Source: Nymphaea colorata (lineage: Eukaryota > Streptophyta > Magnoliopsida > Nymphaeales > Nymphaeaceae). Taken from it: a DNA stretch of 64,000 bases. Made by a program: the position numbers and the translations under genes. Below are positions 1-64,000 of the stretch, piece by piece. How positions within the stretch are numbered: the first letter of the stretch is position 1; every line of letters starts with the position of its first letter. A model generated the notes under the pieces. That model ran no database searches. It was not told the DNA's origin and saw only the letters and a program-made list of their open reading frames with translations. The stretch covers positions 18,011,934 to 18,075,933 of the forward strand of contig NC_045138.2 of the NCBI RefSeq assembly GCF_008831285.2, in the 5' to 3' direction.

Positions 1-1594
1 CACTCCACTAGTCTTTCCAGGAAGCTAATTGTAAAATCTGAAGCTGGGTGGCTGTTCATTGCAACCTCACTAAGAAAACAGAAGAGAGAAAATGAGGCAT
101 GACCAACCATAAGTGCTCTTTGATGAGCATCGACATTACAAAAGATGCTAGTAACCTGTTCATCATTCAAGCAGTCTGGAAGATCATGTAGAAACACTTG
201 TAGACAGGAAGCAGCAGTTACTGGGGAGTTTTCATGCAAAGCATACTCCATAAGGTTGACTGCGTCCTGCCTGCTGCAAACCATAGCTGCAAGCTTCCGA
301 TCACAAACATCTTTAAGCTTTTCACAACAAAACTTGTTTGCAAAGCTCAATATTTCAAGTATTGATTCTGCAGGCAAATCCTTCAACTCATTGGTCTGGC
401 TAAATTCACTTATTGCCCTCATACTCAACGGAGAGATCCCATTCTCAGATAGATCAATTTCTTCCTGTGATGATTCCGTGAAACATCCATTGAGCATCGT
501 CCGGAAAGGAATAGATAGAGCTGCCATCTTTTGGCGATCACACTCTACCTTATCATCTCCTATCTTGAATATCACATAATCAGAAAGGCCTATAGTGTTA
601 TAATCTCCGGTCTTTATGTCTTGAGAACCCTGAGCCCCAAAATCAAGTTGCGAAGACGCAATGTCCAAATAACCAAACTCTTGAGTACATTTGCCACAAG
701 AGGCAAGCAAATCAGCGATCAATTCTTCTCCTTGCTTTTCATACTTCAACCATGCACCAAAAACCAGCCGCTCGTGTATGGTGCTGGCGTTCAGCCAAGC
801 AGACCTGAGGCTTCGGCGAAGCAATTTCACCTCCCCAAGACCCCGAAACACATGAAACTGCAACAAATAGAGGCTTGCCTTGTCATGGACGTCAGAATTC
901 TCGAGCTCTTCGTGAATCTGAGCTAGGATCTCAACATAATCGAGTGGCTTAAAATGTGGAAGGATCGGTGGTTCTGCTACCTTGACGAGAGGTTCACTAT
1001 GACAACAACAAGCACAAACATTAGCTTCGAACCGAATGAGAAAACAGAACCCGAAAGAAGACGAACTACTGACGGCAATTGCTCATAGAAGCAGTTCAAC
1101 GGGGGTAGAATCCGACCACAGAACTAAAAACAATGAAGCCAAACGTTTTTTAAATTGATGTAGAGAAGAAAGACCCAGCTAAGGGGAAAACTCAATAAGA
1201 AATTGCATCTTAAAAAAGGGAAAATGGGTTCAAATGTTACTTTCTGCACTAGGAATCACCAATTTTTACACGAATTAGATGATCACAGTACCAAAATACA
1301 TATCCCTTAACATGGGCGCAGAAACCTACCAACAGGAACAACCAGAGCGACGGGAACGCAAACCCAATATTTCAGACAGAAGCCGCTCAAGTATGGTTAT
1401 TGCTGTCAGATAGGATGCCCAGAAGAACCGAATGGACAAACGGAAGAGAGACAGAGAGAGAGAGAGAGAGCTTACTTGCAGGAATACGAAGCGAGCTTGG
1501 CAAGCTTCCCCCTCTCAACCTGAAGCCATGACTGAGGGTTAAGGGCATGCAGTTGGGTCTCCTTACACGAGTCTGAAAAGAAGGGCTTTCTCAT
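1..1594 (-). CDS. EOL1: ETO1-like (EOL1-type) BTB-TPR protein, copy 1, 5' part only (runs off left edge)
   Basis: This is the 5' part of a CUL3 substrate-adaptor gene that in the known family binds type-2 ACC synthases and limits ethylene synthesis. Exon 1 is 1476-1594, starting at the ATG of MRKPFFSDSC; the family motif HALNPQSWLQVERGKL is intact. Its donor reads TGCAA|GTAAGC. Exon 2 begins at 996 after an acceptor ending TCATAG and stays open to position 1 (332 codons), covering the N-terminal CUL3-side region, the BTB domain and part of the following BACK-like region. The TPR half would lie left of the window. Against copy 2 this exon has 21 substitutions and no indels or stops, so nothing visible makes it a pseudogene. 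A one-base difference near 1030 lies in intron 1 and does not shift the reading frame. Identity with ETO1/EOL1 is from recognised motifs; the choice of EOL1 over ETO1 is by N-terminus and is an inference. Confidence 0.88.
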
Positions 1595-2117
1595 ACCACC
1601 AAACAAGAAACCTCTTCTCTCTTCCCCAGGTCTCCAAAATCCTCCTCTGGATCCCACAGGGTTCGTCAAGAAGCACAACAGAGCTACAACAAACCTCCCA
1701 CTCTGAACCAAATATATCCAGAACCTTTGCACCACAAAGAAAAGGCGCTCAAAACACCCACAGCCCCTACCAAAACCTTAGAAACTTTGAAGCAGACAAA
1801 GGGGGAAAATTAGAGGAAAAGAAAAAAAAGCCCTCCTCTGATCTCCAAAACTATACCTCACACTCACAGGCTCACAGCAAGAACCAAATAACAAAAGAAA
1901 AGGGGAAAAAAAAACCCCACTATTTTAATCCCAAAATAATCCTACCGAGCGGAAAAGGATTTAAAGAAAAGGGGGAGAACACACAAACTGTAGCCACAAA
2001 AGCAACAGAACTTATACCACTGTTGGGAAATGGAGCCAATAACCAGAAAAACGAAAATAGGCCGCACAAAAAAAGGAAGAAAAAGACCTTTACTCTGCTC
2101 AAACGGCTCTATTTCAC

Positions 2118-2152
<35 letters not shown>

Positions 2153-2850
2153 CTAGTCAAATTTTTTTTTCAACTACTGAACTCTCCCAATGGTTCACGC
2201 AGAGTGAATCAGTGTGCCACCATGACTTTTTATTCCATTAAAAGAGAAGAGAACTGCAGAGAAGATAACAGAAATCTCTGACACCCTCATTATTGCAGGG
2301 GAAGGGAGGAAAAACCCATTGTGCATATGCCAAGGTTCCGAAAAATGCAATAGAAAAAAGAGAGCCCAACCACAAATGAATGCATCGGCCGCCCTTAAAT
2401 AAGAAAGCAGTAAAACATTTCTTTCGCAGATTGTTGGCATTTAAGAGGATTGATCCGGTGGAGGCTGACCCTTCCCGGCAGTGGTGTGAGGACCATCCAC
2501 CTTTTTAGTGGCGCGTATAAAGCCAGCTTGCTCTGCTCAAGATGAGGCCTTTTGGACCTCGGTCTGTCTGCCTCTGGTAACTCCCCACCATGCTTCAGTC
2601 AAATCACCGGCACCCAAGAATCTAGAATTTGTTGTCAACTCGTTCTTTTTACCTTGTCTTTCATAACTGCAGTATATACTATCCTTTTTAGATCTGGTCT
2701 TGAGATATTTTGGCAAAAAAAAAAAAACAACAGAAGAAAACTGGATTTTTGTTGGACGCACAAGTAAATAAGCTCGACAAGATATACACGCCTGACATGA
2801 ATATAGATAAAAAAAAAAAAAAACAGCAAGATTTAGGCGTTTTTTCTATG
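1595..2850 (-). promoter_or_regulatory. Upstream/5' UTR region of ETO1-like copy 1
   Basis: This region lies 5' of the copy 1 start codon and is closely matched by 28032-29220 upstream of copy 2. It has no convincing coding potential. A (GA)n tract at 2121-2150 is long here and reduced to a few units in copy 2. I could not fix a transcription start or TATA box on the gene strand. Confidence 0.5.
2121..2150. repeat. (GA)n microsatellite
   Basis: About 15 GA units upstream of ETO1-like copy 1; the copy 2 counterpart near 28560 has only about four. Confidence 0.9.
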
Positions 2851-5800
2851 CTTAATCTCACTGTAAAAGCACAAGGCTTGCAAAAAACATAAGCGTTATA
2901 AGACCAACAAAGTTAAGAACTCCCACAAAGAAAATCTTATTTTTAATTCAGATAAGCTAACATTTTTTTCCCTTGGAGAATCGAATTTCAGTGTTTATAG
3001 AGCTGTGACCAACTACATAGGAAGCCATCGCAGTCACACATAAGGACTTCATCACCACCAGAAACTATGTGTTCCTGTTTAACTTTATAATCTGATAACA
3101 GAACTAAAAAAGTGAAAAAGAAATTGCTTAACTACCATCTTTGGTGAGAATTATTATAATTTAATGGCAATAATACTGGGATGGGGTCACCTGGTCAATC
3201 AAACATCATGTGCACTGCCAATCTGGTGACATCGACATGATTAGTTTCTTCAGAATTAAAAAAAACCAGGAACAAGATGAACTCCGTTTATGGCCGATCT
3301 CCATGGCATTTCCTAGAGAGAGAAACCGGAAGGGAGACGTTTGGCTTCATTAGTGTACGGCTCTGAGCGCACATGGAGGGGGTGGCTCCTCCTTTTCGTA
3401 TCCTTCGCTTAATAGGTTACCAGCTGTGACAGTGCTGTAGCACATCGCGTCTCATGCCTTCCCTCATCTTTCTGTAGTGTCATCATTAATTACTTTTAAT
3501 TAGTTGATTAATCAGTTAATTAACTACTCTATCTTGTTGACTGTATCGAATTAAAATCGCTTTTTGATGATGTGATACATGATTCTTGTGTGTGAGTTTT
3601 TTCAGCACACCCAAATCCAACATTCGTTAAAACAAGCGTTCAAGTTTGGACATAATTGAATTTCAAACCTGAGAAAGAACGGGGTTTGACTAAGGGTCCG
3701 AACAACGCCAAAGCCTTCACCCAACTTTTCATCCACATAGATTGCTTTGGTGCATAAAAGTGGTGGCATTATTGCGCTTAAACTTGCTAGTCAGTGACCC
3801 ATCATTTTCAGCACAATGAATTGACACTTTGGAGGTTTGAAAGGGTGATTGGTCGCCTGCTAGACCCTAGAGATCCCGTTGTACCAAAGTCCAAACCGAG
3901 AGGTTTAGATTTTGGAACTATACCACTTAGAATAAAAATGGCAATGGATCAAATTAAAATATGATATTATCGTGACAATGTCATATTATTCTCAAATTAT
4001 TAAATTCAACGAAAGCTAGATCCTCATTTTTACATATAATCAGGTTTAGATGTCCGTTAAGATGTTTGCTTGTTTCTAAGAAAAAGTGTACACGGTATCT
4101 GCATCCGAATACTAATTGAATCAAAAATAAGTTTTCTTATCGAACATAACTTCTTCAATTCTCACTCAATCATATATTTAAATTATATCCAAACATAATG
4201 ACGGGGCTGCGAATCGGGCCGGGTACGTACTCAGACCAACTGGAATCTGAGTTCATACGCTAAAACTAATTATGGGGCCAGTTAGGTGGGTCCAATAACT
4301 TATTTTTAATATTATTTTATTCAAATACATATAATTATATATTTTATTATAATTATTATATGTATAAATTAAAGTATATTTAAAAATATAAATTTTATTA
4401 TCATAAGATTGGCCCAGGCCTGAGGCTCGGGGTTGCAGGCAGCCTGGCTAGGCCCGAGCTATGTTTCTTTTTTTTTTTTTTTTTTATAAATATACAATGT
4501 AGTGTGGTTTTGAGATCCTCATAGCTGAAATCCACAATTTGTTGAAACTGTAGATTTCGGCCATTGTTGATTTTGGATCCCCCGGACCTGAGATCCATGG
4601 GCGTTGTTGTTCATTCGTTGGAATTAACGTACATAAATCATAAAGATAGGTTTCTATTGTCATCATAATCATAGGTTTCTTTTGTCATCGTAGAAAAGTA
4701 AAGTCCAATACAAGAAACCAGACTTGAAAATCTAGTCTCCTTTTATGAATCGCTTTACTAATTTCTCTATCTTTATATATATATATATATATATAACTGA
4801 AACACATAGATAATATCTTCTATTGGTTTTTGAACTTGATGCATGCACCAATTTTTGACACAATTTCTTGTTCATATTGAAGCCCCCAATAAAATGTCAT
4901 ATTCTATGAAAGTCAATAATTAATTACAAGTAGGGTTGATTGGTTGTGCGATCCACCAAATCGTTTTACTCAGGGAAGTATAAATGGTGGTTTCGATTAG
5001 ACCTAAGCACTATCGAAATGGATGCAATCCAACCTTGCCGGAATCGCATTCTTCTGTTTGAGCTGCCATTAAGATAGGTTTGAGATTATTATAGTTCTAT
5101 AATCCCCAAGGTTCATGACTATCAACTAAAGTATCGCACATCTATCAAGAAATGACATATATAAGAATCGAACTGACGACAAGACTTTTGCTGACACACC
5201 AGTCCGACCAGCTACACTATGCACATCAATGAATACAAACATGCATGTATTATCCTTGTAAGGCTTGAATTATTATCGAAGCAATCTATTAGAACTATTT
5301 TGTTATCTATCTCTTACCATACCACAATATTCATACTTTTAATCAACTACATGCACATTTTGTATATAATAACAAAGATTAGGGTTAGGGTTTTGAGGCA
5401 TATATATTTGGCATGACATGAACATGATGAAGCTAAAACGATCCCCACATGCAATCGCGGGTCCATTAGACACTTCATCATTATGCCATGTTTCAATTTC
5501 TTAAACTTGAAAAACAAATATTTGTGGTTCCAAGATCATAGTCAAACTTCCAGTGGCCCTGAAGCATGTAGTATTCATTTATTAGAACAAAATATTGGAT
5601 CGTGTCTAGCATCATTTGGACATTGTCATCATCAAGTATCGTCTCATCTTCCTAGTTGCATGTACCATGAGTTGTCTTCCGTCTGAAGTCATTTCATTTC
5701 CGAGTGTGTGACAGGTTCTTCCTATGTTGGCTTACCAGCTACTTTTCCATCCTAGGGCAAGCAGATCAGCTCGAACTTTTATTTATATACACGAAGCAAT

Positions 5801-5928
5801 TAAAGTAACTATCTGGTTTCGTTATATCAAAGCTGGATTTATATTTTAAATGTGTTATATAGCTGCTCTTTGTAAACAAATTTAACACGGGGATCTTAAT
5901 CACTTGAACTCCTTGATCTTTTTAGTTG

Positions 5929-5959
<31 letters not shown>

Positions 5960-7088
5960 AATTTCATAAGAATTGTTTTCTGATGGTTCGAAAAGCACAT
6001 TTTAACCAAGAAACTGGTTGGCTTAATACTTTTTCAGTTCTAAATAACTCTTAAGATCATCACCATATCTAGTAAAAAGTAATAAACCGAGTTAATAGTC
6101 CTTTTTCCTGTAAATAGATAAGAAGTTGTACACTTCTTCCAATTTTTTTTTTCCCTTCTGCTTGGAGAGAGTTGTTGACTTGCCCCCAAAATATAACGAG
6201 TGCTAAAGGTTGTTGGCTTGCTCCCAAGACAAGCAAATTTAATCTAATTTAGTTTATCATGTCCTTGAATCAAGGAGACTTTTGGGTTCCAGAAAAGGAA
6301 AAAGTATTGGAACCAACTGATCCAACAAACCTCTCCATTGTCAACTCTCTATTCGATCATGAGACTTTCAATTGGATATTGAAAGATTGCTGATCGGGTA
6401 AAAAGATTCAACTGCTGAAGAATATAATATATTACTTTTTGCTGCATTGGCATGTTTCTTTTTACTTTTTGAACGGGTGAAGAAAACATAGCCCGCTGTC
6501 CGAGGCAAAGGGGCTAGCCAGTTACAACCTTTAAAATTTGAAATATATATAAAGAAAGTATGATGAAACTTTGAAAAGAGTTTCCCTCCTGAAAATTTTG
6601 ATAAAATAATAGCAACATTAGGAGGAACAGTTTGATTGATATAATTTCTCAGATATGTGGTTCTGATGTTACAGACTGTGTGTGTCTGATTTTAAATCCG
6701 CGGATCTCAAATCTTGAGAATATGACACGTATCTCACCACAATCTTGTGCCTCCTTCAATACATTTTGATGTCGTTACGGAACCGGAAGGCTACATTTAC
6801 GAAACGGCACTTTTTTCTTTGTTTTGTACAGAGCGCCTGTTTTGGTGGATGCAAACACGAGCCGTTTTGTCCCTGCTTTGTAAGTTGCACGTTTGACGTT
6901 ACTGTCTCTATTTCGGTCATGTTAGAAAATATTTTGATATTAAAAATTTCAAAAAAGAGTTGATATTTGTTACATATTTGGATTTGAATTCAATTGCAAA
7001 TATGTGAATAAAATTTTATTCCATACATGTATATATGATAAAAACCCACTTCCAAAATATACAGATACTGAATATAGGAATTTTAACT
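2851..7088. other. Copy-1-specific 4.2 kb block, no gene seen
   Basis: Sequence between two points that in copy 2 are only about 615 bases apart (29220-29837). It is AT-rich, has (TA)n runs near 4768-4793 and 5934-5956, a GC-rich repeat-like stretch at about 4200-4470 and a short telomere-like string near 5382. Open frames are short and unrecognised. Either an insertion in copy 1 or a deletion in copy 2 would produce this; I saw no clear terminal repeats at the edges. Confidence 0.6.
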
Positions 7089-7390
7089 AGCAATATTGAC
7101 GTTTATTATTCAATAAAAACATTTATTTAAGACCAAGTTCAAATTAGATCGAATGTCATTTCTTGGGACTTGTTCCGATTTGGTTCCTTAATCGGACGTT
7201 ACATTTTTTTCTCATACCTATCTCATTTAAAATAATTTGTCAGAATTCAGTCCATTAACATTCCTAAATGCATTGCCCGCTACTTCAGAGTTTAAGTCGA
7301 GCCCTGCTGCTCACGTTAAAATCAAGTTAAAAAAAAAACAATTTATTACTCTTACAACTTCATTAATATATCTGCCGTTACATGGTTTTA

Positions 7391-7490
7391 ATACAACTCG
7401 ACAACATTTATATTAATATTACATGCGTTTAATACAACTCGACAACATTTATATTAATATTACATGCTTTTAATACAACTCGACAACATT
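7391..7490. repeat. 41-bp tandem repeat, about 2.4 units
   Basis: The unit beginning ATACAACTCGACAACATT recurs at 7391, 7432 and 7473. This stretch is specific to copy 1. Confidence 0.85.
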
Positions 7491-7514
7491 AAAGATCAAC
7501 AGTGGATCTTGAGT

Positions 7515-8549
7515 ATACATTTTTACGAAAAGAGTACTAATGAGTAAATATATGAGTATGCGTGGACTTCTTAGAAAGTAAGTGAAAGTCCATAATTTTC
7601 TTTACTTTTGGAGCCAACGTATCAGTTCTCCAAGAGAATGTTGTTCTTATTTTCCGTGAGCACGTTGAAGAGATATTTGAACCATCTACGGAGCAGCGGT
7701 AAATTAAACTCTTTTCTAACTGATAAGGACAGTAAAAATAAATAAATAAATAAACGCAGAAACAATTAACTAAGACACCGATGAGAGTTGCAATCTTCTC
7801 GCAAACACGCACTTCCTTAAAAAAAAAAAGTTGATTATAATTTTTTTTAAAGAAACATTATGAGGTTTGATTTTCAAGGGACATAATATAGCGGATCGGA
7901 TTAACCAAACAAAAACTATAACTATGCATTGGCATTATGCTCATTATCTTGACTTAACATAGATTGATTGGGCAGCTGCTGGTTCGAGAGCAGTTGTTGG
8001 TTTGGTGCCCGCAAACATCAAATTTCTACCGACGGTACGAAGCAGGTATATCGCCCAGGCGAGGGGTTAACCAAACTTAGGATTTTATTTTCCCAACGGC
8101 GAAGGCGAAGTTTCTCGGCTTGAGTGCAGTTTTCTTATGTCACAAGAAATAAAAGAAATTTGAAGCCAGGAAAGGAAAACCCAGTCTCAAACTCTCCTAC
8201 CAATAGGAGTAAAACCTTTACCTCAAAATAATACTTCTTCCTTTGGCATCCTCACACCATGCTAGCTAACTAGTTCTCCTAATGAGGGCAAAGCTCCAAT
8301 ATGGCTCAAAAGAGCAGAGATGATCATTAAATTCTGAATTGAGATATAAATCGCAATTTCAAAATTGCAATATTGTCATACAATAACAAGTATATCACAT
8401 ATTTCTAAAGATAGAAGCTTAGATTTTTTTTTTATTGTGTCTTCAACTCATGCAAAAATCTTATGTGCAAAACTTAGTTTTGAGCGGAAATTTTTGGCGA
8501 AAGAGCACTAATTCAAAAAACTTTAAACCCTAAGAACAATTGAATGACA

Positions 8550-8606
<57 letters not shown>

Positions 8607-9356
8607 TAAATAATTAATGAAGTGACACTTAATATGAAAAAAGCAAATAGTCGGTGCGACCCAACATATAAATAAATGAATTTTATGGGATAGTGTGGGC
8701 AACTGCCTGCACAACCCGCATGTGGGTTGCCGCTGAGTTTCAGCAAATTATAGTTACGCGTTCACATTCTCAGAAGTGAAGAAGAAGCTGAATTTCTTTT
8801 AATTTATTCATTTTTTTCTGGATGATTTTATTTTTTAATTTTAATTTATTTTGTTTAGTTCTAACTGCTACATCCAAAATACATGCATGGGCCCATTAAA
8901 TTGAGTATTGAAACTTGCAAGTGGAATAGTTGGGAGAATTATTAGTTTTGGTGTGCCCAATAACTCTACCCACCGACAACCCCACTATCATACCACCTCC
9001 CTCTCTCTCTCTCTCTACATAAAAAGTAGCTGGGGATGCCTATAATGGGTCGGAATTATCTTATTACGACCCTAAATTTGGATCTGGTAAAAATTGATCC
9101 AAATAATATATGGATTTTGGACATGGTACTTGAAATTTTCAAGTGAATCAATGCAAATTTGAGATCCAACAAAGATCTAACCTTACTATGCGTGTTGGTA
9201 AGCAGCCAGTCTCCATTTCAAGTGTTATGGGTGTCAACCTCATGTGTTGATTGAAAAAAAGAAAAGAAGGAAAGGGTGGGGGACATGGGGCGAGCAACGT
9301 GTAAGTTGAAGCACGTAGGGAATTACACATCGTTTTACTCAAAACAAGCTCTATAC
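7515..9356. other. Duplicated non-coding block (copy 1)
   Basis: Matches about 30908-32566. It contains a long (TA)n run at 8552-8604. A segment at about 7970-8170 is well preserved in both copies but reads as different, broken frames in each, so it is not supported as coding. Confidence 0.6.
8552..8604. repeat. (TA)n microsatellite
   Basis: About 26 TA units; the paralogous run in copy 2 is at about 31915-31956 and is shorter. Confidence 0.95.
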
Positions 9357-9360
9357 CTTA

Positions 9361-9524
9361 AGAGACAGTTTGACAACAATAACTTATTGTACTGTCCTAC
9401 GAATCTGCCTCAAAAAATGATGCATATTCATAAAACACTTGTTATGGTGTTCTACGAATTTACCATATTTTTTAGGGTAGATTCATGAAACATAATACAG
9501 TGTTACTATAGTCAAACAATTTCT
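9361..9524. mobile_element. Tourist-like MITE (copy 1)
   Basis: The ends are imperfect inverted repeats: AGAGACAGTTTGACAACAA at the left against AGAAATTGTTTGACTATAG from the right. It is AT-rich, has no coding capacity and contains the internal phrase TAGATTCATGAAAC shared with the other members of this family here. The copy 2 counterpart is about 32571-32735, so this insertion predates the duplication. Confidence 0.6.
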
Positions 9525-10719
9525 AAGGGGAAAAGAGGTTGGATGGGAGCTTTAGCTCTTTGCTGGGTGGTGGCCCGCGCATGCTCATCCGAAAATTAAC
9601 AATATCGGTATATGGAAAAAGTTAAAATTTATATGGTTAAAAATCAGATGTCAGAAGTTTTAAAAGTTGACAGTCTTAGCTGCCTCAGCTCATAAAATTC
9701 AATTTATACATCAATGTAATTTCCTTATATTTTTTTTTCATTTTTGTATTTTCATATAATTCACATGCATCTATATGCCCAGATTTGGATTCAAATTCAA
9801 ACTTAAGCAAAAGACAAGGGATTGGGTAGAAGCCTCGGCCCTTTGCATGGGGTAGGTCTACCTTGCTCTCCCGAAACCAAGAAGTCCGATCAGACACGAA
9901 ACCATTGGCATCCCACCTGGAAATGGAGAAATGACAGCTAAAATGCACGTAAATGCAGATTGCAACAGGATTAGATTGAGCTTCACTTCATCTGATGTGG
10001 ATAAAAAATGGCGAAGCCCAATATGAATATAGATCTAACTTAATGTATTGAAATATTTTAATCGCCCATAATAAAAAATACAACGGTAATGAAAATGATG
10101 CTCTAACATGGCAACATTGCTTGTGCAGATGGAAAAATGATACACATGTTTGTTCCCAACATCATGCCAACCAAAAGCAGACCTAAAGGGGGTGGTGTCT
10201 TATTTTATTGCTTAAGGATCATCGCCACATGATTTAACTTGTTTTTCAATTGATCTAGAAGTTGGTGTCTCTTCCCCAAGAGTTTTTAAGTTTGATTACG
10301 GACCATAGATCAAGGGTGAAGCCGGGATTTTTTTTTTTTTTTTTTATGGGGTAGTAGATTTTCAGAAAGACATTTGAAAATGTTTTGGAGAGGACGAATA
10401 TATGTTCAATTTTTTTATTGGGCCAAATTAAGATTTTTAAAAGTATTAATTAGTAAATTTTTATCTTACAAAATTTTGGGCCTCCTATTATGTCCTAGCT
10501 AGGGATACTAGGGCACAAAGGGAGCTTTGGGAAAGCTAGAAAAAAAGAAAATGAGAAAAGTGAGAAGAGTAAAAGATAAAAGAGAAATATGTGAATCCCT
10601 TTGAGCAAGAAAGTTTTCTTATTTTTGGCTGGAGTGGATAGAACTCCACACGACTTCCAATCAATACATAGCTTTTCATGTTAGAACTTTTTTATCATTG
10701 CCCAAGTAGGTAAGATATG

Positions 10720-10761
<42 letters not shown>

Positions 10762-13599
10762 TCTGGACTTAACTTTCTAACAAAGGCTGCTAATATTAGA
10801 ACCGTCTATTATGTTAGATCAAACAGTGCAAATTAAATTAGATGGTTGAGTGACTCTAAAAACCCACAGTCATTATTCTATTTTCCTTTATATATATATT
10901 GACGGTTAAGAGAAAAAAAAAATGTGATGAACATTAATACACACTTTCTTTAATATGGACAGGCTGATGGCTGAGTAACTCTGAATAGCTAAAATCATCA
11001 TTCACTCACTAAGGCCGTCATGTATATATATCGTAACTTGTGATTCCTTACGCAGAAAAAAAAAAAGATAGAAAAAAGATAAGGACTTCTAGATAGGTAA
11101 AATGTTGAAAAATGAAAGGAACAACAAAAAATACTAGGCATATTTCTACATCCCATACAACTTTTCTAGGAGACGCTCCCTTCCTTTGTTAAATAGAACA
11201 TAAACAACAAACCAATTTTTACATCATGATTTTGTGAATTGAAAATATCAGACCGTTAATCTTATGTTTGTTATAAAATCTTATTTACAGGTCGCATTTA
11301 AAAACTGTTTTCAGTAGAACCCAAGCTTATATATTGTCTATCCAATTGAATGTCTAAAAACTGGTTAGAAAATAAATGAACTAGTAAACGGTGAATAGAC
11401 AAACAAAATTAATTTTATATTTCTCTTCATTGAATGCTTAATAAAAAGCGTCATTAAATTAAAAAAAAAGTCTAAGAAGCAACTTTGTTTGGACACATAC
11501 AGGCGAAAATCTCTTTCATGTGTATAGATGAAATAGGTAGGAGACCAATCGCTTGGTTCATCCAGTCACGTTTTAGTTTAAAACCAATGATCGTATATTG
11601 TCTTTTTCATATGTAAAACTGTAAAAATCAACACAAAAACATATCTTTTGGTCCTAAAAATTAGGTTCATAATATAAAAAATTTCTAATTAATGATTAAT
11701 AAATTCTTATGAAATCTTTAAACAAGCCTCGAGATCCAAGTCTACCATAAACACCTTACAAGTGTGTTTGTTTCACCACAGATCTCAGAACTGCGGTGAT
11801 ATGAGATCTCTAGGGTTCCATGGATTCAAGGTCGGACCCCTCCCCTCCTTGAATCCGGTCTTCAATCTACTGTTTCTAACATGTAACATGGATTTAAGAT
11901 CCACGTTACAGAGATCTTCAGTTTGTTTAAACGGAAGATCTTGGGATGCATGCTCTCAGGTTGTATGCACGAGAATAGTCAAAACTCGATTGGAAATTTG
12001 TTGTAACCATGCTATCAAGTTTTCTGTCAAAGAACAATCCAAAGCTTGATACATGGAAAACCCGGATTAAATCTATTTGCGTTTGATTCCAGCGCTAGTT
12101 GATCCCTATTCGACTCCAGATTCAACTATGCTAGAATCCGATTAGGTTGGTCCCCATCACGAGTGCAACCCATAGGTCCCCATATATAGATCAACAAGTG
12201 CACCTTCTATGCCCATTCTCTAATAGATAAGTAAGAATATGGCAACAACATACAAAGGGAAATTGCAAGGAAGCGCCCCCTCTCCAACTTGCCTACTTGA
12301 TGCTGATTTCAAACTTTAGCATGAGTGGTGCTGCCTTTTCTGAAAGGTCAAATTAATTTCTTGGGCATATGTGTTATAGTCACTATTGCAAAAGGGGGGA
12401 TAACCAACATCTAATAATGCCGATTGGATGACTCATAGTGGAGCACATCCATATTCATATTACAACAATTATACATATGCAGTTGTTACATTCAATTGTA
12501 TCAACCAGTTCTAAGCCATTGAATAAGCATAAAATGAATAACTAAAACGCACGTAAACGGGTCAGCAAGTTAGTTACTTAAAATGAAAGGTGTAAAACAT
12601 ACTAAAAGAGAATCTGATTTTTTTTTATCTCATCTCCCGTTTTTGTCGCGTTTAATGGTTAATGATCAGATGAAGGAAGTGACACTATTAGAAGGCAAAG
12701 ACAGTAAAGATATACATATATATATCTACATTATATGATTATATCAGAAAGAAACAGGGAAGTAAACATTGAACACGATATTAGCAAGTGAAGACTACAA
12801 CTTCATTTCTTCAACTTTAATCACCATGAAGAAGGCGCACAAAATACTTTTTTTTTTTTTTTCTGAGAAATGACCAATATTTTCACTATTGTAGCGTAAA
12901 ATCCGTCGATTCATTCCTTGGCACGTGACAACTGCCAATCAATAGAGAAAAGAAAATCCCGAAACAAATATACCCTTCAATACTTTTTACATATTCTCCC
13001 TTTTCCCGAGGGGAAGAATATCCGTGGTAGGTTGAGCCCTAAGCTACACAAACTCCAAGACCATGCAGGTGGGTGGGAATTTAGAGGCCGTGGAATCCAA
13101 TCAAAAGATTGGAAAAGGAATGAAGCACGCTAAATCTAAGATGAGACCCTTCAAAAGGAAGTTGCACTCCTTTGTATCTGATAGGACACCACTTGATTGG
13201 AATAAACTTCGATCTACGTTAATGTGTAGGTGTAGGTGAAGGTGAAAATTAGTTTGGTCCTCTGAGTTGGTATGTGGATCAAGATTTTAACCAGTCAAGG
13301 AGCTCAAGTTACAAGGAAATTCCAGGATTTCAGGGTTGTTTTAATGTAAATAAAGTTCGTAGTTGTAAACAAGGCCGTGACTCGCATGCTTCGAGTTGAT
13401 GTGTTCGTCTAAAGAAAATTTCAAAGTTCGAAACAAGGCCATGTGTGAGACCTTGAACTTAAAAGGCTCCAAGGGAGGTCAAAACTTCTAAAAGCCGGAT
13501 GATTCTTTTGTTATGGGCTTAAATATGTGATGCAGAAGATTATTTGTTCATTCCCAAGATACCATGCTGATTTTTCCTTACTCTCAGCTTGTTTCGGAC
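9525..13599. other. Duplicated non-coding block (copy 1)
   Basis: Collinear with about 32736-38110. AT-rich, with a (TA)n run at 10722-10756 and poly-T near 10330 and 12850. No gene recognised; open frames are not kept between copies. Confidence 0.6.
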
Positions 13600-14013
13600 T
13601 AGCGATGTCAATGGATTGGATTCAGACGGATATTATATCCATTTTTTCGGGTATTCACATATTTGGATTCAAATTCGGATAAAAAAAAGTCATATTTGAA
13701 TCAGAATCAGAATTAGAATCTGATTTTTATATTTATATTCGAATCTGAATCTGAATCCAAATTCTGAACTGGATTTTGCCAATTTTTAAAATTTCATAGC
13801 ATTAGATGCATGATATTTGTTTAAAAATGAATCCATATCTTAATCCCATCGGATATTTACGTATAACGGAATCTGAATCTGATCGGATGCCATTTATTAA
13901 ATCTGAATCCGATCCGATTTATTAACTGGATATTAATTTTTTTTTTTATATCGGATTTTTTTGGATTGGATCGGAAAGATATCTTATTCAAGTCAAATAT
14001 ATTGACATCCCTA
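13600..14013. mobile_element. Ac/Ds-like (hAT) non-autonomous element, copy-1 specific
   Basis: 414-bp element with ends TAGCGATGTCAAT and ATTGACATCCCTA, which resemble the Ac/Ds terminal sequence TAGGGATG. It is flanked by near-identical 8-base direct repeats TTTCGGAC (13592-13599) and TTCGGGAC (14014-14021). The sister copy shows the empty site near 38105 (CTTCGGAACC). The inside is made of repeated variants of AATCCGAT and AATCTGAAT and codes for nothing. Confidence 0.75.
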
Positions 14014-14526
14014 TTCGGGACCTATATAGCAAGCATGACACCCATCAGTTAGAGAGTCTTGCATTCACCATTTGCAATTGCATGAGTAGCACTTACAGGA
14101 ATCGACCGAGCCTGCCCGTCCGACCAACTGTGCTACACCCTCGAGCACAAAAAAAAAAAAGCTTTTAAGACAAAGGGAAAAAAAAAAGTTTCTTTCTCGA
14201 AAAGACGAAAATACAACTTACACGGTCACATGCAATGCGCTCAAGCGGCAAACTACCCAGGTTGACTGGTATGATAAGTTATAGAAGTCGGCTGATTTCC
14301 TTGGCTCATTTTGAAAAGAAAGAAAGATCATCAACGTTCATTGTCTCCAAATCTGTTGCCACTTAACATGTTCTTATTGTGAGGTGAAATCTTATTGGCT
14401 TGCTTTATGGCTTCATTCAATTTACATGAAGCTTATTTGGCCTTGGCTGGGTCTAACAAATGTACCTTCTCGGCTCGATTCATGAATCCTTGGAAGTGAA
14501 CATGTGACATATCATGCATAACTAAT

Positions 14527-14870
14527 GTTGATGTTTGGTCGATCAATCGGGTATCTGAACGAACCGCAAAATCGGATACGAAAAAAAAATTTAATATCCG
14601 ATTAAGAAATCAGATCGGATTTGGGTTTAATAAATGACATCTCATCGGATTCATTTTTAGACAAATATCCTATATCTAATGCTAATACATTTTGAAAATT
14701 GGCAAAATCCAGTTCATAATTCGGATTCAGATTCAGATATGAATATAAAAATCGGATTCAGATACGACTTTTCTTTGTTTGTATTAGAATTAGAATCTGA
14801 ATCTAAATATGTGAGTATCTAAAAAACGAATATGATTAAGGGTATGTCCAAACTGAATCCGATGCGTTGA
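14527..14870. mobile_element. Relative of the hAT-like element, diverged (copy 1)
   Basis: Shares the internal AATCGGATTCAGAT-type repeats and degenerate ends (GATGTTTGGTCGATCAAT; GTTGACTTCC) with 13600-14013, in the opposite orientation internally. Present in both duplicate copies (counterpart 38934-39362). Confidence 0.45.
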
Positions 14871-15313
14871 CTTCCTTAGCACTGGGTCAAGTCCAAAGAG
14901 GCATCCCGTATAGTTGGACCTGACCATAATTGAAAATGGACTGAACCATGGCTGTACATTTCCAGTTAGAAATAGTTTCTGATTAAGAACAAACAACCCC
15001 AAGTAATCAATAACTGGGTTTCTTCCTTCTGTAATTTTAAATTGTTGAGTCTAAGCCCTTAGACCGAAACACTCTCTAGTCTCGACCTGCTTTGAAGTGG
15101 AGCGCTGTCGTTGATGTTTAGTAGGGGGAGGGAGTTCGATGCATCGACCCCCTCCCTTGAGACCGTGCCTTCCACGCCAAGAGATTTTTTTTTTTTTGGT
15201 TTTTTTTATGGATCTTTAACCCTTTTTTTATAATTTATGAAAGCTAATATATAGGGTATATATTTTCATTTTATCATAGAACCGAATTACTAAATGCTTG
15301 TAAAAGCACTTTA

Positions 15314-15520
15314 AGGGTAGTTTGGCATGAGTAACATTGAGTGTTTTATGAATCTATTCAAAATATTAAAACATATTTATAAATTACTTAAACAAGTAAA
15401 TTGAGTGTTTTATGAATCTATTCAAAATATTAAAACATATTTATAAATTATTTAAACAAGTAAATATTACGACAGATTCATGAAACACTCAAACTGTATT
15501 TCTTATACCCAATAGCCCCT
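15314..15520. mobile_element. Tourist-like MITE with internal 64-bp tandem duplication (copy 1)
   Basis: Left end GGGTAGTTTGGCATGAG, right end (reversed) GGGGCTATTGGGTATAAG, flanked by TTA/TAA. The internal unit starting TTGAGTGTTTTATGAATC is repeated at 15337 and 15401. The copy 2 counterpart has a single unit. Confidence 0.65.
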
Positions 15521-16145
15521 TAAAGGTAGTGTTTGATTGCAGTTCCTATTTTTGGTGGGAATATAGATTTAGAAAAGGTTTCCGGCGGGTGGAAAGGGGG
15601 AAAATACGTTTTCTTTTGTTTTTTTGAGAATTGTCTGCTTGTGTTTGGTTTGTGAAGATTGAGATCAAACTCCACGTCATTGGATGAAGCAGTGTTGTTG
15701 ATATCGCCCCACGTGACACCTGGGACATACTAGTTTGTACACAAACAATGACAAATAAATAAATATGGAAATGACTAAAATATACTTAATTAGTCAAATA
15801 TGTACTGAGATTAATCAACTTTCTGAATATTATATTAATTTTCTGATAAACTCGCATTGCAACATGTTATGTTTATGTTGGGGTCCATGCCATTTACTAT
15901 TAAATAGGACGGCTGAATCCGTTCTTCAAGCTAGAAACACGTCTTTTGGGCCTCAAATATTTAAGTTTCCGGTTGCTTACGAAAAGATAAACATTTTAAA
16001 CTAAAGGGTTTTACGTGTTAAACTAAAAAAAAATCAATTATATAGATCGCATATGCAAAATTCTCACTTCAATCAGTTAACTAAATGTTTGAAATGAACA
16101 CAGCATCCTATTACTAAACCAATTAACAACTAGACATAAAAACGA

Positions 16146-16185
<40 letters not shown>

Positions 16186-16674
16186 ATAAATATATGTGCA
16201 TGGGAATGGATTATGAAGGAAGTTGTAGTGATGTCCAAAAAGGCTCATTATTTGGACAGCCGTCTCTTCCCTCTTCTTCGTTCACTCTCTTCTGTGCTGT
16301 GGTCCTCTTCTTCTCCCCTCCAATCGCCTTTCTGCTTTTTTCACGCGCCATTGTTTCTCCATCATCATCCTTCTCATCATAACTCCTTTTTATGTCCGTC
16401 TCTTTCACGCTGCCAAGTTGACCACTCCTCCATTAATTTGTCCTTCAATGAAAATGCGTTGCGCTCAATATGGTCTTAAAATAATCAAATCTCGATAATT
16501 CATTGCTCTCAATGTTGTCCTAAAAATCATCAAACTCGCTCTCTATCTCTCGTATTTTCTGCAAAAGATTTCATTAGATTGAAAATGATGGTATCATGTG
16601 ATTGATTCGATAAAAGATATTGAATGAGGATCAATATATAGGTCGTCGCTCTCGTCTCATTCAATCATACGCCC

Positions 16675-16804
16675 CAAAACTGACACACATACAGGAATAA
16701 AGTTGGTATTTGATAGCTTTGGATCTTATATTCATATCCCAAAACTGACACACATACAGGAATAAAGTTGGTATTTGATAGCTTTGGATCTTATATCCAA
16801 GGCT
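16675..16804. repeat. 65-bp tandem duplication, copy-1 specific
   Basis: The unit beginning CAAAACTGACACACATAC occurs at 16675 and 16740 with about 57 identical bases; copy 2 has one unit near 41391. Confidence 0.9.
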
Positions 16805-19674
16805 GATCTCAGATCCCTTTTATGTGAGACTCATGGTGTAAACAAATACCTGATTTTAGGATTTGAAATCCTCATTTTATGACCAAAATGAATTTGAAGA
16901 TGGATGAGACGGGGATCTGACTGAAAATCCGTAAATTTGACATTCTCAAAGATCTCAAATCACTTCCGATCTCAGATCCAATCTATGAAACACCACCTAA
17001 ATTGTCTCATAGATACAAATAGCTTTAACTAAATTTGTCTCATAGATAGAAATAGCATATAAATCACCTCAGATCTCAGATCCAAGCTCTCAAACACCGT
17101 CTAAATTGTCTCATAGATACAAATCGCTTTAACTAAATCTGACGGACTTAATATGGTTGATCTGCTGGCAATTCATCCCTACACTGCTAAAAAATCTGAC
17201 ATATGTACAAGTTGGTTTAAAGTATTTCAAAGTCATTGGCAATGAGGATGTCTTTTTTCTTTTTCCTTTGCGTTTGTTGAACATCTTTTTGCATTAAAAG
17301 AATGATCTTATGAGGACGAATATTTTTAATATGCAGATGATGTAGTTCAGATTTGCATGATCAAATTCAATCCTACTTAACACATTCGAGTCGAATACTT
17401 TTTTTATTTTCACATTTCATCACAATGATAATGTCAAATAAAAGATCGTTTGGTTACTTTGTGTGTCTCAATTAAGTCACCAGCTAGCTATTCGAAATCT
17501 ACTTAAATTTTCTGAGACATTATTATGTTGAGGATACTGCTTTCATCGAGTACGTTTTCTTAATGATTTGCACCCTTTTCATGTTTCAATAGTTTCTTCA
17601 CATGGTCTGGTTGAAGGATAATCTTCTGGTTTTCTAACGTAAGTGATTTGATTAGAATAACATCAAGCAACAAGATAAACATAAATCAGGTTGGGGCCGG
17701 TGCAAGCCCAAGTTTTATTTAATTATAATTGACATCTTGATGTTGATTTTTTAGTATAAATTATATTCTCCTAATCATTCGTAAATAATTTTGATCCAAA
17801 TAATTGCTGTTGTTAATTTACATAATGACACATTTCTTCCTTGTGAAGAGAGAGAGAGAGAGCCCATATAATTTGGACAACCTGATGTAAAATTGCATAT
17901 CTGTTTATCAGAAAACTGCTGGAACAAACAATAGAATGTATTTTATATGCATGGTAAGAAAAAGTTTATTTTAATCATGAAAAAGTATTAAAGTAGACAA
18001 ACATATTTGGATCCATCGCTGTTGGTGCAGAACAGTCAGGGCTCCAGCCATTTCCCATAACTGCTACTTCTCTCAAGTTCTCAACTACAAACCGTAGAAA
18101 TGAAATGCTCTAGTTAATACCACTTTCTACCTACTTTTAGATGCCACCCTGAACCTCAAGGATGAAAGCAAGGGGTGGTTTTGAGCTTGCATTGAATTTC
18201 CAAGAATTTGCATACTCACTCGTGTCGATATCCACGAGAAAAAAGTTCCAATGAAACTACTGTCGACGGGACATTCGAGGGGATTTTCTTTTATCATTTT
18301 TCTCAATCCAAAACAAGAGGTGGCTAATCTAAGGATGCATTTTACGAAATAAAGAAGGAAGCCAAGATATATCGATGTGCAGAAGCAAAAAAAAAAAAAA
18401 AAAGGTTTGAAGAATCGATGCGGATTATGTATCCCACGAACTGGGGGTCAGAGGAAGTTTGGATCCATGCAATAATCAGCTTCTTTTTCTTACTTGTACT
18501 TCTTCATCTTCACCAATCTGCCTAGATTGAAGGGATCCAGCTTTCATATGCGGGAAAGTTTCAGACAAATCATCGAGTGGGAAAATACTTCTCGAAGGGG
18601 AGGCAAGAAAAATGTTTTCCTTACGGAAAAAGGGAAAAGCGTTTGAGAAAAGATCACGTATTTTTGTGTTAGGAAATTGCTTTCCCGTGAGAGAACTAGT
18701 TGTGAACTTGTTTCCCATGGGAAAGCCTATTCACTAAGAAAATGAAGAAACTGTGCCTCTGTAGTTCTTTTGCGCTTTTGGGGTTATGAAAATGCAAGAG
18801 AAGGCTAGAGGTTTAACGTGGCAATATAAGCAGAAGACAAGAGGTTTAACATGGTTGGTGGAATCTTCATCTAAATCCCATGAAAGACAGACACATCTAC
18901 CAAAGGGCCCATTTGACAACAATAACAGTATGTTACTGTTGCAGATTATGTTGCTGTTGCAGATTCATAAGACAATTTTCAAATAACATCTCATCTCATC
19001 TTTTCGGCTTTCGTATATATACTAGTAGAGATCTGCCGAACTCTTGCCGAAAACGGTACAGTCCAAAACAGCTACGGCCGGCAAAGTAGTTTGCCGAAAG
19101 CATTACCAGAAACTGACGAATTGGCTTATATCCCAGACAAGTTTATGTGAAGGAGAGTCCCGACCCAGCAAATTATGCGCTTAGAGGCATGTTCTTAACT
19201 TTTACTATGTCAACAGCAGTAACTATCAAAATATGTATGAACAAACCATTGCCAGAAACATGAGAAATTGGAATATGAACGGAAACTTAGATTAGGGATA
19301 AGACCAGACGCATTCAAATTTCACATATAGACACGTTTTTAACATCTTCTCATTATGCAATTATGTTTGTGCCTAGTTATTTACTACATATCAGGCTTCT
19401 GTTTCAAGGTGAGTTCATAAATGTCTTCATTTTAAGCTGTAAATTTTTGGTGTCATAAAAGCCTCTGATTTTTGTATCTAAGCCTGAAAAGTGGCTGCTG
19501 TTACAAGTATTTCCCAATCCGCATAGTTAGATTACAGTAAAAGAAAAATCATTGGCATGTCTTTTGAGGTGTTCTGCTTCATCCTTACCTCATTTGTCTG
19601 GGATATCCCAAGAACAAATAGATGATAGTTTCATTCAACCCCGATTTTGTCCACTCTCTAAATAATGTGGAAGG
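16805..19674. other. Duplicated non-coding block (copy 1)
   Basis: Closely matches 41455-44229. A stretch with open frames near 18476-18720 has a longer frame in copy 2 (42682-43134), but small indels break the frame between copies, so neither is supported as a gene. Confidence 0.6.
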
Positions 19675-19842
19675 GGCCTTTTCACATGAGAAACATTGTG
19701 TGAGCGTTTTATGAATCTACCATAAATATTGAGGTAGATCCAAGACCACTTAAAAAGGTGTTCCATGAACCTGCCCCAATATTTGAATGGCCTGATGGAA
19801 CAAGTGCAAGAACAAGTGCAATGTTCCTCATGCCAAATGGCC
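19675..19842. mobile_element. Tourist-like MITE (copy 1)
   Basis: Terminal inverted repeats GGCCTTTTCACATGAGAAAC and (reversed) GGCCATTTGGCATGAGGAAC. Internal ATGAATCTACC phrase shared with the family. Counterpart in copy 2 at 44230-44388. Confidence 0.7.
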
Positions 19843-20307
19843 GTTAAGAGAGCTGTCGGACCTCTTAGACTTCTTAGGCAACACCAATGGACAAATTAAA
19901 CAAGTTAGAATTTACAAACAAGCTGAACAAGGAGCTCCTTCTTGCTTACCAAGAATATGGTCGTTAACTATATCCCAAGGGGGGAAGAGAGAAGCAAAAG
20001 TTACTGTAATGAAGTACAACTGACAAATATTTATCCAATTATGATCCCTTCCCTTGAAAAATTCATTGTTTCATTTCATTAGGATCTACATGCACAGTAC
20101 ACGAAAAATTATCTAACACAGAAAGCCATAGTCCTTGTTATGTTTGTCCGAAGTTTTAGTCACACTGAAAATAATTGTATATATATATATAAAATCTATG
20201 TAAGTTGTATTTTAAAAAATTTATTTCCGTTTACATAGATTGATAAGGGCAAAAAAATATGTTTTAAAACTGTGTAGTTTAGTTATATGATGCCACGTTC
20301 ATTGCTT

Positions 20308-22766
20308 CAATTATATTATGCATCCCTAGTGCAAAAGCCATAAACCATGAATTTTTTTGAAAGATTTACGTTGGTCAACGTACATCCTTCTGCTGCCTTG
20401 TTCATGGTTCATATTTTTTTCCCACAAGGAGCAAGTAATCCCTTTGAGCACCATAGCTTTTGAAGCTTGTAATTTTTACTTGAACATGCTTTAACAGTTC
20501 CGGTTGTCTGGCTTAACGTGTTAAGCCCTTGTTTGGATGATTAGAACTCAGTTCAGCAAAAATTGATTTTTTAGGACATATCCCAAGTTCGTGGTGGCCA
20601 AAAAATTCAACAAACTAATGAAATCTTAAACCTACTGGCAATGGTTAGATGCTGCTAGAAAACATTCTGGCTCTTTTATGTAGGCAGGGTGGTGGACGAG
20701 TGAAGGTGGAGGGGGGTTTTGAAATTTGAAGGGTTTCATCTTAGAGGGAGAGGTCGATATTGAACATGCACCTATTTACATGATAGTCTTCGTCTGTCTA
20801 GCAGACCGGCCAAGAAATCTATCATCGTCTAGCTGTTTTAGCATGTTATTGCTCATAATGCTGATGCTTTGCAGGTGCGAGGAACATGGAACTGCATATA
20901 TTCAGAGAAAATGTCCATGAGAAACATCTTTGTATATTCAGTTAAACCAAGCACTTTCATCCTTGTTTATGGGAGCGAGGACGCAAATGATCGTGTACCA
21001 TTATGAAGCTAGGGCATTATTGCAGCACTTCAATGGAGATGTTGTAAACAAAAATTCAGTTGCAAAAACAGGCTGCACTGTTTGTTTCACATGGTTGGAA
21101 ACTTCAATTCACAGAATTGCTTTCGCCATACTTACACATTCTATCTGGCAGTATGAGGTTGTTTGACAATGGAAACAGTAACAAAATGTTCCATCTGTCA
21201 TTCCTAAAGATTGAGAAAAATTTACGGAACGCTTTTTTGGGACAGCTTTATTGATCATTTTGTTACAATGTTCATTGAATCTGTCCTTTAGGGGTTGTTT
21301 GGCATTAGAAACAAGGTGTGGGTGTCTCATCAATCGTCCCCAACTTGAACAAGTGCCCCATAAATATACCCCAAATTTGAGGTAGATTCATGAAACGCTC
21401 ACACCTTATCAATGCCAAATGCCGCCTTAGTGTTCCACCTTATAAATATGGAAAGTTTCCATATTTAGTTGCCAATTCTTATTGGCTTCTCGGCTGGGTA
21501 AAAACCCAAATGGTAAATCCTTGTCTTTGTTTTGACGAAAAAAAAAAACTAAGAATAGTTTTCATAGCTAACGGGAAAGAAAGTAAGAAAAATAAAAATT
21601 TATGCCTTATCATTGGCAAGCTAAAGAACCAAACGTCTTGCCCTTTTGTGTAAATCGATGAAAGCTTCAGAGCCACGATGTAAGGAGGAGAAAAGAACCA
21701 ACCCTTTTCGTTGTGGCTGCGAGATTAGGTCTCCATCCCTTGTCTTGTGTAGAGGCCAATCCTTGGCTGATAAAGGGGTGGGGACACTTGATTAAGAACC
21801 TTGTTCCATAGGAAAAGGCATTCCAAAAAGTAATCTTCATGATAAAGGAAGATATTCGAGATGATGGCATATAAAATAATGGCCGATACCTCTCATGTGG
21901 TTGTGCTTTTTGCCATGCAAACCATAAAGCAAATCTTTACGTGTTCAAATAAAAATAGTTCAAAGCATGTTCTTTGAATAAATAATGAATTCCTTTTCTT
22001 TTTCCTTTTGTTGGTAGGCAAAGGGATAACATTTGAATGACTAGGCTGATGAATCCGGGAACCGTCTCAGTTGTAGGAGTAGAAGAAACAAAGGCGCAAA
22101 GCACTAGCACCACATGGTTCACCGCGACATCTTCATAAATCTTTAAAATATTTAACATTATAATTTATTCAATAAGAAGTTGGTGGTGCGTTACTGTATG
22201 AACATATGGTGTAAATAATAACAAAATTTTGTCATAATGCCTTTTGACATAAGTATCGATTACAGACAATCGGAGAAAAATGCGGCCAGATGGAACACGT
22301 CGTTGATTCACATCCAGGTCTCGTCAAGTAGAGATGCATCAGAAAAATGAAAAATGAAGAGTAAAAGAGCTTATCACCTTGTTATCTCCTTACTTTATTT
22401 CTTCCGCTTTAATGATGGAAAGGTCGCCACATGACATGTTGGGAAGAAGACAAGCTTTGCTGCCGAAACTTTTGGCCAGTTGGCCCCCGTTGCTTTCGGA
22501 CAAACTCAAGAATTTATTTGATTAAATCAACAATGAGACCCACTAACAAATTTTCAGAAAATTTAGTTTCCTTTCTTAAAAGGAGTAATATTTAAATAAT
22601 TTCTCCTTTTCAAAGTGATGACAATAATCAATTTCATATTAACAGGGTAAGCCTAATATTTCACCAACATGAATATGAGAAACAGGGACACCGAAAGTAT
22701 CCATGAATTGCTTACATACATCAAAATTAGATGTTATTTTTTCTCTTTTTCAGCTTGTGTACATAA
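20308..22766. other. Interval between end of copy 1 and stop codon of ETO1-like copy 2
   Basis: Contains the clean MITE at 21291-21426 and the 3' flank of the copy 2 gene. No other gene recognised. The left boundary of duplication copy 2 must lie here or at its left end. Confidence 0.55.
21291..21426. mobile_element. Tourist-like (PIF/Harbinger-type) MITE with TTA target duplication
   Basis: 136 bp flanked by TTA at 21288-21290 and 21427-21429. Long inverted ends: GGGGTTGTTTGGCATTAG at left and (reversed) GGCGGCATTTGGCATTGA at right, continuing into AAGGTGTG on both sides. TTA target duplications and this TIR style are typical of Tourist elements. Confidence 0.8.
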
Positions 22767-25700
22767 TTACACTACCTGACTGCGCACGCGGCAGTGGAGC
22801 TCCATAATCTCCGGGTGGTTTGGGTCCAAAGAGAGCGCTGCCCTGCAGTCACGGAGCGCCCCGGAGACGTCGCCGATGCTTTCATGGAAGTCGGCACGTA
22901 AGTGCAAGAGATGGAGATCAGCTTTGAATGCGATTGCCTTCGTCAACTCAGCAATCGCTTCCTTCTCTTCATGATTGTCCATTAACACTAAACAGAAAAG
23001 AGGGAAACGTGAGTTGACAGCAGGGCAAAGAGCCCACTAAACAAAAGAAACATTAAAATTAGTGAACAATGTCAAGGAACAAGTTCATAATGGTGCAAGT
23101 AACGGAATGATGCTTACAGAGCAGTACTGCAATGAAATGTGCATGCACAGAAAGATAAGCAGAGGTAACTCAACCAACAAACAAAACAAGCATTAAACTT
23201 AGTGAGCAATGTCAAAGAAGAACAAGTTCATAATGGTGCAAGTAATGCAATGATTAGCTTACAGAGCAGTACGGCAATCAAATGTGCATGTGGTACAAGC
23301 AATCAGGGAACTCAGAGCACGAGCGGGCTTTTCAACGATTAGGTCATATGCGTGACTTACTGATTTACAAGACATTAAATAATGCAGAATTGACAAAAAT
23401 CGGTTATTAAATATCTAAGCTGTTTTCTTCCTTAGAATGCCTTGATTAGTTTTGCCAGTTGCACTGACAATCTGTATTTGGAAATACGAACACAGCAAAA
23501 TATAGAAGAATTTCGAAATAAAAAGCCCAATACAACAACGAGGCAGAACTTATTTCCACCATTTAGGATTTGGATGAGGATATGGGGATAAATCCATATT
23601 TGCAGAGTAGCAACATAGTCTCTACACAAGGGGGGATACAGGACCCAGTCAATATGGAGAGTCCATGTGGACTTCTATCTTCCATGCAAACGTAACAAGC
23701 AAAAGCTGAATGCAACAAAGCATGGAAAACAATGGCAAAAGAACATTGTCAATAATAATTTGAGGAACATGTTTACTGGTCAGTGCTGACCGACCAACAA
23801 CAATCGTCAACTTTGTGCAAACAATTAAGGCAGCATAAGAAAACAAATACTGTTCAAGATGTAACAGGCATTCCCATCTGGCATTTGAAAAACTAAAAAG
23901 ACACAATTAGAATATGTCTACGTTTATCTATGCGTCTACAGGGCTAGAAAGAAATTTGAGAATGAAATCAACATTTATCATAATCTCAGCTAGTATCCTA
24001 TGAAATGACAAGTGAATTTTTCATACCAGCAGCCCTATATCTGTATGGATATACAAGCAAAGGGTCCAACTGAGTAACCATTTTCAAGTCTTCTTTCGCC
24101 AGATCACGATCACAATACTCAGACCTTTTCTCATATGCTGAAGCATTGTTCTTAGCCTTCTCAATCAACTTCGTTATTTCCTCATATGCTGCTTCTCTGT
24201 TGTTCGTAAGGTAATGTACACGAGCAAGACCTTGGTGAGCTCGGCTATGGCGGATCTTGAGGGCGTTTATATAACAATCAGCAGCCATATCCAGCATTCC
24301 ACAGTCCACGTATGCGCTGCCGAGATTGTTAAGGGCCTGATCATAGAAATCAAGAAAAGTAGAGCATATATCGTCAGGATATGCCAGCTCATAAAAATCT
24401 GGGTTCATATCATATCAACTAGTTACTTTCTGACAATGTGAACTGCATTGAAACAAGCACCATTAACTCCACATCATGTACGTTAGCCATCATCCTATGG
24501 AGAAAGTGAATTTTCCAACAAAGGGGAAAAACACTATTTTCTAACCAATTTGTTGTTTTATGCCCCAATTCACTTTTCCATCACCAAGCACGTGAAGTTC
24601 CATATGATGGATTCTCAAGAAAATGGTATCTTGAATAATCAGCCTTCCATGCTCAGGGACATGGGCACTTCAAGATGACCAGTATACCGAACATTTAAGT
24701 ACGATCCTTTTCCAAATAAGATGAAAAGACACTCAACATTTACACCCTAGGAAAGTACCATGTTTCAGCATGTGAGCAGTGCCATCAAAATTAGTTGACC
24801 AAAACCCAACTGCAAGTTGGCCGTTATTTAATCATGAAAGCATTTATTCATTAAATTACTGTTAATCCATTAACAACATCCCACAGGAAATGAAAGAGGG
24901 TCCATGAGTTGGCATTTGCAAAAAAATTTAGCGCTAGGGTGTTCCCAAATGCATCTTTGATGATGAACATTTTGGAAGTTGGAGCTCAATTACCCAAACT
25001 TGGTGTAAGGATAGGAGTTGTTCAGCTGGCAATATACACGTTATATACATGCTTGCTATTATTAAGTAAAAAAGGAAAATATACTCATGGTTGATGATAG
25101 CGTAGCCAACATATCTTTGCTAGGATAAATATTGGTCATAGTTATCCTAGTGTCCTAGCCAGAGATAAATAAAAGTTACACTTGTTCATGTGTATGTGCA
25201 TGTACTTATATTTTCACCCAACAACATAACAGATCAAATTACAAACCTGTCCTTTACGAAGCCTGTCCGAAGGGCACTTCAAAGCATCTTCAAGAAGAGA
25301 TATAACTTTCATGGAATATGAAGGATCAGGACTAGAATCTGCCAAGGCATATGCCTTGAGAAAGAATGCTTCAAATGACCTCTGAAGATTAAGTGATTCC
25401 TCTGCCTTGCGAAGTCCTTCATCACAATGCCCTGTGTCATACAAAATCCAACCCTCATAAACAAGACGCTCAGGCTCAGTGCCTGCATGCTGACGTGCTA
25501 ATTGGAGACTCCTCATAGCTGCTTCTGGACAGTTCAGTCTGATTTGGCAAAAATAAAAATTAATTCAACAGATGCATGACAACAGGACAACACATAATAA
25601 ATTCAAAATGCAAATCATTGTAACAAAGAACAGAGTCAACAGACAATGAAAATGTACCTAAGCAGAAGCAAAGATTGTCTGAAATATAACACCCCTTTCA

Positions 25701-27852
25701 CGGGATCAGATTCAAGCATCTGGTATATTAGAGACAAGGAACCAATATCATCAACCGAGGACCATCGTTCATAAAGTTGCAACCAACAATCAGCCATCGT
25801 CCAAGGCCTGACATGCTCTTGAACAAGGGTGTGCAGCTGGGAAGCTGCCACACGACCCTGAAACATCCTGTATTGGGGATTCAAAGTAAGAATTGCCTGA
25901 ATATCTGACAGTGCAGATCTGTAATCCTCAATCAAGAGATAGAAGCAAAACCGAAGCTCCAAGCATTCCAAGGACAATTTGAATCCAAGAACGCGATTTA
26001 TTTCCGTTAATGCCGCCTGCATGTTTTCTTCTCTCATGAGAATGGCAGCTCGATACATGTAAGGGTAAACAAGAGTCGGGTCCAATTCTGTCGCTTTTTC
26101 CAGATCCTGCCACCTTTTTTCACTATCACAGTATAGAGACCGTTCCTGATACATCCACCCCAGAGGGTTATGCGAATCAATTGCTGAGCTGATCTTCTCG
26201 TATGCTGAAACTTGATCTCCCCGTTTACAAGTGACTCTAGCCAAGCCAGCAATCGAATAAAGATGCCCCGCTTGGTAAGCAGCATCAAATAGCTGCCTCG
26301 ATTTGTCATATTCTTTTCTTAACAGTCGCCTGCATGCAAGCTGATGAAGTGCCAATTGTTTCTGCCTAATATCGCTTGCACACTCCACTAGTCTTTCCAG
26401 GAAGCTAATTGTAAAATCTGAAGCTGGGTGGCTGTTCATTGCAACCTCACTAAGAAAACAGAAGAGAGAAAATGAGGCATGACCAACCATAAGTGCTCTT
26501 TGATGAGCATCGACATTACAAAAGATCCTAGTAACCTGTTCATCATTCAAGCAATCTGGAAGATCATGTAGAAACACTTGTAGACAGGAAGCAGCAGTTA
26601 CTGGGGAGTTTTCATGCAAAGCATACTCCATAAGGTTAACTGCGTCCTGCCTGCTGCAAACCATAGCTGCAAGCTTCCGATCACAAACATCTTTAAGCTT
26701 TTCGCAACAAAATTTGTTTGCAAAGCTCAATATTTCAAGTATTGATTCTGCAGGCAAATCCTTCAACTCATTGGTCTGGCAAAATTCACTTATTTCCCTC
26801 ATACTCAACGGAGAGATCCCATTCTCAGATAGATCAATTTCTTCCTGTAATGATTCCGTCAAACATCCATTGAGCATCGTCCGGAAAGGAATAGATAGAG
26901 CTGCCATCTTCTGGCGATCACACTTTACCTTATCATCTCCTATCTTGAATATCACATAATCAGAAAGGCCTATAGAGTTATAATCTTGGGTCTTTATGTC
27001 TTGAGAAGCCTGAGCCCCAAAATCAAGTTGCGAAGACGCAATGTCCAAATAACCAAACTCTTGAGTACATTTGCCACAAGAGGCAAGCAAATCGGCAATC
27101 AATTCTTCTCCTTGCTTTTCATATTTCAACCAAGCACCAAAAACCAGCCGCTCGTGTATGGTGCTGGCGTTCAGCCAAGCAGACCTGAGGCTTCGCCGAA
27201 GCAATTTCACCTCCCCAAGACCCCGAAACACATGAAACTGCAACAAGTAGAGGCTTGCCTTGTCATGGACGTCAGAATTCTCGAGCTCTTCGTGAATCTG
27301 AGCTAGGATCTCAACATAATCGAGTGGCTTAAAATGTGGAAGGATCGGTGGTTCTGCTACCTTGACGAGAGGTTCACTATGCCAACAACAACCACAAACA
27401 TTAGCTTCAACCGAATGAGAAAACAGAACCCGAAAGAAGACCAAATAATGAATTACGAACTACTGACGGCAATTGCTCATAGAACCAGTTCAAAGGGTAG
27501 AGTCCGACCACAGAACTAAAAACAATGAAGCCAAACGTTTTCTAAATTGTAGAGAAGAAAGCCCCAGCTAAGGGGAAAACTCAGAAAGAAATTGCAACGG
27601 AAAAAAAGGAAAATGGGTTCAAATGTTACTTTCTGCACTAGGAATCGACCATTTTTTACACGAATTAGATGATCACAGTACCAAAATACATATCCCTTAA
27701 CATGGGCGCAGAAGCCTACCAACAGGAACAACCAGAGCGACGGGAACGCAAACCCAATATTTCAGACAGAAGCCGCTCAAGTATGGTTATTGCTGTCAGA
27801 TAGGATGCCCAGAAGAACCGAATGGACAAACGGAAGAGAGAGACAGAGAGAG

Positions 27853-27924
<72 letters not shown>

Positions 27925-28031
27925 CAGGAGTACGAAGCGAGCTTGGCAAGCTCAACCTGAAGCCATGACTGAGGGTTAAGGGCATGCAGTTGGGTCTCCT
28001 TACACGAATCTGAAAAGAAGGGCTTTCTCAT
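22767..28031 (-). CDS. EOL1: ETO1-like (EOL1-type) BTB-TPR protein, copy 2, complete, five exons, 883 aa
   Basis: Known family role: adaptor of a CUL3 E3 ligase whose TPR region binds the C-terminus of type-2 ACC synthases, lowering ethylene output. Exons on the minus strand are 28031-27922, 27376-25658, 25538-25247, 24336-24027 and 22987-22767. All introns are GT-AG and the phases agree (2652 nt, 883 residues plus stop; Arabidopsis EOL1 is about 888). Domains: conserved N-terminus residues 1-60; BTB about 176-275 (starts SDYVIFKIGDDKV); BACK-like about 280-360; TPR repeats about 440-870, including DPTLVYPYMYRAA and DPLLVYPYRYRAA. The long exon 2 reading frame can be extended upstream into intron 1, but homology and phase place the real junction at 27376 (SC|NEPLVKVAEPP). 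Oddity: exon 1 lacks 9 nt relative to copy 1, removing RGK from WLQVERGKL. Otherwise intact. Confidence 0.93.
22988..24026 (-). other. Intron 4 of ETO1-like copy 2
   Basis: Donor G|GTATGA, acceptor TGTTTAG. It includes an imperfect direct repeat of the phrase AGTGAACAATGTCAA/AGTGAGCAATGTCAA with AACAAGTTCATAATGGTGCAAG (near 23060 and 23200), about 140 bases apart. Confidence 0.85.
24337..25246 (-). other. Intron 3 of ETO1-like copy 2
   Basis: Donor CAG|GTTTGT, acceptor CTATGATCAG. Open frames inside it are short and unrecognised. Confidence 0.85.
27377..27921 (-). other. Intron 1 of ETO1-like copy 2, with expanded CT microsatellite at its 5' end
   Basis: The intron starts GTAAGC, followed at once by about 80 bases of mostly CT dinucleotides on the gene strand (27835-27916 as GA on the plus strand). 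It ends in GGCATAG at 27377. The copy 1 counterpart (997-1475) is about 65 bases shorter and its CT tract is about 27 bases. The tract length differs while the splice sites are preserved. Confidence 0.85.
27835..27916. repeat. (GA)n/(CT)n microsatellite next to a 5' splice site
   Basis: Nearly pure GA repeat of about 40 units with one C interruption early on. It ends only five bases from the exon 1/intron 1 boundary of ETO1-like copy 2. Confidence 0.95.
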
Positions 28032-29220
28032 ACCACCAAACAAGAAACCTCTTCTCTCTTCCCCAGGTCTTCAAAATCCTCCTCTCGATCCCACAGAGTT
28101 CGTCAAGAAGCACAGCAAAGCTACAACAAACCTCCCACTCTGAACCAAATATATCCAGAACCTTTGCACCACAAAAAAAGGGAGCTCAAAACACCCACAA
28201 CCCCCACCAAAGCCTTAGAAACTTTGAAGCAGACAAAGGGGGAAAATCAGAGGAAAAGAAGAAAAATCCTCCTCTGATCTCCAAAACTATACCTCACACT
28301 CACACACTCACAGCAAGTACCAAAAGAACAAAAGAAAAGGGAAAAGAAAAAAACCCACTATTTTAATCCCAAAATAATCCTACCCAGCAGAAAAGGATTT
28401 AAAGAAAAGGGGGAGAACACACAAACTGCAGCCACAAAAGCAACAGAACTTATACCACTGTTGGGAAATGGAGCCACTAAACCAGAAAAACGAAAATAGG
28501 CCGCACAAAAAAGAAGAAGAAAAAGACCTTTACTCTGCTCAAACGACTCTCTTTCACAAGAGAGAGAGACTGCTAGTCAATTTTTTTTTTTCAACTACTG
28601 AGCTTTCCCAATGGTTCGCGCAGAGTGAATCAACGTGCCACCATGACTTTTTATTCCATTAAAAGAGAAGATAACAGCAATCTCTGACACCCTCACTATT
28701 GTAGGGGAAGGGAGGAAAAACCCATTTTGCATATGCCAAGGTTCAGAAAAATGTAATAGAAAAAAGAGAGCCCAACCATAAATAAGAAAGTAGTAGAACA
28801 TTTCTTTCGCAGATTGTTGGCATTTAAGAGGATTGATCCGGTGGAGGCCGACCCTTCGCGGCAGTGGTGTGAGGACCATCCACCTTTTTAGTGGCGCGTA
28901 TAAAGCCAGCTTGCTCTGCTCAAGATGAGGCCTTTTGGACCTCGGTCTGTCTGCCTCTGGTAACTCCCCACCATGCTTCAGTCAAATCATCGGCGCCCAG
29001 GAATCTAGAATTTGTTGTCAACTCGCTCTTTTTACAGATTGACTTGTCTTTGGTAACTGCAGTGTATCCTTTTTAGATATGGTCTTGAGATATTTTGGCA
29101 AAAAATACAACAGAAGGAAACTGGAGTTTTGTGGTAAGCATAAGTAAACTCCACAAGATATACACGCCGGACATGTATATAGAAAAAAAAAAACAGCAAG
29201 ATTTAAGCGATATTTTCTCT
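28032..29220 (-). promoter_or_regulatory. Upstream/5' UTR region of ETO1-like copy 2
   Basis: Paralogous to 1595-2850 with scattered substitutions and small indels. Similarity ends shortly after a run of A at about 29183-29193, beyond which the two copies are unrelated for several hundred bases or more. Confidence 0.5.
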
Positions 29221-29280
29221 TTTATCATTTACTTTATTCCTTCCCTATCCTTTTCATCCATTAAAATCCTTCCTTGATCG

Positions 29281-29525
29281 AATTCGAACGTCATCAATGC
29301 TCAACTCGTTTAGGTTGTCCAGTTCGTTTCTTAACTCGAACTCGACTTGTTTAATGAGTCGAGTTTAAGTTAAATTTATTGAGCAAATGTCATCAATGCT
29401 GAATTCGTTTAGGTTGTCGAGTTCATTTCTTAATTCGAACTCGACTTGTTTAATGAGTCGAGTTTGTTTAATGAGTCGAGTTCAAGTCAAATTTATTGAG
29501 CAAGTTCGAGTCCAGCTCGACTCTT
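29281..29525. repeat. About 105-bp direct repeat rich in CTCGACTTG/AATGAGTCGAG
   Basis: The phrase CGTTTAGGTTGTC(C/G)AGTTC recurs about 100 bases apart, each time followed by GAACTCGACTTGTTTAATGA and a short palindromic GTCGAG. Specific to copy 2; probably a transposon remnant of unknown class. Confidence 0.6.
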
Positions 29526-30359
29526 TAAACATGCCTACTTCCATGTGGCGCTACAACTACCTTTGTTTTCATGGTAAACACTCCAACACTATTTGGCTTT
29601 GCTAGTAAACTTCTTTTAAAACTATGGTTGGATATCACGGTTCTTGTAATGGTTGCGAATTATTCAGCAACACAATATTGATATTGAAAAATAGTTGTCA
29701 ATAAAAAATTGGGAATGAAAAAATCACTAGAAATCCTTTGGATGTTCATTTTTTTAATGAGTTGGGTGGATTGCGATTCATCGTTGTAAGTATCAGTTTC
29801 TAAGTTCATATAGAAACCTAAATGAAACGCTGCAACTAGCAATATTGACGTTTATTATTCAACAAAAATATTTATTTAAGACCAAGTTCAAATTAGATCG
29901 AATGTCATTTCTTGGGATGACATTGACATCCCTGTGGATGCCCAATGTTATCCTTCGTTAAGTATCCATTCCTTCCGAAGGTTGGCATAACAAACGGCTA
30001 TTTAGATATTGGTTGAACAAGTATTAGACAAGGTCATGTATAACTTAGCAAACTGGCTTATCTTTGTTCTTTTTTATCGTTCTAATGCCTACCAGATAAT
30101 AGTGAGGCTGAAGAAGAGGGGCGTCGGAGATTTGGTGGCTACAATTAATTATTAAATATTCATTTTTTAACTTGCGTAAATATATCTACTTTTACTTTTT
30201 TCTATATTCAAGAAAATTATTTTTTAATTAACATTAAAATTAACTTCTTTTTGGTTGTGTTTCTCTCATTTGATTGTTTTTTGGGTGAGTTTGAAAAGTA
30301 TTTCATCTTGTCATTCGGCTAAAGCCGAAGCTTCCACTCTTCTCCCATCCCTATAAAGT

Positions 30360-30530
30360 ATTAATGTCCAAAAATGAATCTGATCCGAATCCGTATCTGA
30401 TTCGATTGGATGCCATTCATTAAATCTGAATCCGATTCGATTTTTTAATCGATTGTTTAAATTTTTTCATATTCGATTTTTTTGGATCGGATCGGTTATC
30501 AGATTCAAATCAAATATATTGACATTCCTA
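30360..30530. mobile_element. Short relative of the hAT-like element, copy-2 specific
   Basis: Starts near TTAATGTCCAAAAATG and ends ATTGACATTCCTAG, with the same GAATCCGATTCGAT internal repeats. It sits in a block absent from copy 1. Confidence 0.4.
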
Positions 30531-31913
30531 GGTTCGGTGAATGGTGGGCTATAAGCATATTCACTTTGGTACCCTATTCTATTTTATATGGCTTAAGCCC
30601 TACTAGACCTGACCAACTATGCACTGTTCATTAATCTATAACCCTTCTCCCTATTTGTCCCCTTAATTAGGGTTGGGCAGTTGGGCGGCTCGTGCCTCAC
30701 TTTATTTTTTGGGTATGCTTTCTACTGTTTAAATGGTGTCGATGAGATACTCGACTCGATACCCTACCTAATTTATCATAAGCAGTTATAGTTGGTAACA
30801 ACGCTGGGCTATTAGTATATTCATTTGATACTACATTCAAAATATAGCATCCCCAAAACTAGACCTGACCCACTATGTGCTGTTCCGAGGGAAGGGTGTT
30901 GATGAGTAGACATTTTTACGAAAGAGTACTAATGAGTAAATATATGTGTATGTGTGGACTTCTAAAAAAGTAAGTAAATGTCCATATTTTTTTGAGTTTT
31001 GGAGCCAACCTACCAGTTCTTCAAGAGAATGGTTTTTTTTATTTTCCGTGAGCACGTTGAAGAGATAGGAGCAGCGGTAAATTCAACTCTTTTCTAATGA
31101 TAAAGACAGTAAAAAAAAACGCAGAAACAATTAACGAAGACATCGATGAGACTTGCAATATGCTCGCAAACACGTACTTCCTTTAAAAAAAAGTTGATTA
31201 TAATTTTTTTAAAGAAATATTCTGAGGTTTGATTTCCCTACTTTTTTAGGGGACAAAATATTGCTGATCGGACTTACTAAGCGAAAACTATGCATTGTTA
31301 TTATGCTCATTATCATGACTTAACATAGATCGATTGGGCAGCGGCTGGTTCGAGAGCAGTTGTTGGTTTGGTGCCCACAAACATCCAATTTCTACAAACG
31401 GTAGGAAGCAGGTATATCGCCCCGGCGAGGGGTTAACCAAACTTAGGATTTATTTTCCCAACGGTGAAGGCGAAGTTTCTCGGCTTGAGTGCAGTTTTCT
31501 TATGTCACAAGAAAAAAAAGAAATTTGAAGCCAGAAAAGGAAAACCCAGTCTCAAACTCTCCTACCAATAGGAGTAAAACCTTTACCTCAAAATAATACT
31601 TCTTCCTTTGGCATCCTCACATCATGCTAGCTAACTAGTTCTCCTAATGAGGGCAAAGCTTGAATATGGCTCAAAAGAGCAGAGATGATCATTAAATTCT
31701 GAATTGAGATATAAATTGCAATTTCCCAATTGCAATATTGCCATACAATAAGAAGTATCGCACATACTTCTAGAGATAGAAGTTTAGATTTTTTTTTTAA
31801 TTGTCTTCAACTCATGCAAAAGTATTATGTGGAAAAATTTGGTTTTGGGTGGAAATTTTTGGCCAAGGAGCACTAATTCAAAAAGCTTTAAACCCAAAGA
31901 ACAATTGAAGGCA

Positions 31914-31958
<45 letters not shown>

Positions 31959-32570
31959 TGAATAATCAATTGAGTGGCACTGACATATGAAAAAAGCAAA
32001 TAGTCGGGGCAAGCCAACATATAAGTAAATGAATTTTATGGGACAGTGTGGGCACCTGCCTGCACAACCTTAAGAAGAAGCTGAATTTCTTTTAGTTTAT
32101 TCATTTTTTCTGGATGATTTTATTTTTTAATTTTAATTTATTTTGTTTAGTTCTAACTGCTACATCCAAAATGCATGCATGGGCCCATTAAATTGAGTAT
32201 TGCAACTTGCAAGTGGAATAGTTGGGAGAATTATTAGTTTTGGTGTGCCCAATAACTCTACCCACCGACAACCCCACTATCACTACCACCTCCCTCTCTC
32301 TCTCTCTACATAAAAAGTAGCTGGGGATGCTGCTAATGGGTCGAAATTATCTTATTAAGAACCTAAATTTGGGTCTGGTAAAAATTGATCGAAATAATAT
32401 ATGCATTTTGGACATGGTAGGAAATTTTTTAATTGAATCCAACGCAAATCTGAGATCCAACAAAGATCCAGCCTTTCTATACGTGTTGGTAGGCAGTCAT
32501 TCTCCATTTCAAGTTATGGATGTCAACCTCATGTAACACCTCATTTTACTAAAAACAAGCTCTATACCCT

Positions 32571-32735
32571 AAGAAGCCATTTGACAATAATAAATTATTG
32601 TACTATCGTATGAATCTGCCTAAAAAATGGAGAAGATTCATATAACACTTGTTAGTTCTTTGAATTCACATATTTTTTAGGTTAGATTCATGGTATACTG
32701 TGACAGTGTTACTATAGCCAAATAATCTTTAAGGG
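32571..32735. mobile_element. Tourist-like MITE (copy 2 counterpart)
   Basis: Paralogous to 9361-9524, at the same place in the duplicated block, with substitutions and small indels. Left end AGAAGCCATTTGACAATAA. Confidence 0.55.
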
Positions 32736-34292
32736 GAAAAGAGGTTGGATGAGAGCTTTAGCTCTCTTGCTCGATGGTGGCTCTCCCATCCTCATAAAAA
32801 AACTAACAACATAGATATGTGGAAAAAGTAAAAATTTATATGGTTAAAAATAAGATGTTGTAAGTTTTAAAAATTGACACTCTTAGCTGCCTCAGCTCAT
32901 AAAATTCAATTTATACATCATTTTTAATTTCCTTATATTGTTTTTCATTTTTGCATTTTCATATAATTCACATGTATCTATATGATTAGATTTATTAAGA
33001 ACAGCTTAAAGCACTAGAAAACATGCCTAAGAGACACAATATGAAGGCCAGCTTTTCTTGTTAGGACTAAAGTTATTTGAAACCGCTAAACTTGTGTTTG
33101 TGTCAGAGTGTGTGCAAGGGGTAGGTCTACATAAACCGCTGAAATAATCAGATGTAGTTTGGAAAATAAAACAAATTCTAAGTTCGCTTTTTTACATAAA
33201 ATTAGGCATGTGTGTGAAAATTGGACAATTACCGGATCCAGTAAGAAGAACCTGTCTGTGCCTGAATTCGATCACTAATCAGATTAGTCCAGATTAGGAT
33301 TCAAATTCAAACTTAAGCAAAAGACAAGGGATTGGATGGAAGCTTCGGCCCTACCTTGCTCTTCCAAAACCAATAAGTCAGATCATGCACTAAAACATTA
33401 GAATCCCATCTGGAAATAAAGAAATGACAGCCAAAATGCACGTAAATGCAGATTGCAGCAACATTAGATTGAGCTTCGATTCATCTGATCTGGATCAAAT
33501 GGTGACCCCTAATATGAACATAGATCTAACTTAATGTGTTGAAATATTTTAATCGTGGAAAATGCAACGGTAATGAAAATGATGATCTAACATCGCAACA
33601 ATATCTATATTAGATTGCTTGTGCAGATGGGAAAATGATACATCGAAGTTTACATGCATGTTTATACCTAACATCACGCCAACAAAAGAAGATCCTAAAG
33701 TGGGCGGTGTCTTATTTTAATGCTTAAGGATTATCCCACATGATTTAGCTTGTTTTTCAATTAATCTAGAAGTTGATGTCTCTTCTCCAAGAGTTTTTAA
33801 GTTTGTTTACAGCCTAGAGATCAGGGGCAGAACGGAGATTTTTTTTTTGTTTTTTTTTTTGTTTATGGGATAGTGGATTTTCAGAAAAACATTTCTAAAT
33901 TTTTTGCAAAGGACAAATATATGTTCAAAATTTTTATTGGGCCAAATTAAGATTTTTAAAAGTATTAATTAGTAAATTTTTATCTTTCAAAATTTTGGGC
34001 CCCCTACTCTGGCCTAGCTAGGGATACTAGGGCACAAAGGGAGCTTTGAGAAAGCTAGAAAAGAAAATGACAAGAGCAAAGATAAAGAAAAATACGCCAA
34101 TCCCTTTGAGCGAGAAAGTTTTGTTATTTTTGGCTGGAGTGTATAGAACTCCACACCCCTTCCAAATCAATATAAAGCTTTTCATGTGAAGTACCTTTTT
34201 TTTATCATTGCCTCAAGTAGGGAAGATATGTTTCTCCATAAAAAAATAAAAAATAAATAAATAAAAAGAAAGGAAGAAAGAAAGAAAGAAAG

Positions 34293-34333
<41 letters not shown>

Positions 34334-35313
34334 CTGTTCTGGTTATCTATCACATAGCCTTATAACTTAGGCTCTTCATTCATCCAAAAAAGATGGATAG
34401 TTGTAAGAAAAAAAGAAAGAAAAAAAATGTAAACTTATCACCTTTATATCTTTATTTTTCCTTTATCATGTCCATGTAGATTAGATGGTGGGTGATTTTA
34501 AAAACCGAGAGCCACCATTTAATTTTCCTCTATGCATAGAAAATGTGATGAACATTTTCATCATTTAATATTAGTTCATACTTTTTTTAATATTTTTCTA
34601 TCAACCATCCGTTTACTTTGATTAGTCATTGACTATATATATATATATATACTTATTGAACCAATAAAAAATGATCGTAATTTTTGATTCCTTACCCAAA
34701 AAAAACAAAAGGATAAACAGTAGATGGGGTCTTTTAGATAGTTAAAATGTTAAAAAAATAGAGGAACAATAAACAATATTAGAAAAATCTTTTTCTGCAT
34801 CTCATGAAGCTTTGCTGGGAGACGGCTCCCTTCCTTTATTAAAAACAACGTAAACAACAAACCTATTTTTACATCAACATTTTGTGAATTGAAAATATCA
34901 AAACATTAATCTTAAGTTTGTTATAAAATCTTATTTACAGGTCGCATTTAAAAACTCTTTCCAGTGGAACCCAAGCTTAGATATTGTATATCCAATTGAA
35001 TGTCAAGAAACTGGTTAGAAAATAAATGAACTAGTAAATGGTGAATAGATAAGCAACATTACTTCTATATTTCTCTTCATTGAATCCTTAATAAAAAGCA
35101 TCTCTAAATAAAAAAAAAGTCTAAGGAGTAACATTGTTAGGATACATACAGGCGAAAATCTCTTTGATATGTATAGATGAAATGGGTAGTACCAATCGAT
35201 TGGTTCATCCATTTAGTTTAATACTAATGATCGTATATTGGCCTTTTCATATCTAAAACCGTAAAAATCAACACAAAAACATATCTCTTGGACCTAAAAA
35301 TTAGGTTTATAAT

Positions 35314-36140
35314 CTAACTGTTGGTGCACGACACTCTACTTAACTGTTACTGTCACTCAGTGGCAGAGCCAGACAAGTTTTTTGGAGGGGGCACCCATTC
35401 ATAGATTTTCACATACGAAGGGGCACTCACATATAGAACAAAGCAAATATTTAAAGATATTAATGTAAAAATAAACAAACATTGAGGGATGTTTGGCGAA
35501 GCTTTGATCTCATCATTCCTCAAGTGCGATTAGATCGCCAAACAAAAATCCTTCATAAATTAGACAAATTTGAAAACTGAAATTCATTACAGGAAAATCC
35601 TATACGTTAAGTGCTACTGCTATCATATTCACCGCTTCTTCTTAATTTTCCACTAATAGTTAAGAAAAGAAACAAAAAAGCAAGAGTCAGGAGCAGCAGA
35701 GGCGGAGGAGACGGAAGCGATTAAATGCCAGACTCTCGAACATTTACCCCGCGGCCTGCCACCAGCGATTTCGGTGTTCGCTTAGAATTCTCGAAAATCC
35801 CTGAACGAGATGCTTGCAGTAACCTCGCCTGGAGGCTGGAGCATAACAGAAAGCGGGCTGGAGGCAGAGGAAAACGGTGGGGCGCGACCCAATTTTGGCA
35901 TGGGCAACTGCCAAAACATGCCTTGAAGCTCCGCATGTGAAGCTCCTTTTCACATGGAGCTTTATTGGGCTGGCGTGGGCAGGCCCAAGTCAGGCCACAC
36001 GTAGCTCCGCTACTGCAGTGTCACTTCCTACCGAGGTCCTGTAGCAACTTTGGACGCCAGGGTTGGGGATAGAGGAAAGGAGGAGGGTTCTGCCCTTCTT
36101 TGGGTACCTCCTCCACTCTATAGGCCCCCACATAAAGTTG
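35314..36140. mobile_element. Copy-2-specific 0.83 kb insertion
   Basis: Copy 1 has only about 50 bases at the matching place (11675-11720). Contains the inverted-repeat element 35358-36018. GC content is visibly higher at 35640-36060 than in the flanks. Open frames in it overlap on both strands and are unrecognised. Confidence 0.6.
35358..36018. mobile_element. DNA-transposon-like element with CAGTGGC termini
   Basis: Left end CAGTGGCAGAGCCA and right end TAGCTCCGCTACTG are imperfect inverted repeats of a CAGTGGCGGAGCTA-type terminus. Identical 7-base repeats TGTCACT flank 35358 and 36018 (35351-35357; 36019-36025). No transposase seen. CAG-start TIRs with 7-8 base duplications suggest a hAT relative, but the right end carries three extra bases (CAG), so the class is uncertain. 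Confidence 0.5.
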
Positions 36141-39100
36141 ATTTTAAACAAGCCTCGAGATTCAAGTCCACCATACACACCTTAAGAGTGTGTTTGTTTC
36201 ACTGCAAAACTTAGAACTGGGGTGATATGAGATCTATAGGGTTTCATGGATTTAAGGTCAGACCCCTCCCGTCGCTGAATCTGGCCTTCCTTCGATCCAT
36301 GGTTTCTAATGTGTAACATGGATTTAAAATCCACGTTATAGAGATCTTCAGTTTGTTTAAACTGAAGATCTTGGGATAAATGCTGTCACGTTGTATGCAC
36401 GAGAATAATCAAAACTCGATTGAAAATTTCTTGTAAGCATTCCATCAAGTTTTCTGTATCCAAAGCTTGATACATGCAAAACCGGCATTAAATCTACTTG
36501 CATTTGATTCCAACGCTACTTGATCCCTGTTGGACTCCAGATTCGATTATGCTAGAATCCGATTAGGTTGGTCCCCATCACGAGTGCAACCCATAGGTCC
36601 CCATATATAGATCAACAAGTGCACCTGCTATGCCCATTCTCTAATAGATAAGTAAGAATATGGCAACAACATACAAAGGAAAATTGCAAGGAAGCGCCCC
36701 CTCTCCAACTTGCCTACTTGATGCTGATTTCATACTTTAGCATGAGTGGTGCTGTCTTTTGTGAAAGGTCAAATTAATTTCTTGGGCATATGTGTTATAG
36801 GCACTATTGCAAAAGGGGGGACAACCAACAATACGTCGCAAAGCTATCTCTCAACTAAAGTAGAAAAGTAGCACTCAGGACAATCAAACATGAAACATGC
36901 CCAATGCTCGTCTCTTGCCTGACTAGCTAAGTTACACTCCTTATATATGACAACATCTAATAATGTCGATTGATTGGATGACTCATATGGAGCACATCCA
37001 TATTCATATTACAACAATTATACATATGTAGTTGTTACATTCAATTGTATCAACCAGTTCTAAGCCATTGAATAAGAATCAAACGAATTACTAAAACTCA
37101 CGTAAACGGTTCAACAAGTTAGTTACTTGGAATGAAAGGTGAAAAATATACTAAAAGAGAACGATTTTTTTTTTTCTCATCGCCTGTTTTTGTCGCATTT
37201 AATGGTTACTGATCAGTTGACGGAAGTGACACTATTAAAAGGCAAAGACAGTAAAGATATACAGATATATCTACGTATACGATTATATCAGAAAAAACAA
37301 CTAACATTGAACATGATATTAGCAAGCGAAGACGACAACTTCATTTCTTCAACTTTAATCACCATGAAGGAGTACAAAATATTTTTTTTTTCTGAGAAAT
37401 GACCACTATTTTCACAATTGTAGCGTAAAACACGTCGTTTCATTCATTGGCACGTGACAACTACCAATCAAGAGAGGAAGGAAGTCCCGAAACAAATATA
37501 CCCATCAATACTTTTACATATTCTCCCTCTTTCCTATAGGAGAATATCGGTGGTAGGTTGAGCCTCAAGCTACACAAACTCCAAGACCATGCAAGTGGGT
37601 GGGAATTTAGAGACCGTGGAATCCAATCAAAAGATTAGAAAAGGAATGAAGCACGCTAAATCAAAAGAAAGTTGACTCCTTTGTATCTGATAGGACACCA
37701 CTTGAGTGGAATAAACTTCAATCCACATTAATGTGTAGGTGAAGGTGAAAACTAGTTTGGTCCTCTGAGTTGGTATGTGGATCAAATTTTTAACCAGTCA
37801 AGGAGCTCAAGTTACAAGGGAATCCGAGGATTTCATGGTTGTTTTAATGTAAATAGAGTTCGTAGTTGTAAACAAGGCCATGAGATCATGAACTTGCATG
37901 CTTCGGGTTGATGTATTCGTCTAAATAAATTTCATAGTCCGAAACAAGTCGAGGGGGGGTCAAAAGTTTTATAAGCAGGATGTATCTTTTGTTATCCGCT
38001 TAAATATGTGATCGTGAAAGCTATTTGTTCATTTTCCAACATATTCTGAAGTGGCCAAAGCTCCTTTTCATTTCTCCTCCTTACTCTCAGCATCTAGCGC
38101 TGCTTCGGAACCTAGATAGCGAGCATGACACTTATCAATTAGAGTGTCTTGCATCCATCGTTTGCAATCTTAAAGAAGTAGCACTTACAGGAATCGACTG
38201 ACAAAAAAAAAAAACTTTTAAGACAAAGGGAAGGAAAAATAAGTTTCTTTTTTTTCAAAATACGAAAATACTACGTACACGGTTGCATGCCACGCCGTGA
38301 AGCTGCATGGCATAGTACATAGGTTGGCTGGCATGATAAGTTATAGAAGTTGGCTGATTTCCTTGGCTCATTTTGACAATAAAAAAAGATCTTGAACTTG
38401 TGTCAAATCTGTTCCACTTACATGTTCTTATTGTGAGCTGAGCTCTTCTTGGCTTGCGCTGTGGCTTGATTCAATGTAATATTTGGCCTTCGCTGGGTCT
38501 AACAAATGTACCTTCTGGGCTCGATTCATGAATCCTTGTGCAGGTAATCGTGATCAACAACTAATGAGGAGGCCTGTTGTAGTGTTGAATTAGAAGTCTA
38601 ATGTATTGTTTGATTGGATGGGCCAGTGAATCCGAGTGCCAATACATCCCATGCCAGTGGGCGAGCCACATGGTGGATCACAAAATTTATTTATTTTTAC
38701 GTTAATAATTTGATATAATTGATTATATATATAGGTGCCTTTAAAAGCATTAAAGTTGTTGAATAAATGTGCCATCATCAAAATTTCTGGCTCCTCTAGT
38801 GTCCCATGTTTGTCCTAGCATGGTAAGACCTAGTAGTGAAACAAAAAGTTTTTAGCTGGACATTCAAATAACTTAATTAGACATTTGAGTTCTGATGCAG
38901 GAGCTAAGGAGGAACGCAAGGGCTTCGGGGATGCCAATATATCATATTTGAATGGGATATTTGACCGAACTAATCCAAAAAAATCGGATACAGAAAAAAA
39001 AATTTAATATGCGATTAAGAAATCAGATCCGATTCAGGTTTAATAAATAGCATCCAATCGGAAAATATGCGATTAAGAAATCAGATCCGATTCAGGTTTA

Positions 39101-40087
39101 ATAAATAGCATTCGATCGGATTCAGAATCGGATTGATCAGATTCATTTTTAGACAAATATCCTATGTCTAATGCTATTACATTTTGAAAATTGGCATAAT
39201 TCAGTTCAAAAATTCGGGTTCGGATTCATATATGAAAATAAAAATCCGATTGACTTTTCTTTATTCATATTCAAATCAGAATTTGAATATGAATATATGA
39301 ATAACGAAAAAACGGATATGATTAATGATATACATGATCAAAATCTGATTAGTTGACATCCCTGGCTCTGGGTCAAGTCCAAAGAAGCTTCCCGTATAGT
39401 TGGACCTGACTCATAGTTGCAAATGGACTGAACCATGGCTGCACACCTTCCATGACGTTGCATTTGGTGTCGTTAGAAATAGTTTCTGATTAAGAACAAA
39501 CAACCCCAAGTAATCGGTGAGTGGGTTTGTTGCTTCTGTAATTTGAAATTGTTGAATCCAAGCCCTTAGACCGGTGTATTCTCGACCTGCTGTGAAGTAG
39601 CGCGCTGTCGTTGATGTTTAGTAGGGGGAGGGAGTTATGCATCAACATTAGGAACACCATATGAATATTTTTATAAATTTGTTTTAAAGATTTGAGCAAG
39701 ATTCATGGAACATTATACAACTGTTCAAGTATTTCAGCCATCCACCTTAAATTTTAAGGCATGTTCATGGACTACTCGCAAGGGCTTCCTAATACCAAAT
39801 GATCCCTAAGCCGTAAGCTGATCAAGGTTCATAAATGACACGGTTCCGGTAGGCTTGTCTTGCTAGAATACTCGTTTGCTACCATTGACAGGCTCGATCA
39901 GCACACTGGCTGGTTCACATGAGCTGAGAATGGAAAAGGCATGGCTCTGATAGTAAATAATATATACGTGTGAACAGTTGCTCATCCTGTACGCATATGG
40001 CTTAACCATTATGTATGCTAATATATAGGGTATATATTTTCATTTTATCATAAAAATGAGTTACTAAATGTTTGTAAAAACACTTTA
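36141..40087. other. Duplicated non-coding block (copy 2)
   Basis: Collinear with about 11720-15313, with copy-2-only stretches near 36829-36952 and 38560-38930, and without the hAT-like insertion found in copy 1. No gene recognised. Confidence 0.55.
38934..39362. mobile_element. Relative of the hAT-like element (copy 2)
   Basis: Ends GGGATGCCAATAT and GTTGACATCCC match the family termini. It contains a 58-bp internal tandem duplication (39011 and 39069) that the copy 1 counterpart lacks. Confidence 0.5.
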
Positions 40088-40239
40088 AGGGTAGTTTGAC
40101 ATGAAGATTGTGTGAGCGTTTTATGAATCTACCTAAAATATTGAGGCAGATTTATGAATAAGTATCTTATAAGTCTGCTCCAATACTATGACAAGATTAA
40201 TAGGACACTCAGACAGTGTTCCTCATACCCAATGACCCC
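40088..40239. mobile_element. Tourist-like MITE (copy 2 counterpart)
   Basis: Paralogous to 15314-15520 without the 64-bp duplication. Flanked by TTAA on both sides; ends GGGTAGTTTGACATGA and (reversed) GGGGTCATTGGGTATGAG. Confidence 0.65.
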
Positions 40240-43200
40240 TTAAGGTAGTTGTTTGATTGCACTTCTTATTTTTGGTGGGAATGTAAATCTAGAAAAGGTT
40301 TCCAGAGGGTGGAAAGGAAGAAAATAAGTTTTTTTTTTTTTTTTTTTTTTTTGAGAATTGTCTGCTTGTGTTTGGTCTGTGAAGATTGAAATCAAACTCC
40401 ACGTCATTGGATGAAGCAGTGTCGTTGATGTTGCCCCACGTCAATGTGTTCCATTAGACAGCTGGGACATACTAGTTTGTACACAAAAAATGGACAAATA
40501 AATAAATAAATATGGAAATGAATAAAATATACTTAATTAGTCAAATATGTCTACTGAGATTAATGAAGTTTCTGAATATTAATTTTCTGATAAAATCGCA
40601 TCCCAACATGTTTATATTGGGTCCATGCCATTTACTAATAATAAGACAGCTGAATCCGTCCTTCATGCCTGAAATACGACTTTTGGGCCTAAAATTTTCA
40701 AGTTTCCGGCTGTTGATGAAAAGATAAACATGTTAAACTAAAGGGTTTTAGGTGTTAAACTAAAAAAAAAAACGAAAATCAATTATGTACATCACGTCAA
40801 TCAGTTAACTAAATGTTTGAAATGAACACATCATACTATTACTAAACCAATTAACAATTAGACATAAAAACGGCATTTCTCTCTCTCTCTCTCTTTCTAT
40901 ATATATATATGAGACCATGAGGATTGCAATTGCATGGGAATGGATTATGAATTGTAGTGGTGTCCAAAAAGGCTCATTATTTGGACAGCCGTCCCTTCCC
41001 TCTTCTTCCTTGGTCCTCTTCTTCTCCCCACCAATCGCCTTTCTGCTTTTTTCACGTGCCATTGTTTCTCCATCATCATAACTCCTTTTTATGTTCGTCT
41101 CTTTCACGCTGCCAAGTTGACCACTCCTCCATTAATTTGTCCTTCAATGAAAGTGCGTTGCGCTCAATATGGTCATAAAATAATCAAATCTCGATAATTC
41201 ATTGCTCTCAATATTGTCTTAGAAATCATCAAATTCTCTCTCTCTATCTCTCGTATTATCTGCAAAAGATTTCATTAGATTGAAAATGATGGTATCATGT
41301 GATTTAAGTGATTGATTCGATAAAAGATATTGAATGAGGATCAATATATAGGTCGTCTCTCTCGTCTCATTCAATCATACACCCCAAAACTGGCACACAT
41401 ACAGGAATAAAGTTGGTATTTGATAGCTTTGGATCTTATATCAGAGGTTAATCTAAGATCCCTTTTACGTGAGACTCATGGTATAAACAAACACTTGATT
41501 TTTAGGGTTTGAAATCCTCATTTTATGGCCAAAATCAGTTTGAAGATGGATGAGAGGGGATCTGACTTAAAATCCGTAAATTTGAGATTTTCAATGATCT
41601 CAAATCACTTCAGATCTCAGATCCAAGCTCTCAAACACCATCTAAATTGTCTCATAGATACAAACCACATTAACTGAATCTGACGGACTTAATATGGTTG
41701 ATCTGCTGGCAATTCATCCCTACACTGCTAAAAAATCTGACATATATACAAGTTGGTTTAAAGTATTTCAAAGTCATTGGCAATGAGGATGTCTTTTTTC
41801 TTTTCCCTTTGCGTTTGTTGAACATCTTTTTGCATTAAAAGAATGATCTTATGAGGACGAATATTTTTAATATGCAGATGATGTAGTTCAGATTTGCATG
41901 ATAAAATTCAATCCTACGTAACACATTCGAGTCGAATACTTTTTTTATATTCACATTTCAACACAATGATAATGACAAATAAAAGATCGTTTGGTTACTT
42001 TGTGTGTCTCAATTAAGTCACCAGCTAGCTATTCGAAATCTACTTAAATTTTCTGAGACATCATTATGTTGAGGATACTGCTTTCATCGAGTACGTTTTC
42101 TTAATGATTTGCACCCTTTTCATGTTTCAATAGTTTCTTCACATGGTCTGGTTAAGGATAATCTTCTGGTTTTCTAACGTAAGTGATTTGATTAGAATAA
42201 CATCAAGCAACAAGATAAACATAAATCAGGTTGGGCCCGGTGCAAGCCCAAGTTTTGTTTAATTATAGTTGACATCTTGAGGTGGATTTTTTAGTATAAG
42301 TTACATTCTCCTAATCATTCATAAATAATTCTGATCTCAATAATTGCTGTTGTTAATTTACATAATGACACATTTCTTCCTTGTGAAGAGAGAGAGAGAG
42401 AGAGAGAGAGCCCATATAATTTGGTCTACCTGATCTAAAATTGCATATCAGTTTATTAGAAAACTACTGGAACAAAATAATAGAATGTATTTTATATGCA
42501 TGATAAGAAAAAAGTTATTTTAAACATGAAAAAGCATTAAAGTACACAAACATATTTGGACCCATCACGGTTGGTGATGGGGAGTCCGGCCATCAATTCG
42601 ATTTTTCCATGACCACTACTTATCTGAACTGCAAATAGTAGAAATGCAATGCTCTGCTCTAGTTAACGGGTGTGCCGCTTTCTACCTACGTCTAAAAGCA
42701 GCCCTGAACCTCAAAAATGAAGGGGGTCGTTTTGACCTTGCATTGAATTTCCAAGAACTTGTATACTCACTGGTGTCGATATCTATGAGAAAAAAGTTCC
42801 AATGAAACTCCCATCGAAGGGACATTCGATGGGATTTTCTTTTATCATTTTTTCTCAATCCAACAAAGGTGGCTAATCTAAGCATGCATTCCACGAAATA
42901 AAGAAGGAAGCCAAGATATATCGCCCGCAGAAGCAAAAAAAAGTTTGAAGAATCGATGTGGATTATGTATCCCACGAACTGGGGGTCAGAGGAAGTTTGG
43001 ATCCATGCAAAAATCAGCCTTCTTTTTCTTACTTGTACTTCTTCATCTTCTCCAATCTGCCCAGATTGAAGGGATCGAGCTTTCATACGGGGGAACGTTT
43101 CAGACAAATCATCGAGTGGGAAAATACTTCTCAAAGGGGAGGCAAGAAAATGTTTTCCTTACGGAAGAAGGGAAAAGCATTTGAGAAAAGATCACGTATT

Positions 43201-44229
43201 TTTGTGTCATGAAATTGCTTTCTCGTGAGGGAATTAGTTGTGAACTTGTTTCCATGGGAAAGCCTAATCACTAAAAAAATGAAGAAACTGTGTCTCTGTA
43301 GTCCTTTTCCGCTTTTGGGGTTAAGAAAATGCAAGAGAAGGCTAGAGGTTTAACGTGGCAATATAGCAGAAGGCAAGAGGTTTAACATGGTTGGTGGAAT
43401 CTTCATCTAAATCCCATGAAAGACAGATACATCTACCAACCTTAAGGGACCATTTGACAACAACAACAGCATGTTACTGTTGCAGATTCATAAGAGAATT
43501 TTCAAATAACATCTCGTCTTTTTGGCTTCCGTATATATACCAGTAGAGATCTGTCGAACTCTTGCTTGCTCTTCGATTGATAAATAGAGCTACTCCGAAA
43601 ACGGCACAGTCCAGAACAGCTACGGCCGGCAAAGTAGTTTGCAGAAAGCATTACCAAAAACTGACGAATTGGCTTATATCCCTGAAAAGTTTAGGTTATG
43701 GGGAGTCCCAACCCAGCAAATTATGCGCTTAGAGACATGTTCTTAACTTAAACTATGTCAACAGCAGTAACTATCAGAATATGTATGAACAAACCATTGC
43801 CTAAAACATGAGAAATTTGTATATTGATGACAACTTAGATTAGGGATGAGACCAGACACCTTCAAATTTTACACATAGACATGTTTTTAACATCTTCTCA
43901 ATATGCAATTTTGTTTGTGACTAGTTATTTATTACATAGCAGGCTTCTGTTTCAAGGTGAGTTCATAAAAGTCTTCATTTTCAGCTGTAAATTTTTGGTG
44001 TCATAACAGCCTTTGTTTTTTGTATCTAAACCTGAAAAGTGGCTGCTGTAACAAGTATTTCCCAATCTGCAGTCTGCACAGTAAGATTATTGAAAAAGAA
44101 AAATCATTGGCATGTCTTTTGAGGTGTTCTGCTTCATCCAGACCTAAGTTGTTTGAGATATCCGAAGAACTAATTGATGATAATTTCATTCAACCCCGAT
44201 TTTGTTCACTCTCTAAATAGTGTCGAAGG
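40240..44229. other. Duplicated non-coding block (copy 2)
   Basis: Collinear with about 15521-19674. Contains CT/TA tracts near 40877-40910 and a (GA)n run at 42388-42410 that is longer than in copy 1. No gene recognised. Confidence 0.55.
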
Positions 44230-44388
44230 GGCCGTTTGACATGAGAAACATTGTGCGAGCATTTTATAAATCTACCTCAAATATTGAGGTAGATTCAAGA
44301 CCACTTAAAAAGGTGTTTCATGAATCTGCCCTAATATTTAAGATGACTTTTGATGGAACGGTTGCAATGTTCCTCATGCGAAATGGCC
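44230..44388. mobile_element. Tourist-like MITE (copy 2 counterpart)
   Basis: Paralogous to 19675-19842; ends GGCCGTTTGACATGAGAAAC and (reversed) GGCCATTTCGCATGAGGAAC. Confidence 0.7.
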
Positions 44389-44738
44389 ATTAAGAGAACT
44401 GTCGGACCATGTTATTGTTTGGACTTCTTAGGCAGGACCAATGGACAAATTGAACAAGTTAGAATCTACAAACAAGCTGAACATTGAACTAGGAGCTCCT
44501 TCCTGCTCACCAAGAATATGGTCGTTAACTATATCCCAAGGGGGGAAGAGAGAAGCAAAAGTTACTGTAATGAAGTACAACTGACAAATATTTATCCAAT
44601 TATGATCTCTTCCCTTGTAAAATTCATTATTTCATTTAATTAGGCTCTACAAGCACAGTACATGAAAAGTTATCTAAAACAGAAAGCCATAGACCTTGTT
44701 ATGTTTATCCGAAGTGTTAGTCACACTGAAAATAATTG

Positions 44739-46657
44739 GCACAGTACCGTTGGTTTTTGGTGCTTGAAAGAAATAGGTTTAGTGCCGAAAACATACTCAC
44801 TATGAATGGAAGCACTGGGAAAAGTGAAATCTGGAAAGAAAATGTTTCGCAAAACGCTACAATAAGCTAACTGGTACGTTTCAAAACGAATGGTGTGAAG
44901 GGCGAAACAAAATTTAGAAAAAGCATGCAAGTTTGATGGTAACTATGATGAAAAAGTAATGGAACAGAGTCTACTTTATCTCCACGTAATCATTGAGCAG
45001 GTGTTTGGAAACAAGAACAGTAACACCATGTTTCATGAATATAATAAATATGAAGAAAACAATGAAACATAGGCTAGTGTTTGGCAATAGGAACAGTAAC
45101 ACAACGTTTCATGAATTCAACCAAAAAATGACGACAGATCCAAGTAATATTCGAACCTTTAACTGATTATGAAACATTGTGTTGGTATTCCTGTTACCAA
45201 ACGGCCCCAAGAAGACTTTTTGTATCTCGTTCCTAGAATACAAAGATCATGAAGACACATTTTCTCTCCTGGAATGGAACCGAAAAATGTACTCTCCCCA
45301 TTAACATGAAGCATCCATTCTGCAGTGTTTCCCGAATACCAAGGATCATAGGATAGGAGGTTATATATTGTTGCCAGATAAAGTATGAAAATCTTTAAAA
45401 ATTCGCTTCTCTCAAACCAAAATTTCTGGCTCTACTACTTGTTAAAAGTTCAATAACTCCTCCACAAGTCTAAAAACATAAGGTTCTTGGCAAGCAAGGG
45501 ACATGAACAAGGAGCCGTGACGGAGGCACATGTGGGCTAGTATAGGCAATCACTTACCTGCACAAGACCACCCAAATTGCTTATTTATGTCAGTCTCTTA
45601 TACTCTCATTTGCTAATTGTCTACATAAAGGTGCCCCTCGGCCATTGGTTTTTTTGGAGAGTTGAAAAATTTCTAGCTCCGTCCCTTGTAAGTGACCTCA
45701 TGTTCGAGGCGCGATATATGGAAGGCTGTTGATTCTTCTATCGTGAAACCCATTTATATCAATAAGAAGGGAACAAGAAAGCCTGAGATAAGGCTCCTCC
45801 ATGAGCCTACAAGGACCACTTATAAGTGTCGCGACGAAGTTGAAAGGACGTCACAAGTTTTGAAACCTATAAGGTGCATCCCTTGCCATAAGGTGGAAGC
45901 TAGGTGTATTCTTTGCATGAGATTGGAGGGGACCTCATCTACGAAGAGATGGGGACCTCTCTAAGTTTTTACCCAATGTTGTCCATATTGGGATGTTGCC
46001 TGACATGCTTCCCAACTCTCTATTCCAAAAAAATTGAAATTAATCTATAAATAAATTTAGAAAACTCGATTGTTTCAGTAGTTTTGGCAATGAACCAACT
46101 GTGATGTGTATCGACTGAAACGGGCCAATGCGGTACGACGGCGACAAGTTGCTAGAGTCCGGAGTTCTTTTTTTCCGTCATAGAGAAATGAGAAGAAAAT
46201 TATAGAAGATCAAACTTGAGGACAAATCTAAATCCAGTGACAACTCAACTGTTCAGTTTGTCTTTCCCTTGTCATAACATGGGGGGAAATTAGGTCCACA
46301 AATGTGTGTTTTGAGTACGAAGCTATACTTGGATCCAAGCTAGGCGATGTAACCGGAACAAAAGGTTAATTCCTCACACTGTTCTCCATGCTATTTCATG
46401 TCCTTCCATATGAAGAGATCTAGTAATTATATCAACTATACTTGCTTAAGTAATTATATCAAGTATAGATTGAGACCCCAATCGTTTTATATTTTTCATA
46501 TGTTGCCCTGAAAATAGAGCGTTTTATTTGGGTTGTTAAATGTATTTCCATACTGAACGCATGGTACAAGTTGTTGGCGACTATATGTAATCCGTATCCT
46601 TATTTCAATTCTAAGGTCATGATGTCCGAGTTTTACCAACTGTTGGCTTGATTAATG

Positions 46658-46714
<57 letters not shown>

Positions 46715-47460
46715 ATTTTAGTCAATGCCATCCCATATCAAGGGAATCTCCCCGCTAATGAGAGCCAGTTTGATTAGAAAAATTATAGGAAAATTAGTAT
46801 ATTTCTGACATGTCGGGGGCAACAACCTTAACTTTTTGCTAAAAAAAATATTTTAAACCTCGTATCAACATTCTAATGTAGTTGTAAATACTATTTGAAC
46901 ATAAAATATGTCTTCGTTCAAGCTACTGTTAACAAAAAGCATTGTTTTTTCCACTACTAAAAATTTGATGTCTTAATAGCCGTTCATTTTGTGATTATTA
47001 TAGAGACATGTTAAATTTAAAAAGTGACTATCTTAGCTTAGCATATGATTATCATCAAATCATCCCTAAGGTCATATCTATATGATTAGATTATATAAAA
47101 AGTGTTTAAACAATTAATTTTGAATGCTCTAGTATCTAGAGTTAGAGTATATAGCTGGCTGAGTTTTTTAAAATTATCTCAAAATGTGCGTTCTATTGCT
47201 AAACACCTTGGCCAAGTAAGTGTAATCATCAATACTGGTTTTGTGATTGTTTTTAATAAAAAAAAAATAAAAATAACCATTAAACCATTGAGGTAGTTGG
47301 CTATATATATTAAATCAAATTGTTAAAAATTACCACAAAATGTGCGTTTACGAAGGCTAATTGCTGAGTTATAGTTTTTCAAAATGGACGTATCTTTTGC
47401 GACGGTTTTAAATGACATAAAGCAAAAAAAAAACCATTTAATCACAGAGATAACAAGTCG
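44739..47460. other. Copy-2-specific 2.7 kb block at an AT repeat
   Basis: Copies match up to 44738/20177 and resume inside a (TA)n tract at about 47460/20178. The extra DNA includes a MITE at about 45074-45207, an unrecognised 90-codon frame at 45692-45964, and adjoining (TA)n and (GA)n tracts at 46660-46713. No retrotransposon ends or transposase were found. It could be an insertion in copy 2 or a deletion between AT tracts in copy 1. Confidence 0.6.
45074..45207. mobile_element. Tourist-like MITE inside the 2.7 kb block
   Basis: Left end GTGTTTGGCAATAGGAACAG and right end (reversed) CCGTTTGGTAACAGGAATAC are inverted repeats running on into ACACAACGTTTCAT/ACACAATGTTTCAT. A partial related end lies just upstream at 45001-45060, suggesting a nested or tandem insertion. 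Confidence 0.6.

Positions 47461-47487
<27 letters not shown>
47461..47487. repeat. (TA)n microsatellite at a breakpoint of similarity
   Basis: Pure TA run marking the right edge of the copy-2-specific block; copy 1 has a shorter run at 20178-20190. Confidence 0.9.
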
Positions 47488-47491
<4 letters not shown>

Positions 47492-47596
47492 CTATGTTAG
47501 TTGTATTTTAAAAATTTATTTCCATTTACATAATTGATAAGGGCAAAAGACTTTTTAAAAATGTGCTTTAATTATGTTACGCGACGTTCATTGCTT

Positions 47597-50596
47597 GCTT
47601 GGTTGGAGTTGAGAGGCTGGTTATACAAACCGGAGAGTATCCAAGACGACAACATCTGCCGTGAACGGCAGAAATGCCTCCGCTTTTCCCTTTCTAATTT
47701 CTCCTCGATACTTTTATTACGGAGCAAAGCAAGCAGAGACTTACGACAGCGTCCTGCAACGCAATAAGATCCGGCAAAATCTGGGAAAAAGGTTGCGCGC
47801 CAATCTCCACGCTTTTGGACCCTGCAAAAGGAGTCAGCGAATCCGACGCCATTCCAGCTCCGCCCATACCTGGCCATGGACAGACCGGTAGGCCCAGCCT
47901 CCTGTCCCGTCGGACGCGGCTAGGCTCACTCTCGGGCACCGCGCTGGGTCCCAGTACAGAGTCAAGCCCGAGGCTACCTATTTGCCCACATGGGCGCTGC
48001 TGTAGGTGGGGTGTCCTTGCCGTCGCACAGGGCCAGGGGACCCGTTTCGGGCGGGTCCTCTGCTTGCACAGGGCAGTCAGCGCTGCTGCTTTCTGCGTCA
48101 TCGTTCAGACGCACTACGCCTATACCGCCGTCTGCATCTGGGCTGGTGCCGGAAAGTTGAGAGTGAACGCTGCCGTTTCGGGGAAACGCGCCAGGCCTGA
48201 GCGGCCGTGGGCTCCGCCACGTTCCGGCCATTGGCAGTGCAGGGAGACGCAAACTCCTCGAAATGGCGCCCACAAGTCACATGCCATGACCCCCGAGACG
48301 GGACCCCACCGACAAGTACGAAGCAAAGCGGGAGATATCGGCTTTCTTCTGGGGTCGCCCGGTGACCAACTTTCTGAAAGGGCAGCCAGATTTCCAACTA
48401 TGGGGATGAAATAAATTGCAGCGATGAGCATGAGAAATGGAATGTGTAAAATTGCATACCAATGTTCTTCATTCTACGCCCAAAAAAATGATACAGTGAT
48501 CTTGAAAACTGATTTGCAATTTAAAAATGAAAAGTGCGAACAAATATGTTTGTACGGGCTCAGTACATTTTTGCACTAAAAAAGATTCAAGTATGATTAC
48601 TTTTATAAAAGGTCAACAGATATTAAAAAAAATTATATAATCTCTCTCATGTACTGTGATCTTTTTATTGGGTTGGTGCAATGGACGAACAAGGTAGGTA
48701 GGCAGAACATCAACCCCAACAATCACTTGTCTCAAGCTCTCTTAAGATTGTCAAGTGAAAAGATGATAAACTGAGTAAACTCTACGTGAAAAGATCTATA
48801 TCTACAGACATTGGAAAGATAATGAACTGAGAAAATTCTGAGTAGATCGATAACCCAATATGCAAAAATAATTTGGTGAAGTAGAGAGTACCAATAAAAA
48901 GACGTCGAGAAAGAATAAAGCGAAAGAAAAGAACAAAAAAGATGTTGAGATTCTTTGCAATTAGAAGTGGATGATTTGGGATCAAGCGGCCATTGGAAAT
49001 GAGCTTATGCAGGTGGATTGAATTAGGTAGACCCTCCCTCACTATTAGGAAGTGGAAAGTATTTTAATAGATCAAATATTTTATATCGCGGAAAGCTTAA
49101 GGTACAGCTGTATACAATATTAACACTGGGAAAGGAAAGAAGCATAAACCGTGGGCACAAATATCAGGTCGACAATTCGCATGGCGTTATCGAGATGTCG
49201 ACACTTTTTGTTATTCTTACCGCACAGGCGCCGTTATTTAACTTTCACTTAAACTGTAATCGGCCACAAAAGTTTGCGAAAAATTTCTTATGAAGGAATG
49301 GAGGTGACAGTTTTCCCCTCAGCGAAAGCGTCTCTACGATCCCTTCTGTGGATGTGGGATGATATCCGGAACACAAATATCATACCCGCAAACGGACAAT
49401 GCCTTGAACAAAAATATCAGAATTCATCCCACTATTAACGGTGCAAAACTTTTAATACAAGCGACAGACCTACTTTCTGAACAACCGAAAAGCGCATCTA
49501 TTTATTGCAAGATTTTTTCCGGGGAAACTCTGCCCTTATTTTACCGGTGAGGTTCGACGGACCCCTAGTCGTTGACCAGATGGACCCTCTGGTAAGCTGA
49601 AACTAGAGAGGGAGAGAGAGAGCGAGAGAGACTGAAAGTGAGAGGCGGAATGGGGGCGAGTCTGCCGAAAGCATTTAAGAGGGGCAATAGCGTCAAAACT
49701 GAAAAAGTTACAAGGGCTTTCTGGTCCCTCTCGCGATGTCGCCTCACCGGACGCAGACAGCCGCTTCTTTCCCCACTTCCCGTCCACGACCACCGCCACC
49801 ACCACCACCACCCGTTGCTCCCCAACCAAAGACTATCCCTCCCCCTCCACAGAAAAAGTACTGACCGCTTGCGGTCGTCCTCCGGAACGGCGGACAAGGC
49901 TCCAAGAAGACCGATACGGACCGAAGCACGCTCTCGCACAATGAATGACTCGTTCCGACGATGATGCTGGAGACGGTCCACACAAGCGCCAGCAACGACG
50001 CAAACCGAAGGCCCCCGCACGTGCGACGATGCATGTTCTTATCAAACGCCAACCACGTACGTGTCAGCTGGCAGCATCCCGGTTCTCTGCAGCACGCAGA
50101 AGGCGCAACCAAATTACTATAAGAGCCCTCCACGCGTTGGGGCTATGGGAAGAAAAGGTGACTCGGATACCCAATCATCCTTCTAGGTTAAGACTCAGAA
50201 TGCGGTCACAGAAAGGAACGACGATCTCGATCCAGATATTGAATCGCGAAGCAGTAAACCTTTTCCTCGGAAATAAAACTGGTTTGACGAATTATATTTG
50301 ATATCCAGAAGTCCGTTGGACGGGCTAGTGCTCAACCCGGACCCACATTTCAAGTTTGAACCCGAAGAGAGACCGATGCCATACTCCGACCACAGATTTC
50401 GGTGGTCTGGCATCGAGAACAGAAATGATGTGTCAAGATTTGGATCGTAGCGACCCGGTCGGTAAAGGGTTGGGAGAAAGGCCAGCACAGGACGTTGGGG
50501 ACAACTGAGCGCAAACGAACTGGCGCCGGACCCAGAGGACCGAGCCATTCAAAACGGGAGGAAAATGAGCTGATAGTGTCGGGTTGGAGCATTTAC
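47597..50596. other. Single-copy interval, partly GC-rich, no gene recognised
   Basis: Immediately right of the duplication boundary. 47800-48370 and 49560-50130 are GC-rich and therefore open in several frames on both strands; none resembles a known protein to me. The last exon of the PEAPOD gene and its 3' UTR should lie in this interval. A plus-strand frame at 49735-49866 is proline-rich (SRPRPPPPPPPPVAP), too short to support as a gene. Confidence 0.4.
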
Positions 50597-53500
50597 CGTC
50601 CTCGTTCGGGTCACCAGTGAAGATGGGCTGGCCGGATCCTGACCGACCCGGAGTAGGGGGAGGGATCGGGTTCGTAGGAGAGCACGTATCTGAGGAGCTG
50701 GTTCTCCCGTTTCGGGCCGACTCGCGCATTTGATGACTCAGGTAGAGCTCCATGGTGGAAGAAGGCTTGGGCCGTCCCCAGACGGGCTTTAACCGTCCCC
50801 TGTTAGAAAAAGGCTCAGGAGTGAGCGAAAGAACTTTGAGAAATTGATCTCATCTCAAGAACGTTCATGTAACTATAACGGCTTTTCGGTGAACGGGGGT
50901 AGATGAGATACCGGTCTTTTCGCTTCTCCAAGAATCGCTGCACCGATTCCTTTCTCGTTTTGGGGCCATCTGCAACGGAGGAGGGTGAGGAGGGCAAGAT
51001 ACGGAATGGGGAAAGCAATCTGTGGAATGACAAAAACGTCCTGAATTATCACGGGAGGGCGTTTCGGTCACTTGGCTCTCTGATCACCACCATTGGGTGC
51101 TGCAGAGGCCACTGGTGACATTCGGTCCACCAATCATCGCGTGCTGCATGGGAGACCCCACAAGAGCAGCACAGTTTTGAAGGGTGGTTTCCGTAATCTC
51201 CAGAACAAGAGAGAGGGGGACAAGTTTGCGAGATTACCGGTTGGCGATGGAGACGAGGACAGGGGCGGTGGGGCGACGGCCTGAGGAGGAGAGGGCGGCC
51301 GAGCTCTGGCGGTTAAGGCGAAGGGGCGGGAGTGGTGGACCTGCGGCATGAAGTTGGGGGACGCCGCCAGCAGCACGATGGCTCGGGCCTATGGACATCA
51401 TCATCGTCAACATGAATTCAACGCGAGGAAAAAGGGTAAAATAGGACAACAAAAAAAAGAAAAAGACTGATAAAGAAAGGACCTTCTCCGCCGGAACGTC
51501 GTCGTAGACATTAACCTTTCCGCCATAGAAGATGGTCATCTGAGATGCAGCATCCCTCGATATAGGCCTGTGCAAAACCAGATGGAACGCATAGTTGAGA
51601 GAGAGTGAGAGAAAGGGAGAGAGTCGGAGAGGATGTAATTTTGCTTCTGTTGAAGGGCCAAAAGTGGAGTAGATTCAGTCACTGTACCATCTTCAAAATT
51701 TGAAAGCTGACGCGAGAGAGATCAATTTGCTTTTTTATCGGCAGGGCCTAAAGGAGGGACACTAATAAACTGTAGGCGGGTCCTCCCTCCCCACCCACGG
51801 CCCCACTCTCTTTCTCTCTCTTACCTCTGAACAGACGTACTGCTAAGTGACTTCCGTCTCCATTAATCTAACTATTTTTCCGACTCTCTCTCCCTCTCTC
51901 TCTTTGTTGTCAAGATTTTCCCAATTAAGGGCAAAAGAGAGGCATCGGCAAAAAGCTGTAAGGGGAGTCTCCCATCGCGTGTCCTAGTCTGTGCGATGGA
52001 GCGGAGAGAAAACACAAACGGCCTAGAGACAGCAAAACATGTCCCCACGCGAACAGACTCGTGGATAATGAGTGAATGACGAATTGTACTACGTATCCAC
52101 AGAAGGCCTACAGTCCGGCTACCGGCAGTAGGCAGCACGCTTGAGCCTTCGTTGTCTTTCAATGCCTTGCAAGTTGCAAGTTAGAATCTTTGAACAGGAA
52201 AAAAACAGTTTGGAAAGTGGTTAAGACATTTATCGTGAAATAGTCTAACCCAGATAAGAGAAAAAATGTTTCACTTGCTCATATCAAAGCCCTCTAAAAG
52301 ATTAAGCAACCTAAGGGTGCGATTTGGAGGAATCAAGTTTTGCCGTTTTCCAACTTAGAAAACGGAAGAAATAGGGCTCGCTCCACCAAATGATTGAAAG
52401 TCTAGAAACCGCATTTCATAAACTCCTAGCAACCAGAAAAAGTCGCCAAGATTCCATTTATACCCATCCTTTTGATTGAAGAATTTTGATGGAATTGGGT
52501 TCAAATTCCAAGTACCCCCACCACCCCAGAACAGAAACAATAAAGATGCCTTTACAGACGGTTGTCTAGAGACAGAGTGACCAACCCCTTTTATTAATTC
52601 TAAACTTAAAAGGTGCAGTTCAGCGCATTGCAAGAGCTCGTAAAAGTAAAAAAAAAGGAATGCCAAGATGGTCTAAGTGACACCAACGAACGTAAAGTGG
52701 CACAAGGTTTGTCTGTATATAGGTAGGAATGGGACACAACCAGACCAGGTAAATCGAGAGATGAAAACAAGAAAAAACAGGAAAGCTGCCTCCACTTTAC
52801 CCCAACCAGGTCTAGTGAGGTAACACTAATGATAATGACGACCAGCTCCCCTTCCATCTTCAGAGTCTGTTGATGGACTTGGGCATTGTTTTTCATAGTT
52901 GCAAAGTAGGCCGCTGGTCTCAGTTCAAACCCCATTGGCCCTATTTGTACTCATACTGGAGACGTCCAGCAGCACTGTAACCACTTCCCAAACCAATGTC
53001 AAAGGAGTCCAAAGACTCCTCTTTCCAAAGTTTCGAACACTGTTTGAAAAGAACATCAGAGGCACGCGAATGCAACCATGGCAGTTGCACCACGCCATCA
53101 AATCTCTTGCTCATACTAAGAGAACGTATTCGACTGCAAACATCTAGCTACAAAATGTTCGGTCCTACTGAAAAGCGTAGACCAGAAATAGGTATTCTAG
53201 TATTCTACGGTTCAGACTCCAGAAAGTCTTTCTTAGAGTTAGTGGCTTCGCCGCTATCAGTAGGAAAAGAACTAAATTTACGATGGACCTAACCTTTTAC
53301 CTTTTCTTATCCTCACTTATCGAGAGACAATCCTTCATCTGAGCGACCAGAGTCCTCTCATGTATACCGCCGGAAGGCCCTCATGGAAGAATGATTCCCA
53401 TTAAATAGTCTGATCCAGTATATGGGGCCAAATAAGCAAAGGTAACGGGGGAATCGTCAAAGCAATCTCCAAATGAACCACAACTCTAGGGCTCCGGTCT

Positions 53501-54752
53501 ACTATATTCCACCGTATTGGATTTTGAAGGAACACGAAAATCAGGTTCCGACGCCTCGAACTCGAACCCCAAACAGTCGGTCCGGACACATCAAACCCGG
53601 GGACGGCAGGCAATGCCAATAATCAAACTACACGAGCAAGCGAACCTTATGCGTCGACAGGGGCAGGTACGTAACTTTGCGGCATAGGCTTCGAAGCAAC
53701 TCTAAGACCCCAAGGGGTTTAAGAGACATTTTAAGAGCCAATAAAAATTAGTAAAAGCAGAAAAACTCCCGTTAACGACCACCCCGAATTAAAAATATAT
53801 TATATGACACCCCGAATTAAAAATATATTATATGACAAAAATAGAAAAAAGTAGCGAGAAAAAGGGACTTACATCGGAAAGTCACCGGCCGGTTCCCGGG
53901 AAGCATGGACAAACCCGGTGTCTCCGGCAACGCCCGATCTCGCCACATCAACACCCTCGCCCCTCGGGCAGAAGACAGGTAGCCGGATCGTCGAGGGCTC
54001 CGGTTCCGCAATCGGGGATTCCATATCTGGCTGGACCGATCTTCCCTCCTCCGCACCAGAACCAGAGGGCGAGCCCTAGTACGGAAAAGAGAAGAAAAAT
54101 AATTAAAAAAACCCGGAAAAGGGAGGCGAGGTGCTCGGAGTACGAACGATCCGGATAGGAAGGAATTTGTCCGAGAAAATTTGTCGAAAAAGGAGCGAAA
54201 AGAGAGGAATGCTCACCTCAGAGAGGTTCACGGGCTCTTCTCCGGCGCTCTCCGCGGGACAGGCGCCGCCCGAGGCGGCCGGCGATGTCTTCGGCGGCGA
54301 TTTCCGGCTGCCGGTCTCCTCCTTCCCAGGCCACGACTCGAAAAGGGCTTTGAGCGACAGGACTTGCTGAATTGCCTGAGATTTGTTCCAGGACGGCCGT
54401 CGCATTCCTTCACAACAGGAAGCAAGAAGCAAGAGGAAGAAACAAAACAGGAAAATGATTGTCAGATCGGCGGAATCCCTCGCTATCCCAGAGGACGCCG
54501 GAGAAGTAAGCTAGCAGAACAGGTGTTCCACCTTGAGGCCGAAACCCCAGACTCGAGGGCAACGGAGAGAGAAAACGAGAGAGAGAGAGAGAGGGAGAGT
54601 GCGTGTAGGTGTGCGTTGAGCGAAAAGATCGGACCTTTCTCCTTGAGATATCTGCGGCAATCTTCGCGCGTAAGCTGCGAGATATCCTCCTCAGTCAGCT
54701 CCTTCAAGGGCTTGTCCAGCGGCGACCGGAAAGGCACCTCCGATGCCTTCAT
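50597..54752 (-). CDS. TIFY4: PEAPOD/TIFY4 transcriptional regulator, at least eight exons, last exon unresolved
   Basis: PEAPOD proteins are TIFY-family nuclear repressors that act through KIX adaptors to limit meristemoid divisions and organ size. Supported exons (minus): 54752-54635, 54407-54217, 54075-53873, 51567-51483, 51388-51341, 51280-51238, 50969-50912, 50799-50597. All junctions are GT-AG with matching phases, giving about 316 residues; Arabidopsis PPD2 is 315. Domains: N-terminal PPD domain about residues 10-65 (LTEEDISQLTREDCRRYLKEKG, GMRRPSWNKSQAIQQVLSL across exons 1-2); TIFY motif MTIFYGGKVNVYDDVPAEK then ARAIVLLAASP in exons 4-5; divergent Jas-like RKESVQRFLEKRKDR in exon 7; C-terminal MELYLSHQMR tail ending GDPNEDG. 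Uncertain: exon 6 and whether a further linker exon lies between 51237 and 50970. The donor at 50595-50596 predicts one more, very short coding exon that I could not place. Confidence 0.88.
51568..53872 (-). other. Intron 3 of the PEAPOD gene (2.3 kb)
   Basis: Begins GTAAGTCC and ends TTTTGCACAG. It contains a 28-bp tandem duplication near its donor and purine/pyrimidine-rich tracts at 51597-51640 and 51800-51905. No additional PEAPOD-like coding segment was recognised in it. Confidence 0.75.
53780..53835. repeat. 28-bp perfect tandem duplication
   Basis: The unit CACCCCGAATTAAAAATATA followed by TTATATGA occurs at 53780 and 53808, starting about 37 bases inside intron 3 of the PEAPOD gene. 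Confidence 0.95.
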
Positions 54753-55090
54753 CTTGCTACCGGATTCCGGCCGGCGCGCCGGATTCCTTTCCTCCTCCCC
54801 CTCGGCGGATTCCCCTGCCTCCTTTTTTTTTCTTTAATAATAAATAATAACTAATATCTTTTTTCTCCCCCAAAAACCTCCACTCTCTTTCTCTCTCTCA
54901 CTTTCTCTCTCTCTCGCTCTCTCTCTCTGCTCCCCGCTCGTTTTCCCGCTCGCAGAGTCGCGCTCTGTTTTCTTACGGCGTCTCACCCCGAGTTGACACG
55001 TCATATGCTCTTTGTTCGGGCCGAAATGTCCGAAACACCCCTACCCTTCCCGAAACAGAGCCTTGTCCTCATTGTTCGCGATATGACACT
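54753..55090 (-). promoter_or_regulatory. 5' UTR/promoter-proximal region of the PEAPOD gene
   Basis: On the gene strand this is a long GA-rich tract (54885-54930 is CT-rich on plus) leading to the ATG at 54752, as is common in plant 5' UTRs. The frame upstream of that ATG is open for some way, but no earlier in-frame ATG was seen. Confidence 0.5.
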
Positions 55091-58000
55091 TTTACCCATC
55101 GGGTTTTATTGTCGCCTTTTTCTGGTAGGTCGATGGAGTAACGCCTCCGATAGACCACATTGACGATAATACCCTCCTCCGGCTTCCGCCCTTTCCCTGT
55201 ATCCCATCGCCATCAACGTGGGGTGTAAACGCGAAAAGGAAAAAGAGATAGTGGCATTTTCGATCTTTCCTTCTAGGAAAAACGGTGGGTGTCCACGTTA
55301 CGAGACCATGCCGAGGGAGAACCGGTCTGTCGGTTGCCTCACTGTCCACACCTTCGTCCGAACGGGGTTAACGTTTTCCGGGTCTGGTCATAGTTCTCTC
55401 ATGGGTATTATCCGTATCCAGATTTGGGTGAAAAAGAGCAGCGGTATACCGACCGCCGCCAAAGCTCTCCTTGCGAGCAGTCAAATTGGTGAGAACGTGA
55501 ATCGCATAATTGGGTTTTCATGACTTCCTCATGTTTGGTAAAGTAGGCTTTGGAATCGTAATCACAGGAATGTTGCCGGTACGTTTCAGATTCAATTCCT
55601 GTTAGGTGTTATACTTTCATAGATATTGAAAGTTGACAGTAGCGAAACTACTTGTTGACTGCGGTGAGCCATTACCTACACCAGCTTCTTAACAATAACA
55701 TTATCATGTTTCAATATTATATTGTTAACGACTCCAAAATTATGAGCAGTAACCACATCAAATTTGTGTAAGTGCCCCATGACTAAAAAATCCTGACTCC
55801 GCTATTAAGAGCAGAGTCCTGCATCCTTTGAGAACAACTCTCTCTCTCTCTCTCTCTCTGGGTCTTTGTGTGTGTTTCGCTCTCATGCTTTCATATCAAT
55901 CCATATTTAGAGAAAAGAAAGGCCGGACATCCCTTTCCCCCACTGAGCAACCTGAGAATACTGCATGAAACAATATCAAAAAGAGAAATATAGCCATAAA
56001 TTTCCAAGAAAACACTCATACCACAGGTAGAAACGCTATTCAAAATGCAATGGAAAGGGACGAACTGGTGAGGACTTTGGGGTTGAAGTGTGTACATGGA
56101 AGACCTGCATCGCCATCTCACTCGAGGATTTAGAAATTATGAACTCTTCGTGTGGTAGGTTATCAGTTGTTTTGTTGGTTTCAGGCAAGGACTCCAATTT
56201 CTAATTCGTGTAGTTAACAAAGATGGATTTGTAAAAGGGCTTGCATATTGGGAAAAGGAACTTTTAATGCAAGAAGATGGCAATTAGGAACCAAGCTGTG
56301 CATGGAAGCAACCACAAGACTTCCCCTTCGGATTTGACTTCTTAATGTCCGCTCGAATGTTTGGAGTAAATGGTTGTCTCATACCATTGCTAAAGTGTTC
56401 AATGGAAACCTCATTGATTTGGCTAAGTTTCTCAAGGTTCTAACATTGAAGTCCCTTAAACTTCAACCCTTGTTCTATAGACACCCATTCTACAAAGAAA
56501 AATGCAGGGATTCCCATAACGCAAATGAAGAATCCCCGAGCTAAGAATGTTGGAGAATAAGTCACAGTAAAAAATGGCAAAATTTCAATCTATACACGCA
56601 AGAATCATGCTGAAGAGTTTGAGTGAAATGTCTCAAGTCAGCCATGATTCTTACGACATGTGAGATCTCTTGGCGGATCAAGAAGCAGCTGAAGAAAGAA
56701 ACAATGCTACGGAACCAAGCCATTCAGTAACTCGCTAGAAGCTAGCCTTGATCTTTGATAGCAGTCACCAAAAGAGAAGGAATGGAAAGGAAGAAGGCAA
56801 ACTCCAGATGTATATGCAAACGATGCTTCTTCTCCATGCATGATCCCCATGTATGCAAAACCTTGTCACAAATATCGTTTTCAGGTATAAAATAGTGAAC
56901 ATTTTTTGGGTATAATATGGAAAAATTGTCTTTCGGGAAAATCTTGGCAAATTAAAAAAACATAAAAAACTAAAAATTAAATGTCAAATAAAATTTAGTA
57001 ATTGAACAATGTAAAAAAATAAAAAATGTGAAGAAAACACGAAAAAGAATTATAATAGAAAACAAAAAACGTGAAAAAAATGCCAAATAGTTTTGGCATT
57101 TGTTTCCTGTTTTTGTCGGCTGACTTATTTTTTAAAGTTTTTCTCTTTTTTTTTTTTTGAATAGAACGAGTTTTCTGTGACAATGAACTGCAAAATCTTA
57201 ACCTAAAAAAGGATTCTTCTAAGATCTACCATGAATCTCCTGGGAAAATCACTACATCGTGTGAAAGATCTCTAATAAAGCAAAATTAGATAAAGATTCT
57301 AATGTACTGCCAATGATCTCTTGGAATGAACCAACTCTTTCTACATGTATGTAGGTTTTCTAGAAGAAGATCTGGATGCACTGTGTGAAACATGACAGGG
57401 AAAAGCTGTGGCCCATGTCATGTGAGATACAGGAAAGAATGCAAGGAGAGCATTATGAAAATTGAGCAACAGATGAACGTTGAAGTACATCGTGTAAACA
57501 GCGAGGAGCCAAAACAAGGATATGAGGTGCTTTGAAAGCATATCCTGGATGCGTGAAAGTATGATGGACCAATCTTCGCAGGGAAAGAGGGAGGAGACTC
57601 TCTCTATCAATGAAGATAGCGAGTCAGAGTCTTTAGATGTGGGATTACAAAGGAGGAACCACGAATGTTTAGAATTACAAAAATTCTTGCTTTGGAAAAC
57701 AAGGGGCTTACAAGAGCACATGTAGGTGCCCCATGCAAGTTTTAACGCATCACAATACAATTTCGAATTTCTAAAATGAAACTTTTCATTCTGTTCTATG
57801 TTGAATAGACAGCAAATCAACCTTATGGCAGAAAAATTAAACGAAATATTTTATTGTGTCAAAATGAAACTTGTCTTGACAGAATCAGAAGACTCGTGTG
57901 GGTTCAAGACCTTATTAGATGGTCATAGTAGTGATTGATATGAACAGACGAATGGATTGGTTTGAAGTGTACTGAGTCTACAGATAGATGCATCATACAC

Positions 58001-58556
58001 ATTTCAGTGTTTATTATTCGAGTTCTACCTTCACTCAATAGTTATCCTGATGACTAACTCATTAAAACTACTTACAAAGTCTACTCTACAACAGATTTAT
58101 TGTTGTTGTGTCTTTGTCTTTAGTATTTTTAATTTCACTTGAGATGAGATATAATATAACTCACGAGTGATTTTTTTTTTTTTTAAATTTTTGAGGTGGC
58201 GGAGAAAGACCAAGCGTCTCCACCTGATTTGATGGGAATTCCTTTATATTTATTCATTTGATATAGTCGAAGGCTGCTTCCTGGACCGAGGATGCGGGCC
58301 ATTCGTCCCAAACACGTTGAATTACCACTCGATTTTTTACTTTCATAAATTCATGGTTAATTCATGGCATTTTGAAATTCATTTTCAGTAACAATTGAAT
58401 AAAGGATCATTTTTCATACTTTGGTGATATGGATTATGGAACGCCAATTCTTTTCCTCATTCTGATTTTGGTTTTCGTATCACGTCACAAATGAATCAAT
58501 TTTAAATCATGGCATTTCTTCACTAAAATTGGCTTGATTGTATTCTTTCATCCTTT

Positions 58557-58591
<35 letters not shown>

Positions 58592-59779
58592 GTGTTGATT
58601 CATATAAAGACAAATCACTTAGTGATCAAGGATTGGGTTCAATGACATCCGAATCCTAATCCAAATATTGTGGTCTGGTTGAAGATATCCAACCACCAAA
58701 CCGTTCCGATTTTCTTTTTTTGCTGTAAGAACTGCACATGGAAATTTTGTAGATCCAATTTGAAATATGGAATTTGAATCACATTCAAAGCTACATGAAA
58801 TGTAAACCAATAAATCTGAAACTAACTCATTAAATCGCTATAATAAAAATAAGAGCTGAACGTTTTACTCAACCTCTTCAGAAGAAAAACGAATGGAGTT
58901 TGAAAACATCAGGCTTGGATTTGTTTTAGTTGCTTACTATAGCTCCAGACCGTACTGCCTCCAAATGGGTTTTAGGAAACATGATCCAAATCTGAGTTTC
59001 GATCCAAATGCAACTGCATATAATGTGATCAAGTCAGCTTTTGGAACGGTTCGCGCTGACATAGACCCGAACCATTTACGTTTCATTGTTAATTAATATT
59101 AAGTTGAGTTTAGTTGAATCCATTTGCTCTTTCAGGGTTCCAGGTCTTTTGGATTAAGCAAATGCATTCAACTGCAAGATTTCCACGTGATAATCCCAAA
59201 ATCCTGGTCCAATTACTACTTTGAACCAGTTAGGCGAAATATCCAGTTCAGTACCGTTTGAGGTGCCAAGATCTGATCTAGCAGTTTGGTCATTTATGAG
59301 GATAATATGAAAATGTCTTGATTTGATCGCATGGTTTTGAATGTCAATCAAAGATTAAACACAATAGATAGAGGAAAAAGTTGCTAGGTGGTCAGTTTTT
59401 GCTTTGAATGAATTCGTGGCAAATCAGAGAGGTCGCACACCAAAGCACGATGTCCAGCACTTAACAGTAAAAAAAAAAAAACAATTTTATTTTTGAAAGA
59501 TTCACGATATTAGCCTACTTGCTGCAAAGCATTTTTGGCATTCTAATTAATGAATAAAACTTGTTTTTTTTTTTTGGTATAATACATGCTTTACAATTTA
59601 ATTGTGCTAATTTATGGGAACCTTTCATAATAAAAAGAAGCTAAAATTCAAGTGTGGGAGATTTTTAACAAACGGAGACCGTGAAAGAATCCAGGTCCCT
59701 TTCTGAAAATCTCCGGATAAAACGACACCATTGCCAGTGCCAAGAGCTGCGCAATCTTCTCCAAAGGAAAAGCGTATCT
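55091..59779. other. Intergenic, no recognised gene
   Basis: Holds (CT)n at 55841-55860, (CA)n at 58563-58588, AT-rich runs near 56950-57150, and a 159-codon minus-strand frame at 57341-57820 that I do not recognise. 56100-56700 shows stretches that look like decayed coding sequence, but I cannot assign a family. Confidence 0.4.
58563..58588. repeat. (CA)n microsatellite
   Basis: About 13 CA units. Confidence 0.95.
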
Positions 59780-60475
59780 TGAAAATAAATGCCTCGGTTG
59801 CCGTGTCATCGTCTTCCTCCCACCAGGTGTCTCGTATCGGCTGGTTTTAATTTTTACGCACGGCCGATACGAGTCTCATTTTTTATTTTTCCTTCTGAAA
59901 CCGTTTGGGAGGGTCGATTTTCCCACGCCCGGCATTCTCCCCCAAAAAGGAAGGCGGGAGGCTCTTTCTGAGGGCAATATCGTCCAGCGCCGGTCGGTTC
60001 CGCGAGGGTGAAGAATGGGGACGGGGTCGCCATTTGCTGAGTTCCTGGGGGGCATTTCGGGTAGTAGGGGGAAGACTCAACGACCGCCAGGTTCGGGAAC
60101 TCGCTCGGGCAGGAGAGAGGAGAGAGGTGAGGGGGGGCGTGGGGCCCACGAGAAAAAAAGGACTGAGAAAGAAGTGGGGCCCAGAAAGAGAGAGAAAAGG
60201 ATCGTCCCCTGGTAAGGGAGAGAGGACGTCGCGGTCCAACCATCACAAGGTTGGGGTTCTGTGGAAGAGAGAGAGAGAGGGTATGGCCCGTATGGAGGGG
60301 CAGGGCGGTGGGTCCCACCACGTGGCTCGCCCCCGTTATGCAATTAATGGAGGTGGGGGAGGACGGGACGGAGATCATGTTCCGTGGAGGAGGGCTGCCG
60401 CTCCGAGAGGTTTCCGTTAATCCCCAAATCGTCCTCCTTCAAGACAAGGATAAAAAAAAAAAAAGTGAAAAATAA
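59780..60475. other. GC-rich island with long overlapping frames on both strands
   Basis: In an AT-rich neighbourhood this stretch is GC-rich, with a 171-codon plus frame (59905-60420) and a 174-codon minus frame (59854-60378). Both are low-complexity (Arg/Gly-rich against Ser/Pro-rich), as expected from purine-rich composition. No family resemblance. It may be a promoter/5' UTR region rather than coding. Confidence 0.4.
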
Positions 60476-63400
60476 AGGGAAATACGTTGAGTTGCTTCTA
60501 GATTTTTTGCAAGTAAGGCGTCTCTTTAGATAATTTAAGCATTTTTTTTAATTAGCATTGAAAGTGCACTTAATATAAATAAATGTTAACGCGTACCCCG
60601 CTTCCCTTTTTCTTTTCATTCAATGCTAAAAGCAGAACACTTCAAGGCGTGTTTGGCTGACATCCCCACGAGGTTTTTTTAAATTGATTTTTCTAAAAAA
60701 ATAGGTTTTAATCATTTTTAAAAATTGGTTCACAGGGTGACTCTACGCTTCACTTTACGACTGCTCTGTTGATTTGCTTAATTCATTTTTTTTAAATAAT
60801 CACTTTTTTTTTTTTTTCGTTAAGAAAACATAACTTTGGCAAACATTGCCAAAAGGTTGATTTGAAGGTAAAAAGTCGTTTTCTATTTGCCTTTAAAAAT
60901 CTGTTTCCAAGTGCCATCCAAATACTATAAATACCATTTAATATATAAAGGAGGATTCAGAGTAATTAGGTGATAGAGAAGTTGATCGAGTAATACACAT
61001 GTGGGAGAATGAGTATGAGTCGGGGAATTGACAACCATGTTTTATATTTTTTGATCATTTTTTTTTGGTAAGAACATTCGATCTTCCTAACCAATATGTT
61101 ATAAACTCATAAACGATTGGCATGCTTTGAGTGTATAATTAAGATTCTATAAACTTAATAGTCAACAGTTCAATTTTTTTTTTTTACTTATAAAACACAC
61201 ATTGTATCTCAAAAACTACATTTTTTATATTGACTGTCATATTAGTAGTAGGCATGAGAATGCATTTACATAATTAGCATTTTTTTTTTGTTAACGTGCA
61301 AAACATGTGATAGGACACATGGCAGTCCTACTTGTTTCTTACATATATTTTATACTACAAAATAGCTGATTAGTTATGGAAAGTTACTTGATATTACATA
61401 AGTCAACTAATATTTGGCATAACATAGCTAGTCGGACCAATGATCGGTAGATGGTTTATTTTTTTAATTCTCGTAAGTGTCAGCCGTTTATACATATATA
61501 TACAGCCCTAAACCCTAGAGGCAAAGTCCAGAGGAGGTTGGCTCTTCATTTCTCTATGAAATCAAATGCCAATAAGAAGCAAGTGCATGCGGTTTACGGC
61601 GGAGACCTTTCACACTAACTGCCAGTAGCAGTGCACACATGTGTGGTATAGATTGGGAGGTGAAGACATCCTCTCATAGGGTGTGTTGACAGATGAGATA
61701 ACAAAAGTTGGCCTTCCTTTCAAGAAATCAACTGGGACATGTGGGGTTGCATAGAGCAGGATACATTTTCTAGTACCCTTACCCTTACACCCTTTGGCAA
61801 GGGCTGTAGGAAGATGATGGGGGAGAAGTCATGGCCCGATATTTCTAGTAGGGCATGGAGAAGGTTATTGTGGTTCTTGCAATTTAGGGAGGAAGTGCAA
61901 AGGCAAGAAAGTTCCTTTGTTGCTTCCTAAGTTTGACATAAAGCACCAAACAAAGTGAATAAAGTTGCAACAACAAAATATTTGCCCTAAAGTTATGAAA
62001 TCTGCATATATTAATAAGGGTTCTGCTAGGTGAGCAAAGAAGTATTTCGTCATATGGCAAAAAAGAAAGGTCAAACCTCCAACCCAACCTCTATGGGACA
62101 CATGCATGCTTTCGGTGCCTCGTAATACTGCCTTTACCACACTTTAATATGCACATCAGTGGCCTCTTCTTGCAGCAAAAGGAGTTGACACACCAGAGAT
62201 TCAAAATGAGAACTGACTGCCTATCAACCCTCGCCCTAACCATTGTACCAACCCCCTTGAAGATAAGGGATAGATAGGTAGGGGCTCTGCAAGGCATACA
62301 CCCCACATAGCTCAATTTGAATATTTGAATTTATACATTGGATCTCGATGGAGCTGAGTTTATTTACATGGGGCAGCACCATGAGACTCGAATCGCTGCC
62401 TCAAGGCCAATTGAGAATTTGTTAATTATATATTTAGTGTTCTATGAAAAAAGTTTGCCACTACTTGGAGACTAGGGTTCTTTATATGATAGAGGCAAGT
62501 CATTAAGGCTGAGGCTTTGCAAGTTCTAATTCCATAAGCATACAAGTTGACAAAATATGGTACTAACATGTTCTGGCCTGCCTGTTTAGCAGAGCGCAAG
62601 CTCATAAAAAGAGCGAAAAGGGGCCGAGAACGTCCGACAGACTTGTTTTTATATGAAGTGCATTGTTTACAAGAAGAAACGAAGTAAAATTTGAATGCCT
62701 ACTTAATTGGTTAAACAAGCTCAGACTAACTTTTCCATGACAATTAATTAATTTGAACTGGAAGTTTATATAGTACACGGGAGACAGTGATATGGTTAAA
62801 GATCACATTAATTAGCTAACAAGTTTATATGACTTAAGATAATATGAACATGTAAACTTCACATTTGCTTGCTGACCAACTTAGTTGCAAGTAATTTCTA
62901 GCAAGCGCTTGGCAAACTATGGAAGCCAAACATTGATAGTAACATTGTTTTTTTGCAAGCATGAGCATGCTTTTTGTTATGCCCACGAAAGTTAAGCATG
63001 CCCTTGTAAAACAACATCATATTGTATCCATTTAGTAGTTTGGGTGAGCTCAAGGCTATTGCCACCGCCTGAGTTGAAGTTGAAGTTTACCTCTTCCCTT
63101 CATCCCTCTAAAGTCTATCGTTGCTTTTCGTGTTTCGAAGTGATGCTCCCGCTATACTTCAACTTGTAAATATATTTGTGCTCCCTTCTTTTACAGCATA
63201 ATCATGCTATGAAAAGAGACTGGGTACCTACCAGCTCCTTTCCTGACAGTTGCACCTACTCCCTTGAAAATGAACAGTTGCCGTAAGAAAAACAGACTTC
63301 AAAATGAGAAAAGTGACTACCTTTTCTGTTCATGCTTTTGAATGATAGAGAGTATTGAATGATAGAGAGAAGGAAAAAGAAAAGTGATGCCGTTGGAAAG

Positions 63401-64000
63401 AAAAAGCAGAGATTGTGCTGACAGCTCTGGGCACTTCATTTTGCTTTCTTTGAACCAAAAAAGGGAATGCATATCTTCAATTCCCAAATATTTACAAATT
63501 TCTATGTGCTCCAAGACCGTAGGCAATCTGGGAGCTTTTTGTTCATTAATTTACTAAGAGCGGCTTGAAAATGTCACCCAATTGAACAATTTAAAGTCCA
63601 GTGCACTTTTAATTTGCAAAAATGTTATGCTTATCATTGGGTTATAGCAAGATTGCATGCTCTGCAATCATAAGGAGGGCAACTTGTGTGTTATAGGGAG
63701 ACGTGAATGGAGCCTTTCCCTTTGTGACATGTAAGCCCCGAGAGGCAACTTATATGATTATGGATTTTTAGAGCGTTGGATTTGATTGCTCTACTATATC
63801 AGCTTCAACATGTCTATGCGTGTATGTGCATGCACACATGCAAGTGTGGTGGGACAACCCCTTATTCTCCACAAAGCATAATAATTGATCTACACATAGG
63901 AGTTACCTTAAGAGGCCACAGACATATTAAAAAGGTCTCCAACCCCACATGTTTGTTGGTTGAGTAGGAGGAGTATTTCATCTTATCTTCATCGTTTCCA
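60476..64000. other. Intergenic, no recognised gene
   Basis: AT-rich with poly-T runs. A TATA-like string and CCTAAACCCTAG (telo-box type) lie at 61492-61518. Open frames are short and unrecognised. Confidence 0.4.

Follow-up and report, generated by a model that had tools for sequence, protein, structure and literature searches.

A direct tandem segmental duplication with two intact, putatively EOL-class genes in Nymphaea colorata

C1 of Nymphaea colorata carries a direct tandem segmental duplication in which both copies retain an intact gene, and the event is millions of years old. We hold with high confidence that the evidence taken jointly is best explained by a tandem duplication of about 27 kb that produced a pair of EOL genes, with probable later gene conversion and seemingly faster evolution of the second copy. 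The assembly searched comprised 407,766,735 bases in 783 contigs, with C1 accounting for 44.0 Mb; the published assembly of this species, obtained by PacBio RSII sequencing, has 804 scaffolds totalling 409 Mb, and 770 of these are anchored to 14 pseudo-chromosomes (PMC7015852). Window position p corresponds to C1:18,011,933+p, and positions of 0 or less lie to the left of the window. The elements of the duplication are as follows:

C1:18,011,934-18,075,933, + strand: the window, i.e. the whole stretch of 64,000 nucleotides that was analysed, as placed in the 407.8-Mb assembly
About -6724..20307 (visible 1..20307; start at about C1:18005209), no strand: copy 1 of the unit, 27.0 kb, from flank and self-comparison
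About 20308..47596, no strand: copy 2 of the unit, 27.3 kb, head-to-tail behind copy 1 and abutting it
20300..20322, no strand: tandem junction, unit end into unit start, from the comparison of three junctions

Self-BLAST of the window returned a direct collinear chain running from 1-1470/26381-27862 through 20178-20307/47474-47596, which bears out the collinear similarity from 1/26381 to 20307/47596 reported in the preliminary description. The chain consists of 15 blocks, all in one orientation; they are 91.2% identical over 14,097 ungapped columns and contain 144 gap openings. Indels make the offset drift between about 22.7 and 27.3 kb, and with a BLAST E of 0 for many pieces a chance match is excluded. 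The comparison was rerun with 30 kb of left and 10 kb of right flank, 104 kb in total, all of it free of N bases. Three further matches appeared in the left flank: -6724..-5978 with 20315-21059 (92%), -5983..-5407 with 20900-21437 (84%) and -5059..1470 with 21453-27862 (93%). Copy 1 thus begins outside the window: the left flank contains its first 6.7 kb, in which exons 3-5 of the gene and part of exon 2 are located, and no match to the unit (at least 60 bp, E 1e-6) was found leftward of -6724 within the 30-kb flank. The tandem model proposed earlier, with a unit of 24-27 kb and a junction at 20307/20308, is upheld: the sequence immediately right of 20308 also opens copy 1, the left-flank check that had been suggested pairs -6724 with 20315, the junction was placed correctly to within about 7 bases, and the units measure 27.0 and 27.3 kb. 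Copy 1 can be aligned over 74.5% of its length and copy 2 over 73.0%, and identity over the whole unit reaches 92.5% over 20,144 ungapped columns, about 220 copy-2 positions being counted twice.

Each copy contains a five-exon gene on the minus strand, encoding 886 amino acids in copy 1 and 883 in copy 2. Models were built by exon mapping with Arabidopsis guide proteins, followed by inspection of splice sites:

1476..1594, minus strand: EOL copy 1, exon 1 (coding), starts MRKPFFSDSCKETQLHALNPQSWLQVERGKL
-722..996 (1..996 visible), minus strand: EOL copy 1, exon 2, BTB domain (Pfam and splice sites)
-1133..-842, minus strand: EOL copy 1, exon 3, in the left flank
-2345..-2036, minus strand: EOL copy 1, exon 4, in the left flank
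-3709..-3489, minus strand: EOL copy 1, exon 5, in the left flank
27922..28031, minus strand: EOL copy 2, exon 1 (coding), without 9 nt (codons R-G-K) found in copy 1
25658..27376, minus strand: EOL copy 2, exon 2, BTB domain (Pfam and splice sites)
25247..25538, minus strand: EOL copy 2, exon 3 (exon mapping and splice sites)
24027..24336, minus strand: EOL copy 2, exon 4, TPR (Pfam and splice sites)
22767..22987, minus strand: EOL copy 2, exon 5, 38-nt length difference at the stop codon, ending ...SQVV as against ...SQEP

All four introns are GT/AG in each copy, neither frame has an internal stop, and the two proteins are 97% identical. Pfam recognised a BTB domain (PF00651) in both copies, with E-values of 1.2e-6 for copy 1 and 5.2e-7 for copy 2, and, in copy 2, to which the TPR scan was applied, TPR_1 in the frame of exon 4 (E 4.2e-7). 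Among the ten translated stretches submitted to Pfam, only the three EOL exon stretches scored above the curated cut-off; the ORF at 16093-16479 had a single match, under the cut-off. Rfam returned no match at the gathering threshold.

Divergence between the copies bears on whether they are separate loci at all. Over 883 codons we obtained a Ks of 0.065 (se 0.011), a Ka of 0.015 and a Ka/Ks of 0.24, this Ks including the terminal codons misaligned by the 38-nt difference, which overstate the exon-5 value of 0.28. The noncoding K80 distance is 0.088 over 17,500 columns; it rises to 0.126 between 9.3 and 13.6 kb, and between 14 and 16.2 kb it reaches 0.162. Allelic divergence is usually far below such a distance and below the roughly 26% of each unit that is unaligned here; both Ks and noncoding K exceed the usual allelic level. 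Two haplotypes of one locus, assembled in series, would present the same collinear copies and the same abrupt end at one junction. Mis-joined alleles are nevertheless an unlikely source of the pair because of the noncoding divergence of 0.088, and we leave them only a very slight chance given, in addition, the large indels, the two coding indels in copy 2 relative to copy 1, the gapless sequence at and near the junction, and the fact that, among the candidates scored, the best-matching places in the assembly are the two copies themselves. A 1-kb probe from the unit, with 40 of 74 candidates scored, found only two long matches, which are the two copies; the other listed matches are no longer than about 100 bases, and the search with the exon-2 protein points the same way (9 of 9 scored). 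The published N. colorata assembly was moreover made from PacBio long reads and has a contig N50 of 2.1 Mb (PMC7015852).

The tandem arrangement being taken as genuine, its junctions carry information on how it was formed. The shared ends of the copies are -6724, equivalent to 20315, and 20307, equivalent to 47596; at the middle junction the unit end (..CGTTCATTGCTT) is followed, after a few ambiguous bases, by the unit start (..ATTATGCATCC..). The three junction sequences have at most a few bases in common, no repeat (at least 60 bp, E 1e-6) was detectable at the outer breakpoints, and the outer flanks, about 23 kb to the left beyond -6724 and about 26 kb to the right of 47596, show no match to each other at the same thresholds. 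Therefore a single event appears favoured in which the right end of the unit would have been joined to its own left end without any detectable repeat, by non-homologous end joining or by replicative template switching. Unequal crossing-over between flanking repeats (NAHR) is the less likely route, and we rate it as quite unlikely: short dispersed repeats do occur inside the unit, but the outer breakpoints lack similarity and the junctions share few bases, although a repeat of this sort could since have eroded.

The same divergence values allow a rough estimate of the age of the event. Whole-genome duplication (WGD) in this lineage has a Ks peak at about 0.9, and PMC7015852 puts it before or near the divergence of Nymphaeaceae and Cabombaceae, dated there at 147-185 Ma. 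Scaled linearly to that peak, Ks corresponds to 10.6-13.3 Myr and noncoding K to 14-18 Myr, which places the duplication very roughly at 10-18 Myr. That the lineage carries a WGD (PMC7015852) makes it legitimate to ask whether the pair is a remnant of this or of another ancient event, secondarily brought together; with a Ks of 0.065 against a peak of about 0.9, and with copies that abut head-to-tail on one chromosome, such an origin is hardly conceivable; it would require conversion to have reset the entire unit together with its flanking parts.

As to family, the identity of copy 1 is 66.5% with AtEOL1 (883 columns), 53.5% with AtETO1 and 55.8% with NcETO1, which is the ETO1 gene of this genome; both Arabidopsis sequences are approximate versions, and all comparisons with them are to be read in that light. 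Because copy 1 is closer to AtEOL1 than to AtETO1, we assign the pair to the EOL class (EOL1/EOL2) and not to ETO1. A tree including these Arabidopsis sequences agrees, grouping the pair with EOL1 and a gene on C10 with ETO1. The preliminary description called the genes "ETO1-like"; within the ETO1/EOL BTB-TPR family their class is EOL, and a separate ETO1 gene lies on C10. When the exon-2 protein was searched against the whole assembly, only the tandem pair and this one C10 gene were recovered (9 of 9 candidates scored), and the C10 gene matches Arabidopsis ETO1 far better than EOL1. As far as the exon-2 search reaches, the genome would therefore contain one ETO1 and a tandem EOL pair.

In Arabidopsis, ETO1, EOL1 and EOL2 are described as BTB-TPR adaptors through which CUL3 ligases act on type-2 ACC synthases, and the ETO1 N-terminus as containing G- and P-rich stretches (PMC8081955). 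BTB and TPR domains are common to both systems, and the N-terminus of the Nymphaea pair is of EOL type, the G- and P-rich stretches being absent. The Nymphaea situation differs in that EOL is present as a recent tandem pair alongside the one ETO1 found on C10, and in the missing R-G-K codons and changed C-terminus of copy 2. By homology, both proteins should bind type-2 ACC synthases so that CUL3-based ligases can ubiquitinate them, which would restrain ethylene. The eto1-16 mutation changes G480 of ETO1 to cysteine (PMC8081955), and the equivalent glycine is retained in both copies. EOL1 and EOL2 are presented as auxiliary to ETO1, eol single and double mutants being without a triple-response phenotype (PMC8081955).

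The two copies appear to have evolved unequally. With NcETO1 as outgroup, 12 derived residues fall in copy 2 and 3 in copy 1, out of 27 differing sites (p=0.035); AtETO1 gives the same 12 and 3 (p=0.035) and AtEOL1 gives 13 and 4 (p=0.049), the three tests not being mutually independent and relying on 15-17 polarised sites and distant outgroups, two of them approximate sequences. These counts use 27 of the 32 differing rows, three gap codons and the last two codons having been dropped; over the full 32 rows, AtEOL1 polarises 18 as derived in copy 2 and 4 in copy 1, with 10 undecided. The three outgroups agree with one another at 14 of the differing sites; copy 2 deviates from them at 12 of these, R804L and A846D in the C-terminal region (exons 4-5) being among its deviations, and copy 1 deviates at 4, with two sites figuring in both counts. 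On the protein tree the branch of copy 2 measures 0.028 and that of copy 1 0.006. Two length changes add to these substitutions: exon 1 of copy 2 is without the nine nucleotides encoding R-G-K, and the 38-nt difference at the stop codon makes copy 2 end in VV in place of EP; the frame stays open in both cases. Since the AtEOL1 sequence used has R-G-K and ends in EP, the differences are read as losses in copy 2. Altogether copy 2 seems to evolve faster than copy 1, with weak significance, and it may no longer be equivalent to it.

Divergence is also uneven along the unit. Introns show 66 mismatches in 2520 columns, as against 1383 in 14,980 for the other noncoding columns, and intron 3 alone has 10 in 901. 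This intron contains the longest exact identity:

Copy 2 24417..25016 / copy 1 -1963..-1364, no strand: exact 600-bp identity in intron 3, likely a gene-conversion tract

The next longest exact identity, 472 bp, is in exon 2, a coding run for which shuffled noncoding columns are no fair control. In 300 shuffles of noncoding columns, a control that assumes independent sites, the longest identical run was 142. Because of such long exact identities, gene conversion after the duplication probably homogenised the middle of the gene at least once, while the flanks would have diverged by substitutions and indels. A cumulative test further indicates that the left part of the unit as a whole, -6724..9039, is less diverged (0.055; 0 of 500 shuffles as high), which takes in more than the gene, so that some of what is attributed to conversion might instead reflect constraint or regional differences in rate.

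What the duplication has meant for the genes can be approached from the same data. Purifying selection acts overall on the pair, as the pairwise Ka/Ks of 0.24 indicates, and one outcome would be a simple doubling of dosage, the copies being functionally equivalent and kept for quantity. Two intact frames, the low Ka/Ks and the presence of the eto1-16-site glycine in both proteins accord with this, but the one-sided departures of copy 2 at outgroup-agreed sites, R804L and A846D among them, do not, and neither does the divergence of the distal upstream regions. Starting 1.25 kb upstream of the start codon and going outwards, only 84 bp can be aligned across a stretch that measures 4.7 kb in copy 1 and 1.7 kb in copy 2:

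2848..7509, no strand: copy-1 stretch upstream of the gene, unaligned to copy 2 29219-30902 except for 84 bp at 7085-7168

Plain dosage doubling is accordingly a doubtful account of the pair. Besides, since EOL1 and EOL2 are auxiliary to ETO1 in Arabidopsis, a doubled auxiliary gene is less likely than a doubled ETO1 to exert a strong dosage effect. The likeliest outcome, suggested by the apparently faster evolution of copy 2, is that copy 1 would keep the ancestral role and that copy 2 would drift towards a weaker or specialised version. A more speculative scenario, which we regard as improbable, is that the EOL brake on ethylene was doubled independently of Arabidopsis EOL1/EOL2, with copy 2 specialising, as its altered conserved residues towards the C-terminus, missing R-G-K codons, new ending and differing distal upstream region would suggest, and conversion holding the middle of the gene alike; if true, this would provide a natural experiment on the subfunctionalisation of ACC-synthase adaptors in an early-diverging aquatic flowering plant. 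With only three family members found in the genome, unequal evolution and signs of conversion, function can be compared copy against copy.

In other respects this is an ordinary young tandem duplicate, modestly interesting for its asymmetry. Like other plant tandem segmental duplicates it is direct and abutting, with unrelated outer flanks, intact coding sequence and signs of conversion; nothing essential differs, the unit being fairly long (27 kb) for one recognised gene. Among the titles and opening abstract lines of the papers listed, we found no report of the Nymphaea EOL pair or of an ETO1-like tandem duplication.

A transposon origin of the large indels was considered and is not established: neither direct repeats of LTR type nor terminal inverted repeats were conspicuous in 2800-7560 (among the 25 of 43 inverted pairs listed) or in 29200-30920. 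One further large length difference lies near the right end of the unit:

44739..47473, no strand: copy-2-only stretch of 2.7 kb, between 20177 and 20178 of copy 1 (self-BLAST)

Elsewhere in the genome, this stretch matched only a dispersed repeat of about 300 bp and a microsatellite (40 of 281 candidates scored), and it could be sequence lost from copy 1.

The genome that carries the EOL pair also holds an ETO1-class gene on C10 (G000:C10:20263000-20272000), the N-terminus of which is like that of Arabidopsis ETO1.

Noncoding divergence between the two EOL copies (K) is uneven: it amounts to 0.043 when positions 16200-17960 of copy 1 are compared with the matching part of copy 2, against 0.10-0.16 in neighbouring stretches. 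No convincing ORF was found in this stretch, which is possibly an unrecognised gene, a regulatory element or a second conversion tract. A 128-aa ORF at 16093-16479 of copy 1 has a sole Pfam match, below the cut-off.

In both EOL genes, a CT/GA microsatellite begins immediately after the intron-1 splice donor, as follows.

about 1445-1473: CT/GA microsatellite, intron 1, copy 1
27835-27916: CT/GA microsatellite, intron 1, copy 2

The copy-2 tract (about 41 units) is the longer, and the microsatellite might affect EOL splicing. In the left-flank sequence, copy 1 also contains a local tandem repeat of ~155 bp (-6137..-5816), whose halves (-6137..-5978 and -5983..-5816) are 92% identical; at the matching place copy 2 has one unit.

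The right flank (47694-64000) contains 13 stop-to-stop ORFs of at least 120 aa; the four of them that were scanned with Pfam (47698-48414, 54103-54837, 57341-57850 and 59899-60420) had no match.

Dispersed repeats also lie within the duplicated unit. One of ~300 bp in copy 2 (46827-47130), close to a microsatellite, recurs in at least 39 other genomic places at 69-79% identity, a lower bound since 40 of 281 candidates were scored. Another, of ~100 bp (10800-10900) and adjoined by an AT microsatellite, has many matches of 72-88% identity across many chromosomes. Four further pieces, A+T-rich and mutually related, occur in both orientations.

13632-14018: A+T-rich repeat piece
14568-14836: A+T-rich repeat piece
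30365-30537: A+T-rich repeat piece
38928-39322: A+T-rich repeat piece

These pieces probably represent a dispersed element.
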